This document shows positions 1 to 64,000 of a stretch of DNA of 64,000 nucleotides, one piece after another. This DNA is from Phenylobacterium sp. (GTDB lineage Bacteria; Pseudomonadota; Alphaproteobacteria; Caulobacterales; Caulobacteraceae). The DNA is taken from assembly GCF_030698145.1 (NCBI RefSeq), contig NZ_JAUYNW010000017.1, forward strand, positions 1-64,000. Direction: 5' to 3'. Both the position numbers and the translations under genes were made by a program. Position 1 is the first letter of the stretch. Each line of letters opens with the position of its first letter. Below the pieces are notes generated by a model. It had not been told where the DNA came from and searched no databases. It saw nothing but the letters and a program-made list of their open reading frames with translations.

Positions 1-409
1 GAACACCTCCTATGCCAAGGCCCTGGAGCGGCTCGGGACGGACGACGCCCGGCGCGCTGGCGCCACAGCCCTGATGTATGCGCTCGCCACCAACGCCCTG
101 CTCTTCGGGTTCGCCTGGGCCGGCTACGCGCTGGAGGTGGCGGCGCTCGTATGGCTGCCCCGCATCATCGGCGGGGTCTACATCCGATTCTTCCTGAGCT
201 GGGCGCCGCACCATCCGGCCACGGACCTGGGCCGCTACCGCGACACGCGCGGCTTCCGGAGCCGGCTCGGCAACATCCTGACGATGGGAATGCAGTACCA
301 CATCATCCACCACCTCTATCCGCGCATGCCGCTGATGCGGCATCCGGCGGCGTTCCGCGCGCTGCGGCCCATTCTCGTGGCGCGCGGCTGTCGGCTGGAC
401 GGGATCTAG
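1..409 (+). CDS. Fatty acid desaturase / beta-carotene hydroxylase-like protein, C-terminal part (5' end outside window)
   Basis: ORF 74..409 continues an open frame from the window edge; His-box QYHIIHHLYPRMP. Confidence 0.75.
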   Translation, partial: NTSYAKALERLGTDDARRAGATALMYALATNALLFGFAWAGYALEVAALVWLPRIIGGVYIRFFLSWAPHHPATDLGRYRDTRGFRSRLGNILTMGMQYHIIHHLYPRMPLMRHPAAFRALRPILVARGCRLDGI

Positions 410-447
410 CGGCCGATCAGGCCTTCACCGCCGCGACTTGAGCTCGA

Positions 448-1230
448 TCACCACTTCTCCGTCCAAGGCCGCAGCACGACCTCGAACGTCCAGGTCGACC
501 GATGTTGGCGATGGAGCTGCAGATAGGTCTCCGCGATGCGATCCGGGTCGGCCATGTTGTCATCGACCGTCGTGCCCGCCAGCCGGTGGGCGCGGCTGCC
601 ATCTTCCTGCGTCCAGCCAATCGCCGCGTCGATCGGCACGTTTGCGACGTGGATGCCCTGGGGCATCAGCTCCCGCGCCATGCTCTGGGCGAGCCCGGAT
701 TTAGCCTGGCACGCCATGGCGAAGGCCGCGCTGGTCGGGAAGCCTTTGAGCGCCGCGCTTGCGTTGGTGAAGACGATCGTGCCCTTCGCGCCGTTCGCGT
801 TCACGGGATTGTCGCGCATCACGCTCGCGGCCTGCTGGCCGACCAAAAAGGCGCTGAAGGCCGCGTTTCGCAGGGTCTCCAGCGCCATGCCCGGGTCGGC
901 TTCGGTGATTCCCTTGCGGAAGATTCCGGCGACGCGGCCATCTATGTTGTGCACGACCAGCGTCGGAGCCCCAAGGTCTCGAACAACGTCCTGGAACAGG
1001 AGCGCCACGGCGGCTGGGTCGGCGGCGTCGCACCCGTATCGGCGCACCCCATGAGACGCCTCCAAGGCCTCCAGCACAGGCTTGTCCGGATTCCTAGCCG
1101 CGATCGCGACACGCATGTGGTTCTGGGCAAACAGCCGGGCGCAGCTTGCGCTGATGCCGGGGCCGCCCCCAACGATAAGCGCGACGTCGCGTGACGAAGT
1201 CTGGCTGTCCGTGGCGACGGCTTCGGTCAT
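448..1230 (-). CDS. SDR family oxidoreductase (atypical active site)
   Basis: N-terminal ALIVGGGPGIS Rossmann motif and SDR-like fold; start set at MTEAVATD. Confidence 0.75.
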   Translation of the reverse strand: MTEAVATDSQTSSRDVALIVGGGPGISASCARLFAQNHMRVAIAARNPDKPVLEALEASHGVRRYGCDAADPAAVALLFQDVVRDLGAPTLVVHNIDGRVAGIFRKGITEADPGMALETLRNAAFSAFLVGQQAASVMRDNPVNANGAKGTIVFTNASAALKGFPTSAAFAMACQAKSGLAQSMARELMPQGIHVANVPIDAAIGWTQEDGSRAHRLAGTTVDDNMADPDRIAETYLQLHRQHRSTWTFEVVLRPWTEKW

Positions 1231-1460
1231 GTTACGCGCTCCTTCGTTGTGGGTGATCAAGCAGGTCGCCCCGACAGGGTGGCCTCCCTCGCCTTGCGCC
1301 TCGCTCCAGCCTGGGCGACGCCCTTCGCCTACTGATCGGAGCCGATGACAAGCGCCCGTCGTCCAGAGACTTTGCGCTTGATCTCATATCCAAAACAGCA
1401 TGACGGTTAGCATTCAGACAATCAAGTCCGACCTAATCTAGGCCAACCCCGGAGCGCCAT

Positions 1461-2339
1461 GTGACCCTCAAGCAACACACCGTCCGCGCCAATGGCCTGG
1501 ACTTTCCGGTCCTTGAGGCGGGCGATGGACCCTTGGTTCTTTGCCTGCATGGTTTTCCCGACCATGCCCGCAGTTGGACGGATCTGATCGAGCGCCTGGC
1601 GAAGGAGGGGTATCGTGCAGTGGCGCCGGCGATGCGCGGCTACTGGCCAGACGGCAGGGCTCCAGACGGCTGCTACCAGTCGTGGGCCACGGGCGGCGAC
1701 GCCGTCGCCTTGATTGAGGCGTTGGGCTCAGAGACTGCAGTCGTGATCGGCCATGACTGGGGCGCTGCGGCCGCCTACGCCGCCGCCAACCTGGCCCCGG
1801 AGCGGATCAACAAGCTCATCACCATGGCGGTGCCTTACGGACCTCAGATCCGGGCAGCGTTCATGCTCGACGGCGATCAGCAGCGACGCAGCTGGTACAT
1901 GTTCTTCTTTCAGACGCCGATGGCCGTCATGGCGGCCGGCGCGAACGACTTCGCCTTCATCGATCGTCTCTGGGCGGAATGGTCACCGGGCTACGTTTTG
2001 CCGGACGCTGATCGCGTCGCACTCAAGGCCATGTTCGCCCACCCGGGCGTCCTGGAAGAGACGCTGGGGTACTATCGGCAGCTCTTCGGCGGCCCTGAGG
2101 TGAAGCCAGAGTGGGCGGAGACAGCGGCCAAGCTTGGCGGCCCGATCTCCATGCCGGCCCTGTACCTGCATGGCCGCAACGACGGCTGCATGGGCGTCGG
2201 ATTGCTCGACGGAATGGAGGACCAGTTTCCTGCGGGACTTCGCAAGGTCGTAATGGAGGATGCGGGTCACTTCCTGCAACTGGAGCAGCCCCAGCGCGTC
2301 GCCGAAGAGATCATCGGCTTCCTCAAGATCGGGATTTAG
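1461..2339 (+). CDS. Alpha/beta hydrolase, epoxide hydrolase-like
   Basis: LHGFPDHARSW, GHDWGAAAAY nucleophile elbow, C-terminal DAGHFLQLEQP. Confidence 0.85.
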   Translation: MTLKQHTVRANGLDFPVLEAGDGPLVLCLHGFPDHARSWTDLIERLAKEGYRAVAPAMRGYWPDGRAPDGCYQSWATGGDAVALIEALGSETAVVIGHDWGAAAAYAAANLAPERINKLITMAVPYGPQIRAAFMLDGDQQRRSWYMFFFQTPMAVMAAGANDFAFIDRLWAEWSPGYVLPDADRVALKAMFAHPGVLEETLGYYRQLFGGPEVKPEWAETAAKLGGPISMPALYLHGRNDGCMGVGLLDGMEDQFPAGLRKVVMEDAGHFLQLEQPQRVAEEIIGFLKIGI

Positions 2340-2393
2340 CAGGGCCAGCTCGAAGGGGGCTAACCGACCAACCGGCCGGCACGCGATTGACTT

Positions 2394-2417
2394 TCAGCAT
2401 GTCGATTGACATGCTGA
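2394..2417. promoter_or_regulatory. Perfect 10-bp inverted repeat TCAGCATGTC-GATT-GACATGCTGA, candidate operator
   Basis: Read directly; lies 120 bp upstream of the MaoC gene. Confidence 0.5.
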
Positions 2418-2536
2418 TTAGCAGCCAGTGCTCAGGCGCGTGGTCGGGCGAAGCCTCCGAGGTCGCAAGGCGCCGGCCGGGCCTTCTCGTCTCGGCCCGA
2501 TCGCGTCCCGTTTTCCCGTCGCAAAGGACGTTACCC

Positions 2537-2995
2537 ATGTCTGAAATCACCCTTGACGCCTACAAGGCGATGATCGGCCAGGAGGTGGGCGTCTCGCGCT
2601 GGTTCGAAGTCGGCCAGGACCGCATCGACAAGTTCGCCGACGTCACCGAGGATCATCAATTCATCCATGTGGATCCCGAGCGCGCCAAGGCGACCCCGTT
2701 CGGCGGCACGGTCGCCCACGGTTTCCTGACCTTGTCGCTCCTGGCGCCGATGATGTTCGACGGTCAGCCCCGACTCGCGGGTACCTTGATGGCGGTGAAC
2801 TATGGCTTCGACCGCGTGCGGATGATGTCGCCGGTGCGGGCTGGGAGCCGCGTCCGCGGCCGCTTCGTGCTCAACGAAGTGGTGGATCGCGGGCCGGGCG
2901 AGATCTTGATCAAGAGCCAGGTTACGGTCGAGATTGAGGGAGCCGAAAAGCCGGCGCTCGTCGCCGAGTCGCTTGGCCTCACACGTTTCGCCTGA
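2537..2995 (+). CDS. MaoC family dehydratase
   Basis: DRIDKFADVTEDHQFIHVDPERAKATPFGGTVAHGFLTLSL is the MaoC/hotdog hydratase motif; start at ATG 2537. Confidence 0.9.
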   Translation: MSEITLDAYKAMIGQEVGVSRWFEVGQDRIDKFADVTEDHQFIHVDPERAKATPFGGTVAHGFLTLSLLAPMMFDGQPRLAGTLMAVNYGFDRVRMMSPVRAGSRVRGRFVLNEVVDRGPGEILIKSQVTVEIEGAEKPALVAESLGLTRFA

Positions 2996-3027
2996 CCCCC
3001 GTCCCAACACCGAACGGCAGGAATCAC

Positions 3028-4014
3028 ATGAAGACCCGCATCACCGAGCTCCTCGGCATCGAACGGCCGATCATCCAGGGCGGCATGCACTATGTCGGCT
3101 TCGCGGAGCTGGCCGCGGCGGTCGCGAACGCCGGTGGGCTAGGCCTGATCACCTCGCTCACCCAGCCCTCGCCGCAGCATCTGGCCGCCGAGATCCGTAA
3201 ATGCCGGGGCCTGACGGACAAGCCGTTCGGCGTGAATCTCACCTTCCTCCCCTCCGTGACGCCGCCGGACTATCCCGGCTACATCCAGGCGATCATCGAC
3301 GGGGGCGTGAAGATCGTCGAGACGGCCGGGAACAACCCGCAGAAGTGGATGCCTGTCCTGAAGGACAACGGGATCAAGGTGATCCACAAATGCACCTCCG
3401 TACGCCACGCGCTGAAGGCCGAGGCGATCGGCGTGGACGCCCTCAGCATCGACGGCTTCGAATGCGGCGGTCACCCGGGCGAGGACGACGTGCCCAACTT
3501 CATCCTGCTGCCGCGGGCGGCCGACGAGCTGAAGATCCCGTTCGTGGCCTCCGGCGGCATGGCTGACGGCCGCTCGCTGGTGGCGGCGATAGCGATGGGC
3601 GCCGAGGGCATGAACATGGGCACACGCTTCATCGCCACCCAGGAAGCGCCGGTGCATGAGAACGTGAAGCAGGCCCTGGTGGCGGCCAGCGAGCTCGATA
3701 CTCGCCTGATCATGCGCCCGCTGCGCAACACCGAGCGCGTGCTCGTCAACGCAGGCGTCGACCGGCTTCTAGAGAAGGAACGGACCCTGGGCCCGGCGAT
3801 CACCTTCGCCGACATCGCGCCGGAGGTGGCCGGGGTCTACCCGCGGATCATGCTCGGCGGCGAGATGGACGCCGGCGGCTGGAGCTGCGGCATGGTCGCC
3901 GGCCTGATCCACGACGTTCCGACGGTCAAGGAGCTGCTCGACCGCATCATGGATGAGGCCGAGAGCCTGATCCGCCAACGCCTCGCGCGCACTCTGGAAC
4001 CCGTGCCGGCCTGA
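3028..4014 (+). CDS. Nitronate monooxygenase / 2-nitropropane dioxygenase family
   Basis: ELLGIERPIIQGGMHYVG start, VDALSIDGFECGGHPGEDD, ASGGMADGRSLVAAIAMGAEGMNMGTRF. Confidence 0.9.
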   Translation: MKTRITELLGIERPIIQGGMHYVGFAELAAAVANAGGLGLITSLTQPSPQHLAAEIRKCRGLTDKPFGVNLTFLPSVTPPDYPGYIQAIIDGGVKIVETAGNNPQKWMPVLKDNGIKVIHKCTSVRHALKAEAIGVDALSIDGFECGGHPGEDDVPNFILLPRAADELKIPFVASGGMADGRSLVAAIAMGAEGMNMGTRFIATQEAPVHENVKQALVAASELDTRLIMRPLRNTERVLVNAGVDRLLEKERTLGPAITFADIAPEVAGVYPRIMLGGEMDAGGWSCGMVAGLIHDVPTVKELLDRIMDEAESLIRQRLARTLEPVPA

Positions 4015-4117
4015 GTCCGGTCAAGCTGGCGCGCCCGAGACGGCCCAGGGCGTGGCGCATCCGCGTCTCGCGCTCGGGATCGACGGATTGTCCTGAGGCT
4101 ATTCTGCATGTTATGCC

Positions 4118-4167
4118 TCATGCATGTGCATTCGCATGATGACCGTCATGCAGGTCGTCAAGCATGA
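4118..4167. promoter_or_regulatory. Tandem operator candidate: two copies of TCATGC-N10-GCATGA (4118-4139 and 4146-4167)
   Basis: Both half-site pairs are exact; 28 bp centre-to-centre; 16 bp upstream of the TetR start. Confidence 0.6.
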
Positions 4168-4182
4168 GTTGGAGTTGATCGG

Positions 4183-4773
4183 GTGGGCCATTCACGGGCG
4201 GAAAAGGCCGAGAGCCGCGAGCGTATCCTCGACGTCGCGGCGCGACAGATTCGGCAAGGCGGGCTTGATAGCCTGAGCATCGCCGAGATCATGAAGGCGG
4301 CGAACCTGACTCATGGCGGCTTCTACGGCCATTTCCCGTCCCGCACGGCGCTGATCGCCGCGGCCCTCGAGCGGGCGATGGACCGCGGCGAGGCCTCCTT
4401 CGTGGCCGCCAGGACCCCCAACGCGCCCGGAACGGTCAAGTCGATCGTGAACAGATATCTGAGCCCGGCGCATCGCGACGACACCCGCGACGGCTGCGCG
4501 ATCGCGGCCCTGTCGGGCGATGTCGGGCGCGCCGAGGACGACGAAGTCCGCACGCAGATGGCGCGTCGCCTTGAGCAGAGTTTCGAGGACATGGCCAAGG
4601 CGATGGGCGGCGACCCGAAGGCGGAGGCCGCCGCGGTCACGGCGTGGTGCGCCATGGTCGGCGCCATGAGCCTATCGCGGGTGTTCCGCGGCACGGGTCG
4701 TTCCGATGAGATTCTACGCACGGTCCGGCAATCCATCCTCGACCTGGATGCGGCTGTCCGCGACGGCGAGTGA
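4183..4773 (+). CDS. TetR/AcrR family transcriptional regulator
   Basis: N-terminal HTH SRERILDVAARQIRQGGLDSLSIAEIMKAANLTHGGFYGHFPSR; GTG start. Confidence 0.9.
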   Translation: MGHSRAEKAESRERILDVAARQIRQGGLDSLSIAEIMKAANLTHGGFYGHFPSRTALIAAALERAMDRGEASFVAARTPNAPGTVKSIVNRYLSPAHRDDTRDGCAIAALSGDVGRAEDDEVRTQMARRLEQSFEDMAKAMGGDPKAEAAAVTAWCAMVGAMSLSRVFRGTGRSDEILRTVRQSILDLDAAVRDGE

Positions 4774-4785
4774 TCCCGGCGCCGC

Positions 4786-5373
4786 TCAGTCGCGGACGAC
4801 GTCGTTTTCCAAGTCGCAGATGAGTTGGGCGGCAGGCGGGACCTCGGCGTCGTGCGACGGGCCGCCGCGCCGCTGAACGAGATCGGCCTGCGGCGCGCGT
4901 CCCTGTCCCCACCACTCCGGGCCGCGCGCCAAGAGCCGCTCGCCGCTAGCCGCGGGCCCGGCCTCAGGGCGTCTCGGAACTCGGGCTTCGTCCTGATCAG
5001 ATAGCCGTGCGATCGCGGACTGAAGCACCGTGATCCCCTTCTCGGCCGCCTCACGGCGCGCCTCGAGGAGCCGGAGCTGCCGCCGGAAAATCGACAGCGC
5101 GTCCGCATGCAGGGCGGCCCTGCCCTCACGCTCATGGAGATCGAGGAGGTGTCCAACCTCGGCCAGGGGCATGCCCACCGCACGGCCCTGCAGGATGAGG
5201 GTGAGCCGAGCCCGGTCCTTCCTGGAATACAGCCTTGTCGTGCCCTGACGATCCGGCGTCAGCAGGCCCAACTCTTCATAGTAGCGCAGCGTGCGGGCGG
5301 AGACTCCGAACTCCCGGCATAGATGGCCTATGCGATAGGTCCTGGACGGCGCGTCGAGCGGCTCGACAGACAT
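4786..5373 (-). CDS. MerR family transcriptional regulator
   Basis: YRIGHLCREFGVSARTLRYYEELGLLTPDRQGTTRLYSRKDRARL. Confidence 0.9.
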   Translation of the reverse strand: MSVEPLDAPSRTYRIGHLCREFGVSARTLRYYEELGLLTPDRQGTTRLYSRKDRARLTLILQGRAVGMPLAEVGHLLDLHEREGRAALHADALSIFRRQLRLLEARREAAEKGITVLQSAIARLSDQDEARVPRRPEAGPAASGERLLARGPEWWGQGRAPQADLVQRRGGPSHDAEVPPAAQLICDLENDVVRD

Positions 5374-5422
5374 TCACGTTCCCCTGTCTTCGATCTGGCC
5401 CACCCCGGCCGGCCCTCGGCGG

Positions 5423-5743
5423 TCAATGCTGTGCTGCCGGCAGGTGGACGACGAGGCCGTCGAGGTCCGCGTGGACCTTGATCTGGCAGGCCAGACGGGA
5501 CGTTTCGAGCACCCCCTCGGCGAACTCCAGCATGGACGCTTCCATCTCGTTGCGGTCGCCCAGGCGCGCGATCCAGTCGGGATGCACGTAGACGTGGCAG
5601 GTGGCGCAGGCGCAAGCGCCGCCGCAGTCGCCGTCGATGCCGGAGATGCCGTGGGCGACCGCGCCTTGCATCAGGCTGACCCCGGGCTGGAGGATGATGC
5701 GGTGCTCTTGCCCGCTGTGTTCGACATAGGTGATGACGGGCAT
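5423..5743 (-). CDS. 2Fe-2S ferredoxin (adrenodoxin/putidaredoxin type)
   Basis: DGDCGGACACATCHVYV cluster motif; adjacent to the P450. Confidence 0.92.
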   Translation of the reverse strand: MPVITYVEHSGQEHRIILQPGVSLMQGAVAHGISGIDGDCGGACACATCHVYVHPDWIARLGDRNEMEASMLEFAEGVLETSRLACQIKVHADLDGLVVHLPAAQH

Positions 5744-5805
5744 GTCGGCTTCTCATACGCGTCGCGGCCGAGGCCGGCGCTAGGCTTGGGCGTGGCGGCG
5801 CGGCG

Positions 5806-7059
5806 TCAGACCGGAATGCGGACCGGAAGGTTGAGGTAGCCCTTCACGAAGGAGGCCGGGGTGCGCTCCGGCTCGCCGACAACCTCGATGACGGGGAACC
5901 GCTTGAGGATCTCTTCCCAGATGATCTTCAGCTGGAGTTCCGCCAGCCGGTTGCCGACGCAGCGGTGGATGCCGTAGCCGAACGACATGTGCTGGCGCGG
6001 CCGCTCGCGGTCGATGATGAAGGCGTTCGGGTTGTCGATCACCTCGTCGTCGCGGTTGCCCGAGACGTACCACATGACGACCTTGTCCCCCTTCTTGATC
6101 AGCTTGCCACCGAACTCGATGTCCTCCAGCGCCGTGCGGCGCATGTGGGCGAGCGGCGTCTGCCAGCGGATCGCCTCGGAGACCATCGAGGGGATGAGCG
6201 CGGGGTTGTCCCGCAGTTTCTGGTACTGGTCGGGGTTCTTGCTCAGGGCGTACAGCGAGCCCGAGATGCTGTTGCGAGTGGTGTCGTTGCCGCCCACGAT
6301 CAGGAGGATGAGGTTTCCGAGGTATTCCTCGGGGCTCATGTTCCGGGTGGCCTCGTTGTGGGCCAGCAAGGAGACGAGGTCGCCGGTCGGCGGGGCGTTG
6401 ACGCGCTCGTTCCAGAGTTCGGTGAACGCCCCCAGGCACTCCATGAGAACGGCGAGCTTCTCCTCGTCGTTCTTCAGCGGCATGTCGGGCCCCGGCTCCA
6501 TGGTGGCCATGTCCGACCAATAGGTCAGCTTGCGGCGCTGCTCGAAGGGGAAGTCGAACAGGGTGGCCAGCATCTGGGTGGTCAGCTCGATGGACACACG
6601 ATCGACCCAGTCGAAAGTCTCGCCCCTCGGCAGCTCATCGAGAATTTTGGCGGCCCGCTCGCGGATGATCGGCTCCATCCGCTGCAGGTTGAAGGGCGAC
6701 ACGGCCGGACTGACGACCTTGCGCTGCGCGTCGTGCTTGGGCGGGTCCATGGCGATGAACATCGGCAGGCGCAGCGGCGTGGCCGGATCGACGATGACGA
6801 TCCCGCCGAGCGCGGCTTCCGACGAGAACACCTGGTGATTGGTGTCGACCGCCATGATGTCGTTGTACTTGGTGATCGACCAATAGGGACCGTACTGGCT
6901 CTCGCGACAGTAGTGCACCGGATCCTCGCGCCGCAGCCGCTCGAAGTAGGGCCAGTGGCTATCGGTGCGCCACAGCTCCGGCTGACTGACGTCGATCTCC
7001 GCCAGAGGAGTGGATCGGACGCGATCAGTCGCGGTCTGGGCAACGGCTCCGTCGGCCAT
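5806..7059 (-). CDS. Cytochrome P450, CYP153-like (alkane/fatty acid omega-hydroxylase)
   Basis: Heme motif [16 protein letters not shown]-helix [11 protein letters not shown]153-like segments [26 protein letters not shown] and [15 protein letters not shown]. Confidence 0.88.
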
Positions 7060-7122
7060 GGTCTTCACTCCCTGCCGCCCGCCTTCAGGCGGGTCTGATG
7101 CGTGAGGTTAGGTGGCCGGCTC

Positions 7123-8172
7123 ATGATGGGGGATGGCGCCTTGCGCCTACTTCATGGCATTTTGCGCCAGATGGCCGAGGCCCTAGAACAACTGCCGATG
7201 TCCCTGGGCTATTTCCGGCTGGTCCTGCGATGCTTCGGCGACACCCCAGAGCGTCAGGCCGCCATCCTGGCCGGCACCGGCGTGACCGACGAGATGCTGC
7301 GCGATCCGTCCGCCGACATCAGCCTCTTCCAGCAGGTCCGACAAATCGAGAACGTCACCGGCCTGTTCGGGGACGGCTGGGCGCTGCGCGCCCCCGAGAT
7401 GTGGAACGCCTCGTCGCATGGCCCCCTAGGGGTCGCCGGCATCGCCGCGCCCGACATGGCCACGATGATGGATGTGATCACTCAGTTCGGCTTTGTCCGC
7501 GCGCCCTTCTACAGGACGTCGCTGCGGCGCGGCGCGGACTGGAGCCAGGTGGACTACGAGCTGACCGTCGATCTCGACGAGCGCCTTTGGCGACCGATGA
7601 TGGAAATCTCCTTCATGGGAATCCGGGCCGGGATCGCCTCGATGCTGGCCGCGCCGCCTGCGGAGGCGCGTTTCTCCTTCGCCTGCGCCGAGCCGGAGCA
7701 CGCGCCACAGGTCCGCGCCATCCTCGGCGACCACGTGGCCTACGGCGCGCAGCGCAACGCGATCCGTTTTCCCACGGCGTGGCTTGCCCTGCAGTCCCCC
7801 TTCGCCGACGCCACCCTGTACGCCGTCGCGCTCCACGAGCTGCAGGCCGCCAGGGCGCGGCTCACCGCGCCCGTCGGCTTGCGGGGCCGGGTCGAGCGGC
7901 TGCTGAAGTCACTGCCCGCCGGCCGCCTCACCGCGGACGAGGTTGCCCGCCTGACCGGCGTATCGCGACGAACCTTGGTCCGGCGGCTCTCGGAGGCCGG
8001 CGCCGGTTACCGCGAGCTCGTGGACGCCGAACTGCGAGGCCGCGCCGAGCGGCTGCTGCGCGACGGCGACCTGTCCCACGCGCAGATCGCCGAGCAGCTA
8101 GGCTACACCGATCCGTCCAGCTTCAGCCGGGCCTGCCGCCGGTGGTTCCGCGGCCCGATTGCGCCCAGCTGA
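7123..8172 (+). CDS. AraC family transcriptional regulator
   Basis: C-terminal HTH AEQLGYTDPSSFSRACRRWFRGP; divergent from the P450. Confidence 0.9.
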   Translation: MMGDGALRLLHGILRQMAEALEQLPMSLGYFRLVLRCFGDTPERQAAILAGTGVTDEMLRDPSADISLFQQVRQIENVTGLFGDGWALRAPEMWNASSHGPLGVAGIAAPDMATMMDVITQFGFVRAPFYRTSLRRGADWSQVDYELTVDLDERLWRPMMEISFMGIRAGIASMLAAPPAEARFSFACAEPEHAPQVRAILGDHVAYGAQRNAIRFPTAWLALQSPFADATLYAVALHELQAARARLTAPVGLRGRVERLLKSLPAGRLTADEVARLTGVSRRTLVRRLSEAGAGYRELVDAELRGRAERLLRDGDLSHAQIAEQLGYTDPSSFSRACRRWFRGPIAPS

Positions 8173-8325
8173 TCGCGTGGGCCCGCCCTGGCCATCCGGC
8201 CCATTGCATCTGGATGATGATTTACATGCAGATTGACCGGGTTCCGTTTTAGGACCTATATGCCTTGAGCTCGAGTTGAGGTCCGGCGTGGCCTTGAAAC
8301 GAAACACGCCAGGCAGGAGCGCGCG

Positions 8326-9216
8326 ATGAGCCGCCGTCAGCTGGACACCGGCACCGACGAACTCCTTGGCGAAGTGCGCGACGGGGTCGCCATCTTCACG
8401 CTGAACCGTCCCCAGGCGCGCAACGCCCTGTCCGACCGGCTGACGCCGGCGCTGCGGGCCGGCATCGCCGCCTGCGACGGCGACCCGGAGGTCGGCGCCT
8501 TCCTGATCACCGGCGCCGGCGGCGCGTTCTGCGCCGGAGGCGATGTGAAGGACATGGGGGCCTCGCCGCCTCGCACCAACGTGTCCCTCGAGGCCCGGAC
8601 GGCCGAGCTGATCCGACGCCAGCGGATGCTGACCGGGGCGCTGGTCCGGAGCCGGAAGCCGAGTATCGCCGCCCTCCCCGGTCCGGCCGCGGGCGCCGGC
8701 CTTTCGCTGGCGCTCGCCTGCGATCTCCGGCTAGCCGCCGCCAGCGCGTTCGTTCGCACCGCCTATATCCGCATCGGCTTGCCTGGCGACTATGGCGTCA
8801 ACTGGTTGCTGACGCGGGCGGTGGGGCCCGGCCGGGCCCGCGAGCTCATGCTGCTGTCCGAGGATCTGGACGCTGAACGCTGCCGGCAGCTGGGCCTGGT
8901 AAACCGCGTCCTTCCCGACGACGAGCTGTTCGTCGCGGCGTTCGACCTCGCCGCGCGCCTGGCCGCCGGACCCCGCCACACGATCGGCCTCATCAAGGAC
9001 AACCTCGACGACGCCATGCGGCTCGACTTCCTGCCAGCCCTCGACGCCGAGGCGGCGCGCATGGTGCGGCACAGCGGGTCGGCGGAGACCCGTGAGGCGA
9101 TCCGCGCCTATGTCGAGCGGCGGCCAGCGGACTTTGCCGCCGTGGCCCGCGAGGTGCGCGGCGGGCCCCGATCCGAGGGGCGGCTAGGCACCCTGCTGAA
9201 CCATCTATCCACATGA
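8326..9216 (+). CDS. Enoyl-CoA hydratase/isomerase family protein
   Basis: ITGAGGAFCAGGDVKDMG, LPGPAAGAGLSLALACDLRLAAASAFV. Confidence 0.9.
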   Translation: MSRRQLDTGTDELLGEVRDGVAIFTLNRPQARNALSDRLTPALRAGIAACDGDPEVGAFLITGAGGAFCAGGDVKDMGASPPRTNVSLEARTAELIRRQRMLTGALVRSRKPSIAALPGPAAGAGLSLALACDLRLAAASAFVRTAYIRIGLPGDYGVNWLLTRAVGPGRARELMLLSEDLDAERCRQLGLVNRVLPDDELFVAAFDLAARLAAGPRHTIGLIKDNLDDAMRLDFLPALDAEAARMVRHSGSAETREAIRAYVERRPADFAAVAREVRGGPRSEGRLGTLLNHLST

Positions 9217-9247
9217 GCCTGTCGGCCGTCGAGCAAGGAAAATCCCC

Positions 9248-10432
9248 ATGAGCACCCGTGACATTGTTCTGTGCCACCCCGTCCGCACCGCGATCGGGGG
9301 CTTCAACGGGTCCCTGAAGGCCCTGCCTGCCACCGAGCTCGGCGCGATCGTCGTGCGCGAGACGCTGCGCCGCGCCGGCCTCCACGTTGATGAAATCGGT
9401 ACGGTGGTGATGGGTAACGTCATCCAGGCCGGCAACGGCATGAACCCGGCGCGGCAGGCCGCCATTGGCGGCGGCCTGCCGGTCTCGGTCCCGGCCATGA
9501 CCGTCAACCGCGTCTGCGGATCCGGGGCGCAAGCGATCCTGACGGTCGCGCAGGAGATCGCCAACGGCGACGCGGACGCGGCCGTCGCTGGCGGCATGGA
9601 GAACATGGACCGGGCGCCCTACCTGATGGACGGCGGTCGGTGGGGCTACCGCATGGGACCCGCCCAGATCCTCGACAGCCTGCTGACGGACGGTCTCAAC
9701 GACGCCTTTTCCGGCCAGCATTCCGGGTGGCACACCGAAGACCTGGTCGCCCAGATGCAGATCACGCGCGCCGACCAGGATGCCTTCGCCGCCCGCTCCC
9801 AGCAGCGGTTCGCCGCCGCCCAGGCGGCGGGCCGCTTCGCCTCGGAGCTCGTCGCCATCGAGGTGAAGGGCAAGAAGGGAACGGAGAGCTTCGCGGTCGA
9901 CGAGGCGCCGCGCCCGGACACCACGGTGGAGACCCTCGCCCGACTGAAGCCGGCCTTCCGCGCCGACGGCACGATCACCGCGGGGAACGCGCCGGGGCTG
10001 AACAGCGCCGCAGCGGCGATGATCGTCGCCGGCCGCGCCTTCGCCGAGGCGAAAGGTCTCCAACCCATGGCCAGGCTGGCGGGCTACGGCGTCGCCGCCG
10101 TCGAGCCGGGGATGTTCGGGCTGGGCCCGGTCCCGGCCGTGCGCAGGGCGCTGGATCGCGCCGGCTGGGCGCTCTCCGACATCGAGCGGATCGAGATCAA
10201 CGAAGCCTTCGCCGCGGTGCCCATCGCCGTCGCCCGCGAGCTCGGCTTGCCAGAAGACATCGTCAACGTCGAAGGCGGGGCCGTCGCCCATGGCCACCCC
10301 ATCGGGGCGACCGGGGCGGTCCTGGTGACGCGGCTGCTCCACGCGATGAAGCGAGATGGGATCTCGAAGGGCGTCGTCACCCTCTGCATCGGCGGGGGCC
10401 AGGGTATCGCCCTCGCGCTCGAGGCCCTCTGA
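9248..10432 (+). CDS. Acetyl-CoA acetyltransferase (thiolase)
   Basis: NRVCGSGAQAI, NEAFAAVPIA, GGAVAHGHPIGATGA, TLCIGGGQGIA. Confidence 0.95.
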   Translation: MSTRDIVLCHPVRTAIGGFNGSLKALPATELGAIVVRETLRRAGLHVDEIGTVVMGNVIQAGNGMNPARQAAIGGGLPVSVPAMTVNRVCGSGAQAILTVAQEIANGDADAAVAGGMENMDRAPYLMDGGRWGYRMGPAQILDSLLTDGLNDAFSGQHSGWHTEDLVAQMQITRADQDAFAARSQQRFAAAQAAGRFASELVAIEVKGKKGTESFAVDEAPRPDTTVETLARLKPAFRADGTITAGNAPGLNSAAAAMIVAGRAFAEAKGLQPMARLAGYGVAAVEPGMFGLGPVPAVRRALDRAGWALSDIERIEINEAFAAVPIAVARELGLPEDIVNVEGGAVAHGHPIGATGAVLVTRLLHAMKRDGISKGVVTLCIGGGQGIALALEAL

Positions 10433-10887
10433 GCGGCGCAGATCGACGGGCCGACGCCGCGCGGGCCAGCCACCATAGCGCATGCGGCGCGGTTCGGCTC
10501 ACGCGGTTCCGGGGATCAGGTTCCGGCTAGGTGCAAGACCACAACCGCGGGCTCGACCAGCACGACACTGCCCCGGATCCAGCGCCGGGTCCGGGCGCTC
10601 CCGAGGTTGAGGGACCGCGGGCCCTGACATGGCAGGCCAAATCGGACCTTAGGACCGGCATCGGGTAAAGGCTCAAACTGACGGCGTAAGCAGCCTGGGT
10701 TTGGGTGCCTCTGGCGCAATCGAGCGTACCGGATCATCGAAAAAACAACGAAAGAATACGCGAACATCAGTGCACCGAAATTGCACGCGACACGCTATAA
10801 CAATTTGATTTTATTATCTAATATGTACGCTCCATCGTCGGGCCACCAGACCGCAGCCTTGACACCGTCGCGGGTGCAGTGGGGCGT

Positions 10888-11268
10888 CTACCGATCATTC
10901 AGCTCGGCGACGGCGCATGGATAGCGCGCGGTAAGCGCCGCGGCGACCAAGGTTGCCGCCGCCGCACTTCGGGCCTTGGGGTGACGGTCGAGAAAGTCCA
11001 TCGCCGCGCCCCGCAGATCCTCGGCGATTACGGTCCGCAGCGGACAGAAGCTCTTGAGCTGTGGCGGTGTTTCGGCCTCCGCCGCCAGGATCTGGTCCGC
11101 CGACCCGACGATGTAACCGAGACAAAGGGCCGACCGCAGATCCGCCATATCGTCCGCCGGATGTGGCCGACAGTGTTCGTGGAGTTGCTGGCCGTCGAGG
11201 AAGCCGCGCAGGTCGGCGACCGGCGCGGTGGCGACGATGGCGGTGGCGAGCACGACCAGCCAGTTCAC
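10888..11268 (-). CDS. Rap1a/Tai-type immunity-like small secreted protein
   Basis: Signal-like N-terminus, LCLGYIVGSADQIL, FCPLRTVIAEDLRGAAMDFLDRHP, ending YPC; resembles the Rap1a/Tai domain. Confidence 0.6.
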   Translation of the reverse strand: MNWLVVLATAIVATAPVADLRGFLDGQQLHEHCRPHPADDMADLRSALCLGYIVGSADQILAAEAETPPQLKSFCPLRTVIAEDLRGAAMDFLDRHPKARSAAAATLVAAALTARYPCAVAELNDR

Positions 11269-12038
11269 TCCGCCACGCGCCGGCCCGGCCGCACGCCCTC
11301 CGCCAGCAAGCGCGCCCAGATATCCTCGGCGGTCTCGGCGAAATGGAAGAGTTCGAGGTCCTGCGCGCCGATCATGCCGTGGGCCAGCAGGCCCTCGAAG
11401 TTGATCACCGAGGTCCAGTAGGCGCGGTCGACAAGGACCACGGGGATGGGCGGGCTCTTTCCCGTCTGCCGCAGAGTCAGGATTTCGAAGAGCTCGTCGA
11501 GCGTCCCGAAGCCGCCCGGAAACACCACGAGGGCGTTGGCCCGCATCGCCAGGTGCATCTTGCGCATGGCGAAATAGTGGAAACGGAACGTCAGGGCCGG
11601 CGTGCTGTAGGGGTTGGGGGCCTGCTCTCTGGGCAGGGTGATGTTGAAGCCGATCGAGGGCGCGCCGGCGTCGTCCGCGCCGCGATTGGCCGCCTCCATG
11701 GCGCCCGGGCCGCCGCCGGTTGCGATGACGTTGTCTCGCTGCCCGCCCTCGGGCTGGAGCGCCCCGCCCCGCTCCGACGCCAGCTTGCCGAACAGGCGCG
11801 CCTGTTGGTACCAGCGGCGTTGGTCGGCGCTTCCCGCCTCGCCGAGGCGCGCGCTGCCGAAGACCACGATCGTCGACCTCACGCCCCAGGCGCGGAGGGC
11901 TTGGTCGGCCTTGGCGAACTCCAGCAGGAACCGGACGCCGCGCATGGAATCCCCCAACAGGAAGGGCTGGTCGAGGGCGGCCAGTTCATAGGAAGGCGAC
12001 GTCATCTGCGCCGCGTTGCCCGATGATTCCGCGCGCAT
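11265..12038 (-). CDS. LOG family / TIGR00730-type Rossmann-fold nucleotide-processing protein
   Basis: TGGGPGAMEAANRGA and FPGGFGTLDELFEILTLRQTGK. Confidence 0.9.
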   Translation of the reverse strand: MRAESSGNAAQMTSPSYELAALDQPFLLGDSMRGVRFLLEFAKADQALRAWGVRSTIVVFGSARLGEAGSADQRRWYQQARLFGKLASERGGALQPEGGQRDNVIATGGGPGAMEAANRGADDAGAPSIGFNITLPREQAPNPYSTPALTFRFHYFAMRKMHLAMRANALVVFPGGFGTLDELFEILTLRQTGKSPPIPVVLVDRAYWTSVINFEGLLAHGMIGAQDLELFHFAETAEDIWARLLAEGVRPGRRVAE

Positions 12039-12047
12039 CGAAGCCTC

Positions 12048-12881
12048 CTAGTGCGAGACCAGGAGGGCGGTCGGCGGATCGTCCATGAAATCGCGGCTGA
12101 CGCCGCCGAGGATCCGCTCGGCCAGCCGCGTGCGGCCGTAGAGCCCCATGACCAGCAGGTCGGCCTTCCAATCCTCGACCTGGCCGCGCAGCGTGTCGCT
12201 GACCGAGGCCTCCTCCGACGTCTCCACGAAGACCTCAACCTTGCAGCCGCGCCGTTCGAAGCGTTGATGCAGGATCGAGACGTCCGCCCGGTCGAACCGC
12301 GGCGACACCATGGCCACAGCCACATGGTCGGCGCCCGAGATCATCGGCCAGGCGTCACGCACGGCGCGGGCGGCCTCACGGCTTCCGTTCCAGGCGACCA
12401 GGACGCGGCGCCCAACGCTCGCCGGCTCCGGCGCGTCGGGCAGGACTAGCACCGGGCCTCCGCATCCGAACGCCAGCTCCGTGGGCGAGACATGGAATTC
12501 GCCTTGCGCAGGTGTCCGCCCCGGCGCGACCACGACTAGGTCCGCACCCCGAGCGCAATCGATGAAGCGTCGGGCCAAGTCCTGCTTGAGCCTGACCCAG
12601 TCGCAATCGACCTGGACGGCCTGGGTGGCGGCGCCAAGCCAGGCGCGAGCCTGTTGCTCCGCCCGGTTGACCGCCGCCTCGTGCGCCTCGAGCGCTGAGG
12701 TCAGCAGCGCCGGCGGGATCCACGCCCCTCCCGTCGCGGTGACCGGCATGGCGAAGGCCGGCTCGAGAAAGACCCCCGATAGATGGGCGCCGATGCTCTT
12801 GGCCAGGCGTACGACCTGGTTGCAGCGGCCTTGGGCCGCCGGATCGGCGTCCACCTCAACCAGAATGTCGCGATAGGTCAT
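12048..12881 (-). CDS. Universal stress protein family
   Basis: DILVEVDADPAAQGR start, LVAWNGSREAARAVRDAWP, DLLVMGLYGRTRLAERILGGVSRDFM. Confidence 0.9.
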   Translation of the reverse strand: MTYRDILVEVDADPAAQGRCNQVVRLAKSIGAHLSGVFLEPAFAMPVTATGGAWIPPALLTSALEAHEAAVNRAEQQARAWLGAATQAVQVDCDWVRLKQDLARRFIDCARGADLVVVAPGRTPAQGEFHVSPTELAFGCGGPVLVLPDAPEPASVGRRVLVAWNGSREAARAVRDAWPMISGADHVAVAMVSPRFDRADVSILHQRFERRGCKVEVFVETSEEASVSDTLRGQVEDWKADLLVMGLYGRTRLAERILGGVSRDFMDDPPTALLVSH

Positions 12882-12931
12882 TGAACCATCTCCGTGCAGC
12901 GCGAGGATGGGAGCGTTCCGGCAGGACAGCC

Positions 12932-12945
12932 TTGATCGTGCTCAA
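12932..12945. promoter_or_regulatory. FixK/FNR-type box TTGATCGTGCTCAA
   Basis: Exact TTGA-N6-TCAA, ~50 bp upstream of the USP start. Confidence 0.75.
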
Positions 12946-12974
12946 GCGCGTCAGCGGCCCCGCACCCGGTGGGG

Positions 12975-14051
12975 TCACGGCGTGATCGCCACCTTCAGCA
13001 CGCCGTCACGCTGGTGGCCGAAGAGCTCGTAGGCCGCTTCGATCTCGTCGAGCTTGAAACGGTGGGTCACGAGGGGCGAGAGGTCGATGCGGCCGGACCG
13101 CACCACCTCGATCAGGCGGCGCATGCGCTCCTTGCCGCCCGGGCAGAGCGTCGTGACCAGGGCGTGGTCGCCCAGGCCGGCGGCGAACGGCCCCAGCGGG
13201 ATCGTCAGGTCACCGGAATAGACGCCGAGGCTGGAAAGGGTCCCGCCGGGTCGCAGCACGCGCAACGCCGCCTCGAAGGTGGCCTGGGTCCCCAGGGCCT
13301 CGATGGCGACATCGACGCCGCGCCCATCGGTCAGCCGCAGGATCTCCGCCACGGGATCGACGCGGCTGGCGTCGACCACGTGATCGGCGCCCATGCGGCG
13401 GGCCATGGCCAGGCGGTCCGGTAGGCGGTCTACGCCGATGATCATGGTCGCGCCGCAGAGCTTTGCACCGGCTGTGGCGCAAAGGCCGATCGGGCCCTGG
13501 GCGAAGATTGCGACACTGTCGCCGATGCGAATCTTGCCGCTCTCGGCGCCGCCGAAGCCCGTGGACATGATGTCGGGACACATCAGCACCTGTTCGTCGG
13601 TCAGATCGTCAGGCACAGGGGCAAGGTTGACCATGGCGTCGGGAACTAGGACGTACTCAGCTTGGCACCCGTCGATGGTGTTGCCGAAGCGCCAGCCGCC
13701 CATGGGCTTCCAGCCGTGCGCTGTCCCCGCCCCGTCCTGGGCCCACCGACCGCACTGGCAGGCGTTGCTGTGGCCGCTGGGGGTGATGGCCCCGGCGATT
13801 ACCCGCTGGCCCTCGCTATAACCTTGGACGAGGCTTCCCAATTTCTCGATCACCCCCACCGGCTCGTGCCCGACGGTGAGGCCCCGGGCCACCGGGTATT
13901 CGCCCTTCAGGATGTGGACGTCGGTGCCGCAGATCGTTGTCGTGGTGATGCGGACCAAGGCGTCCAGCGGACCCACGTCGGGGAGCGGCTTGTCGTCGAG
14001 CACGATGCGTCCCGGCTCGACGAAGACGGCGGCTTTCATCATGGCGGCCAT
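12975..14051 (-). CDS. Zinc-dependent alcohol dehydrogenase family (MDR)
   Basis: TTICGTDVHILKGEYPV, GHEPVGVIEKLG, GVDRLPDRLAMARRMGADHVVDASR. Confidence 0.93.
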   Translation of the reverse strand: MAAMMKAAVFVEPGRIVLDDKPLPDVGPLDALVRITTTTICGTDVHILKGEYPVARGLTVGHEPVGVIEKLGSLVQGYSEGQRVIAGAITPSGHSNACQCGRWAQDGAGTAHGWKPMGGWRFGNTIDGCQAEYVLVPDAMVNLAPVPDDLTDEQVLMCPDIMSTGFGGAESGKIRIGDSVAIFAQGPIGLCATAGAKLCGATMIIGVDRLPDRLAMARRMGADHVVDASRVDPVAEILRLTDGRGVDVAIEALGTQATFEAALRVLRPGGTLSSLGVYSGDLTIPLGPFAAGLGDHALVTTLCPGGKERMRRLIEVVRSGRIDLSPLVTHRFKLDEIEAAYELFGHQRDGVLKVAITP

Positions 14052-14104
14052 GGGACCCTCCGGAATTGCGATCACCATCGGACCTCCGAGCCGGGGCCAG
14101 CGCC

Positions 14105-14118
14105 TTGATCGGCGTCAA
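14105..14118. promoter_or_regulatory. FixK/FNR-type box TTGATCGGCGTCAA
   Basis: Exact TTGA-N6-TCAA between divergent ADH and cytochrome c genes. Confidence 0.75.
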
Positions 14119-14171
14119 GGCCGCTCCTCGGTCAGAACGCCAAGCTGCGCCTGCGTTTCGAGGAGCCTTGC

Positions 14172-14624
14172 ATGGTCAAGCCCGCCCATGCCTGGGCCTT
14201 CACAGGGGCGGTCGTCCTGGCGGCGGCGGCGACGACGCTGGGTCTGGCTTCGCGGCCGCCGCCCATCAGCCACACCTCGCTCCACCTGTCGCCGCGCACA
14301 GTCGAGATGCCCGGTTTCGGCCGCGATCAGCTGCTTGGCCCTTCAGAGATTGAGGACCTGACCGAGTTTGTCCTGGCGCTCTCCATGCGATCGACGGACA
14401 ACGCCGCGGTGTTGCGCGCCCTCCCCCTCTACGAACGAAACTGCGCCGCGTGCCATGGCCTGGCCGGCGAAGGCGAGGCGATGACAGGCGTCCCAGACCT
14501 GACCGACGGCGTGTGGATCAACGGCGGTGCGCGCGAGGAGATCCGGACCCAGATCTGGCATGGCGCGGACGGTCGGGGTCCGCCGCGGCAAGTCCGTTCG
14601 AGCCCGGCGCCGCGCCTGCGCTAA
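14172..14624 (+). CDS. Orphan monoheme cytochrome c resembling the C-terminal part of CcoP
   Basis: MPGFGRDQLLGPSEIEDLTEFVLALS...NCAACHG...VPDLTDGVWINGGAREEIRTQIW parallels CcoP at 34084-34950. Confidence 0.75.
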   Translation: MVKPAHAWAFTGAVVLAAAATTLGLASRPPPISHTSLHLSPRTVEMPGFGRDQLLGPSEIEDLTEFVLALSMRSTDNAAVLRALPLYERNCAACHGLAGEGEAMTGVPDLTDGVWINGGAREEIRTQIWHGADGRGPPRQVRSSPAPRLR

Positions 14625-14639
14625 GCCTCGCCGGCGACC

Positions 14640-14663
14640 GCGGCCCGGCGAAGCCCGGGCCGC
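14640..14663. terminator. GC-rich hairpin between convergent genes (GCGGCCCGG-N6-CCGGGCCGC)
   Basis: 9-bp perfect stem in the 57-nt convergent gap; no T-tract. Confidence 0.45.
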
Positions 14664-14681
14664 CCATGGTGGTCGAAGCGC

Positions 14682-15014
14682 CTACTTCGGGGCCGGCGCC
14701 GCGTCTTTCGACATCATCGTCTCGCACTGCTTGTGGAGCTTCTCCATCTCCTCGGGCGACAGCTTCTTGCCCTGCGGCCAGGTCGGAGCGCCGGTCTTGT
14801 CGCGACCGTGATCGTGCGGCTGCTTCGCCGCCATCTTGGAGGCCATCACGGCCTTGCAATTTTCGTGCGTGGCTTCGGCTGCGCCGGCCGGCGTCGAGGC
14901 CACCGGCGGCGTTCCCGCGGTCGTGGGATGATGACCCGCATGGTCCTGTTGGGCGAGGGTCGGCCCGGCGGCGAACGCCGCGAAGCTGGCGACAGATATG
15001 AGTAGGGCGCGCAT
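14682..15014 (-). CDS. Small exported protein of unknown function (His-rich N-terminus after signal peptide)
   Basis: Signal peptide MRALLISVASFAAFAAGPTLAQQ then DHAGHHPTT; ORF 14682..15155 trimmed to this start. Confidence 0.6.
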   Translation of the reverse strand: MRALLISVASFAAFAAGPTLAQQDHAGHHPTTAGTPPVASTPAGAAEATHENCKAVMASKMAAKQPHDHGRDKTGAPTWPQGKKLSPEEMEKLHKQCETMMSKDAAPAPK

Positions 15015-15069
15015 TGCAGATCTCCTGTGTGCAAGGTGGCCCAATGTGGCGCGTTCCGCGCTTTGAGCC

Positions 15070-15083
15070 TTGCGATGCGTCAA
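15070..15083. promoter_or_regulatory. Degenerate FixK/FNR-type box TTGCGATGCGTCAA
   Basis: One mismatch to TTGA-N6-TCAA, 56 bp upstream of 15014. Confidence 0.5.
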
Positions 15084-15224
15084 GTCGTTCCAAGCGAGCC
15101 ATCGGAAGGACTCCGAACACCGACCAGACAGCCGGAGTTTTGGCCGCGCCGGCATCGACGGCGCCAGGAACCGTCGCAGGTCTCGAGGACCGGGCCGGCG
15201 CCTGTCCCATCTGCCGCAAGGCTC

Positions 15225-15238
15225 TTGATGTCCGTCAA
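15225..15238. promoter_or_regulatory. FixK/FNR-type box TTGATGTCCGTCAA
   Basis: Exact TTGA-N6-TCAA, 73 bp upstream of 15311. Confidence 0.75.
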
Positions 15239-15310
15239 AGCCGGCGGCGCGCGGGGCGATAGGGTATCGTCAGGCTGGCCCCTTCGCCAGCCGTCGCCGA
15301 GGGTCATACG

Positions 15311-15835
15311 ATGACCGCCACACCTTCGCCTATCCGTTCCCCGAGGCCGCTGGGCGTCATCCGCTGCGCCGCGTCGGCCGCGCTGAGTGTGACTGTCCTG
15401 TTCGCCCTCTGCTGGGTCGGGGCCGTCGCCGTCGAGAGCCAGTCACATATGTTCATTGCGCTGTTCACGACCCAGCCCGTCGCCTCGACGGCTGCGCTGG
15501 TTGAAGGCCTTTGCTGGTCGCTCGTGTTCGGCGCGCTCGCCGGCGCGCTCATCGCTGCGTTCTACAACCTGCTGCCGTTTCGATCGGCGCTGATCGCGAA
15601 CGACATAGGCCGAGCGACCCTCGGTCCATCGCCTGGGGAGAGGTCGGAAATGACCAAGTACGACTGGAAGCGTCCCGCCCTTATCGCCGCCGGTTCGGCC
15701 GCGCTCATCCTGATGTTCTATCTGCTCCGCGAGCATCGCGGGCACGCCGTGGGGTACCTGCCTTACCTGATCCTGGCGGTGTGTCCTTTTCTCCACCTGC
15801 TCCACGGCGGACATGGCAGAGGAGGAGATTCCTAG
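15311..15835 (+). CDS. Membrane protein: DUF5676-like N-terminus continuous with a DUF2933-like C-terminus
   Basis: LCWSLVFGALAGALIAAFYNLLPF; then MTKYDWKRPALIAAG...YLPYLILAVCPFLHLLHGGHGRGG in the same frame; internal ATG at 15650 has a GGGAGAGG ribosome-binding site. Confidence 0.65.
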   Translation: MTATPSPIRSPRPLGVIRCAASAALSVTVLFALCWVGAVAVESQSHMFIALFTTQPVASTAALVEGLCWSLVFGALAGALIAAFYNLLPFRSALIANDIGRATLGPSPGERSEMTKYDWKRPALIAAGSAALILMFYLLREHRGHAVGYLPYLILAVCPFLHLLHGGHGRGGDS

Positions 15836-16113
15836 TGTCCGTGAACCAAACCGCGCCGCTGGCGATTCGAGGTCCGGCCCGTCCCGGCCGGACGGTCCGC
15901 TCGAAACTCCGTCGCCTGCGCGTGCGGATCTGCCGCAAGATGCGCCCAGTCTTCGAGGTCGCGGCGTTCTTCGGCGCCGCCTTTTCGGCGATCCTTGAGC
16001 TATTCTCAGGACGCCTACCGAGCTTCTCCACAGCCGAAGTTTCTTGCCCCCCGGACCCTGAGCCGCCCGCGACGGTCGACGGGCCGGTCGCCGCCCGCCC
16101 GGTTCACGGCTAG
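15835..16113 (+). CDS. Small hypothetical protein
   Basis: GTG start overlaps the previous stop (TAGTG); 92-aa ORF. Confidence 0.35.
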   Translation: MSVNQTAPLAIRGPARPGRTVRSKLRRLRVRICRKMRPVFEVAAFFGAAFSAILELFSGRLPSFSTAEVSCPPDPEPPATVDGPVAARPVHG

Positions 16114-16119
16114 CGCCGA

Positions 16120-16674
16120 TCAGGCGCCGGCGAACACCGCCCTCATCAGCTTCTCATAGGCGCCGCCCTTGGGCGGGGCCAGGGCGGCCGAACCGGCCAG
16201 GGCGACGATGCCGAGGTGGACGACCAGGCTCACGCCCAGATGGATAGCGCCGAGGACCAGGACCTGGGGCGTCGTTCCACCGGCGGCCGGCGTCGTGAAG
16301 CTTGGCAACAGGGCGAGGTAGAAGACCGCGGCCTTGGGATTGAGCACATTGGCCAGGAACCCCTGGGCCGCGAACCCGCCGTAGGACCGCCGCTCGTCGG
16401 CTGGGGTCGGCGCGATGTCCGGCGAGCCGCGCCAGGCGCCCAGCGCAAGCCACAGCAGGTAGCCGACGCCGGCAAGGCGAACGGCCTGGAACAGCCACGG
16501 CGCCCGCGCGGCGATCCCAGCCAGGCCGACGACGGTCGCGAGCAGGTAGAGCGCGAGGCCCAGGGTCACCCCGACCACGGTGGCCAGGCCGGCGGCGCGA
16601 CCGTGCCGCGCCGCCACCAGGCCGAGATAAGCCATGTTCGGCCCAGGCGGCAGCTCGACAAGGCCGACCGCCAC
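16120..16674 (-). CDS. LysE family translocator
   Basis: LPPGPNMAYLGLVAARHGRAAGLATVVGVTLGL, FLANVLNPKAAVFYLALLPSF; exact start uncertain. Confidence 0.85.
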   Translation of the reverse strand: MAVGLVELPPGPNMAYLGLVAARHGRAAGLATVVGVTLGLALYLLATVVGLAGIAARAPWLFQAVRLAGVGYLLWLALGAWRGSPDIAPTPADERRSYGGFAAQGFLANVLNPKAAVFYLALLPSFTTPAAGGTTPQVLVLGAIHLGVSLVVHLGIVALAGSAALAPPKGGAYEKLMRAVFAGA

Positions 16675-16723
16675 CAGGAACGGGACGATGCGGCCGGACT
16701 CGAAGAGCGCGTCCAGGACGGCC

Positions 16724-17029
16724 TCAGTCGGACGGCTGGGCGCGCCAGAAGGCCAGCCCGATCAGGGCGATGGCCGCGACGGCAATGGCGACGGCGGTCG
16801 CCGGATGCTGTCTGGCCTGGGCCACGGCTCGGTCGGTCAGGTCGCGGGACTGCTCGCGGGCCTCCACCGTGAAATCCCGGGCCGCGCGTTGGAGCTTGGT
16901 GGAAACGCGGGTGAAGTCGTCCCGCGCCTCCTCGCTGATGGCTTCGCCGGCCTTCTTCAGTTCGTGACCGATGTCGTCGAGGGCGTCATCGAGGTCGTTG
17001 GCGATCCTCTTGGCGACGGATTTGCTCAT
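16724..17029 (-). CDS. DUF883 (ElaB/YqjD)-like membrane-anchored protein
   Basis: Amphipathic helix followed by C-terminal TM ARQHPATAVAIAVAAIALIGLAFWRAQ. Confidence 0.7.
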   Translation of the reverse strand: MSKSVAKRIANDLDDALDDIGHELKKAGEAISEEARDDFTRVSTKLQRAARDFTVEAREQSRDLTDRAVAQARQHPATAVAIAVAAIALIGLAFWRAQPSD

Positions 17030-17056
17030 GGTGCGGCTCCTTGTTGCTGTACGCCT

Positions 17057-18685
17057 TCAGGAGACCGGGGCCGGCGCGTCGGCGCCTTGATCGCTGTCAA
17101 CAGGGATCTCCAGGGCCGCGCGCAGGTTGCGGATCAGGGCGCTGCGGGCCTCGTCCGACCTCGCGAGCTCGATGCGCCCATCGAGGTCGAGCAGGAAGGC
17201 GGCCCGCAGGTTGTGCCAATCCGGGCGCGAGACGGCGGCGGCCGCGAGCCGCGGCTTGCCTTGGGCGTCGACCGTGGCCTGGCCCTTGAGGAGGACGTAG
17301 CGCTCGTCGAGCGATGGGATCGCCAGCCGGTCCTCGGCGAAGCCCGCTGCAGCCAGCCGGCTCCTGAGGCCCTCAAGCGCCGGAGGTTCGCCGTGCGCGA
17401 GGAACACGCTGCCGCCCACCGGCGCCCGAGCCTTCGCCCAGGTGACGAGAGCGTCGGCGTCGGCATGGCCGGAATAGACATCCAGGGATCGGATCCGCGC
17501 CAGCACGCGAACGTCCTCGCCCTGGATGCGCACCCTTTCGGCGCCCTCCTCAAGAATCCGACCCAGCGTGCCGACGGCCTGATAGCCGGGCAGAAGTACG
17601 GTGGCTTGGCGCTGCCACAGGAGGCGTTTCAGGTGCTTTCGGACCCGACCGGCGTCGCACATGCCGCTGGCCGCCAGGATGATGTGCCAGCCCTTCAGGC
17701 GGTCGAGACGGTCGCTCTCCCAGGGCTCGCGCATGAACTTCAGCCGATCGTTGGCGTAGAGCCCCTGGAACGGATTGACGCCCGTCGCCCGGTTCCACCC
17801 GCGCCGGCGGAATACCTCGGTGGCTTCGATAGCGAGCGGGGAGTCCAAGAAGATGTCGGCCTCCGGCGCCTGACCGTCGGCCATGATCGCCAGGATGTCG
17901 GCCAGCAGCTCCTGCGAGCGTTCCACGGCGAAGGCCGGGATCAGCAGCGGCCCGCCCGCGGCGTGGGCGGCGTTGAGTTCTTGCGCCAGCATTTTGCGGC
18001 GCGTGGTCGGGTCGACGAGCAGGCGAGGCCGATCACCGTAGGTCGATTCCAGCACCAGGTGGTCGACCCCGGCCGGCCCTTCAGGGTCGGGGGAATAGTC
18101 CCGGCCGCCGGGCCCGATGTCGCCGGAGAACAGGATGGTGACGGGCCCCTCCTCGGTCTCGACGCATACCTGGATGGAGGCCGCGCCGAGGATGTGGCCC
18201 GCTTCCCAATAGGTCGCGGTTACGCCGGGAGCGACGGCGGCTCTCTCGCCCAGCTTCACCCGCTCGAAGAGTTCGGTGGTCTGTACGGCGTCGCGCACGG
18301 TGTAGATCGGCTCGACCTGGTCCCGGCCGCGCCGCTGATTGCGGCGGTTGAGCTGGCGGACCTCGCTTTCCTGGATGCTGCCGGCGTCGGGCAACATCAC
18401 ACCGCACAGGTCGCGGGTCGCCGCCGTCGCGAAGATCGGCCCCTCGAAACCCGCCTTCATCAGCTTGGGCAGCAAACCCGAGTGATCGATATGGGCGTGG
18501 GTCAGCAGCACGGCGTCGATCTTTGACGCCTCGAAGGGAAACGGCTCGTAGTTGAGCGCCTTGAGGGTCTTCGACCCCTGGAACATGCCGCAATCGACGA
18601 GCACGGTGGCGCGCCCGGTCTCGAGCCGGGCACAGAACCCGGTCACGCATCCGGCGGCGCCGTGAAATGTGAGCTTCAGGGGCAT
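17057..18685 (-). CDS. MBL-fold beta-CASP RNA-processing metallohydrolase
   Basis: LTHAHIDHSGLLPKL, FSGDIGPGG, beta-CASP region, YSGHADADALVTWAK, VFLAHGEPPALEGLR. Confidence 0.9.
   Translation of the reverse strand: MPLKLTFHGAAGCVTGFCARLETGRATVLVDCGMFQGSKTLKALNYEPFPFEASKIDAVLLTHAHIDHSGLLPKLMKAGFEGPIFATAATRDLCGVMLPDAGSIQESEVRQLNRRNQRRGRDQVEPIYTVRDAVQTTELFERVKLGERAAVAPGVTATYWEAGHILGAASIQVCVETEEGPVTILFSGDIGPGGRDYSPDPEGPAGVDHLVLESTYGDRPRLLVDPTTRRKMLAQELNAAHAAGGPLLIPAFAVERSQELLADILAIMADGQAPEADIFLDSPLAIEATEVFRRRGWNRATGVNPFQGLYANDRLKFMREPWESDRLDRLKGWHIILAASGMCDAGRVRKHLKRLLWQRQATVLLPGYQAVGTLGRILEEGAERVRIQGEDVRVLARIRSLDVYSGHADADALVTWAKARAPVGGSVFLAHGEPPALEGLRSRLAAAGFAEDRLAIPSLDERYVLLKGQATVDAQGKPRLAAAAVSRPDWHNLRAAFLLDLDGRIELARSDEARSALIRNLRAALEIPVDSDQGADAPAPVS
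17087..17100. promoter_or_regulatory. FixK/FNR-type box TTGATCGCTGTCAA inside the 3' end of the beta-CASP CDS
   Basis: Exact TTGA-N6-TCAA, 58 bp upstream of the DUF883-like gene. Confidence 0.6.
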
Positions 18686-18729
18686 GGTGGGGTTTCCGTG
18701 TTGAGCGCGGCGGTGGCCATCGGTCCGCA

Positions 18730-19179
18730 TCAGTGGGCGATCCGCGCCGCCTGCAGGGCTTCGCGCAGCACTTCCTCGGCCAGGCTTGACCTGTCGCGCG
18801 GCGCGTCGACCTCGATGCGGCGCGCGGTCTTGGGATCGAGCTCGGCGCGCAGAACCCCCAGCACGCGGGCCGGCGCCAGCAGCACAAGGCGCTCAAACAG
18901 TCCGGCCGAGGCCGCGGCGTCCAGGGCGTGGGCGACGCGCGTGAGGAAACGGCGCTCCTGGATTTGAGTCAGCGGCTTGTCCCCGCTGCCCTGCCGGCCG
19001 AAGCCCGCGCGGTCGTGCACCGTGGCCCGATGGGCGTGCGCCGTCGGGCGGTCCTGATTGTCGGCCTCGATGCTGTATTGCGGCAAGGGATGCAGCGGGC
19101 CGCCGCGCACGCGTTCCTCGAACACCCGCGCCTGGCGCCCGTCGGCGGTGACGACCCAGGTCGTGACGTCTTCCATCAT
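18730..19179 (-). CDS. Host attachment protein family (baeRF/eRF1-like)
   Basis: TWVVTADGRQARVFEE, LVLLAPARVLGVLRAELDPKTARRIEVDAPRDRS. Confidence 0.75.
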   Translation of the reverse strand: MMEDVTTWVVTADGRQARVFEERVRGGPLHPLPQYSIEADNQDRPTAHAHRATVHDRAGFGRQGSGDKPLTQIQERRFLTRVAHALDAAASAGLFERLVLLAPARVLGVLRAELDPKTARRIEVDAPRDRSSLAEEVLREALQAARIAH

Positions 19180-19229
19180 GGGAACCTCCATCCTTGAGGC
19201 GACGATGGAGACCCGCCATCGGGCACGCT

Positions 19230-19243
19230 GTGACGACGATCAA
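19230..19243. promoter_or_regulatory. FixK/FNR-like box GTGACGACGATCAA
   Basis: One mismatch, in the divergent intergenic region. Confidence 0.5.
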
Positions 19244-19300
19244 ACCCAGGCGCGAGAGTCTGGGTTCCTATCGGCGCGCCGTCGGCTGCAGGAGACCCCC

Positions 19301-19912
19301 ATGAGGCACGCGCTCATCATCGCCCACCCCAATCCGAAGAGCTTCACCCACAGCGTCGCGCGCGCCTACAGCACCGCCATCGCCGCCCAGGGCCATGAGG
19401 TGGTCGAGCGCGACCTCTACGCCATGGGCTTCGACCCGTGCCTGAAGCGCGAGGAAGTCCCAACCGGAGAGGGCTACCAAACCAGCCCCGACGCGGCGGC
19501 TGAACGCGCCCGGCTCGCCGCTGTCGATGTCTTCGCCTTCTTCTATCCGTGGTGGTTCAACGCCCCGCCGGCGATCCTGAAGGGCTATGTGGACCGGATC
19601 TTCTGCACCGGCTTCGGCTATCGACCCGGTTTTGGCGGGACCGAACCCATGCTCACCGGCCGCAAGCTGATCAGCTTCAGTTCCTCCGGCGCACCGGACA
19701 GCTGGGTGCGCCAGACTGGAGCCCTGAGCAGCCTGATCGCCGTCTTCGATTGCCACCTGGCCGCGGTCTGCGGCCTGCAGCTTGTCGACCACGTCCACCT
19801 CGGTGGCGTGGTCCCAGACATCACCCAAGAGTCGGTCGAAGACATGCTGGCCGAGGTGCGCGCCGCCGCCGCCCGGGCGTTTCCACCAGTCGGCGTCCCT
19901 GCCTCCGTATGA
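19301..19912 (+). CDS. NAD(P)H-dependent oxidoreductase, flavodoxin-like fold (KefF/quinone reductase type)
   Basis: MRHALIIAHPNPKSFTHSVARAY, FFYPWWFNAPPAILKGYVDRIFCTGFGY. Confidence 0.92.
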   Translation: MRHALIIAHPNPKSFTHSVARAYSTAIAAQGHEVVERDLYAMGFDPCLKREEVPTGEGYQTSPDAAAERARLAAVDVFAFFYPWWFNAPPAILKGYVDRIFCTGFGYRPGFGGTEPMLTGRKLISFSSSGAPDSWVRQTGALSSLIAVFDCHLAAVCGLQLVDHVHLGGVVPDITQESVEDMLAEVRAAAARAFPPVGVPASV

Positions 19913-19998
19913 CTACCTAGGGGGCGCTGCTTAGGGGGCGTTCCCGAATTTCGAGCCGACCGCCATGGGCCTAGCCATAGGTCAACAGGAGGCTCGAC

Positions 19999-20661
19999 AT
20001 GTCCTATATCCAATCCTTCGACGACACCCGCGCCGCACTCGGCCCCGCCGAGGTCGGTCCCGACGATCTGATGTCACGCATCGGCGTGCGGATGACCTTC
20101 GCCAAGGACGAGGAGATCTACGGCCAGGGCGAGAACGCCGACCTGATCTACCGCGTGATCAGCGGGACCGTGCGCACCTCGCGCTTCATGGCCGACGGAC
20201 GCCGGCCGATCGGCGACTTCTACTATGCGGGCGACCTGTTCGGCCTGGAGACCGGCGACGAGCACGCCATGGGCGCCGAGGCGCTCAGCGACTGCACGAT
20301 CCTGGTGGCCAACCGGCAGGCCCTGCGCGCCGCGGGCGGAGAGGACGAACTCAAGCGTCTGGTCTGGGAAGCGACCGTTCGTGACCTGGACAGCGCCCGC
20401 CAGCACCTGACCCTGCTGGTCCGCAAGACCGCCTGCGAGCGGGTCGCGAGCTTCCTGCTGGGCCTGGCCAATCGCCGCCGGGGGGGCCACGTGGAACTCG
20501 CCATGGGGCGGCAGGACACGGCCGACTACCTGGGCCTGACCATCGAGACCGTCTCGCGGATGATCACCCAGCTCCAGGCCGCCAAGGTCGTGGAATTCAA
20601 GGGCAGCCGGCTGTTCCGGATCTGCGACGCCGAGGCCCTGCAGGAGATGGCCGCGGGTTGA
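19999..20661 (+). CDS. fixK: Crp/Fnr family regulator, FixK-like (no N-terminal Fe-S cysteine cluster)
   Basis: cNMP-like domain plus HTH MGRQDTADYLGLTIETVSRMITQLQAAKVVEFKGSRLFRI. Confidence 0.85.
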   Translation: MSYIQSFDDTRAALGPAEVGPDDLMSRIGVRMTFAKDEEIYGQGENADLIYRVISGTVRTSRFMADGRRPIGDFYYAGDLFGLETGDEHAMGAEALSDCTILVANRQALRAAGGEDELKRLVWEATVRDLDSARQHLTLLVRKTACERVASFLLGLANRRRGGHVELAMGRQDTADYLGLTIETVSRMITQLQAAKVVEFKGSRLFRICDAEALQEMAAG

Positions 20662-20671
20662 CCGCCGTCAA
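20658..20671. promoter_or_regulatory. FixK/FNR-type box TTGACCGCCGTCAA overlapping the fixK stop codon
   Basis: Exact TTGA-N6-TCAA; TGA at 20659-20661. Confidence 0.7.
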
Positions 20672-20741
20672 GGCCGCCCTTGGCGGGGCGGATGAGCATG
20701 GACTGTCCGCAGGCTGCGGGCCGACTAAAAGGGCCAAGACC

Positions 20742-21392
20742 ATGGAAGACCGCAAGCTCAAGGAACGCGTCGAGCGCGAGCTCGAGTGGGATCCGGCCAT
20801 CGACGCCAGCCGGGTGGGTGTGACCGTCAAGGACGGCATCGTCACCCTGAGCGGACATGTCCCGAACTATGTGCAGCGCATCGTCGCCGAGCGGGCGGTG
20901 AAGCGCGTCAAGGGCTTCCGCGGCCTGGCCCAGGACCTCGAGGTTCGTCCTCCCGATGGGATGGGCGCGCCCGACGACGAAGTCGCGGCCAGCGCACTCC
21001 GGAGCCTCGATTGGAACGTCTCGGTGCCCAAGAATGCGGTCCAGGTCCGCGTCGATGACGGCCACATCATCCTTGCCGGCGAGGTGGACTACGACTACCA
21101 GCGCAAGGCCGCCGAGGAATGCCTGCTGGGCCTGCGCGGCGTCGTACGGCTGACCAACCACGTAACCGTCAGGCCCCGGGGAATGGCGCCGGACCTGAAG
21201 CATCGGATCGAAGAGGCGCTGGACCGGCAGGCCCACCTGGACGCCGGCAGGATCGTGGTCCTGGTCCAGGACGGCAAGGTCCGGCTGGAGGGCAGCGTCC
21301 GCGCCCCCTATCAACGCGACATCGCCAAGGCCGCCGTATGGGCCGCCCCCGGTGTCACCGCCGTCGACGACCACATCAAGATCGGCGCCTGA
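20742..21392 (+). CDS. BON domain protein (three BON repeats)
   Basis: VKDGIVTLSGHVPNYVQRIVAERAVKRVKGF; VDDGHIILAGEVDYDYQRKAAEECLLGLRGV; QDGKVRLEGSVRAPYQRDIAKAAVWAAPGV. Confidence 0.88.
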   Translation: MEDRKLKERVERELEWDPAIDASRVGVTVKDGIVTLSGHVPNYVQRIVAERAVKRVKGFRGLAQDLEVRPPDGMGAPDDEVAASALRSLDWNVSVPKNAVQVRVDDGHIILAGEVDYDYQRKAAEECLLGLRGVVRLTNHVTVRPRGMAPDLKHRIEEALDRQAHLDAGRIVVLVQDGKVRLEGSVRAPYQRDIAKAAVWAAPGVTAVDDHIKIGA

Positions 21393-21442
21393 GGCGCGAC
21401 CCACGCCGCCTGCGCACCGGCCAGCCTTCCAGGGAGGCATTC

Positions 21443-22267
21443 GTGACCATTGCGAGCGTTCTCGTCCATGCCGAACCCGACGCCGCGGCCTCGCCGCGCC
21501 TGGCCTGCGCGGCCGCTGTCGCTGAAAGCTTCGACGCCCTGCTGATGGGCGTCGGCGCCGAACTGCTGCAATCGACCGCCGTCGCCGACCCGTTCGGCAT
21601 GCTCGCCATGGAATGGCAGGGCGTGATGCGCCAGCAGCTGGAAGACAACCTGAAGACCGCCGAACAGGCCTTTCGCCAGCACGCCAGAGATCTGCGAACC
21701 GATTGGCGCACGCTCTATCAGCCTCCAACGGAGGCCCTGTGCCATATCGCGCGGGGCGCGGACCTGATCGTGGCGGGCGGCGCGCCCCTGACGGGCGCCG
21801 ACTATTGGCGCCAGGCCGATACGGCCGAACTCGCCATCCGTGCCGGCCGCCCGGTCCTCGTGGCGCCTCCGACTCAACGAACATTCCACGGGGACCGCAT
21901 CCTCGTGGCGTGGAAAGACACCCGCGAAGCACGGCGCGCGCTCGCCGACGCCATGCCGTTCCTGAAGCGCGCCGAGGCGGTTGTGGTCATGGAGGTCTGC
22001 GCGGAGGACCGAGTTGAGGCCGCCGAATTCCACACCTCCGAGGTGGTCGCCCACCTCAAGCGTCATGGCGTGGAGGCCAGCGCCAGGGTCGAGGTCGAAG
22101 CCGATGAACGCGCCTGCGCCGAGATCAATATCCAGGCCCGGTCGATGGCAGCCGACTTGATCGTGGCCGGTTGCTACGGCCACAGCCGGATGCGCGAATG
22201 GGTGATGGGCGGCGTGAGCCAAGGTCTGATCCACGCCCCGGAGCGGTTCGTGCTCCTGAGCCACTAG
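21443..22267 (+). CDS. Universal stress protein family
   Basis: ILVAWKDTREARRALADAMPFLKRAE, DLIVAGCYGHSRMREWVMGGVSQGLI; GTG start. Confidence 0.85.
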   Translation: MTIASVLVHAEPDAAASPRLACAAAVAESFDALLMGVGAELLQSTAVADPFGMLAMEWQGVMRQQLEDNLKTAEQAFRQHARDLRTDWRTLYQPPTEALCHIARGADLIVAGGAPLTGADYWRQADTAELAIRAGRPVLVAPPTQRTFHGDRILVAWKDTREARRALADAMPFLKRAEAVVVMEVCAEDRVEAAEFHTSEVVAHLKRHGVEASARVEVEADERACAEINIQARSMAADLIVAGCYGHSRMREWVMGGVSQGLIHAPERFVLLSH

Positions 22268-22290
22268 CCCATTCCCGTGCCGGCGACCCC

Positions 22291-24987
22291 ATGACCACGC
22301 GAAACCTCGACGCCCTTTTTCATCCCGGGGTCATCGCCCTGATCGGAGCCAGCAATTCGCCGGCCTCGGTGGGCCAGGTGCTGTCGCGAAACCTGCTGGA
22401 AAGCGGCTTCGCCGGGCCCGTGCTGCCGGTCGCCCTGAACGCAACCGCGATCCGATCCGCCGTCGCCTATCGGTCCGTCGCCGACCTGCCGCTGACACCC
22501 GACCTGGCGGTCATCGCCACCCCGGCGCCCACGGTTCCGGGCCTGATCGCCGAGCTGGGCGCACGAGGGTGCCGAGCCGCCGTGGTGATCAGCGCAGGGG
22601 TCGACGCAGGCCTTCGTCAGGCGATGCTCGACGCCGCCAGACCGCATCTGATGCGCATCGTAGGGCCCAACTGCCTCGGCTTCATCTCGCCGAGGGTCGG
22701 AATCAATGCGAGCTTCGCCCACCTGACCCCGGCGGCCGGCGGGCTGGCCTTGGTCTCGCAGTCCGGCGCGGTCGCCGCCGCGGCCCTCGACTGGGCCCAT
22801 GGCCGCGGCATCGGCTTCTCCCATGTCCTGAGCATCGGCGACGCCGCCGATGTCGATGTCGGCGATCTCCTCGACTATCTGGCGCTCGATCCCGAGACCA
22901 AGGCGATCCTGCTCTACGTCGAGAGCCTGGCCGATGCGCGGAAGTTCATGACAGCAGGGCGCATCGCCGCGCGCGCCAAGCCGGTGGTGGTCGTGAAGGC
23001 CGGCCGCAGCGCCTCGGGCGCCAAGGCCGCGTTTTCCCATACCGGCGCGCTGGCGGGGTCCGACATGGTCTATGACGCGGCCTTCCGGCGAGCGGGGATG
23101 CTTCGGGTTGACGACCTGCGTGAACTCTTCGACGCGGTCGCGGCATTGGGCGCGGGCTTGAAGGTGACCGGGGACCGGCTGGCGATCCTGACCAATGGCG
23201 GCGGCGCGGGCGTCATGGCCGCCGACGCCCTCGAGGCCCGCGGCGGCCGGCTGGCCGAGCTGTCGGCCGCCACCCTCGAACGGTTGAACGCCGCCGCGCC
23301 GGCCAACTGGTCGCACGCCAATCCGGTGGACATCCTGGGAGACGCTCGAGCGCCCGCCTACGGCCGCGCCCTCGAGGCCTTGTTGGCTGAACCCGCCGCC
23401 GACGCCATCCTGGTCATGAACTGCCCCACCGCCGTGAGCGACAGCACCGAGGCCGCCGACGTCGTGATCGAGACCCTGCGCGCCGACCGTTCGCATCGAC
23501 CGGTGCTCAGCGCCTGGCTTGGTCAGACCGCCGTGGCGGAAGGTCGCCGGCGCCTCTCTGCGGCCGGCGTGCCGGCCCACGAGACCCCCGACGAAGCCGT
23601 GCGAACCTTCATGCAGTTGGTGGAGCATCGCAAGAACCAGCAGGCCCTGCTGCGCACCCCCGCCGCGCCGGCTGGGCCCGCGTGCGATCACGCCACAGCC
23701 TGCGCGGTCATCGACCAGGCCGCCGCCGAGGGTCGCACCGCGCTCACCGACCCCGAAGCCCGGGCGATCCTGCAGGCCTACGGCGTGCCGGTCCTGCAGA
23801 GCCTGCAAGCCGATGACCCTGCCGCCGCCGCCGCCGCCGCGGCGACCTTCGCTGGACCCGTGGCCCTAAAGATCCTGTCGCCCGACATCAGCCACAAGTC
23901 CGACGTTGGCGGCGTCACCCTCGGCCTGCAAGGCGCCGCCGCGACCGAGGCCGAGGCCCGGGGCATGCTGGCGCGCGTAGCAACGGCCCGACCGGACGCG
24001 CGCATCCAGGGCTTCGTCGTGGAGCCGATGGTGCGCCGCCCGCAGGCGCTCGAGCTGCTCGCCGGCGTGGCCCAGGACGCCACCTTCGGGCCGGTAATCG
24101 TCTTCGGGGCGGGCGGGGTGGCGGTGGAGGTGGTCGCCGACCGTATAATCGGCCTGCCGCCCCTCGACGAGGTGTTGGCCAAGGACATGATCGCGCGCAC
24201 GCGGATTTCACGCCTTCTCGCGGGCTATCGTGATCGCCCGCCGGCGAACATAGGCGCCATCGCCGACGTGCTGGCGCGGCTGTCGCGGCTGGTGGTCGAG
24301 CTACCGGAGATCGCCGAGCTCGACATCAACCCCCTGCTCGCCGACGCCGAGGGCGTGCTCGCCCTCGACGCGCGCATGGCGCTGCGGCCGATCGGCGCCC
24401 AACCGGTGCGGACCGCGATCCTTCCCTACCCCGACTACCTCCGCCGTGAACTGACCGTTGGCGTCGAGGCCCTCATCGTGAGACCGGTGCGACCCCAGGA
24501 CGGACCGGGCCTGGCGCAGATGGTGGAGAAGAGCGCGCCCGAGGACGTCCGGCTGCGCTTCCGCTCCGGTCTCCGCACCCTGCCGCAGGGCTGGCCCGAA
24601 CGGCTCTCGCAGATCGACTATGACCGGGAGATGGCGCTGGTGGCCGAGGCGCCCGACGGCTCGATCCTCGGCGTCGCGCGCCTGGTGGGCGATCCCGAAG
24701 GCGACACAGCGGAATTCGCGCTCATGGTGCGCAGCGACCATCATGACCGCGGCCTGGGTCGCTTGCTGCTCGCCGCCCTGCTGGAGCATGCGCAGTCGCG
24801 AGGTCTTCGGGAGGTCTGGGGCGACGTCGCCCGCGATAACGCCCGCATGCTGACCATGGCCGCAGCGTTTGGCTTCGAACGCCACGCCGCCGAGGGCGAC
24901 TTCAGCCGCGTTCGCTTGGTCAAGACACTGGGCGCGGGGGCGCCGGCGCCGGCGCCCCGTTCTCTGCCCCTGGCGGCGCGACCGTGA
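22291..24987 (+). CDS. ADP-forming acyl-CoA synthetase (CoA-binding, ligase and ATP-grasp domains) with C-terminal GNAT acetyltransferase domain
   Basis: HPGVIALIGASNSPASVGQVL, IVGPNCLGFI, FSHTGALAGSD, ALKILSPDISHKSDVGGV, C-terminal RSDHHDRGLGRLLLAALLEHAQSRG. Confidence 0.92.
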   Translation: MTTRNLDALFHPGVIALIGASNSPASVGQVLSRNLLESGFAGPVLPVALNATAIRSAVAYRSVADLPLTPDLAVIATPAPTVPGLIAELGARGCRAAVVISAGVDAGLRQAMLDAARPHLMRIVGPNCLGFISPRVGINASFAHLTPAAGGLALVSQSGAVAAAALDWAHGRGIGFSHVLSIGDAADVDVGDLLDYLALDPETKAILLYVESLADARKFMTAGRIAARAKPVVVVKAGRSASGAKAAFSHTGALAGSDMVYDAAFRRAGMLRVDDLRELFDAVAALGAGLKVTGDRLAILTNGGGAGVMAADALEARGGRLAELSAATLERLNAAAPANWSHANPVDILGDARAPAYGRALEALLAEPAADAILVMNCPTAVSDSTEAADVVIETLRADRSHRPVLSAWLGQTAVAEGRRRLSAAGVPAHETPDEAVRTFMQLVEHRKNQQALLRTPAAPAGPACDHATACAVIDQAAAEGRTALTDPEARAILQAYGVPVLQSLQADDPAAAAAAAATFAGPVALKILSPDISHKSDVGGVTLGLQGAAATEAEARGMLARVATARPDARIQGFVVEPMVRRPQALELLAGVAQDATFGPVIVFGAGGVAVEVVADRIIGLPPLDEVLAKDMIARTRISRLLAGYRDRPPANIGAIADVLARLSRLVVELPEIAELDINPLLADAEGVLALDARMALRPIGAQPVRTAILPYPDYLRRELTVGVEALIVRPVRPQDGPGLAQMVEKSAPEDVRLRFRSGLRTLPQGWPERLSQIDYDREMALVAEAPDGSILGVARLVGDPEGDTAEFALMVRSDHHDRGLGRLLLAALLEHAQSRGLREVWGDVARDNARMLTMAAAFGFERHAAEGDFSRVRLVKTLGAGAPAPAPRSLPLAARP

Positions 24988-25133
24988 CTGGTGAGCTCAG
25001 CGAGGCGGCGCTCGGGGCGCCAGTGCTCCGGTTCTATGGGAAGGTGCGCGCCGACGCGCGCCTGGGGCTGTTCTTCCGTCCCGAGTCCGAGGATCCGGAC
25101 GCCAAGCGTCAGACCGCCAAGTGCGGCGGCTGA
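24984..25133 (+). pseudogene. Possible remnant of a group III truncated hemoglobin N-terminus
   Basis: GTG ORF MTGELSEAALGAPVLRFYGKVRADARLGLFFRPE... resembles the trHb start then terminates; GTGA overlap with the upstream gene. Confidence 0.4.
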
Positions 25134-25193
25134 AAGGCCGTTCTCGGCGACGCGCCTTGCCGCGGCCGGTCTTGGCGCCTACCAGTTGAGGCT

Positions 25194-26693
25194 ATGAACG
25201 GTTCCGCCAAAGCAGCACCCCCCGCCGCCACGCGCCACGCGCCGCGGTGGACGGGATATGCCTTCGCGGCCGCCGCGAGCATCGCGTCTTTGGTCCTGCA
25301 CCTGGCCCTGGAGCCAATTTTCGGGGACCAGGTCGTCTTCCTGGTCTTTGTGCCGGCCGTGATCGTCAGCGCCGCGTTCGGCGGCGCCGGGCCGGCCCTG
25401 GTCGCCACAGGGGTCGGGCTTGGCGGACTGCTGGTGTTTCGCTGGGGCGAAGTCCTGGGAGACGCCGCCAGCTTCACCAACGCCGGCCTGTTCCTAGCGA
25501 TCGGTGCGGCGATCGGTTTTGGCGGCTGGCGGTACCATCGCGGCCGGCGCGAGAACGCCGAGGCCTTGGCCCATCTCGAGGACCGTGAGGCGCACCTGCG
25601 CTCGATCCTCGCCACGGTGCCCGACGCCATGGTGGTCATTGATGAGCACGGGATCATGCAGTCCTTCAGCGCCACCGCCGAGCGGCTGTTCGGCTGGACC
25701 CCGGGCGAGGCGATCGGGCGGAATGTCTCCATGCTGATGCCATCGCCCTACCGCGAGGGCCACGATGGATATATCGCCCGGTACCTCACGACCGGCGAGC
25801 GGCGGATTATCGGTATCGGCCGCGTCGTGGTGGGCGAGCGGCGTGACGGATCGACCTTTCCCATGGAGCTCTCCGTGGGTGAGATGGCCACGACGCCCCG
25901 GTTCTTCACTGGGTTTGTCCGCGATCTCAGCGAACGGCAGGCGACGGAGCGGCGGCTCCAGGACGTGCAGTCGGAGCTCCTCCATGTCTCGCGTCTCACC
26001 GCCATGGGCGAGATGGCCTCGGCCCTGGCGCATGAGCTGAACCAGCCTCTGTCGGCCATCGCCAACTATGTGAAGGGCTCGGTGCGTCTGCTCGAGGCGG
26101 AAAATCCCGATCGCGGCATGATCCGCGATGCGCTGGCCAGCGCCGGCGACCAGACGCTGCGAGCCGGCCAGATCATCCGACGCCTCCGGGACTTCGTCTC
26201 CAAGGGCGAGGCGGAACCTCGCATCGAGAGCTTGCCCAAGCTGCTCGAGGAAGCTGGCGCCCTGGCCATGATCGGGGCAAAGGAGCGCGGCGTGCGGCTG
26301 CAGTACCGCATCCATCCGCAGGTGGCGCTGGTCCTGGCCGACAAGGTTCAAATCCAACAGGTCGTTCTGAACCTGATGCGCAACGCCATCGAGGCCATGG
26401 AAGACGCGCCGCGGCGGGAGCTCACGGTCTCCACCCTCCCCGCCCCGGACGGCGCGGTCGAGATCGCGGTCGCCGACACCGGTTCCGGCATCAGTCCCGA
26501 GGTCGCCGTACAGCTCTTCCAGCCCTTCTTCACCACCAAGGCGCAGGGCATGGGGGTCGGGCTGTCGATTTCGCGTACAATTATAGAAGCGCATGGCGGC
26601 CGAATCTGGGTCGAGCCCGGTCCCGACGCCGGATCGGTGTTCCGATTCACGCTGCGCGCGGTGACCGAGGGGGAGCTTGTCGACGGTGACTGA
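25194..26693 (+). CDS. fixL: FixL-type oxygen-sensing PAS histidine kinase with N-terminal membrane segment
   Basis: [49 protein letters not shown] keeps the FixL proximal His context; kinase [22 protein letters not shown] and [18 protein letters not shown]. Confidence 0.92.
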
Positions 26694-27294
26694 AGCCGTG
26701 GTGCATCTGATCGACGACGACGAGGCGGTGCGTGACTCGCTGTCCTTCCTGCTTACGACAGCCGGAATCGCTTCCCGGACCTATGAGTCGGCCGTGACCT
26801 TCCTCGACCAGCTGGCGGGCGCGGCCCCCGGCTGCGTGGTCACCGACATCCGCATGCCGGATATGAACGGCCTCGAGCTCGTCCGCCGGCTGAAGGACCG
26901 CGGCGCGAGCCATCCGATCATCGTGATCACCGGCCACGGCGATGTTCCGCTCGCCGTCGAGGCCATGAAGGCAGGTGTGGTCGACTTCCTGGAGAAACCC
27001 TTCGACGACGAGGCCCTGCTCGGTTCGATCCGGACGGCGCTGACGATCGGCGGTCAGGCGACCCAGGCGAGCGAGGAGCGCCGCAAGTTCGAAGCCATGC
27101 TCGCCGCACTCTCCCCACGTGAGACCGAAGTGCTGAAGGGCGTGCTCGCCGGCAAGCAGAACAAGGTCATCGCCTTCGAACTCGGCATCAGCGCGCGCAC
27201 CGTCGAGGTCTATCGCGCCAACGTCATGACCAAGACGTCCGCAGGCAGCCTCTCTGAACTGGTGCGCATGGCCCTTCTGGCCGGCGGACTTTGA
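26677..27294 (+). CDS. fixJ: FixJ-type response regulator
   Basis: Receiver [44 protein letters not shown]; Lux[47 protein letters not shown]. Confidence 0.95.
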
Positions 27295-27304
27295 GGCTCG
27301 TCAA
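27291..27304. promoter_or_regulatory. FixK/FNR-type box TTGAGGCTCGTCAA overlapping the fixJ stop codon
   Basis: Exact TTGA-N6-TCAA; TGA at 27292-27294. Confidence 0.7.
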
Positions 27305-27363
27305 GGCGGCGCGGGGCGGAGCAGGTAATCTGACCTCTCAACGTCCTCTTCCGCCGACAGGCC

Positions 27364-27741
27364 ATGTTAAACCGCCTTCATTCCAGACCGACGATCCTGC
27401 TGGTCGATGACGATGCGGCCTTGCGCGCGGCCCTGAAGTTCAATCTCGAGATCGAGGGGTTCGACGTCGAGACCTGCGAGAGCGGCGAAGCCCTGCTGCT
27501 GCGCAACCTTCCGGCCGGTCCTGCCTGCATGGTGCTCGACTACAATCTTCCCGGCATCACCGGCCTGGAGGCGCTGGTCCAACTTCGTCACCGGCAGGTG
27601 GATATCCCGGCGCTGATTATCACCAGCACCCCGTCCCCGAATGTGCGCGAGAGGATCAGGGCGGCCGGGGCCGGCCTCATCGAGAAGCCGCTGCTGGGCG
27701 ACGGCCTGGTGAGCGGCATCCGCGAAGCGCTGGCCCGCTAG
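27364..27741 (+). CDS. Single-domain response regulator, FixT-like candidate
   Basis: TILLVDDDAALRAAL, CMVLDYNLPGITGLEAL, LIEKPLLGD; no output domain; follows fixLJ. Confidence 0.8.
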   Translation: MLNRLHSRPTILLVDDDAALRAALKFNLEIEGFDVETCESGEALLLRNLPAGPACMVLDYNLPGITGLEALVQLRHRQVDIPALIITSTPSPNVRERIRAAGAGLIEKPLLGDGLVSGIREALAR

Positions 27742-28319
27742 GTCCCCGCCGCCCCGTGACGTTCCATCGCCGCCAGCCAGCGCCGCCGCGTGCGGGGCCC
27801 GGCCGTCTCCACCTCACCGATGATTGCATGCCGGATCGGCTTGAAGCCGGAGATCCAAAGAACGCCCTTCTCCAGGCTTTTCAGACCGTTCGCGCCGAAG
27901 ACCACCCGGAAAATCATCGCCGGCATGCCCATCGTCACCACCACGCGCGCGGATTTGCCCTTGAGCAGTCCGGATGGCGGCGCCCCCGGTGGGCTCAAGG
28001 CTACGCCGTAGCGAAACACCTGCTCCAGAAAACCCTTGAAGAGGGCCGGCGGCCCGCCCAGCCACAGCGGATGCACGATCACTAGGTGGTCCGCCCAGCG
28101 GAGCGCTTGCTGCGCCTCGAGGATGGCCGGGTGCGCGGCCTCGGACATGAACTCATCCGTCGTGCGCACCAGGGGAAAGTCCAGAGCCCCGACGTCGATG
28201 CGCCGGACCTGATGGCCTGCGCTGCTCGCCCCGCGGCCATAGGCGTTGGCCAGCGCCGCGCAGAGCCGTTCGCCGCGCGGATCGGGATGGCCGTTGAGAA
28301 CCAGAATGTTCTTGGCCAT
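27738..28319 (-). CDS. NAD(P)H-dependent oxidoreductase, flavodoxin-like fold
   Basis: KNILVLNGHPDPRGERLCAALANAY, VIVHPLWLGGPPALFKGFLEQVFRYG. Confidence 0.9.
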   Translation of the reverse strand: MAKNILVLNGHPDPRGERLCAALANAYGRGASSAGHQVRRIDVGALDFPLVRTTDEFMSEAAHPAILEAQQALRWADHLVIVHPLWLGGPPALFKGFLEQVFRYGVALSPPGAPPSGLLKGKSARVVVTMGMPAMIFRVVFGANGLKSLEKGVLWISGFKPIRHAIIGEVETAGPRTRRRWLAAMERHGAAGT

Positions 28320-29665
28320 TAGAGCGCCTTCGAATGGCGGCCCTCAGCCGCCGCGAAATGCTGGTCGAACACCGTGCAGATCGTGCGAACCACAAGCCGC
28401 CCAATTTCGGTGACGCTCACCCGGCCGCCGTCGCAGATGACGAGCCCGTCGCGCTCGAAGGCCCGCAGCCGCGCGAGCTCGCGGCTCAATTCACCGAGCT
28501 CCCGGTTGTGCCGCTCGCAGATGTCGAAGAGGTCCACCTGGAACTCGCACATCAGACGTTCGATGATTTCGCCGCGGAAGCGATCCTCGCGGGTCACGGC
28601 CACGCCGCGCGCGACCGGCAGCTCGCCCTTGGCGACCAGTTCGCGCCAGCCGAGCTCCGGCGTGACGTTCTGGACGAAGCCTTGCGGCAGGCTGCCGATC
28701 GCCGAGGCCCCGAGGCCCAGCAGGGTCCCCGCCCCGTCGGCGGTGTAGCCCTGGAAGTTACGGCGCAACCGGCCTTCGGCCTGGGCCCGCGCCAGGTCGT
28801 CGCTCGGCAGGGCGAAGTGGTCGAGGCCGATCCGGACATAGCCTTCGGCGACGAGCCGCTCGGCGGCGGCCTCGCTCTGGTCGAGCCGTTCGGCGGGACC
28901 GGGCAGCGCCGCCTCGTGGATGAGCTGTTGATGGGTCTTCATCCAGGGCACGTGGGCGTAACCGAACAGCGCCAGGCGTTCGGGACGCAGGGGCAGCACC
29001 TGGTCGAGGGTGGAGAGGGTGTTGGCCACCGTCTGATGCGGCAGGCCGTACATGAGGTCGAGATTGATCGAGGCCACGCCGGCTTCGCGCAGCCAGCCCA
29101 TGCAACGAGCCACCTCCTCGAGGCTGCCCTGACGGTTCACGGCGTCCTGCACCCGCGGCGACAGGTTCTGCACGCCAAGGCTCGCCCGGCTCAGGCCGTA
29201 ACCGGCCGCGGCCCGCACCCATTCGGGGGTCAGGCCCGGCGGATCGATCTCAGCGGCGACTTCGAGTCCCGGCTGAAGGCGAAACACCCGCCCGAGCCCG
29301 CCGAACAGCATGGCCAGTTCGTCGACCGTCAGCATGTTGGGCGTGCCGCCGCCGAGATGGATCGCTCCGGCGTCGAGCTTCCCAGGCAGCGCCCGTTTCA
29401 GCAGCGCCAGCTCGTCCATCAGATAGCCCACATAGTCGGCCACCGGACCGTGGCGCCGCACCGCGCGGGTGTTGCAGCCGCAGTACCAGCACAGGCGCGA
29501 GCAGAAGGGGATGTGGACGTAGATCGAGACCGGATCGGCCGTCGGCAGATCACGCAGCCAGGTCCGATAGAGGGCGGCGTCGACGGCGGGCGTGAACTGA
29601 ACGGCGGTCGGGTAGCTGGTGTAGCGCGGCGCGCGCCCATCGTACTGGGCGACCAGGTCGGCCAT
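28319..29665 (-). CDS. hemN: Oxygen-independent coproporphyrinogen III oxidase
   Basis: RYTSYPTAVQF, radical-SAM IPFCSRLCWYCGCN, HLGGGTPNML; an alternative TTG start exists at 29704. Confidence 0.94.
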   Translation of the reverse strand: MADLVAQYDGRAPRYTSYPTAVQFTPAVDAALYRTWLRDLPTADPVSIYVHIPFCSRLCWYCGCNTRAVRRHGPVADYVGYLMDELALLKRALPGKLDAGAIHLGGGTPNMLTVDELAMLFGGLGRVFRLQPGLEVAAEIDPPGLTPEWVRAAAGYGLSRASLGVQNLSPRVQDAVNRQGSLEEVARCMGWLREAGVASINLDLMYGLPHQTVANTLSTLDQVLPLRPERLALFGYAHVPWMKTHQQLIHEAALPGPAERLDQSEAAAERLVAEGYVRIGLDHFALPSDDLARAQAEGRLRRNFQGYTADGAGTLLGLGASAIGSLPQGFVQNVTPELGWRELVAKGELPVARGVAVTREDRFRGEIIERLMCEFQVDLFDICERHNRELGELSRELARLRAFERDGLVICDGGRVSVTEIGRLVVRTICTVFDQHFAAAEGRHSKAL

Positions 29666-29755
29666 GGAGGGCGCGGGCGAATAGGTCGACTGGACGGCGG
29701 TCAAGGGCGGCTCCTGTGTCTGGCCGCCAGCTTGGCGATCTGGCCATCCGGCGCC

Positions 29756-29769
29756 GTGACATCGGTCAA
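29756..29769. promoter_or_regulatory. FixK/FNR-type box (minus strand TTGACCGATGTCAC) overlapping the ccoS stop codon
   Basis: One mismatch to TTGA-N6-TCAA; upstream of hemN. Confidence 0.6.
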
Positions 29770-29930
29770 TCGCCGGCCAGGGGCGCGTCCTCGGGGTCCT
29801 TGGCCAGGATGCGCTCGGCGTCCCCAATCGGATCGTCGTACTGGCCGCTCCCGAGCGTCCACCTGAAGGCGGCGAGGCCGAGGAGGGCCAGGAAGACCGA
29901 GGCCGGCGCCAGGAAGATCAGGATGTCCAT
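29766..29930 (-). CDS. ccoS: Cytochrome cbb3 oxidase maturation protein CcoS/FixS
   Basis: MDILIFLAPASVFLALLGLAAFRWTLGSGQYDDPIGDAERIL. Confidence 0.93.
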   Translation of the reverse strand: MDILIFLAPASVFLALLGLAAFRWTLGSGQYDDPIGDAERILAKDPEDAPLAGD

Positions 29931-32107
29931 CGCCGACCGCCTCCGCCGCCCATGCGCAGGGCGTTGAGCGTCACGGCCAGCGAGGAGCCCGACATCGCCA
30001 GGGCCGCGACGAAGGGGTTGATCAGGCCTGCCATGGCCGCCGGGGCGGCGATCAGGTTGTAGGCCGCCGCGAAGCCGAAGTTCTGCAGCGCCCGCCGCCG
30101 CGCCGTCCGCGCCGTGTCGATGGCCGTCACCACAGCGTCGAGCCCCTCGCCCGAGAACACCAGGTCCGCCGCATTCTGACTGGCGTCCAGGGCCGTGCCA
30201 GGCGCCATGGCGGCATGGGCGTTGGCGAGCGCGGCGGTGTCGTTGAGCCCGTCGCCGATCATCAGCACGCGCCGGCCCTCGGCCGTCCGCTGCGCGACGA
30301 CCTGCGACTTCTCGGCCGGGGTGAGACCGGCGCGCCAGGCGGTCACCCCGACGGCCTTCGCGACACGTCGAACCGGATCCAAGCCGTCGCCGGACAGAAT
30401 CTCGACGCTCAGTCCGCGCGCCAGCAGGGCCTGGACCGTGGCGACGGCGTCCGCCCTGAGCTGATCCTGGAAGACGTAGCGGATCTTGGGCTCGCCCTCG
30501 ATCACCAGCCACAGCTCCGTCTCGCTGGGCTGCGCGCCGGTCACGCCCACGAACGCGGCCCGGCCCAGGCGGGCCCGGCGTCCGCGGATGAAGCCCTCGA
30601 CGCCCTGGCCCGGCGTCTCGATCACCTTGTCGGCCAAAATCGTGGGGCCGGCTTCTAGGGCGAGCGCGCGAGCCAACGGATGGGCCGAGGCCCGCGCCAG
30701 GGGCGCGGCCATGGCCACGGCCGCGGGGACGGGATCGACCAGGCGTGGACGGCCCAGGGTCAGGACACCGGTCTTGTCGAGGATGACATGGTCGATCTCG
30801 GCCAGCCGCTCCAGGGCGGCGCCGGACTTCACCAACACGCCGCAGCGGAAGAGCCGCGCCGAGGCGCTGACCTGCACCGCGGGGACCGCGAGGCCGAGCG
30901 CGCAGGGACAGGTGATGATCAGGACGGCCACGGCCCGCAGCAGCGCCTCCCGTGGCCCCATCCCCAGGACCATGCAGCCGGCGAAGGTCATCGCCGCGGC
31001 GCTGTGCACCACCGGCACATAGAGGGCCGCGGCCTGGTCTGCGAGTTGGACGTAGCGGGAGCGCGACTGCGCGCCGGCCTCCACCAGCCGGGCGATGTCG
31101 GCGATGGCGGAATCCTCTGAGGTGGCCGTAGCCAGCAGGCGCAAGGTCCCCGTTAGATTGAGCGCGCCGGCCCGGCACGTGTCGCCGACGCGGGCCAGGA
31201 CAGGCGCCGTCTCGCCTGTGAGCAGGGCGTTGTCGAGGGACGACTGGCCCGCCTCGATCCGACCGTCCACCGGAATGCGGTCGCCCGGCCGGACCAGAAG
31301 GTGATCGCCAGGAACGATGTCGCCGATCGGTCGACGATGTTCCTGCCCGTCGGGGCCGATGACGGCGGCGACCGGCGCCTGGAGCGCCAGGATGTCGCCG
31401 GCCGCGCTGCGGGCCCGGGCGCGCAGGCGATGATCCAGCCACCGGCCGATGAGCAGCAGGAAGAGCAGCGAGACCGCCGCGTCGAAATATGTGTCGGCGC
31501 CGCCCAGCACGGTCTCGACGAAGCTGATGGCGAGAGTCAGCAGGACGCCTATGGAGATCGGCACATCCATATTGGCCCGGCCGGCCTTGAGCGAGCGCCA
31601 GGCCGAGGTGAAGAACGGCATGCCGGCATAGACCGCGCAGGGCGCGCCGACCGCCGCGCTCATCCACTGCATCATGGTCCGCATCGCCGGACCCAGTTCC
31701 TGGCCGAACAGCCCCGCCCAGATCGGCACGGAGAACATCATGGCGTTGCCGGCCCCAAAGGCGGCCACGCCGAGCGCCATGGCCAGGCGACGCCCCTCGG
31801 CGTCGTGCGCCGCGGCGGCCCCGGCCGGATCGAAGGGCGTGGCGGGATAGCCGAGGCGGCCGAGGGTATCGAGAACCTCGGACACGTCGCTCGCCCCATC
31901 GTCGAACACCACCGACAACTTGCCGGTGGTCAGATTCATGCGCGCCGAGGCGACGTTGGACAGCGTCCCCACCTCGCGTTCGATCTTGGAGATGCAGCCG
32001 GCGCAACGGGCGCCTCGCACCAGGAGCTCAAGGCGCTGGCCGCCGCCATCCGGACGCAGGAAGGCGGAATAGTCCTGGTGCGGCGTGAATTCGGAAATCA
32101 GGGCCAT
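29918..32107 (-). CDS. ccoI: Copper-translocating P-type ATPase CcoI/FixI
   Basis: GARCAGCISKIE metal site, CPCALGLAVPAVQVSA, DKTGVLTLG, MIGDGLNDTAAL. Confidence 0.95.
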   Translation of the reverse strand: MALISEFTPHQDYSAFLRPDGGGQRLELLVRGARCAGCISKIEREVGTLSNVASARMNLTTGKLSVVFDDGASDVSEVLDTLGRLGYPATPFDPAGAAAAHDAEGRRLAMALGVAAFGAGNAMMFSVPIWAGLFGQELGPAMRTMMQWMSAAVGAPCAVYAGMPFFTSAWRSLKAGRANMDVPISIGVLLTLAISFVETVLGGADTYFDAAVSLLFLLLIGRWLDHRLRARARSAAGDILALQAPVAAVIGPDGQEHRRPIGDIVPGDHLLVRPGDRIPVDGRIEAGQSSLDNALLTGETAPVLARVGDTCRAGALNLTGTLRLLATATSEDSAIADIARLVEAGAQSRSRYVQLADQAAALYVPVVHSAAAMTFAGCMVLGMGPREALLRAVAVLIITCPCALGLAVPAVQVSASARLFRCGVLVKSGAALERLAEIDHVILDKTGVLTLGRPRLVDPVPAAVAMAAPLARASAHPLARALALEAGPTILADKVIETPGQGVEGFIRGRRARLGRAAFVGVTGAQPSETELWLVIEGEPKIRYVFQDQLRADAVATVQALLARGLSVEILSGDGLDPVRRVAKAVGVTAWRAGLTPAEKSQVVAQRTAEGRRVLMIGDGLNDTAALANAHAAMAPGTALDASQNAADLVFSGEGLDAVVTAIDTARTARRRALQNFGFAAAYNLIAAPAAMAGLINPFVAALAMSGSSLAVTLNALRMGGGGGRRWTS

Positions 32108-32583
32108 GTCAGACGACGCTCGGCTTCAAAGGGCGCGGCCTGCGGACCGGCGGCCGTGAACCGCAGGTCCCAAGCGCCGGGCGCCGGGGAGGCGGGCGCG
32201 GCGTAGCGCCCGGGCGAAACCTCGGTGAAGTCGAGGACGATGCGCCCGGCCTCGGTGGCCGGCCGCTGCAGGTCGCCCGACAGCGTCAGGCCTCGGATCG
32301 GCCGGCCGGTCTGGTCAACGATCTCGACCTCGACCCGACCCTGGGCGGGCGCGGCCAGGGCGCGCCAGCCAAGCGCGGACTGGGCTTTCAGCCGCGCAAC
32401 GGAACGGTTGTGCCGTAGACCGTCTTCGTAGGGGGTCGCCGAGACCTGGCCCGGGAAGGTGCGATAGGCGGTGACGACGAAGACCATGTCGACGGCGATC
32501 ACGATGCCGAAAAACGCGACGACGGCGATGAGGACATGCCAGCCGGTCACACGAAAGCCGGCGGCGGGCGGGGCTGGATTCAT
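32098..32583 (-). CDS. fixH: FixH family protein
   Basis: VTGWHVLIAVVAFFGIVIAVDMVFVVTAYRTFPG; located between fixG and fixI. Confidence 0.92.
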   Translation of the reverse strand: MNPAPPAAGFRVTGWHVLIAVVAFFGIVIAVDMVFVVTAYRTFPGQVSATPYEDGLRHNRSVARLKAQSALGWRALAAPAQGRVEVEIVDQTGRPIRGLTLSGDLQRPATEAGRIVLDFTEVSPGRYAAPASPAPGAWDLRFTAAGPQAAPFEAERRLTWP

Positions 32584-34076
32584 GGCGTGTTCGCGGCTCC
32601 CGACAGGAAGGTGGTTTGGGCGCGCGCCTCGGCCGTTGGGGTGCGGACGACAAAGCTCGCGGGCAGGTTGGGCGCCCTGAGGGCCTGGGGCGGCAGGGTG
32701 ACGAACACCCGCAGCGCCCGGACCTCGTTGGCAGGCGCCACGACGCTCAGGCTGGCGCCGCTTGAAGCCGCGGCCGGGGTCTTGATCATGGCGCCCGCGG
32801 GGCCGTCGAAGCCGACGGTCACGGTCTCATCCTCGAAGCCGCGATTGACGATCTTGAGCGTGTAGCCGTTGCGCACCGCCCCATCGTGCAGGCGCACGAA
32901 CACCGGGTTGCGGTCGCGCAGCACGTGGAGGTCGAGGGTTGTCCGGACGCTGAACCCCCAGGCCATGGCGCCCGACACCGCGGCCAGGGCGACGCCATAG
33001 AACACGGTCCGGGGACGCACCAGCTTGTAGACGGCGGGCCGGCCCTGGTCGCGCGCCTCGACCGCGGCGTCGGTGTCGAAGGCGATCAGACCGGTGGGAC
33101 GTCCGACCCGGACCATGATCTCATCGCAGGCGTCGATGCAGAGCCCGCAATTGATGCACTCGAGCTGCGGCCCGTCGCGAATATCGATCCCCATCGGGCA
33201 GGCGGTGACGCACTGGGTGCAGTCCACGCAGTCGCCCCGCCCGGCCCAGTCGGCGCCCTTCTTGTGCGCCCCGCGCGGTTCGCCCCGGTCGTAGCGATAG
33301 GTGACCTGCAGCGAATGCTCGTCGAGCATCGCCCCCTGGATGCGGGGCCAGGGGCACATGTAGGTGCAGACCTGCTCGCGCATGAACCCGGCGAAGACGT
33401 AAGTCGTGAAGGTCAACAGGGCGCAGAAGATGTAGCCGGTGAGCGGCCCTTGCCCGATCCAGAAGGTGCGGATCAGGGTCGGCGCGTCGTGGAAGTAGAA
33501 GATCCAGGCGCCGCCGGTGCCGAAAGCGATCCCCAGCCAGACCGCATGCTTGCCGATCTTTCGCCAGGCCTTGTTCAGCGACCAGGGCGCCGCGTCCAGC
33601 CGCATGCGCGCGTTGCGGTCGCCCTCGAACAATCGCTCCACATGGATGAACAGGTCGGTCCAGACCGTCTGGGGACAGGAGTAGCCGCACCACAGCCGCC
33701 CGAAGAGCGCGTTGCTGAGGAACAGGACCAGGGCGGCGAGCACCAGCAGTCCGGTCAGGAAATAGACCTCTTGCGGCCAGAGCTGGATCCAGAAGAAATA
33801 GAACCGCCGGCCCGCGAAATCGACCAGCACCGCCTGGTCGGGCAGGGTTCCCGGCCGCTCCCAGCGGATCCAGGGCGTGACGTAGTAGATGGTCAGCGTG
33901 GCGATCAGCAGCGCCCACTTGATGGCGCGCCAGCGGCCGTGGACCAGCTTGGGATAGATTGGTTGGCGCGGCTTGTAGAGCCCGGTCACATAGGCCGGAC
34001 CGCGCGCCTTGGCCGCCGCCGAGACCGGCGAGGTCCTGGCGGCGGTAGGGCCCGACCGGTCGATCACCACGGTCAT
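32580..34076 (-). CDS. ccoG: Cytochrome c oxidase accessory protein CcoG/FixG
   Basis: CGYSCPQTVWTDLF, CTYMCPWPRIQGAM, CVDCTQCVTACPMGIDIRDG, CINCGLCIDACD. Confidence 0.95.
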   Translation of the reverse strand: MTVVIDRSGPTAARTSPVSAAAKARGPAYVTGLYKPRQPIYPKLVHGRWRAIKWALLIATLTIYYVTPWIRWERPGTLPDQAVLVDFAGRRFYFFWIQLWPQEVYFLTGLLVLAALVLFLSNALFGRLWCGYSCPQTVWTDLFIHVERLFEGDRNARMRLDAAPWSLNKAWRKIGKHAVWLGIAFGTGGAWIFYFHDAPTLIRTFWIGQGPLTGYIFCALLTFTTYVFAGFMREQVCTYMCPWPRIQGAMLDEHSLQVTYRYDRGEPRGAHKKGADWAGRGDCVDCTQCVTACPMGIDIRDGPQLECINCGLCIDACDEIMVRVGRPTGLIAFDTDAAVEARDQGRPAVYKLVRPRTVFYGVALAAVSGAMAWGFSVRTTLDLHVLRDRNPVFVRLHDGAVRNGYTLKIVNRGFEDETVTVGFDGPAGAMIKTPAAASSGASLSVVAPANEVRALRVFVTLPPQALRAPNLPASFVVRTPTAEARAQTTFLSGAANTP

Positions 34077-34083
34077 CGCCGGA

Positions 34084-34950
34084 CTATCGCCCTCCGGCGT
34101 TGGCGTGGATGTAGACGGCGAGCGCCTTGAGGGTTTCGGGGTCGAAGCGGTCCTTCCAGGCCGGCATGACGCCGCCCTGCCCATTCCAGATCTGGTCGTG
34201 GATGGCCTGGCGGCCGGAGCCGTACAGCCACTCCTGGTCGGTCAAATTGGGCGCGCCCTGCTTCTGGTCGCCCAGCCCCTTCACCCCGTGGCACGAGACG
34301 CACTGGGCCACATAGACCGGCGCGGCGCGCCGGACGGCGGCGACATCGGCCGGGCGATGCGACAGCGCCACCACGAACTCCGTCAGGTCGTCCACCTGGG
34401 CCGAGGTCAGCATCTGGTCGCGCCCGAAGGCCGGCATCTGGGAGAACCTCGCATCGGGGCCGCCCGATCGGACGCCGACCTGGATGGTCCGGTGGATGTC
34501 CGCGAGCTCGCCGCCCCAGAGCCAGACGTCGTCGCGCAGGTTGGCGTAGCCCTTGGCGCCGACCCCGCCCGTGCCATGGCAGGTGGCGCAGTTGTCGCCG
34601 AACACCGACTGGCCGACCGCCTGGGCGTAGGCCTGCAGTTCTGGATCGCGCTCGATCTCGTCGAGCGAGGCGGTGCGCAGGCGGGCCGCCTGGGCGCCGC
34701 GCACGGCTGTCAGGGCCTGGAGTTCGCCGACGACCGCCTGGCGGTCGGACTGTCCCAGGATCCCCTTGGAATAGCCGGTCAGGCCCGGCCAGGACGGCAT
34801 CAGCACCCAGTAGACCACGGCCACGGCGATGCTGGCGTAGAACACCCAGAGCCACCAGCGCGGCAGGGGATTGTCCAGTTCGCGGATGCCGTCCCACTCG
34901 TGGCCCGTGGTCTCGACGCCCGCGACCTCGTCGGACTCACGCTTCGACAT
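34084..34950 (-). CDS. ccoP: cbb3-type cytochrome c oxidase subunit III (diheme)
   Basis: LDNPLPRWWLWVFYASI, heme motifs CATCHG and CVSCHG. Confidence 0.96.
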   Translation of the reverse strand: MSKRESDEVAGVETTGHEWDGIRELDNPLPRWWLWVFYASIAVAVVYWVLMPSWPGLTGYSKGILGQSDRQAVVGELQALTAVRGAQAARLRTASLDEIERDPELQAYAQAVGQSVFGDNCATCHGTGGVGAKGYANLRDDVWLWGGELADIHRTIQVGVRSGGPDARFSQMPAFGRDQMLTSAQVDDLTEFVVALSHRPADVAAVRRAAPVYVAQCVSCHGVKGLGDQKQGAPNLTDQEWLYGSGRQAIHDQIWNGQGGVMPAWKDRFDPETLKALAVYIHANAGGR

Positions 34951-35116
34951 CGGGATCCTCATGGTTTTGCAGGGGAAGGTGGGCCAGGCGTCGGAACGCC
35001 TCGCGGTTCTTGGGCCACAGCGCGTAGAGAACCCCCGCGGCGAAGACGGCGCCGAAGTAGATCAGCCCGCCCTGCTGGGCGAACCGCGCCACGGTTTCGT
35101 AGGTGAGACCGCTCAT
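34937..35116 (-). CDS. ccoQ: cbb3-type cytochrome c oxidase subunit CcoQ
   Basis: Single-TM small protein [33 protein letters not shown] between ccoO and ccoP. Confidence 0.9.
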
Positions 35117-35847
35117 CGCCGGTTCTCCGGGGCCTCGGCCTGGTAGGTCTTGAAGTCGACCAGGGTGCCCAGCATCTGGAGGTAGGCCACCAGGGCGTCC
35201 ATCTCGCTGACCTGGTCGGGATTCCCGTCGAAGTCGCGCTGCTGGGCCTTGGCGCCGTAGCGGGCCAGGAATTTGGCGGAGCCGGCGAAGGGGTCGGCCT
35301 GGGTCTCCAGGTCTTCCTTGGCGCTGTCGATCATCTCCTGGGTGTAGGGGACGCCGACCTTGTTCATGGCCCGGATCTTCGCCTGGATGTCGCGGTAATC
35401 GAGCGGCTTGTCCGCCAGGAAGGCGTAAGGCGGCATCACCGATTCCGGCACCACCGAGCGCGGGTCGATCAGGTGGTCGCGGTGCCAGGCGTCGGAGTAT
35501 TTTCCGCCCACCCGCGCCAAGTCTGGCCCGGTGCGCTTGGAGCCCCACTGGAAAGGGTGGTCGTACATGCTCTCGGCGGCGAGGCTGTAGTGGCCGTAGC
35601 GCTCCACCTCGTCGCGCAGGGGGCGGATCATCTGCGAGTGGCAGAGGTAGCAGCCCTCGCGGACATAGATGTCGCGGCCTTCGAGCTCGAGCGGTGTGTA
35701 GGGGCGTACGCCTTCCACCTTCTCGATCGTGCTCTCCAGGTAGAAGAGCGGCGCGATCTCGACCATGCCGCCGATGGAGACGACGATCAGGATGCCGAGG
35801 ACGAGCGGCAGCGAATTCCGCTCAAGCTTGCTGTGATGTTTCCACAT
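35113..35847 (-). CDS. ccoO: cbb3-type cytochrome c oxidase subunit II (monoheme)
   Basis: [31 protein letters not shown]. Confidence 0.96.
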
Positions 35848-35858
35848 GGTCGGGTCCC

Positions 35859-37514
35859 CTACTCGGCCGCGACGAGCGCGGGGGCGGGACCGGCGGCCTG
35901 GGCGTCGGGCGCCCGGCTCGGCATGCGGATCGTACGCCACAGGTTGTAAGACATGATCAGCGCGCCGGAGAGGTACATGAGACCTCCGAGGGTGCGGATG
36001 ACGTTCTCGATGTGCTTGGCCGAGACGGTCTCGACGAACGAGTTGGCGAGGAAACCCTGCGGCGTGTACTCGCGCCACATCAGGCCTTCCATGATGCCGG
36101 AGACCCACATCGCGCAGATGTAGAGGACGATCCCCAGGGTCGCGATCCAGAAGTGCCACTCGGCCAGGGCGTTGGAGTAGAGCCGGTCCTTCTTCCACAG
36201 CCAAGGCACCAGGCAGTAGACCGCCCCGAACGAGATGAAGCCGACCCAGCCCAGGGCGCCGGAATGCACGTGCCCGATCGTCCAGTCGGTGTAGTGGCTG
36301 AGCGCGTTGACCTCGCGGATCGACATCAGCGGGCCTTCGAAGGTCGACATGCCGTAGAAGGCGATGGAGACCGCCATCATCCGTAGGACCGGATCGGTGC
36401 GAAGTTTGTCCCAGGCGCCCGAGAGCGTCATCAGGCCGTTGATCATCCCGCCCCAGGACGGCATCCACAGCATGATCGAGAAGGTCATGCCCAGCGTCTG
36501 GGCCCACTGCGGCAAGGCCGTGTAGTGGAGGTGGTGCGGACCCGCCCAGATGTAGATGAAGATCAGCGACCAGAAGTGGACGATGGACAGGCGGTACGAA
36601 TAGACCGGCCTCTCCGCGCGCTTCGGCACGAAGTAATACATCATCGCCAGGAAGCCGGCGGTGAGGAAGAAACCGACCGCGTTGTGGCCGTACCACCACT
36701 GGATCAGGGCGTCCTGGACGCCGGCGAACAGCGAATAGCTATGATGGCCTAGGAAGCTGACCGGCATGGCCAGGTTATTGACCACGTGCAGCAGGGCGAT
36801 GGTGACGATGAAGGCCAGGTAAAACCAGTTGGCCACATAGATATGCGGTTCTTTGCGCTTCCAGATCGTGCCCAGGAAGACCAGCAGATAGGCGACCCAG
36901 ACCACGGTCAGCCACAGATCGACGTACCACTCGGGCTCGGCGTATTCCCGCGACTGGGTGATGCCGGCCAGGTAGCCGGTGGCCGCCAGAACGATGAATA
37001 GTTGGTAGCCCCAGAAGACGAACCAGGGCCAGGCGCCGCCGGCCAGGCGCGCCCTGCAGGTGCGTTGCACGACATAGAACGAGGTTGCGATCAGGGCGTT
37101 GCCGCCGAAGGCGAAGATCACGCCCGAGGTGTGCAGGGGCCTAAGGCGCCCGAAGTTCAGCCAGCCCGCCTCAGGGAAGTAGAAGATGGTCGGCCAGGAC
37201 AGCTGGGCGGCGAGCACCACCCCCGCCAGCAGGCCAGCGATGGCCCAGAACATGGTGGCGATGACACCGGCGCGGACCACGCCGTCGGCGTACTGGTTCT
37301 GGGGAGAGCGGAACCGGCCCGACGACAGCCCCACCGTCATGGCGCTGAGCGCCGTAACGAAGGCGGCGATGAATATCCAGCCATGGAACCGGAACAGGCG
37401 GTCGTCGGAGAACGCCGTCGCCATGAGGGCGCCGAAGGCCAGTAGGCCCGTCAGCGCATAGAGCAGGACGGCGTTCAGGGGCGCCGTGTCGGTTTGTGCC
37501 GATTGAGTGGTCAT
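35859..37514 (-). CDS. ccoN: cbb3-type cytochrome c oxidase subunit I
   Basis: [71 protein letters not shown]. Confidence 0.96.
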
Positions 37515-37575
37515 GTTCTCCGCGAGTCGCTGCGATGCCCGGCCGCCAGTCTCACAATCGGCGGCCGGATGGCTT

Positions 37576-37589
37576 TGATTTCAGTCAAG
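37576..37589. promoter_or_regulatory. FixK/FNR-type box TTGATTTCAGTCAA
   Basis: Exact TTGA-N6-TCAA, 62 bp upstream of ccoN and 50 bp upstream of the divergent 37639 ORF. Confidence 0.85.
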
Positions 37590-37638
37590 GCCGACGCGTT
37601 CGCGCCTCGCGATCCTGTCGGGGAGTGGAGGAACACCC

Positions 37639-37914
37639 ATGCACGCGAACGAGCCATTGGATGCGGGAGCCGTCGCCGGGGCGCTGTGCTTGCTGGCGTC
37701 GGCCGGCAGCGCCGCCCTGGCATGGGCCCACATGCGCGCGATCGACCAGATGGGAATCATCTGCGGCGCGCCGTTGGAGCCGCACTGCGGTTGGTGCGCC
37801 TCGGCCCTGATCCTGGGTCTCTTCGGGGTCGCCCTGGGCGCTGGAACGCCTCGCCTTGCCCGGCGCCGGATTCCCGCCACCGCCAAGACCCGCGTCTCCG
37901 GAGAACACCTGTGA
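37639..37914 (+). CDS. Hypothetical small membrane protein
   Basis: Two predicted TM segments; CGAPLEPHCGWC cysteine motif. Confidence 0.6.
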   Translation: MHANEPLDAGAVAGALCLLASAGSAALAWAHMRAIDQMGIICGAPLEPHCGWCASALILGLFGVALGAGTPRLARRRIPATAKTRVSGEHL

Positions 37915-38462
37915 ACCAGCGCCCCCTGTTGATCGTCTCGGCGATCCTGTTGAGCCTCCCGGCCTATGCGACCCAGGCCCAGCCCGCCAAACCTCGCAGC
38001 CAGGCCGAACAGACCTTGCGCGCCATGGACGCCCACGCTCACTCGGCGGCCGACCGCGCCATCGATGCGGCGAGTTCGGCGGCGCAGTCGGCGATCAAGG
38101 CGCTGGACACGGCCGAGACGGCGCTGCGCGAGGTGACCCGCGAGAGCGCCGACGCGTCGCGAACCGCCTCGCAGGAGGCGGAGGCCGCCGCTGTGGCGGC
38201 CGCCGCACGGGCCAAGGAAGCCTTCGCCCGGGGATCGGCCGACACGCGAATCGCCGCCGACCGATCCGTGAAGGCCGCCCGGAGCGCCGCCGAGGAAACG
38301 GCCAGGGCGGCGCAGACCGCCCAGGCCGCCGATCAGGCCACGACCCAGGAGACCCTTCGGGCGGCGCGCGACGCCGCCAAAGCGTCCGCCGACGCCGCGG
38401 CCAAGGCGCTCGACACCATGCAGGTCGCGGTCCGTCGGGCGAAAAAGGACCACGCCTACTAA
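37911..38462 (+). CDS. Exported Ala-rich helical/coiled-coil protein
   Basis: Signal peptide LLIVSAILLSLPAYATQA then uninterrupted Ala-rich helix; GTGA overlap with the previous gene. Confidence 0.55.
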   Translation: MNQRPLLIVSAILLSLPAYATQAQPAKPRSQAEQTLRAMDAHAHSAADRAIDAASSAAQSAIKALDTAETALREVTRESADASRTASQEAEAAAVAAAARAKEAFARGSADTRIAADRSVKAARSAAEETARAAQTAQAADQATTQETLRAARDAAKASADAAAKALDTMQVAVRRAKKDHAY

Positions 38463-38531
38463 ACGCCTGCCATCTACAGCCGCAGCACCGCGGCGTCGGC
38501 GCGGGTGAGTCTGGCGACCGACCAACTGGCC

Positions 38532-38545
38532 TTGAGCGGCGTCAA
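38532..38545. promoter_or_regulatory. FixK/FNR-type box TTGAGCGGCGTCAA
   Basis: Exact TTGA-N6-TCAA, 62 bp upstream of 38607. Confidence 0.75.
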
Positions 38546-38606
38546 AGCCGGGTCGGCCGCAGGAGCCCAAGGTCAAATCACCCCGGCGTCCCACAGGGAG
38601 GCGAAC

Positions 38607-39131
38607 ATGACCGCGAAAGACGCCCACCCACCCGTCGAGATCGACGGCGCCGACGAACACGAAATTCAACGCCTGATCATCGAGATCCTGGACGAGAACC
38701 GGCTGATGAGCATCGGCGTCAATCGCCCCGATGGCTGGCCTCAGGTCACGGTGGTGAACTACCTGCGGCAGGGTCGGGCCCTCTATTTCGTGGTGGCCCG
38801 CGACAGCCAGAAGTTCGCCAACATCAGCCGCGACTCGCGGGTGTCCATCGCCATCGGCGGCGGGGCCGGCCGAGAGGCTCCGGTTCGCGGCCTTTCCATG
38901 GCCGCGCGCGTCAGCGAGGTCCTCGAGCCCGATCGGATTGAACAGCTCAACAAGCTGATCTGGAGCCGTCCCGCCGAGGCCGCATTCACTCCCCACCCCA
39001 GCTCGGCGAATGTGGCGGTGCTGGAGGCCCGGCCGCAGATCGTCTCGGTGATCGACTACGCCACCCCGCCCGGTCGCCGGGTCTTGGTGCGGGTCGTCGA
39101 CGAGTGGCGCGTCGAACGCGTCTCCCCCTGA
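38607..39131 (+). CDS. Pyridoxamine 5'-phosphate oxidase family (FMN-binding split barrel)
   Basis: LMSIGVNRPDGWPQVTVVNYLRQGRALYFVVARDSQKFANI. Confidence 0.85.
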   Translation: MTAKDAHPPVEIDGADEHEIQRLIIEILDENRLMSIGVNRPDGWPQVTVVNYLRQGRALYFVVARDSQKFANISRDSRVSIAIGGGAGREAPVRGLSMAARVSEVLEPDRIEQLNKLIWSRPAEAAFTPHPSSANVAVLEARPQIVSVIDYATPPGRRVLVRVVDEWRVERVSP

Positions 39132-41770
39132 CCCGACGGGCTGAGGGTTCGCAAACGAAGCATAAGGGCCAGCCAGCCGCCGCTCACCACGGCGACCAGC
39201 AGGGCCATCGCCAGCAGCCGAGCATCCGGAAGCGCCATGCCGAACACCTTGGCCAGGGCCGGGACGGCCAGGACGAGGGCAAGGACGCTTGAGGCGGCCG
39301 CGGCGATCGACCAGTAGGCCCAGCGATGCGTCGCCAGGAGCCGCCCGCCGACCGGCACCGCATCGGCGAGCGCGAGCACGAGGTTGCCGCCGACAAGGGC
39401 GATGAAAGCCGCCCCTCGAGCTTGCGGTTCGGAATAGGCTTCCAGAGCCCAGGCGTAGACGCCGAACACGCCCAAGAGGACCCCGCCGCCCTGGACCAGA
39501 GCCAGGGCGAGTTGAGCGGGCCCAAACAGCGCCTCGTCCGGGCGTCGCGGCGGACGAGTCATGGCGTCGGCCTCGCTGGGCTCGCCTTCGAAGACCAGGG
39601 CGCACACCGGATCGATGACCAGCTCCAGCAACACCACGTGCATTGGGAACAGCAGCGGCGGCATGCCCAGGACGATCGGCCCCAGAGCCAGGCCGGCGAT
39701 TGGCACATGGATGGCGGTGACATAGGTCAGCGCCTTGCGCAGGTTGATGAAGATGCGCCGGCCGAGGCGCACCCCGCCGACGATCGCAGCGAAGCTGTCG
39801 TCCAGCAGCACGAGATCGGCGGCCTCGCGGGCGACGTCGGTCCCCCTTTTCCCCATGGCGACGCCGATATGGGCCGCCTCCAGCGCCGGGGCGTCGTTGA
39901 CCCCGTCGCCGGTCATGGCGACGACCTCGCCGTTGGCCTTGAGCGCCTCCACGAGCCGGAGCTTCTGCTCCGGAATCATACGGGCGAAGACCCGCGCGGT
40001 CCGAAGCCGCTCGCGGAGCATGGGCGTCGACATCGCAGCGACCTCGGGGCCCGTGATCACGCCCGCGGAGGTGTCGATCCCGGCGGTCTCGGCGATCGCC
40101 CGAGCGGTGGCCGGATGGTCGCCGGTGATCATCACCACCGCAATCCCGGCGGCGTGCGCCTCGCGCAAGGCGCCGGGTACGTCGGCGCGGACCGGGTCGA
40201 GGAAGCCGACCAGGCCGGCGAACTGGAATTCAGCCGATTGGGGATCGTCGGGAAAGGCGCCCTCGGCCTGCGAGGAGGCGACGCCCAGCACCCGCAAGCC
40301 CTGGCGGGCGAAGTCGTCGACCACATCATGGAGACGCCTCACCTCGCGGTCGGACAGCCTGCAGAGGCGGAAGATCGCTTCCGGCGCGCCCTTGGCCGCG
40401 GCAAGCCGCATCGCGCCGTCTTTCCGCCAAGCCTGGATGACCGCCATCCGGTCGGGCCGGAGCGGCCAGCAACGTTCGGGTTCGAAGGCTTCAAGTCCAG
40501 GCTCGGTGGAGGCCCCGCGCAGGCGTTCGCGGATCGCCCGGTCCATGGGATCGACCGGGCGGACGGCCGAGGCCAGGCCGGCCAGCTGCAGCAGTTGAGC
40601 CGTTTCGTCCGCCAGGGCCCCAGAGTCCTGGATCGCGACGTCGCCAGCCTCGGTCCAGAGGCGCGCGACCTCCATCCGGTTCTCGGTGAGCGTGCCGGTC
40701 TTGTCCACGCAGAGCACGGTGGCCCCACCCAGTGTCTCGATCACCGCGCTTCGGCGGACCAGCACTCTGTGGGTCGCTAACCTCCAGGCGCCCAGAGCAA
40801 GGAAGACGGCCAGCACCATCGGGAACTCTTCCGGGACCAGCGCGATGGCCGCGGTAACGCCGGCCAGCACGCCGCCCGCCCAATCCTCGCGGATCAGCCC
40901 GTAGGCGACCGCCACCAGAACGCAGTAGCCGAGCGCCAGCAAACCGAGCAGACCGACGAGCCGGCCGGCCTTGCGCTGCAGGGGCGTGGGTTCCTGGCCG
41001 ATAGCGGCGAGCGAGGCGCCGATGCGGCCCAACTCCGTATCTCCGCCTGTCCGGGTGACCTGCGCCACGCCCTGCCCTCGCACCACTAGCGCGCCGGCGA
41101 ACAGGTGCGGGCCTAGCTCCGCGCCGGGCGCCGCATCGCCGGTGAACGCCTCGCCGGCCTCCATCCATCGCTTCGACACCGGCGCGGACTCACCGGTCAG
41201 CGCCGATTCATCGACCCCAAGCATGTCCCCCGCCACCAAGAGGCCGTCGGCCGGCAGCCGCTCGCCCTCTCCCACCAGAATGATGTCGCCAACCACCAGT
41301 TCGCGGGCCGGAATCCGTCGCTCGGCGCCGCCGCGGATCACCCGCGCGAAGGGTTGCGCCAGGTCGCGCAGGGCCGCCATCGCCCGTTCGCTGCGCGCCT
41401 CCTGCAAGATAACCAGGCCGATCGTGGCCAGCGCCCCGGCCAGGATGAACAGGCCCTCGCCGAGGTCGCCCAAAGCCAGGTAGAGGACGGCGGCGACCAT
41501 GAGCAGGATGAACATGGGCTCGCGCATGGTTTCGACGGCGATCCGCAGGAGCCCTCGCCCGGCGGCGCGCGGAAGCTCATTGGCGCCGTCCTGGAGCAGC
41601 CGCTGCGCGGCCTGCTCTTCGCTCAGTCCTCGAAGCGGCTCGGCGGCCACAACGAGAAGGCTGGCCACGTCCAACTCGACCCGCGAGGCCGGGAGGTCGC
41701 GCGCGCCAAGGTGGCGCACAGCGTCGGCGCCCAGGCCCGGGGCGGCGGCCGGCTTGTCGTGGAGAGACAT
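39056..41770 (-). CDS. Cation-translocating P-type ATPase (P2-like)
   Basis: VDESALTGESAPVSK, VCVDKTGTLTENRM, MTGDGVNDAPALEAAHIGVAMG. Confidence 0.94.
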   Translation of the reverse strand: MSLHDKPAAAPGLGADAVRHLGARDLPASRVELDVASLLVVAAEPLRGLSEEQAAQRLLQDGANELPRAAGRGLLRIAVETMREPMFILLMVAAVLYLALGDLGEGLFILAGALATIGLVILQEARSERAMAALRDLAQPFARVIRGGAERRIPARELVVGDIILVGEGERLPADGLLVAGDMLGVDESALTGESAPVSKRWMEAGEAFTGDAAPGAELGPHLFAGALVVRGQGVAQVTRTGGDTELGRIGASLAAIGQEPTPLQRKAGRLVGLLGLLALGYCVLVAVAYGLIREDWAGGVLAGVTAAIALVPEEFPMVLAVFLALGAWRLATHRVLVRRSAVIETLGGATVLCVDKTGTLTENRMEVARLWTEAGDVAIQDSGALADETAQLLQLAGLASAVRPVDPMDRAIRERLRGASTEPGLEAFEPERCWPLRPDRMAVIQAWRKDGAMRLAAAKGAPEAIFRLCRLSDREVRRLHDVVDDFARQGLRVLGVASSQAEGAFPDDPQSAEFQFAGLVGFLDPVRADVPGALREAHAAGIAVVMITGDHPATARAIAETAGIDTSAGVITGPEVAAMSTPMLRERLRTARVFARMIPEQKLRLVEALKANGEVVAMTGDGVNDAPALEAAHIGVAMGKRGTDVAREAADLVLLDDSFAAIVGGVRLGRRIFINLRKALTYVTAIHVPIAGLALGPIVLGMPPLLFPMHVVLLELVIDPVCALVFEGEPSEADAMTRPPRRPDEALFGPAQLALALVQGGGVLLGVFGVYAWALEAYSEPQARGAAFIALVGGNLVLALADAVPVGGRLLATHRWAYWSIAAAASSVLALVLAVPALAKVFGMALPDARLLAMALLVAVVSGGWLALMLRLRTLSPSGQGETRSTRHSSTTRTKTRRPGGVA

Positions 41771-41819
41771 TGGAGGGCTCCTTGGGCGTCCTTCCTCTCA
41801 CCCGCACGGCCCGACGCCC

Positions 41820-41833
41820 TTGATCGAAATCAC
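41820..41833. promoter_or_regulatory. FixK/FNR-like box TTGATCGAAATCAC
   Basis: One mismatch, 50 bp upstream of the P-type ATPase. Confidence 0.55.
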
Positions 41834-41885
41834 AAGGACGGCCAAGCGCGCACCCGGACCGCCGCGCCTGGGCCGCGGGCCGCGA

Positions 41886-42611
41886 TCAAGCCAGGTTGGC
41901 CGCCGGCGGGAGCGTGACCCGAACGGTCAGACCGGCGTCCTGGGACCTGAACTCGATGCGCGCGCCAAGCTGCTTGCCGAGCGCGCGCATCAGCCGCAGG
42001 CCCAGCCCGCCGCCCGAGGCCGCATCAACCGCGACTGGCAGACCCGGTCCATTATCGGCGATTTCGATGACCAGCGCACCGAGCCGCGGTTGGCGGCTCC
42101 GAACCAGGATCTTGCCCGCCTGCCCTGGGGCATAGGCATGCTTGACGGCATTGGTGATCGCCTCGGAAACAATCTGGGTGAGCGGAAGGATCTGGTCGGT
42201 CGGCGCCCGGCATCCGGGTGCGAAGTCCTCGACCAGTTCGATCCTGCCGGTCAGGAGAGACGCCAGCGGCGCGCAAACCTCGTGCAGATGTTCGCTGAGG
42301 TCGGCGGATGTGCGCCGTCCGTTCGCGGCCAGCGACCGATGCAGCCGGGCGATCGCCTCGATCTGAGTCCGGATGCTCTCAAGGAACAGCTGGACGGATT
42401 CACCTGTGGGCTCGGCGGGGGACTGGCGGGCCATCTCGATGGCTTTCAGGCGCGCGAAGGCGGCCAGCATGGACAGGTGGTTGGCGATCCGATGATTGGC
42501 CTCCTCGATGAGGCGGCAGTCGTCGCAGAGGCTGCTGCGGCCGGTGGGGGGTGTTGGGCCTTGGCGGGCGTCGGTGGCGCCCGCGTCGGCGACTGCATCG
42601 GGCATGATCAT
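41886..42611 (-). CDS. Sensor histidine kinase (HisKA_2/HWE-like), no recognised sensor domain
   Basis: IEEANHRIANHLSMLAAFARLKA, SEAITNAVKHAYAPG, NGPGLPVAVDAASGGGLGLRLMRALGKQL. Confidence 0.85.
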   Translation of the reverse strand: MIMPDAVADAGATDARQGPTPPTGRSSLCDDCRLIEEANHRIANHLSMLAAFARLKAIEMARQSPAEPTGESVQLFLESIRTQIEAIARLHRSLAANGRRTSADLSEHLHEVCAPLASLLTGRIELVEDFAPGCRAPTDQILPLTQIVSEAITNAVKHAYAPGQAGKILVRSRQPRLGALVIEIADNGPGLPVAVDAASGGGLGLRLMRALGKQLGARIEFRSQDAGLTVRVTLPPAANLA

Positions 42612-42679
42612 GTCCCCGTCCGCTAACCGGCGGTGTCGGCGAGAATGGTTAACTCTACGCGCCCGCCAGCCGCCCGGTT

Positions 42680-42693
42680 TTGACCATCGTCAA
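42680..42693. promoter_or_regulatory. FixK/FNR-type box TTGACCATCGTCAA
   Basis: Exact TTGA-N6-TCAA, 69 bp upstream of the histidine kinase. Confidence 0.75.
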
Positions 42694-42919
42694 GACCGCG
42701 CGGCTGCATGCCTTCGAGGCCGCCGCCTGAAGCAAGGGAGCCCCGCACGGCGATCTCGACGGTGGCGAGCGCGCGTTTGCGTCCAAGGCCGAGCGAGGGG
42801 CGTTTCACATCATGATTGATGTTCATGCCATCATCGGTGATATGCTTTCCGACGATTCCTAGGTTCACCTTCTCGTCGCCCCGGCGAACGTAGCCTGCGG
42901 TCTCAGGGAAGCCGGCGCT

Positions 42920-43549
42920 ATGAGGGTGCTTGTCCAATGCGATGATGCGGACAGGAAGGTGCGCGTCTTCGAGGCGATCCATGACGGATCTCGCTTCTAT
43001 TTCGAGGACGGCGCGCTCTACACCCACGTGGACGCTGAGGGCGTCAATCTCCTGGAATATGTTTCGGCCATGGAGGCCGCGCTCAAGGGTCGCGAAAATC
43101 TCCTCCTGCTGGGGACGGCGGGCGGGGCCCTGGCGACCCAGCTCAGCCGACGGGGCGCGAAGGTCACCGCTGTCGACAACTGGCCGACGGCTTTCGAAAT
43201 CGCGCGCCGCTGGTTCCATCTCCCGACCGAGGTCGAGTGCATCCACGCCGACGCCCTGACCTTCCTGCGCTCGACGGAACGGCGGTGGGACGCCGTCGCG
43301 ATCGACGTCTTCAGCGGCACGGAGATTCCGGACGCCATGCTGACCACCGACATCGGGCAGTTGCTCGCTAACGTGCTCTCGCCCGGCGGCCTGATCGTCT
43401 GGAACGTGGCTGACTGCACGGCGTCATGGCCGGCCCAATGGATCGCCAGGGCGCTGCGATTGGCGGGCCTGACGCCCCGGCTGGTCCCCGTGTTGGCGGA
43501 AGATGTCGGCAACACCCTAGTGGTCTGCCACGCAAAGCCCGGTCGTTGA
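42920..43549 (+). CDS. Spermidine synthase-like / class I methyltransferase-fold protein
   Basis: LLLLGTAGGALATQLSRRGAKVTAVDNW, WDAVAIDVFSGTEIP. Confidence 0.75.
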   Translation: MRVLVQCDDADRKVRVFEAIHDGSRFYFEDGALYTHVDAEGVNLLEYVSAMEAALKGRENLLLLGTAGGALATQLSRRGAKVTAVDNWPTAFEIARRWFHLPTEVECIHADALTFLRSTERRWDAVAIDVFSGTEIPDAMLTTDIGQLLANVLSPGGLIVWNVADCTASWPAQWIARALRLAGLTPRLVPVLAEDVGNTLVVCHAKPGR

Positions 43550-43580
43550 GCCGGGGGCCCGCGCGGGTCGCCTCGTCGAA

Positions 43581-43832
43581 CTACTTGCGTTCCAGGAGCC
43601 GCACGCCCCGCCCCTCGCCTTCGCTCCGCGCGCCGCTGGCGATCAGCTCCACGCCGGCCGCATTGATGGCGTTGACCACTTTCTCGAGGCTGTCGACGAC
43701 CGCGCGCACAATTCCGTCGCTTGCCTCCATCCGTTGGATGGTGGGCAGCGACACGTTCGCCAGCCGCGCCAGCTCCTTCTGGTCAATACCGAGCAGCGCG
43801 CGCGCCGCCTTCATCTGTGAGCCCGTGATCAT
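43581..43832 (-). CDS. XRE family HTH regulator
   Basis: MITGSQMKAARALLGIDQKELARLANVSLPTIQRMEA. Confidence 0.88.
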   Translation of the reverse strand: MITGSQMKAARALLGIDQKELARLANVSLPTIQRMEASDGIVRAVVDSLEKVVNAINAAGVELIASGARSEGEGRGVRLLERK

Positions 43833-43840
43833 TTTCGTAT

Positions 43841-44221
43841 CTATAATGATGCGCAATGCATCATCAAGTCGCACATGCGCCCGACTTCGCGTGCGGCAAA
43901 TTTCGGATCCTGACGCAGGAGATTGAGCACCGCGCCCGCCGCGGCCGGACCATCAAAGACCAGATCCATGCGGTCGTACCAGGCGCGTATCGCCAAGCGC
44001 GTCGCGGACACCGTGACCACCTCGTCGATCTTCCCGATCGGGATCGCTGAGAGTTGCTCCGCGTCATCGATGAAGATCAGCCGCCAGCTGGTCAACATCA
44101 CCAGTCCAAGGCGACCAACTCCCGACGTCACGCGCTCAGCCGCCCATCCCTCCAGCAGCGACTCCCCTTCGAACAGGGTGAGCGATCGCCTCAGGCGGGC
44201 GAGATCCGTCGCGCAGTCCAA
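43841..44221 (-). CDS. Hypothetical protein, PH/GRAM-like fold suspected
   Basis: GRLGLVMLTSWRLIFIDDAEQLSAIPIGKIDEV resembles bacterial PH/GRAM domains. Confidence 0.5.
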   Translation of the reverse strand: MDCATDLARLRRSLTLFEGESLLEGWAAERVTSGVGRLGLVMLTSWRLIFIDDAEQLSAIPIGKIDEVVTVSATRLAIRAWYDRMDLVFDGPAAAGAVLNLLRQDPKFAAREVGRMCDLMMHCASL

Positions 44222-44291
44222 CCGGCAACCACCATTGCTGGGAGGTCGAGCGTCGCCATCCGCACCGCCTCCATGTCTCCCATGATGTCTT

Positions 44292-44311
44292 ACATATCGT
44301 TCGCGATATGT
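44292..44311. promoter_or_regulatory. Perfect inverted repeat ACATATCG-TTCG-CGATATGT
   Basis: 8-bp perfect stem with TTCG centre, between divergent genes. Confidence 0.45.
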
Positions 44312-44519
44312 GAATGGCCAAGATTCACGATTTTCCGTAGGCCGTTCTGCGGAAGCACGCCAGATGGACCGGAATGATATTCCGAACGCCTTGAGGGTAA
44401 TTTCAAGACAATATGTTGATCCAAAATACGTTCTTCATGATGCTTGACACATCAGTTTGCTGTGGTGAAATTGCGGACTCAAGGTCATCCTGTTCGCGCC
44501 CCTCATCCGAGAGTCCGCC

Positions 44520-44969
44520 ATGCCGCTGAACGTCGTCTGCGACCGACCGACCATCGTTCTGGTGGAGAGCGACGGCGAACTTCGCGGCCGGCTCGCCGCC
44601 GGACTTCGGCACGACGGCATGCGTGTCGTTGAGTACGAGGACGGCGGCCCCGCCCTCGCAGCGATCGAACAGGGCCTGTCGGCGGACATTCTCGTCATTT
44701 CCCCCCAAGGCGGCGGCGTGGTGACCTACGATATGGCCCGGCAGGCCAGGGCGCTGGCGCCCCAGATCCAGATCGTGGTCACGCCCGCGCCTCAGGAGAC
44801 GCACGACCTTCCGTCGGAGGCCCATGTGCTCGTCAAACCCTTCGAGCCAAGCCGGCTCTCGCGATACATCCGCTTCGTGGCCGCCAAGCCCGCCCTGCGC
44901 GGCGCGCTGCGCGCGGTCTACCGGCAGGCGCGGTCAGCGCGGCCGGCGTTGACGCCCCTCGCCCATTAA
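44520..44969 (+). CDS. Response-regulator-like protein with degenerate receiver domain
   Basis: PTIVLVESDGELRGRLAAGL, ADILVISPQGG (Ser where phospho-Asp expected), VLVKPFEPSRL. Confidence 0.75.
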   Translation: MPLNVVCDRPTIVLVESDGELRGRLAAGLRHDGMRVVEYEDGGPALAAIEQGLSADILVISPQGGGVVTYDMARQARALAPQIQIVVTPAPQETHDLPSEAHVLVKPFEPSRLSRYIRFVAAKPALRGALRAVYRQARSARPALTPLAH

Positions 44970-44980
44970 ATGTGGCGCCC

Positions 44981-45109
44981 ATGGGACTTCATACGCTGGC
45001 GGTGCTGCGGTCTTTCGAGGCGGCCCTCGTCGCCCAGCAGGTCCGCAAGCGCCGTCGCCTGGCGAGGCGTGCGAATGATCGCCCGGTCCGAAAAGAGGCG
45101 TCCGGCTGA
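44981..45109 (+). CDS. Putative 42-aa basic small protein, TGATG-coupled to the SulP gene
   Basis: MGLHTLAVLRSFEAALVAQQVRKRRRLARRANDRPVRKEASG; stop overlaps the next ATG. Confidence 0.35.
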   Translation: MGLHTLAVLRSFEAALVAQQVRKRRRLARRANDRPVRKEASG

Positions 45110-46791
45110 TGTCGCATGACTGGCGCCTGTTCATTCCCAAGACCGTGACGGTCCTGCGCCAGGGCTACGGCCTGGCGCCGTTCCGCGGCGATGTCGTCGC
45201 CGGCCTGACGGTGGCGATCATCGCCATGCCGCTGGCCATGGCGCTGGCCATCGCGTCGGGAACCACGCCGGAGCGCGGCCTGATCACCGCGGTGGTCGCC
45301 GGCTTCCTGATCTCATTCCTCGGCGGCAGCCGATTCCAGATTGGCGGACCGACCGGAGCCTTTGTCGTCGTGGTCTATGGCGTGATCGCCAAGCACGGAT
45401 ACGATGGTCTGCTGATCGCCACGACGATGGCGGGCCTCATCCTGATCGCCGCGGGGCTCCTTCGCATCGGGACCCTGATCAAGTACATTCCCGATCCGGT
45501 CACGACCGGGTTCACGACCGGCATCGCCACCATCATCCTGGTCAGCCAGCTGAAGGACATCTTCGGCCTCTCGATCGAGCGCGTCCCCGCCGACATCATT
45601 CCCAAGCTGCAGGCGCTCTGGGGTGCGCGCGCCAGCCTGAGCCTTCCCACCCTGACCCTTGCGGTCATCTGTTTCGTCGCGATCATGACGTTGCGGCGCT
45701 TGGCGCCGAAGATTCCGGGCTTCCTCGTGGTGACGGTCGCCGCGGCGGTGGCGGTCACCCTGCTGGCCTTACCGGTCGAGACGATCGGCACGCGGTTCGG
45801 GGGCGTATCCTCCACCCTGCCCCCGCCGAACCTCACGTTCTGGTCATGGACGAAGGCGCGCGATGTCCTACCGAGCGCCCTCACCATCGCGTTGCTCGCC
45901 GGTGTCGAGTCGCTGCTGTCGGCCGTCGTCGCCGATCAGATGACGGGTCGGCGGCATCGCTCCAATATCGAGCTGGTGGCCCAGGGGATCGCCAACATCG
46001 CTTCGGCCGCTTTCGGCGGCCTGCCGGCGACCGGCGCCATCGCGCGCACCGCGACCAATATCCGCTCCGGCGCCCACTCTCCGGTGGCCGGCATGCTGCA
46101 CGCGGCCTTCCTGCTGCTCTTCATGCTGCTGCTCTCGCCCCTGGCCAAGTATGTGCCGCTGGCGGCCCTGGCGGCCATCCTGGTGGTGGTCGCGATCAAT
46201 ATGGCCGAGCTGCAACGCTTCCGGCTGCTGCTCGGCACATCCAACGGCGACCGGGCCGTCTTGCTGCTGACCTTCGGGCTGACGGTCGTCGTGGATCTGA
46301 CGCTGGCCATCGAGGTCGGCATGGTGCTGGCCGCCTTCGTGTTCATGCATCGCATGAGCCAGCTCTCCACCGTGGAGGGCGGCGGCCCGGCCCTCATCGA
46401 CGGCGACCGGGACGACTTCAACCGCGCGGACGAGCCGGCCTACGAACCCCATGAGGGTTTGCCCCACGATACCGCGGTGATCACCTTCAGGGGTCCCTTG
46501 TTCTTCGGCAGCACCAGCGTGCTGAAGGACGCCCTTGACCAGATCGGCGGCCGCAGCCGGCGCTACATCCTGAGGTTCGAGGAGGTTCCGCTGATCGATC
46601 CGACCGGAGCCGCCGCCCTTTCGTCGTTCCTTCGCCGCGCCATCCAGGACGGCGCCGAGATCGTCGTCTGCGGCGCCCGTGACAGCGTGCGGACCAATCT
46701 CCTGCGCACGGTGGAGGCCCACGTCCTGGAGAAGGTCGGGTTCGCACCGGACTTCGCCACGGCCCGCGCCGCCACGACGGCGGTCGCATGA
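45109..46791 (+). CDS. SulP family inorganic anion transporter with C-terminal STAS domain
   Basis: PFRGDVVAGLTVAIIAMPLAMALAIASG, FQIGGPTGAFVVVVYG; STAS YILRFEEVPLIDPTGAAALSSFL. Confidence 0.94.
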   Translation: MSHDWRLFIPKTVTVLRQGYGLAPFRGDVVAGLTVAIIAMPLAMALAIASGTTPERGLITAVVAGFLISFLGGSRFQIGGPTGAFVVVVYGVIAKHGYDGLLIATTMAGLILIAAGLLRIGTLIKYIPDPVTTGFTTGIATIILVSQLKDIFGLSIERVPADIIPKLQALWGARASLSLPTLTLAVICFVAIMTLRRLAPKIPGFLVVTVAAAVAVTLLALPVETIGTRFGGVSSTLPPPNLTFWSWTKARDVLPSALTIALLAGVESLLSAVVADQMTGRRHRSNIELVAQGIANIASAAFGGLPATGAIARTATNIRSGAHSPVAGMLHAAFLLLFMLLLSPLAKYVPLAALAAILVVVAINMAELQRFRLLLGTSNGDRAVLLLTFGLTVVVDLTLAIEVGMVLAAFVFMHRMSQLSTVEGGGPALIDGDRDDFNRADEPAYEPHEGLPHDTAVITFRGPLFFGSTSVLKDALDQIGGRSRRYILRFEEVPLIDPTGAAALSSFLRRAIQDGAEIVVCGARDSVRTNLLRTVEAHVLEKVGFAPDFATARAATTAVA

Positions 46792-47429
46792 TCCCGCTTC
46801 GAAGCGTCCAGACGGCTGGCGGCGAAGTGGCGGTCATCCTGCGCCGGTCCGATCGCGCCGTCGGCTATGTGAAAGACGGGGTGCTGCAGACGCTGATCGA
46901 CGCCCGCGGCCACAACCTCGCGCCGCATGTGAACGCTGCGGTGGATGTCCTGCTGCAGGAGAAGGTTCGCCAGGCGCTCGTGCTGGGCTATGGCGGCGGC
47001 GCGGCCTCGACCATGCTGCACCGAGCTGGCGTGGATGTGTTCGCTGTGGACTGCGATCCCTGCGCCAAGCCGCTGGCGCAGCTCTTCTTTCGGGCCCCGC
47101 CCTGCCTCGATGTGGTTGTCAGCGACGCCGCGGCCTACGTCGAGTGGGCCGCGGCGACCTCCTTCGACGGCGTCCTCATCGATTTCCAGGACTCTATCGA
47201 GACGCCCAAGGCCTATTTGTCCCAGTCCTTCTGGCGGGCGGTGGCGAGGGTGCTTCGTCCCAGAGGCATGGCCGTCGTCAACGTGACCCCGTGGCTTCAT
47301 GGCGGACCCGACTGGCGGACGTTTCAAGGCGCCCTCGGCCTGGGCGGCTTCGACGCGGTGGCGCTGAGTGATGAGCACGGCGCCGGCAACCGGATTCTGG
47401 TGACCGTTCGCGGCGCCGCGGCGACATAG
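46788..47429 (+). CDS. Spermidine synthase-like / class I methyltransferase-fold protein
   Basis: ALVLGYGGGAASTMLHRAGVDVFAVDCDP, FDGVLIDFQDSIETP; ATGA overlap with SulP. Confidence 0.78.
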   Translation: MIPLRSVQTAGGEVAVILRRSDRAVGYVKDGVLQTLIDARGHNLAPHVNAAVDVLLQEKVRQALVLGYGGGAASTMLHRAGVDVFAVDCDPCAKPLAQLFFRAPPCLDVVVSDAAAYVEWAAATSFDGVLIDFQDSIETPKAYLSQSFWRAVARVLRPRGMAVVNVTPWLHGGPDWRTFQGALGLGGFDAVALSDEHGAGNRILVTVRGAAAT

Positions 47430-47520
47430 TCCCGCGCCGATCGACAGCCCAGACGACCTTCCTGGGCCTCAAGCATGGGGCCTGGCGGCGCGGTCCGAAC
47501 TGCCGGGAGGACCCGCTCTC

Positions 47521-47560
47521 AATCAGCGGGTCGCAGGTTCAAATCCTACCGCACCCACAA
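47521..47560 (+). other. tRNA 3'-end-like fragment, candidate att-site remnant (tRNA-Lys-like)
   Basis: aatcagcgggtcgcaggttcaaatcctaccgcacccacaa has T-arm and acceptor 3' strand; no matching 5' half upstream. Confidence 0.5.
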
Positions 47561-47561
47561 A

Positions 47562-47585
47562 AATTCTCTTAGAATTCCGAGAATT
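47562..47585. terminator. Inverted repeat AATTCTC-N10-GAGAATT adjacent to the tRNA-like fragment
   Basis: 7-bp perfect arms, AT-rich; function uncertain. Confidence 0.35.
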
Positions 47586-47754
47586 AAGGCCGACCCTTTC
47601 GGGAGATAGTCAAGCGTCGACATTAGAACGGCGTTTGGAACGGCAAACTCGCGACCACTGACATCAGAGCCCTCGCGGCGTGTTGAGGCGAAAGCGGCCG
47701 GAGACACCGCCACATCGAGGCCGAGACGCAGTGCGCAAGCCGGCGCTTCGCCCC

Positions 47755-48075
47755 CTAGAGATTCGTCTCGAGCGTCCGCATCGGGGGTTCGTGTTTCTCG
47801 GCGATATCGAGGCACTCCTCGTGACGCTTCGCTCGGCTGACATTCAGACGAATGAAGACGTCCGTGGCGCGGTGGACAGTCTGCGCTACCTTCCAGCCGC
47901 GAAATGCCTCGCGGAGGCTGTCGATCTCAGCGCAGCAGATCAGAGCCCAGCTAGCGTCATCTCGCCGGACGTAGATCACGTTCCCCGCCGTGGCCGGGAG
48001 CTCCTCGCGCTCCTGATGACGCCGGAACCGGTAAGTGGCGCCGCTGGCGCCGGCGATGTCGAGCACCTGAGTCAT
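47755..48075 (-). CDS. Hypothetical protein
   Basis: 106-aa ORF VLDIAGASGATYRFRRHQEREELPATAGNVIYVRRDD...; plausible codon usage. Confidence 0.55.
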   Translation of the reverse strand: MTQVLDIAGASGATYRFRRHQEREELPATAGNVIYVRRDDASWALICCAEIDSLREAFRGWKVAQTVHRATDVFIRLNVSRAKRHEECLDIAEKHEPPMRTLETNL

Positions 48076-48226
48076 GACGAACCTTAGATGGCGGAAGAGC
48101 CTCCAGTCGCATCTTGGATCGACGAGAGTGGGGCGGAGCGCGACGCGCTTTTGTCATCTTTATCGCCGCCCGACCACGTGGCTTCGTCGCCAATGACCCA
48201 GCCCCCGTCGCCGGGATAGGTCAAGT

Positions 48227-48757
48227 CTAGGGTGTATTGGGTCGGCCGATCAGCGCATAGATCGGATCGTCCGGCCATGAGCCGCCGATCGGTTGGCGTC
48301 GGCCGAAGCGCTCGGCTTCCGTTCCCGGCGGCAGGGGCATCTGCTCGACCCAGTCGAACACCACCAGACGGCGGGCCACCCGCCACTCGTCGCCGCGCTT
48401 TTCGAACCAGTCGACATAGCGGCCGGCCATGTCCCACTGCACGAGGGCCCCGTTCTCGGTCTGACGCTGCAGGGCGGTGAAATAGGACTCGACGGCCGCG
48501 CCGCCCGGCTTGCATTCGATAAGGATGTTGTGGATCTGATGGATGCCCCTCTCGATCGTCGGCAGGGTCTTCAGGGCCCAGGCGATGAAGCCCTCAGCGC
48601 TGCCCTGGTAGGCGCCGTGATTGTCGGTGGCGTCCGGCCAGTAGGCTGAGCGCAGGGCCGCCTCGTCCTTGCGGTCGATCCCGCGGCAGTAGCGATAGAT
48701 GCAGTCTCGGATCATCTCTCGATCCCAGAGTTCCTGCAGCTTGTCGGTGTTGGTCAT
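48227..48757 (-). CDS. NTF2/SnoaL-like nuclear transport factor 2 family protein
   Basis: LWDREMIRDCIYRYCRGIDRKDEAALRSAYWPDATDNHGAYQGSAEGFI. Confidence 0.88.
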   Translation of the reverse strand: MTNTDKLQELWDREMIRDCIYRYCRGIDRKDEAALRSAYWPDATDNHGAYQGSAEGFIAWALKTLPTIERGIHQIHNILIECKPGGAAVESYFTALQRQTENGALVQWDMAGRYVDWFEKRGDEWRVARRLVVFDWVEQMPLPPGTEAERFGRRQPIGGSWPDDPIYALIGRPNTP

Positions 48758-48808
48758 GGGTCTCCCCCGGTTCTGGATAGGTCTGCATGATCGTGTGGGC
48801 CGCAGGGT

Positions 48809-49229
48809 CTATGGCAACGCCATCAGAGGCGTGATTGCACGCCGTTTGAAACACCAGCCGCCCGAGCCGCGGCGAAATAAGTCGTTGTATCTGACGACTC
48901 CAGTGGCGCGGCCGACCGGCGTCGCCGTTCCTGGTCCCTCCTCGCTCGCGATCACCACGCCCAGGCAGCCGCCCTGCGCCGTATCGGCGTCGATGGGCGT
49001 CGAGCGCCACATAGAGCCTGAGGCCCTGCTCCGGGATCGACTTTACGAAGTCGACAATCTCCGACCGGCCCCTCAGCTTGAAGGGAAGCGATCCGCTCCG
49101 CACGACCTCGGCATCCACGGCGAACAGCGACGCCACCGCCTCCCCGTCGCGAGACGTCAACAGGCGGAAATAGTCCGCCAAAAGGCGCTCGCACGCCCGC
49201 TCGATGATCAATCTCGCCAAGTCGTCCAT
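48809..49229 (-). pseudogene. NTF2/SnoaL-like protein interrupted by an apparent frameshift
   Basis: MDDLARLIIERACERLLADYFRLLTSRDGEAVASLFA...GLRLYVALDA in one frame, PIDADTAQGGCLGVVIASEEGPG...RYNDLFRRGSGGWCFKRRAITPL in the next. Confidence 0.6.
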
Positions 49230-50332
49230 CAATGGAGCTCGTCGAGCTTGCTGATATCGAACGCCCGCAGTCGGTCGCCGCGCCCTTCTGCGATGTTCTC
49301 CAGCCAATGCGGATCGCTAAGCAGGGCGCGCCCGACGGCCACCAGGTCGAACTCGTCGCGCGCCAGCCGTTCGAGGAGCTGGTCGATGGAGGTCGGCGCC
49401 GATGTCCCGCCTCCAAAGCCGGTGATGAAGTCGCCGGACAGGCCGACCGATCCCACCGTCATGGCGGTCCGGCCGGTCAGGCGGCGCGCCCACCCCGCCA
49501 GGTTCAGATCCGAACCCTCGAAGGCCGGCTCCCAGAAGCGCCTTTGCGAGCAGTGAATGATGTCCACACCCGCGTCGCACAGCGGCTCCAGCATGGCGGC
49601 GAATTCGCGCGGCCCGTCGGCCAAGCGGGCGGCGTAGTCCTGCTGTTTCCATTGTGAGACGCGCAGGGAGATTGGCAGGGCCTGACCCACCTCGCGGCGG
49701 ATCGCCTGGACGATCTCGGTGGCGAACCGAGTGCGCTCCGCGAGCGTGGCGCCCCCATAGCGGTCCGTCCGCCGGTTCGTCCCGGCCCAGAAGAACTGGT
49801 CGATGAGATAACCGTGGGCGGCATGGATCTCGACACCGTCGAAACCCAGGTCGGCGGCCCGGCGCGCCGCCGCAGCGAAGGCCCCGATGGTGTCGGCGAT
49901 GTCGCCCTCGCTCATGGCCCGTCCGAACGGCGCGTCTGGCGACATCAGGCCCGACGGGCTCTCCACCTGCGCGTCGGGCGCCCATTGCGACCGACGGCCC
50001 TGGGTGGCGCCCACATGCCACAGCTGCGGCATGATCCGTCCGCCCTCCGCGTGCACGGCCGAAACGACCTCGGCCCAACCGGTCATCGCCGCCTCGCCCC
50101 AGAACCTGGGCACGTTGGGATCATCCCCCGATCCAGGGCGCTCCACCACCGTGCCTTCCGTGATGATCAGCCCGACGCCGGCGCGCGCGCGGCGCGCGTA
50201 ATAGGCCGCGACGTCCGGGCCCGGCACGCCGCCTGGCGATCGCGACCGGGTCATCGGCGCCATGACCACGCGGTTGGGCAACCGCAGGCCCGCGACATCG
50301 TAAGTTCGGAAGAGGGTGTCCGCGGCCGGCAT
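49229..50332 (-). CDS. NADH:flavin oxidoreductase, old yellow enzyme family
   Basis: LPNRVVMAPMTRSRS, FDGVEIHAAHGYLIDQFFWAGTNRRTDRYGG, VAVGRALLSDPHW. Confidence 0.94.
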   Translation of the reverse strand: MPAADTLFRTYDVAGLRLPNRVVMAPMTRSRSPGGVPGPDVAAYYARRARAGVGLIITEGTVVERPGSGDDPNVPRFWGEAAMTGWAEVVSAVHAEGGRIMPQLWHVGATQGRRSQWAPDAQVESPSGLMSPDAPFGRAMSEGDIADTIGAFAAAARRAADLGFDGVEIHAAHGYLIDQFFWAGTNRRTDRYGGATLAERTRFATEIVQAIRREVGQALPISLRVSQWKQQDYAARLADGPREFAAMLEPLCDAGVDIIHCSQRRFWEPAFEGSDLNLAGWARRLTGRTAMTVGSVGLSGDFITGFGGGTSAPTSIDQLLERLARDEFDLVAVGRALLSDPHWLENIAEGRGDRLRAFDISKLDELH

Positions 50333-50365
50333 CGGGCCTCCACTGAATTGCGGCGTTTGGACGGG

Positions 50366-51691
50366 CTAGCCGACCTCGTCCTGGCGGATGGTCCGCGCGG
50401 CCAGGCCGAACAGGCAGGCGGCGACCAGCATCATCGAAGCCATCAGCGCCATGGACCACCGAAGGCCGGCCTCGGCGCCGAGGTGCTGCGCCAGGAGATC
50501 GCTCAGGACGCCGATCGTCAGGGGCCCCAGGCCGAGGCCAATGATGTTGACGAGGAACAGAAGCACTGCGGCCGCCGTCGCGCGCACCTCGGGGCGCACG
50601 ACGCTCTGCACGGCGGCGAAGGCCGGCCCGAAGGTCAGGCCGTTGGCGAGCACCGCCGGCAGCACGAGGGCCAGTGACAGCTCAAGGGAGGCCGGCGCCA
50701 TGACGAGGGCGAAGGCCGGCGCGCCGAAGAGGGTCGCCAGGGCCGGCAGCCGGGCATAGCCGCTGATATCCCTCCTCGCCGCGCGATCGGCCAGCACGCC
50801 GCCTAGATAGGTCCCGGCGCCCGACCCCGCGCCGACTAGGAGACCGAGGGCGACACCCAGGAAGCCGATCGGACCGAGCCCGCTCTGCTCGCCGAGCCGG
50901 CCGAGCGCCTCGCCATGCGTGCGCAGGAAGAAGGAGCCGTAGAAGGCCGAGTGTCCGTAGAAGACGAACGAGGAGAAGCCGCCCGCCACCGCCACCAGCC
51001 AGAAGGAACGCTTGGCGCGTAGCTCCGCCATCGCATCGCGCAGGCTCAAGGAAGGCGTCGGGGCGCTGGCCTTGGCCGCGCCGCGACGCGGCTCCTTCAG
51101 GGTCAGTGCGATGACGGCCGCCAGCAGCAGCCCCGGCGCGCCGGCCAGCACGAAAGCCGTCCGCCAACCCAGGCTGTCGGCCAGAAGTCCGCCCATGGTC
51201 AGGCCCAGGAGCGATCCCAGCGGAATGCCTAGGGAATAGAAGGCGAGCGCGGAGGCCCGCTTTTCCTTTGGGGCGTACTCGGTGATCAGCGAATGGGCCG
51301 GCGGCGTGCAGCCCGCCTCCCCAGTGGCCACGCCCATCCGCATCAGGAGAAGCTCCGGAAAGCCGCGGGCGAAGCCGCACGCAATGGTGAAGCCGCTCCA
51401 GATGGCGAGCGAGCCGGCGATGATGGCCACCCGATTGGCGCGATCGGCCAGCCTCGCCACGGGAATCCCGAGCACGGTGTAGAACAGTGCGAAGGCCAGG
51501 CCCGTGACCGCGCCGACCTGCCAGTCGGCGAGCTTGAGGTCGTGCTTGATCGGCTCGGCCAGGATGGTGACGATCTGCCGGTCGAGCATGTTGAACGCAT
51601 AGGCGAGCATCAGCACGATGAGGACATAGCGCCGGTAGCCCGGCGTGACGTCCCGAGCGATCCCGCCGGCGGCTGCGACGCGTTGGTGCAT
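50366..51691 (-). CDS. MFS transporter
   Basis: YVLIVLMLAYAFNMLDRQIVTILAEPIKHDLKLADWQVG; 12-TM pattern. Confidence 0.93.
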   Translation of the reverse strand: MHQRVAAAGGIARDVTPGYRRYVLIVLMLAYAFNMLDRQIVTILAEPIKHDLKLADWQVGAVTGLAFALFYTVLGIPVARLADRANRVAIIAGSLAIWSGFTIACGFARGFPELLLMRMGVATGEAGCTPPAHSLITEYAPKEKRASALAFYSLGIPLGSLLGLTMGGLLADSLGWRTAFVLAGAPGLLLAAVIALTLKEPRRGAAKASAPTPSLSLRDAMAELRAKRSFWLVAVAGGFSSFVFYGHSAFYGSFFLRTHGEALGRLGEQSGLGPIGFLGVALGLLVGAGSGAGTYLGGVLADRAARRDISGYARLPALATLFGAPAFALVMAPASLELSLALVLPAVLANGLTFGPAFAAVQSVVRPEVRATAAAVLLFLVNIIGLGLGPLTIGVLSDLLAQHLGAEAGLRWSMALMASMMLVAACLFGLAARTIRQDEVG

Positions 51692-51782
51692 GGTCTCTGT
51701 CCCAAGGAACATCGGCGCTGGGCGAACTCGGAGGCGAGCAGCCATGCGGCGGACGATCGGCGTTCAGGATCTCAGGCCGGGC

Positions 51783-51806
51783 GGCGGCGGCCGGAAGGCC
51801 GCCGCC
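51783..51806. terminator. GC hairpin GGCGGCGGCC-GGAA-GGCCGCCGCC downstream of the TonB receptor
   Basis: Perfect 10-bp stem; no T-tract. Confidence 0.45.
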
Positions 51807-51827
51807 GGGGAGGCGAACCCCGTCTGA

Positions 51828-54566
51828 TCAGAACCGCTTGCTGATCGAGACGCCGTAGGTCCGGGGGTCGAGGATGAAGGCGTTCTGCAGCAGACCCATG
51901 GCTTCATCGACGAAGAAGGTGTCGGTGATCGGCCGGTCGTTGAAGACGTTCTTCACATAGGCCTCGATCTCCAGGCCCATGGCCTCGTTCTTCGCCTGGA
52001 TTGAGATGTTCCCGTTCTCCCAGCCTTCGAGGCGGTCGACCGTGGTGTTGTAGACCCGGGAGAAGGACTCCCCCTGGCGGTAGTAGTCGGCGCGCAGGGT
52101 GGCGTCCCAACCGGAGGGCAGGTTCCACGTGTACTGGGCGCCCAGCGACACCGTCCAGGGCGGCGCATTGGGCAGTTCCTTGCCCGACAGCTTGGCCGCG
52201 ACGCCCTCGGCCGGGACGACGCCGAGCGAGGCGAAGGTCCCCGAGCAGACGCCGAGCAGAGCCAGCGGATTGCCCGAGACGCCCGCCACGGTCGCAGCGC
52301 CGGGCTGCTGCTGGATGATCGCCAGGAGATTGCCCAGGGCCGCGGTCGGGGCGACGCACCCGGCCATGCTCGAGGCCTTGACCAGGGTCAGGCTCGGATT
52401 GCCCTGCGTGCGGTTGACCGGGTCGATGGACGAGCCGTTCTGGACCTCGGTGTTGAGGAAGCCCGCATTGACGTTGAACCGCAGATTGTTCACCGGCTCC
52501 CAAATGCCCTCGACCTCGAAGCCGGTGACGATGGCGTCGATGTTCTCGGTGACCGAGATCCGGTTCACGAATTTCGAGATCTGATAGCCCTTGTAGTCGT
52601 AGTAGAAGCCCGTGAGGTTGAGGATCAGGGTCCCGTCCAGCAGCGTGTTCTTCATGCCGACTTCGTAGGCGTTGACGAACTCCGGGTCGTAGATCGGCCG
52701 CGGAGCCCCGATCCCGCCGGCGCCGATATTGTTGGGACCGCCGCCTTTATAGCCACGCGAATAGAAGGCGTAGAGCAGGGTGCTGTCGGTGAACGACAGG
52801 TCCGGCTTCCAGTCCACCCCGACCCGGCCGGTCATCTCGCTGAACTCGGCCGTGTACGATGCCGGCGCTCCGGGGGTCAGACCCGAGCCGGGCGTCAGGA
52901 GCTTCACCGGATAGCTGTAGAGGGTCTTGGTGTCCTTGGTGTAGCGCAGGCCGCCGGTGACCTTCAGGGCGTCGGTCGCCTCCCAGTAGATCTCGCCGAA
53001 GGCCGCCTTGGAATCCAGTGTGTAGGGCTGATAGCTCAGATAGTTGCCGTGCCCGCTGGGGTTCGGCTCCGGGTTCGGGTTGATGTAGATGCAGTTGGTG
53101 GCGCCCAGCGCGCAGGTCGCCCCTCCGTTCGCCACCCGCGCGAAGTTCGTGAGGGCGTTCGACAGGATGTAGAAGGACTGGATCGTCTCGTAGTCGACGT
53201 AGTTGGCGCCGATGCTGAAGTTCAACGGCCCCTCGAACGACGACGACAGCCGCACCTCCTGGGTCCACTGCTCGGACGGATGCTGGTTGGAATCGTAGAC
53301 CTGCAGCGTGTTCGCTGGCCCGAGCTGCGGATCGTTCACCACCCCGCCCGGCGCCGTCGCCGTGGCGTTGAACGCCGTCGGGAAGCCGAAGCGGTACATG
53401 TCCTGTTCGGAGTTGTACTCGCCCTTGTAGTACGAGGTCAGCAGGTTGAACTGCAGGGTCGGCGTGATGTCCCAGGCGGCGCTGAGCTCAAGCACGTCCT
53501 CCTTGGCGTAGTAGCTCGGATCGACGGCCGACTCGACCGTGCTCAGGTCGGCGACCTGGCGCCTGTTGGCGCTGAGATCCCCGCTGGCCAGACCGCCCCG
53601 ATAGGCCAGCAGGCCGAACAGGGTGGACAACGAGTTGGGCGTTCCGTTGGCGGCGTCGGCATAGATCGAGCCGTTGGTGCAGCCCTGGCTGAGGAAGCCG
53701 CGCACCACATTGTTGGTGACCGCCACGCCGCCGACTGACGAGGGGCCGTTGTCGCGAGTGCACAGGCCCTTGCCAGTGCGCAGGCGATCGTCATCCTCCT
53801 CGAAGTGCTGCCAGACAAGATTGGCCTTGAAGGTCTCGACCGGCGTGAACGCCAGGCTCGCGCGGACCGAATAGAGGTCGCGGCCGTCGATGTCGTGGCC
53901 CGTGGTCAGGTTGGTCGCGAACCCCGAACGGCTGAGATAGGAGCCGGCGACCCGCAGGGCCAGGGTGTCGTCGATGAGCGGGATGTTGACCATCGCACGC
54001 ACCTTGCGGGTGTCGAAATTGCCGATCTCCCCGCGGATGGCGGCCTCGAAGCTGTTCGTCGGCTTGGCGGTGATGACGTTGACCACGCCGCCCGTGGCGT
54101 TGCGCCCGTAGAGCGTTCCCTGCGGGCCGCGCAGGACCTCGACGCGCTCGACGTCGAAGAACTCGGCCTCGAACAGGCGGTTTTCGGTGAGCGGAGCGCC
54201 GTTCAGGTGGACGCCGGTGGAGGTGTCGCCGGTCACCGCCGTCTGCTTGGTGCCGATGCCGCGGATCTGGAAGTTGTAACCGCTATAGAAGCCCTTGGAG
54301 AAGGTGACGTTCGGCACGGCGCGCTGGAGGTTGGCGCCGCCGTCGATCTTCTGCGCCTCGAGCATGGTCTGCGAGAAGGCCGACACCGCGATCGGCACGT
54401 CCTGCAGGGCCTCTTCGCGCCGCTGCGCGGTCACCACCAGCTCGCTCATCAGGGTGTCGCCGTCCTGCGGCGCAGCTTCCTGGCCGAGCGCCGGCATGGC
54501 CACGAGGACGGCCAGCAGCGACACGCCAGCCGAAAGCACACGCGCCCGATTGTTAGATATTTGCAT
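51828..54566 (-). CDS. TonB-dependent receptor
   Basis: MSELVVTAQRREEALQDVPIAVSAF plug, VLRGPQGTLYGRNATGGVVNVITAKP, terminal FILDPRTYGVSISKRF. Confidence 0.96.
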   Translation of the reverse strand: MQISNNRARVLSAGVSLLAVLVAMPALGQEAAPQDGDTLMSELVVTAQRREEALQDVPIAVSAFSQTMLEAQKIDGGANLQRAVPNVTFSKGFYSGYNFQIRGIGTKQTAVTGDTSTGVHLNGAPLTENRLFEAEFFDVERVEVLRGPQGTLYGRNATGGVVNVITAKPTNSFEAAIRGEIGNFDTRKVRAMVNIPLIDDTLALRVAGSYLSRSGFATNLTTGHDIDGRDLYSVRASLAFTPVETFKANLVWQHFEEDDDRLRTGKGLCTRDNGPSSVGGVAVTNNVVRGFLSQGCTNGSIYADAANGTPNSLSTLFGLLAYRGGLASGDLSANRRQVADLSTVESAVDPSYYAKEDVLELSAAWDITPTLQFNLLTSYYKGEYNSEQDMYRFGFPTAFNATATAPGGVVNDPQLGPANTLQVYDSNQHPSEQWTQEVRLSSSFEGPLNFSIGANYVDYETIQSFYILSNALTNFARVANGGATCALGATNCIYINPNPEPNPSGHGNYLSYQPYTLDSKAAFGEIYWEATDALKVTGGLRYTKDTKTLYSYPVKLLTPGSGLTPGAPASYTAEFSEMTGRVGVDWKPDLSFTDSTLLYAFYSRGYKGGGPNNIGAGGIGAPRPIYDPEFVNAYEVGMKNTLLDGTLILNLTGFYYDYKGYQISKFVNRISVTENIDAIVTGFEVEGIWEPVNNLRFNVNAGFLNTEVQNGSSIDPVNRTQGNPSLTLVKASSMAGCVAPTAALGNLLAIIQQQPGAATVAGVSGNPLALLGVCSGTFASLGVVPAEGVAAKLSGKELPNAPPWTVSLGAQYTWNLPSGWDATLRADYYRQGESFSRVYNTTVDRLEGWENGNISIQAKNEAMGLEIEAYVKNVFNDRPITDTFFVDEAMGLLQNAFILDPRTYGVSISKRF

Positions 54567-54706
54567 GCTTGTTTCCCCCAAGTTTGAGCAGCGCCTTAGG
54601 CAGCTCGATGTTGTCGTTGACCAGACGTCCTCAGGACGTCGCATTCGATAATAAAACTATCGGCGATCGCCTTCCGAACCCCGCCGCCTTCCCCTGGAGA
54701 CGGCCC

Positions 54707-54728
54707 GATATTTCATTCGCGATATTCG
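54707..54728. promoter_or_regulatory. Candidate operator, site A (minus strand CGAATATCGCGAATGAAATATC)
   Basis: Shared motif with 57288-57310 and 63355-63376. Confidence 0.45.
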
Positions 54729-54766
54729 AAAGATGCGCGCATTCATGGTCCCGCATCGCCCTGCAC

Positions 54767-56386
54767 CTACAGGTTTTCGACCGGCGTCGGCGTCGCGATC
54801 AGCGCCTGCGCGGTTCGGTAGTCGGCCTTGCCGCTCTCATGCCGGGGCACGACCTCGACATGCAGGAACCGCCGCGGCAGCTTGTAGTTCGCCAGGGTCT
54901 TCTGCAGCCCGGCGCGAACCGCCGCTTCGTCGAACGCCGAGGTGGACTTGACGATCGCGACGATCGACTTGCCCCAGGTGGGGTCGGGCTCACCCACCAC
55001 CAGCGCGTCCTCGACGCCCGGCTGAAGTTTGAGCGCCTCCTCCACCTCCTCGGGGAAAACCTTTTCGCCGCCGGTGTTGATGGACAGGTTTCCGCGACCG
55101 ATCAGGACCAGCTGGCCTTCCGCGTCGAGCCGCGCGAAGTCACCGGGCACGGCGTACCGGACCCCGTCGATCATGCGATAGGTCTCGGCGGTTTTCTGCG
55201 GATCTCGATAATAGCCGGCCGCCACGGGCTCGGTGCGGGCCAGCAGGCCCTCGCCAGGGACGCCCTTGGGAAGGACGGCGCCCGTATCGGCGTCGATCAG
55301 CACGGTCTTTGCGCCCGGGGCGAACACGCCCGTCGCCGGCACATTGTCGGCCGTCGCCACCGAGTAGCCGAAGCCCGACGCTTCCGAGGCGCCCAGGATG
55401 TCGACGAGGGTCACTTTCGGCAGGTGCGCCAGCAGGCCCGCCTTGACCTCACCGCTCCAGATCAGGCCCGCCGATGAGATGACCTTCAGGCTGGACAGCT
55501 CGTAGCGCCCCGGCGCCGCCTCCAGGGCGCGCAGCATGGGACGGGCGAAGACATCGCCGACGATGGCGATCCGCGTCACCCCGGTGCGCTCGACCTCGCG
55601 CCACAACTCGTCGGCGTCAAACCGGTCCGAGGGCAGCAGGACCGCTCCGCCGCCGGCCATCAGCTCGCCGATGACCGCGTTGCTGCCGGCGCCGTGCATC
55701 AGCGGACAGGCCGGGATGGTGCGGCTGGGGGCGAGATTGTCCCGCACAATGGCCGAGTGCTCGGCCAGGTCGGCGGGCCGCTTGGCGATCAGCGGCGATT
55801 CGAGTTGGACCTTTCGCGCGTCGCCCGTACGCCACAGGACGCCCTTGGGCCGCCCGGTCGTGCCGCCGGTGTAGAGCAGGTAGCTGTCGTCGGGCGAGCG
55901 CCGGATGTCGAGCGGCGCGCCGTCGCCGGCCTGGGCCCAGGCCTCGAAGGATTGCTCGCCCTCCGCCGCGGCGCGGACCTGGCGGTCCGACTCGATGCGG
56001 ATCCACAGACGCACGCCAGGCAGCCGGGCCTTCAGCTCGGCGATCGTGGCGTCCAGGCCGTCCTGGTAGAACAGCGCCGAGGCGCCGCAATCCTCCAGGA
56101 CGTAGACGATCTCGTCGGCGGTATAGCGGTAGTTGACGTTGACGCTGACCGTCCGCGACTTCAGCGCCGCCACCGTCGCCTCGATATAAGCGGGGTGATT
56201 GCGGCACAGGATGGCCACCCGGTCGTCCGGCGCCAGCCCATGCTCGATCATCGTCCGGGCCAGGTTGTTGGTCCGGTGATCGAAGGCCGCCCACGTCACG
56301 ACGTCGTCGCCCCAGATCAGGGCCGGGCGATCGGCCGGAACAACCCGCGCGACCGCATCGAGAATATCGCCGTAGTTCCAGCCCAT
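54767..56386 (-). CDS. AMP-forming acyl-CoA synthetase
   Basis: YLLYTGGTTGRPKGVLWR, GRGNLSINTGGEKVFPEEVEEALK. Confidence 0.94.
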   Translation of the reverse strand: MGWNYGDILDAVARVVPADRPALIWGDDVVTWAAFDHRTNNLARTMIEHGLAPDDRVAILCRNHPAYIEATVAALKSRTVSVNVNYRYTADEIVYVLEDCGASALFYQDGLDATIAELKARLPGVRLWIRIESDRQVRAAAEGEQSFEAWAQAGDGAPLDIRRSPDDSYLLYTGGTTGRPKGVLWRTGDARKVQLESPLIAKRPADLAEHSAIVRDNLAPSRTIPACPLMHGAGSNAVIGELMAGGGAVLLPSDRFDADELWREVERTGVTRIAIVGDVFARPMLRALEAAPGRYELSSLKVISSAGLIWSGEVKAGLLAHLPKVTLVDILGASEASGFGYSVATADNVPATGVFAPGAKTVLIDADTGAVLPKGVPGEGLLARTEPVAAGYYRDPQKTAETYRMIDGVRYAVPGDFARLDAEGQLVLIGRGNLSINTGGEKVFPEEVEEALKLQPGVEDALVVGEPDPTWGKSIVAIVKSTSAFDEAAVRAGLQKTLANYKLPRRFLHVEVVPRHESGKADYRTAQALIATPTPVENL

Positions 56387-56418
56387 GGGCAGGTCCCCCA
56401 AGTCGGTGGGTGGTGCGC

Positions 56419-57186
56419 TCAGCGCCCGGTGAACACCGGGGGACGCTTCTCCACGAAGGCGCGCACCGCCTCCTTGGCGTCGTCGCTCTTCTTCAGGCGA
56501 TTGGTGTTGCCCTGCTCGTAGCGATAGCCGTCGCGCAGGGTCATGTTCTCGATGGCCGCCAGGCTGTCCTTGGCGTAGGCCACGGCCAGCGGGCTCTTGG
56601 CGGCGATCTGCCGGGCGATGCCCATGGCGTAGGGCATCAGCTCCTCAGGCGGCAGGCAGGCCTCGAGCACCCCGCGATCGAAGAGTTCACGCGCCGGCGC
56701 GCGATAGCCGGTGAGCACCATCCGGCGGACCAGCGAGTGGGGCAGAATCCGCATGGCGTGGCGGCCCCCGCCCATCAGTCCGACATCGATCTCGGGCAGG
56801 CCGAACACGGCCTTTTCAGAGGCCACCAGGATGTCGCAGCTGGCCACGAGGCCAAGGCCGGCGCCGAGCGCGGCGCCGTTCACGGCGGCGATCACCGGCT
56901 TCTTGCACTCGATGATGCTGTAGCTGATCTCGCGCACCTTGCGCATGCGCCGCCACTCGTAGCCCTGCTCGGGCTCGCCGGTGGTCGCGGGCTTCAGATC
57001 AGCCCCCGCGCAGAACTGCTTGCCCGCGCCGGTCAGCACCACGGCGAGCACATCATCGCGGTCGTTGAAGGTGTCGAAGATGGCGGTCATTTCCTCGACC
57101 GCCTCGATGGGCATGGAATTCACGGGGGGATTGTCGAGGGTGACGACCGCGACGCCATCTTCGACCTCGAGACGAACCAATGCCAT
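56419..57186 (-). CDS. Enoyl-CoA hydratase/isomerase family protein
   Basis: LTGAGKQFCAGADLKPA, VIAAVNGAALGAGLGLVASCDILVASE. Confidence 0.92.
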   Translation of the reverse strand: MALVRLEVEDGVAVVTLDNPPVNSMPIEAVEEMTAIFDTFNDRDDVLAVVLTGAGKQFCAGADLKPATTGEPEQGYEWRRMRKVREISYSIIECKKPVIAAVNGAALGAGLGLVASCDILVASEKAVFGLPEIDVGLMGGGRHAMRILPHSLVRRMVLTGYRAPARELFDRGVLEACLPPEELMPYAMGIARQIAAKSPLAVAYAKDSLAAIENMTLRDGYRYEQGNTNRLKKSDDAKEAVRAFVEKRPPVFTGR

Positions 57187-57287
57187 GAACTCATCCTCTC
57201 CTGCGCCTGCGCCCAGGTCCGGCGCTTGGGAGGGAAGCTATCCGCGCGTCCGGGGGCGAACACGGTCGCGGCCGTGCGGCGTTCAAA

Positions 57288-57310
57288 AATCCCATATGAA
57301 TTTCGCGCGC
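57288..57310. promoter_or_regulatory. Candidate operator, site B (AATCCCATATGAATTTCGCGCGC)
   Basis: Shared motif; ECH/IclR divergent intergenic region. Confidence 0.45.
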
Positions 57311-57422
57311 TCGAAGCAGGCTCGCGTCGCGCCCCGGGGACCGCTAGCCTTCAGACAAGTTCCCTGGGACATGCGGAGCCTGAAGGCCGCGCCACGAGGA
57401 CGTCGTCGCACTGGGGTTGGAA

Positions 57423-58256
57423 ATGCGTCGGGACCCGATCAAGTCAGCCGCCCGGACCCTCGAGGTCCTGGAGCTTTTCCATGAACAGCGCACGCCCCTA
57501 CGGCTGAAGTTCATCTTCGAGCGCCTGTCCTACCCACAATCCAGCACCACTTCCCTGCTCAAGAGCATGGTGGTCCTGGGCTACCTCAACTACGACCGGC
57601 CGACCCGCACCTATTTCCCAACCCCCCGCGTGGCGGCGCTGGGCGACTGGATCAACCACTATCTCTACGGCGCCGGCGACGTTCTGGGCCTGATGCAGAC
57701 GGTCTTCGAGAAGACCAACGAGACCGTGGTGCTCTCGTCGCAGAACGACATCTTCATCCAGCACATCCGGGTGCTGCAGCCTTCGCACCCCTACAAGGTC
57801 CCCCCCTCGGAAGGCAGCATGAGGGTGCTGACGCACTCGGCCGCCGGCCTGGTGCTGCTGAGCGGCATGGCGCCCAAGGCGGTCGACAAGCTGATCCGCC
57901 ACATCAACGCCTACGAGCAGGGTCGCTCGAAGAAGATCGACATCGACGAGTTGAGCGAGCAGCTCGCCTGGATCCGGCGCGAGGGCTACAGCCTGCTGGC
58001 GGCCTTCCCTTTCCCCGACGCGGCGGGCCTGGCCATGCCCTTGCCCAAGAGCCCGCACGGCATGCCGCTGACGCTCGGGGTAGGCGGCCTCAACAGCCGG
58101 ATCGCCCGCAAGCGCAGCGAGATCATCGCGACCATGCGTGAAGCCATCGCCGAGTACGAGCGCAAGCTAAACCTGGCCTCGGCGGCGGCTGAATCGGAGC
58201 TGACGGACCCCGAAGCCGAGGTCGACGAAGACCAGGCCCAGGACGCCCTGCCCTAG
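57423..58256 (+). CDS. IclR family transcriptional regulator
   Basis: DPIKSAARTLEVLELFHEQRTPLRLKFIFERLSYPQSSTTSLLKSMVVLGYL. Confidence 0.92.
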   Translation: MRRDPIKSAARTLEVLELFHEQRTPLRLKFIFERLSYPQSSTTSLLKSMVVLGYLNYDRPTRTYFPTPRVAALGDWINHYLYGAGDVLGLMQTVFEKTNETVVLSSQNDIFIQHIRVLQPSHPYKVPPSEGSMRVLTHSAAGLVLLSGMAPKAVDKLIRHINAYEQGRSKKIDIDELSEQLAWIRREGYSLLAAFPFPDAAGLAMPLPKSPHGMPLTLGVGGLNSRIARKRSEIIATMREAIAEYERKLNLASAAAESELTDPEAEVDEDQAQDALP

Positions 58257-59809
58257 CCGTCGCTGGCGTCGCCGGCGTCACCGAACGCGTGCCACCCGCC
58301 GTCGATGCTGACCACTGATCCCGTGACATAGCTGGCCGCGTCGCCGGCCAGGAAGGCGACCAGGTCGGCCACCTCGCGCGGCAGGCCCAGGCGTCCCATC
58401 GGCGTGCGCTTCAACACATCCGCGAAGCGCCGTGCCCCGCTGTCTCTCAAGGCCAGGAGACCCGGGGTCTCGATATAGCCCGGCGCCACGGCGTTGACCC
58501 GGATTCCGCGTTCGGCCCACTCGCAGGCGAGGCTCTTGGTCAACATGCCCACGCCCGCCTTGGCCGCGCAGTAGGCATTGCGCTGCGGCAGGGCGGCCAG
58601 ACCGGCGATCGAGCCGAGATTGACGATCGCCGCGCCGCCGCGATCCGTCATGCGCCGCCCCGCCGCGCGGGCCGCGATGAAGGCGCCGGTCAGGTTGACA
58701 TCGAACACAGCCTGGAACTCGGCCGCGCTCTGGTCGACCGTCGGCTTGAAGACGTCGGCGACCCCGGCGTTGTTGACCAGCACGTCGATCCGCCCCCAAC
58801 GAACCATGGCTTCATCCATGGCCGCCTCGATCCCGGCCTCGTCCATGACGTCGCACAGGCGGACGAGATGCTGCGGGCCGAGCTCGGCGGCCAGCGTCTC
58901 GAGCGCCGCCGCGTCCCGGTCGATTACCAGCAACCGGTCCCCATCGCGGACGAACCGCTCGACGATGGCCCGGCCTATGCCGCTGGCGCCGCCCGTCACC
59001 ACCACGGTGCGCGGTCCCGGCGGCGGGACCCGAGGCGCCGGACGGGTCGAGGCCTGTCCCGTGCCGCCGAACGCCAGAAAGCCGCCGTCGGCCACCAACA
59101 GGGCGCCGGTGACATAGGACGCCTCGTCCGACGCCAGGTAGAAGACGGCCTCGGCGATCTCGTCCGGCGCGCCCATCCGGCCGAGCGGGATCCGCCGTTC
59201 GACCAGGGCCGGATCGACCTTGCCGTTGGCGATCAGCCGCTCGACCATGTCGGTGCGGGTGTAACCGGGGGCGACGGCGTTGACGCGAACCCCGCGACCG
59301 GCCCACTCGCAGGCCAGGGTCCGCGTCAGCGACGCCACCGCGGCCTTGCTCGCCCCGTAGCCGTTGCGGAACGGCACCGCCGCCACCCCGGCGCCCGAGG
59401 CCAGGTTAACGATCGCGCCCTGCCCCTGGGCCAGCATCACCCGGCCCGCCTCCCGCGCCGCCATGAAGACGCCGGTCACATTGACGCCGATCAGCGCCCG
59501 GAACTCGTCCAGCGGCTGGTCCACCACGGGTTTGGCCTGAGCGTCGATCACGCCGGCGTTGTTGATCAGCACGTCGACGCGGCCGAAGGCCGACAGGCAG
59601 GCGGCGACCATCGCCTTGACGTCGGCCTCCACGGAGACGTCCACCGCCAGCCCCAGATGCGCCTCCCCCAGGCTCGCGGCGCGGGCCAGGGCCGCCTCGC
59701 CGTTGCGGTCGGCGATCAGCACCCTGTCCCCGGCCGCGGCGAACCTGCGCGCGATCGCCCAGCCGATGCCGTCCGCGCCGCCCGTGACGATGACCGCCCT
59801 CGACGCCAT
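58253..59809 (-). CDS. Tandem SDR fusion: two complete short-chain dehydrogenase domains
   Basis: VTGGADGIGWAIA + YGASKAAV and VTGGASGIGRAIV + YCAAKAGV in one 518-aa ORF. Confidence 0.93.
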   Translation of the reverse strand: MASRAVIVTGGADGIGWAIARRFAAAGDRVLIADRNGEAALARAASLGEAHLGLAVDVSVEADVKAMVAACLSAFGRVDVLINNAGVIDAQAKPVVDQPLDEFRALIGVNVTGVFMAAREAGRVMLAQGQGAIVNLASGAGVAAVPFRNGYGASKAAVASLTRTLACEWAGRGVRVNAVAPGYTRTDMVERLIANGKVDPALVERRIPLGRMGAPDEIAEAVFYLASDEASYVTGALLVADGGFLAFGGTGQASTRPAPRVPPPGPRTVVVTGGASGIGRAIVERFVRDGDRLLVIDRDAAALETLAAELGPQHLVRLCDVMDEAGIEAAMDEAMVRWGRIDVLVNNAGVADVFKPTVDQSAAEFQAVFDVNLTGAFIAARAAGRRMTDRGGAAIVNLGSIAGLAALPQRNAYCAAKAGVGMLTKSLACEWAERGIRVNAVAPGYIETPGLLALRDSGARRFADVLKRTPMGRLGLPREVADLVAFLAGDAASYVTGSVVSIDGGWHAFGDAGDASDG

Positions 59810-59810
59810 C

Positions 59811-61460
59811 TCAGCTCACCTTGACGTCGGCGCGCGACAGGTGGTCGCGATAGGTCTCACGCAGCGCCGTCTTGAGCAGCTTGCCTGTCGCCGTGTGCGG
59901 CAGGTCGGGCACGAAGATCACATCGTCCGGCAGCCACCAGCGCGCCACCCGGTTGGCCAAGAACTGCAGGATGTCCGCCTTGGCCGGCGCGGCTCCGGGC
60001 CGCGGCACGACCAACAGCAGCGGCCGCTCCTGCCATTTGGGATGGGGCACGCCGATCACGGCGGCCTCGCGGACCTCGGGATGGGCGATGGCGGCGTTCT
60101 CCAGGTCGATGGACGATATCCACTCCCCGCCTGACTTGATCACATCCTTCGACCGGTCGGTGATCTGCAGGAAGCCGTCCGGCAGCATGCGGGCCACGTC
60201 GCCTGTCGTGAACCAGCCGTCGGCGTCCACGGCGGGCTCGTCGGCCTTGTAGTACTGGCGCAACACCCAGGGCCCGCGCACCTGCAACTCACCCGTCGCG
60301 ACGCCGTCGGCGGGCAGTTCCTGCCCGGCCTCGTCGATGATCCTGAGCTCGACACCGTAGATCGCCCGCCCCTGGCGGCTTTGGATGTCATAGCGGGCTT
60401 GGCGCTCCAGCTTGGCGTGCTCGGGAAGCGGCGTGCCGATCGTTGCCAGGGGGCTGGTCTCGGTCATGCCCCAAGCATGGATGACATAGACCCCGAGTAG
60501 CCAGTCGAACTTCTCGATCAGCGCGCGGGGCGCGGCCGAGCCGCCCACGAGCACGCGCTCCAGCGCCAGGCTCGACAGGTTCAGGCGCTCGCCATGCGCG
60601 GAAATGAAATCCAGGAAGCCGAGCCAGACCGTCGGCACCCCCAGTGAGAAGGTGCACGCCTCGTCGCGCAGCAGGTTGTAGAGGCTCTCTCCGTCCAGGG
60701 CGGCGCCCGGCAGCACCAGCTTGGCGCCGCACATCGCCGCCGAGAACGGTACGCCCCAGGCGTTGACGTGGAACAGCGGCGTCACCAGCAGCACGCTATC
60801 GCGGCTCGACAGGCCCATGCCGTCCGCCGCCGTGGCGCAGAAGGCGTGAAGCACGAGCGAACGATGGCTGTAGAGCACGCCCTTGGGCGACCCGGTGGTG
60901 CCGGATGTGTAGCAGAGGATCGCGCCGTCGTGCTCGCCGACCGGCGTCCAAGGCGCGTCGTCGGGCTGGGCGTCGATCAGGTCCTCGAAGCACATGAGGT
61001 TGGCCAGGCTGCTCTCCGGCATGGCCTCGCGCTCGCAGAGCAGCACGAACCCCCGGATTGACGGGATCTGGCCGGCGAACGGCTCGATCAGAGCGATGAA
61101 GGCCGGGTCGAGGAACACATAGCGGTTCTCGGCATGCTCCAGGATGTAGGCGATCTGTTCTGGAAACAGCCGCGGATTGACGGTGTTGAGGATCGCCCCT
61201 GCCCCGGTCGCGCCGTAGTAGAGTTCCAGGTGGCGGGCGGAATTGACCGCCAGGCTGGCCACCCGCTCGCCGGGCTGCACGCCGAGCGCGCGCAGAGCCG
61301 CCGCCAACCGCCGCGCCCGCCGCGCGACCGCCGCATAGGTCGAGCGTTCGATCCGGCCCGCCTCGGTCTTCGACACCACCTCGACGCCCCCGTGATAGCG
61401 CGCCGCGTAGTCAATCACCGAGGACAGCAACAGCGGCGTGTCCTGCATTAGGCCCAACAT
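59811..61460 (-). CDS. Fatty-acid/acyl-CoA ligase (AMP-forming)
   Basis: [56 protein letters not shown]. Confidence 0.95.
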
Positions 61461-61803
61461 GCTTCCCCCGGGAGGTCGATCGAATTCGGGAAGGCTATCG
61501 GGGCCGGGCGTCAGTTGCGGCAGGCCGCCGGGCGGGGGCTCGGAATTCACATAGCTGATAATGGCGCACCCCGGCTCGCGCGGGGTTGTCGTTGCCGTTC
61601 CGGCGGCACAGGTTGGACTGGCGAAAATCTAGGATGATCAAGAGGCAGGGCGGCCTTCGGCGGCCCTGAACGATCCAGAATCCGAACGCCGCGGATCACG
61701 TGGTGCTGCAGCAAGACAGCCGGATGGGGAGGTACGAGATGGGAACGGCCAAGACACCGGCGTCCGCGCGCATTTTCCGGCCGGTCGCGCGCTCGGTGGA
61801 CAG

Positions 61804-63342
61804 ATGAACGCCCTGGCCCAAGCCCGCGCGCCGTTCCACCGCCGGACACAGGCGCCCGAGGCCCTGCCGTTCGCGACCATCGAGATCCGCGCGAGCGTCG
61901 CCGTGATCCGCCTTGAGCTGCCCTCGCCTGGCCTTTGGGATGCGCAGGAGCAGCAACTCTTCATCACCTCCCTCACCGACCTGGCCGCGCGCGGTGATCT
62001 GACCGCGATTGTCGTTCAGGGCGCGGCCCTGTTCGCCGAAAAGCCAGGCCTGGCGACGCCGGACTTCCGCGCCGTGGTCGAGGCCGTGGCGGGTTCGCCC
62101 CTGCCGGTGATCGCGGCCATCGCCGGCGACGCCATAGGCGTCGGGCTCGAACTCGCGCTCGCCTGCGCCGGTCGGGTCGCGGCGCGCGGCGGGCGCTTCA
62201 GCTTCCCGGACCTGCGGGCGGGACGCCTGCCCACGCACGGCGCGATCGAACGCCTTCCGCGGCTGATTGGCATGACGCGCGCGAGCGACCTTCTGATCTT
62301 CAACGCGACCCTGGACGCCGACGCGGCGCTCGAAGCCGGACTGATCGACGCCATCGCCGGGCGCGACGTGGTCGCCGCGGCGATCGACCTGGCGCATTCC
62401 GGGGTCGGCAACGCGCGTGCCTGCCGGTCCGACACGATCGTCCTCGACAGCGACAAGGCCGACCTCTTCGGCGTCCGGCTGCGCGTACGGCGCGAGGCGC
62501 CGGACCAGACCGCGCCGTCCGTCGCCCTGCAGGCCCTGGAGGCCGCCGCCCGCCTGCCGGTCCGCCGGGCCATGGCCGACACGGCCAGGGCCGCGGCCGC
62601 CCTCGCCAAGACCGATCAGGCCCAGGCCTTGGCCTACGCCGCGGCGGGCAAGGCCACCCTGGAGCGCTGGGGGGCGGAGGCCGCGCGCGAGGTCCTGGCC
62701 CGCCGGCTGCGCTGGCCGCTGCTGCGCGAAGCCGTCCACATGCTCGACGAGGGGGCGACGCCGTCCCAGCTCGACCGCTGCCTCATGGCGTTCGGCTTCA
62801 GTGAGGGACCGTTCGCGCTCTCCGACCGGTTGGGCATGGCCGCCCTGTTCGGGGTCGCCGCGGATGGGGCGATCCCCGCCGATCCCTGGCTCTGCTACTC
62901 CCCGACCCTGGACCTCATGTCCGACGCCCACCGTCATGGCGGATCCTCGCCGGGCTGGTACCGGCGCGCGGAAGCTTCCAGCCACCTCACCTTCGATCCC
63001 GAGGTCGCCCGCATCATCCAGGCGTCGGCCACGTTCCAGCGAATCTGCCGCCAGCCAATGTCGGACGAGGTGATCGCCGAGCGGTGCCTGCTGGCGGCGG
63101 TCAATGGCGCGGCCGAATTGCTGCAGGTCGAGGACAACCTCACCGCCCCCCTGCTGGACGCCATCTGGACCGTCATGCTGGGCTTTCCGGCCTGGAAGGG
63201 CGGGCCCCTGCTGCAGGCCGACCGCACTGGCCTCGACCAGGTCGTCGAGGGGCTCCGGAAGCTTCAGGCCAAGCGCAACACCGCCGGCGCTCCCTGCGAG
63301 ATCATCCTGCGATGCGCGGCCCGGGGCGAAGGGCTGGGCTGA
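61804..63342 (+). CDS. Enoyl-CoA hydratase domain fused to 3-hydroxyacyl-CoA dehydrogenase C-terminal domain, lacking the NAD-binding domain
   Basis: ECH-like VIAAIAGDAIGVGLELALACAGRVA...RLPRLIG; HADH-C-like LLREAVHMLDEGATPSQLDRCLMAFGFSEGPFALSDRLG; no GxGxxG between. Confidence 0.85.
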   Translation: MNALAQARAPFHRRTQAPEALPFATIEIRASVAVIRLELPSPGLWDAQEQQLFITSLTDLAARGDLTAIVVQGAALFAEKPGLATPDFRAVVEAVAGSPLPVIAAIAGDAIGVGLELALACAGRVAARGGRFSFPDLRAGRLPTHGAIERLPRLIGMTRASDLLIFNATLDADAALEAGLIDAIAGRDVVAAAIDLAHSGVGNARACRSDTIVLDSDKADLFGVRLRVRREAPDQTAPSVALQALEAAARLPVRRAMADTARAAAALAKTDQAQALAYAAAGKATLERWGAEAAREVLARRLRWPLLREAVHMLDEGATPSQLDRCLMAFGFSEGPFALSDRLGMAALFGVAADGAIPADPWLCYSPTLDLMSDAHRHGGSSPGWYRRAEASSHLTFDPEVARIIQASATFQRICRQPMSDEVIAERCLLAAVNGAAELLQVEDNLTAPLLDAIWTVMLGFPAWKGGPLLQADRTGLDQVVEGLRKLQAKRNTAGAPCEIILRCAARGEGLG

Positions 63343-63354
63343 CGCCCAGTCGCC

Positions 63355-63376
63355 GAATATCCCGCATGGATTATTC
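63355..63376. promoter_or_regulatory. Candidate operator, site C (GAATATCCCGCATGGATTATTC)
   Basis: Imperfect dyad symmetry; shared with sites A and B. Confidence 0.5.
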
Positions 63377-63495
63377 CGCGCGCGCCGGGCGGCTGTAACC
63401 GCCGAAGCTCCCCGGGTCGCTAGACTTACCCATCTTCCTCCCCGGAAGCCTGAGCGGGAGCCCACGCCCCACGGCGCTGGCTCGATGTACGCGAA

Positions 63496-63529
63496 GCGCC
63501 GGCGTCCGCATGGCCGCCGGCGCCTTTTT
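63496..63529 (+). terminator. Intrinsic terminator GCGCCGGCG-N10-CGCCGGCGC followed by CTTTTT
   Basis: 9-bp perfect stem with T-tract. Confidence 0.8.
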
Positions 63530-63664
63530 CTTCGCGACGGGCGAGCGCCTCACGCCGACGTCCTGAAATTCACATGGGCGATAAAGTTCCGATCGCCTCG
63601 CGGCGATCCGCCCTCGGCGTCCACGCGGCTCATAACCGTGACGACATTCGCGGAGGGGAAGACC

Positions 63665-64000
63665 ATGAGCGGACGACTGAGCGGGCGTTCGGCCCTGGTG
63701 ACCGGCGCATCGCGCGGTCTGGGGCGCGCCACCGCCGAACTGCTGGCCGCCGAGGGCTGCGCCGTGGCGGTGGTGGACCTCAAGGCCCATTGGGCCGAGG
63801 CCACGGTCGAGGCGATCAAGGCCGCCGGCGGCCAGGCCGTGGCCATCGGCGCCGACGTCTCCGACAGGGCGGCGCTGGGCGGCGCCCTCGAGGCGACCGC
63901 TGCGCAATTCGGGCGGCTGGACGTCCTGGTGAACAACGCCATGTGGAACCGCTACGAGCCCATCGCCGCGATCACCGAGGAGACCATGGAGCGGATGCTG
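63665..64000 (+). CDS. SDR family oxidoreductase (3' end outside window)
   Basis: SALVTGASRGLGRATAELLAAEG, FGRLDVLVNNAMW. Confidence 0.93.
   Translation, partial: MSGRLSGRSALVTGASRGLGRATAELLAAEGCAVAVVDLKAHWAEATVEAIKAAGGQAVAIGADVSDRAALGGALEATAAQFGRLDVLVNNAMWNRYEPIAAITEETMERML

Follow-up and report, generated by a model that had tools for sequence, protein, structure and literature searches.

The region from 10888 to 47429 (36.5 kb) on contig NZ_JAUYNW010000017.1 of Phenylobacterium sp. (GCF_030698145.1) is, judging from its sequence, very probably a FixL-FixJ-FixK-type low-oxygen island. The whole cascade was present within it (fixL, fixJ, fixK, a FixT-like receiver gene, ccoNOQP-fixGHIS and hemN), together with TTGA-N6-TCAA boxes that match the FixK/FNR site, which upholds the FixLJ-FixK-cbb3 reading proposed earlier from the letters alone (the sequence-only reading). 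The window, that is, the whole stretch of DNA analysed, covers positions 1-64,000 of the contig. Families were assigned with Pfam and NCBIfam model cut-offs, and structure matches were used for FixL, FixK and a PatZ-like protein. Gene starts are predictions, and box distances were measured from the box centre to the predicted start codon. Boxes were scored across the genome by patterns, not by a matrix, and the counts hold for the assembled sequence (4,014,324 bases in 147 contigs, 90.8% complete, 5.1% contamination).

Nine exact boxes, at 12932, 14105, 15225, 17087, 20658, 27291, 37575, 38532 and 42680, were found over about 30 kb (12932-42693). With four one-mismatch boxes they account for all 13 boxes listed before, one of which had been placed at 37576 and really lies at 37575. 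The assembly holds 23 exact boxes, against 11 matches of the reversed pattern used as control. Within the region, nine were observed where 0.13 were expected from the outside density, an approximately 70-fold excess (Poisson P 2.4e-14), and so the density is not equal genome-wide. Under the stricter pattern TTGAY-N4-RTCAA, six of the eight assembly-wide matches fall in the region. The claim that the boxes stand at promoter distance also held: for all nine exact boxes the distance from centre to predicted start is 57.5-79.5 bp, while 2.8% of the region falls at such distances (55-81 bp), and this spacing fits activation from about -41.5 relative to the transcript start. In three cases, the exact boxes at fixK and fixJ and the one-mismatch box at fixS, the TGA of the box doubles as a stop codon. 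The flanking blocks, described as free of boxes, indeed contain no exact box, but they do carry six one-mismatch sites, equal to the background rate, the two top-scoring of which (52378 and 59481) fall inside predicted coding sequence.

The one-mismatch class behaves differently. With 685 such boxes assembly-wide, the region holds nine against 6.2 expected (P 0.18), which is no enrichment, and their count was dropped as evidence; the claimed excess over chance thus stands for the exact class alone. The earlier list was also incomplete, giving 15070, 19230, 29756 and 41820 and omitting 11644, 18561, 20898, 29691 and 39512. It is possible, though on balance doubtful, that only the nine exact boxes and a few others are regulatory, the one-mismatch sites being background, and that hemN, the P-type ATPase, the host-attachment gene and the gene at 14682 are not direct members. 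The background density of these sites and the few P-type ATPase orthologues with a box speak for such a restriction. Against it, the four listed one-mismatch boxes all lie 45-98 bp from starts, relatives repeatedly show TTGCG forms at their FixT gene, and FixK2 sites include TTGC forms, with hemN2 and host-attachment genes among the FixK2 targets (PMC9104804). These four boxes are backed unevenly, by position and homology and not by number.

The regulators themselves were recognised. FixL (25194-26693, +) combines a PAS domain with a FixL-type histidine kinase and has FixL structures as its top structure matches, and the adjoining fixJ (+, to 27294) encodes a receiver with a LuxR-type HTH. The product of fixK (19999..20661, +) has the Crp/FNR fold and the recognition helix ETVSR, of the E-x-x-S-R type, and its nearest structure is Bradyrhizobium FixK2 (4i2o, 158 bits, vs 76 bits for the best FNR). 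The N-terminal part of its sequence contains no cysteine, which separates it from the Fe-S FNR proteins. A FixK box was sought in the fixK promoter (19913..19998, +) and was absent there; the promoter instead carries a conserved FixJ-like motif of the TAC[CTG]TA type, CTACCTAG, which occurs nowhere else in the window.

Could the boxes serve another Crp/FNR-family regulator of FNR, DNR or NnrR type with the same recognition, FixK being secondary? FNR, FixK and DNR sites are near-identical (PMC2908626), and about 9% of the genome is absent from the assembly. Nevertheless, this seems improbable, since FixK itself is the single close FixK/FNR homologue in the assembly and is encoded inside the cluster, and Caulobacter species have no FNR, FixK running such target genes there (PMC2908626). 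Of three other strong Crp-type HTH matches, all outside the window, two were read from end to end, and their recognition helix differs (VQRTTVT).

Control by FixK is also suggested for the single-domain receiver gene in the fixLJ locus (27364..27741, +; Pfam). The exact box TTGAGGCTCGTCAA (27291..27304), whose TGA is the fixJ stop codon, stands in the gap before it, and most relatives' genomes retain this box or its TTGCG form. The protein scored 46.5 bits against the 150-bit cut-off of the NCBIfam FixT model, and hence we call it FixT-like and do not file it as FixT. It has a conserved Cys before the VLD motif, kept in most FixT-like orthologues and a candidate counterpart of FixT C64, which is termed broadly conserved (PMC7078487). 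The sequence-only reading had left this gene unnamed.

To the left of fixK, a USP gene (12048-12881), a LOG-like Lysine_decarbox gene (11265-12038) and a Rap1a-like gene (10888-11268) form an operon (-; Pfam), putatively driven by the exact box TTGATCGTGCTCAA (12932..12945), 57.5 bp from the USP start; 9 of 20 USP1-class orthologues in relatives have a box. The exact box TTGATCGGCGTCAA (14105..14118) lies between a zinc-dependent alcohol dehydrogenase gene (12975..14078, -; Pfam) and a truncated CcoP-like cytochrome c ORF (14172..14624, +; Pfam, six-frame reading), 33.5 and 60.5 bp from their starts, respectively; a Zn-ADH is included in the predicted FixK core regulon (PMC2908626). A 110-aa predicted secreted His/Met-containing protein of no family (14682..15014, -) is preceded by the one-mismatch box TTGCGATGCGTCAA (15070..15083, 62.5 bp from the 15014 start), of the same TTGCG form as in relatives' FixT-gene boxes. 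The exact box TTGATGTCCGTCAA (15225..15238) comes next, near a DUF2933 membrane protein gene (15311..15835, +; Pfam), and a DUF2933 gene is among the B. diazoefficiens FixK2 targets (PMC9104804). A DUF883-like membrane protein (16724-17029), with no family match at threshold, and a LysE-type translocator (16120-16674) are encoded on the minus strand, and the exact box TTGATCGCTGTCAA (17087..17100), 64.5 bp from the 17029 start, lies within the MBL gene, at its 3' end; both DUF883-like orthologues found (2/2) have a box. This MBL gene encodes a beta-CASP metallo-hydrolase (17057-18730) and goes with a host-attachment/baeRF-type gene (18730-19191; both -, Pfam). Between the latter and a Flavodoxin_2/NAD(P)H oxidoreductase-type gene (19298..19912, +; Pfam) stands the one-mismatch box GTGACGACGATCAA (19230..19243), and boxes are present at orthologues of the flavodoxin-fold gene.

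Downstream of fixK, the exact box TTGACCGCCGTCAA (20658..20671), whose TGA is the fixK stop codon, precedes an operon (+) of a triple-BON gene (20742-21392), a USP gene (about 21440-22267) and a gene for a PatZ-like NDP-forming CoA ligase-GNAT protein (22291-24987). The last had been labelled an acyl-CoA synthetase; in fact it has the PatZ layout over its full length, matching 9it0/9isq over residues 1-863 with an NDP-forming CoA-ligase half and a C-terminal GNAT. Since it keeps the SHTG His motif, unlike 9it0/9isq, ligase activity is possible for this protein. The cbb3 oxidase and assembly genes ccoNOQP-fixGHIS (29766..37514, -; Pfam, family models, reading frames) run from ccoN (35859-37514) and ccoO (about 35113-35847) through ccoQ, ccoP (34084-), fixG, fixH and fixI to fixS (29766-29921). 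The one-mismatch box TTGACCGATGTCAC (29756..29769, on the minus strand), whose TGA is the fixS stop codon, lies 97.5 bp from the predicted start of hemN (28319..29665, -), the oxygen-independent coproporphyrinogen III oxidase gene (TIGR00538, over cut-off). The exact box TTGATTTCAGTCAA (37575..37588) lies between ccoN (67.5 bp) and, on the plus strand, ORF 37639 (57.5 bp), and all five Caulobacterales ccoN orthologues have a box, with no control match. The Ala-rich exported protein gene (37911-38462, +), proposed earlier as a member, does not directly follow a box; the gene that does is the 91-aa membrane ORF (37639-37914, +), neither product belonging to a family. The exact box TTGAGCGGCGTCAA (38532..38545) is followed by a PNPOx-like flavin protein gene (38607..39131, +; Pfam), and the one-mismatch box TTGATCGAAATCAC (41820..41833), the top-scoring of the four listed, lies 56.5 bp from the start of a P2-type cation ATPase gene (39056..41770, -; Pfam, family model). 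The exact box TTGACCATCGTCAA (42680..42693) stands 75.5 bp from the start of a gene for an orphan soluble HWE/HisKA_2 histidine kinase (41886..42611, -; Pfam).

Orthologues of four of these genes were scanned for an exact box in the interval from -180 to +20 around the estimated start. Boxes were found at 11 of 29 BON and 11 of 29 PNPOx-like orthologues, with no control match at either, and at 4 of 27 P-type ATPase orthologues, the closest of which mostly lack it. For the HWE kinase, five of the six closest orthologues and none of the more distant kinases have a box, again with no control match. Orthologue boxes thus favour USP, BON, PNPOx, DUF883-like and HWE kinase genes as members, as had been proposed, while the P-type ATPase is a more doubtful one. 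A literature search for a link between FixK and an HWE kinase found no paper. Tentatively, and at rather long odds, we suggest that in this lineage most of the regulon is gathered in a compact module in which direct FixK control of the HWE kinase would link the oxygen cascade to a second phosphorelay, such as the general stress response; this branch would be conserved, and the papers found do not describe it.

In 732 kb of sequence around fixK from 19 Caulobacterales genomes, the box pattern matched 57 times and the control pattern twice; boxes there are about 11-fold denser than in the remainder of these genomes. Chance or base composition can be dismissed as the cause, for although short degenerate motifs are common and one-mismatch matches unenriched, shuffled sequence gave at most 12 box matches against 24 observed, the relatives' control is as low as stated, and the genome-wide exact count and the geometry exclude it for the exact class.

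From the genes, the boxes with their enrichment and spacing, and the orthologue boxes, we infer FixK binding, the direction of regulation, oxygen dependence and the accessory functions as follows. Under low oxygen, the putative haem-PAS kinase FixL would phosphorylate FixJ, which would activate fixK via the FixJ-type site. FixK dimers would then bind the TTGA-N6-TCAA boxes, centred 57-80 bp before the starts, and induce the cbb3 oxidase with its assembly genes, hemN and the FixT-like gene, whose product would act back on FixL as an inhibitor. Accessory operons would be induced as well, namely those for USPs, BON, PatZ-like acetyltransferase, ADH, host-attachment/baeRF, PNPOx, P-type ATPase and HWE kinase, which may serve when energy is scarce.

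The island is a compact fresh example of a known system; what is new is the orphan HWE kinase with boxes at nearly all close orthologues, the three stop-codon boxes and the unusual concentration in one place. Functionally it also resembles the mycobacterial DosR dormancy regulon, a low-oxygen, USP-rich set with a P-type cation ATPase, flavin proteins and a haem sensor kinase, whose regulator and box are unrelated to FixK. The same regulators make up the FixLJ-FixK-FixT system of Caulobacter crescentus, which has no FNR and where FixK activates genes including ompW, ccoN and fixT (PMC3751524, PMC7078487). In contrast to C. crescentus, most consensus boxes here are gathered in a single island, which also has operons for an HWE kinase, BON, PNPOx and a P-type ATPase, and the FixT-like gene comes after fixJ and is without the 4-Cys motif known from Caulobacter. 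The FixK2 regulon of Bradyrhizobium diazoefficiens (including bll4634-blr4655) has the same box and, likened by product names, the same gene types: USP, host-attachment, PNPOx, DUF2933, MBL and hemN genes there have boxes and FixK2-dependent expression (PMC9104804). The members are thus less uncharacterised than had been claimed, as the Bradyrhizobium and Caulobacter papers already name several such gene types. FixK2 has the redox-sensitive Cys183, where FixK here aligns Gly, a position inferred from a C183S crystal. FnrL of Rhodobacter sphaeroides, in the alphaproteobacterial FNR core regulon, governs cbb3, fixGHIS, USP, hemN and OmpW genes under the same box (PMC2908626); the regulator there is an Fe-S FNR, whereas here it is a FixK without cluster cysteines, under FixLJ.

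FixK is believed to have taken the place of FNR in this bacterial group, and the near-complete, compact FixLJ-FixK-FixT module allows the sensor to be studied as a unit with its regulator, the feedback gene and most of the consensus targets. Box conservation flags the little-studied BON, PNPOx-like, DUF883-like, DUF2933 and HWE kinase genes as candidate low-oxygen genes whose roles are directly testable. A mobile-island origin is unsupported, the window having no tRNA and an even G+C.

The regulon probably extends beyond the island to at least two targets, as read from their upstream sites. Most of the 14 exact sites outside lie inside coding sequence and were rejected as targets, as was C132:41250, with no nearby gene start; the sole one that clearly looks real (C42:29818) precedes an OmpW-like gene. 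On contig C13, three TTGCG-form boxes were found, one of them 63 bp before an operon of the MBL-phosphorylase-PRPP synthase type, like Bradyrhizobium bll3117-bll3115, and the other two are less convincing as targets. Of the 23 exact boxes in this assembly 9 lie near fixK, and one relative (G007) has 8 of its 16 there, against 0-22% in the other genomes compared; the same regulon is thus arranged unevenly across relatives.

The scan of the window found 24 TTGA-N6-TCAA sites with at most one mismatch (shuffles: mean 6.2, maximum 12), and the nine exact boxes among them all lie within 12932-42693. A pattern search of the whole assembly (4,014,324 bases) returned 23 exact boxes against 11 matches to the reversed control. 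The 36.5-kb region 10888-47429 holds nine of these, compared with 0.13 expected at the outside density (P 2.4e-14, about 70-fold), and six of the eight genome-wide sites of the stricter TTGAY-N4-RTCAA form, counted from the exact list, also fall in it. The nine exact boxes named in the sequence-only reading are therefore borne out, and the comparison that it proposed, box density inside versus outside the region, gave clearly unequal values. Its four one-mismatch boxes (15070, 19230, 29756 and 41820) were found as well, but sites of this class number 685 genome-wide and nine in the region versus 6.2 expected, close enough to expectation that each requires other support. Doubt remains on these boxes and on whatever depends on expression, including the predicted dependence of the genes on oxygen and FixK.

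All nine exact boxes have their centre 57.5-79.5 bp from a gene start, as predicted from codon-score reading, a placement for which 2.8% of the region qualifies. These distances are consistent with a short leader and a box at about -41.5 relative to the transcript start, an arrangement reported for FNR sites in Sphingopyxis (PMC7713065). Three boxes, the last of them a one-mismatch site, overlap the end of the preceding gene, whose TGA stop codon is part of the TTGA half-site: fixK (20658), fixJ (27291) and fixS (29756, minus strand). The fixJ overlap recurs in two Caulobacterales relatives, G086 and G033. In the window the bases on either side of the box tend towards GCC-TTGA...TCAA-GGC; this skew is weaker in 57 sites of relatives and absent from outside sites within coding sequence. 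The FixK site in this group may reach past 14 bp.

The region carries fixL, fixJ, fixK, a receiver-only gene, hemN, ccoNOQP and fixGHIS. The FixK protein scores 158 bits to B. japonicum FixK2 (4i2o) versus 76 for the best FNR, its recognition helix reads ETVSR, and a search of its sequence for N-terminal cysteines found none. It has Gly at the inferred position where the 4i2o crystal has Ser in place of Cys183 (PMC9104804). A short CcoP-like cytochrome c ORF (14172-14624) has one CxxCH and drops out of frame ahead of the C-terminal region that its homologues have; it is possibly a decayed second copy under box 14105.

No FixK box was found in the fixK promoter, which contains a TAC[CTG]TA-type motif, CTACCTAG in the window, also upstream of fixK in 9 of 20 related loci; its longer form occurs once in the window. 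We infer that this motif is a candidate FixJ site. The receiver-only gene 3' of fixJ (27364) fits FixT, an inhibitor of FixL (PMC7078487), in its arrangement, and its protein falls below the NCBIfam FixT model cut-off. In most relatives the gap between the two genes contains either an exact box or its TTGCG variant; in G136, G146 and G141 an ACGTA motif takes its place.

Within the same order, the surroundings of 20 fixK loci from 19 related genomes (732 kb) hold 57 exact boxes versus 2 control matches, about 11 times the density in the rest of those genomes. Boxes precede orthologues of the USP, DUF883-like, flavodoxin-fold, FixT-like and ccoN genes (ccoN, five of five), with no control matches. 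The genome of the window falls into a family that is probably Caulobacteraceae. In about 119 genomes of this family, exact boxes precede 11 of 29 orthologues of the BON gene (20742), 11 of 29 of the PNPOx gene (38607), 4 of 27 of the P-type ATPase gene (39056-41770) and, for the HWE kinase gene (41886-42611), 5 of 29 HWE genes, all five among the six closest orthologues; the control gave 0 throughout.

FixK2-dependent genes with boxes in B. diazoefficiens encode USP, host-attachment, PNPOx-family and DUF2933 proteins, an MBL hydrolase and HemN2 (PMC9104804), and the proteins of several of these targets are also induced under microoxia (PMC6515984). The FixK/FNR core regulons predicted by Dufour et al. 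contain a Zn-ADH and a USP, and these authors proposed that FixK took the place of FNR in Caulobacter (PMC2908626). Since the same gene types are published for these regulons, the system is already known, and the island is a compact example of it with a few additional members. The proposal of a FixK-type low-oxygen regulon is supported, with corrections.

The protein encoded at 22291-24987 matches the protein acetyltransferase structures 9it0 and 9isq over its full length. This PatZ-like fusion keeps an SHTG histidine motif absent from both of these solved PatZ-type acetyltransferases; with the motif retained, the fusion may have kept CoA ligase activity. The right edge of the island carries two methyltransferase-fold genes (42920-43549 and 46788-47429), alike in size, with a SulP transporter gene and a receiver-like ORF between them and no exact box close to the pair.

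The remaining 14 exact sites of the genome lie mostly within predicted coding sequence. One is 73.5 bp upstream of an OmpW-like gene; OmpW is a known alphaproteobacterial core regulon member (PMC2908626), and ompW is activated by FixK in C. crescentus (PMC3751524). The TTGCG-N4-RTCAA form has 13 sites genome-wide, near background. On C13, another contig of this genome, one TTGCG-type box precedes an MBL hydrolase operon by 63 bp. The operon continues with phosphorylase- and PRPP-synthase-like genes, names read from the sequences alone; Bradyrhizobium has a FixK2-linked operon of this kind, bll3117-bll3115 (PMC9104804). Three TTGCG-type boxes lie inside 8 kb at 4675-12555 of locus L159 (C13:116000-135999), whose MBL operon is the genome's second. 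In the betaproteobacterium Castellaniella denitrificans, nine exact boxes occur in 22.6 kb around the orthologue of the PatZ-like gene (locus L089, 315-17810), another dense FNR-type island.
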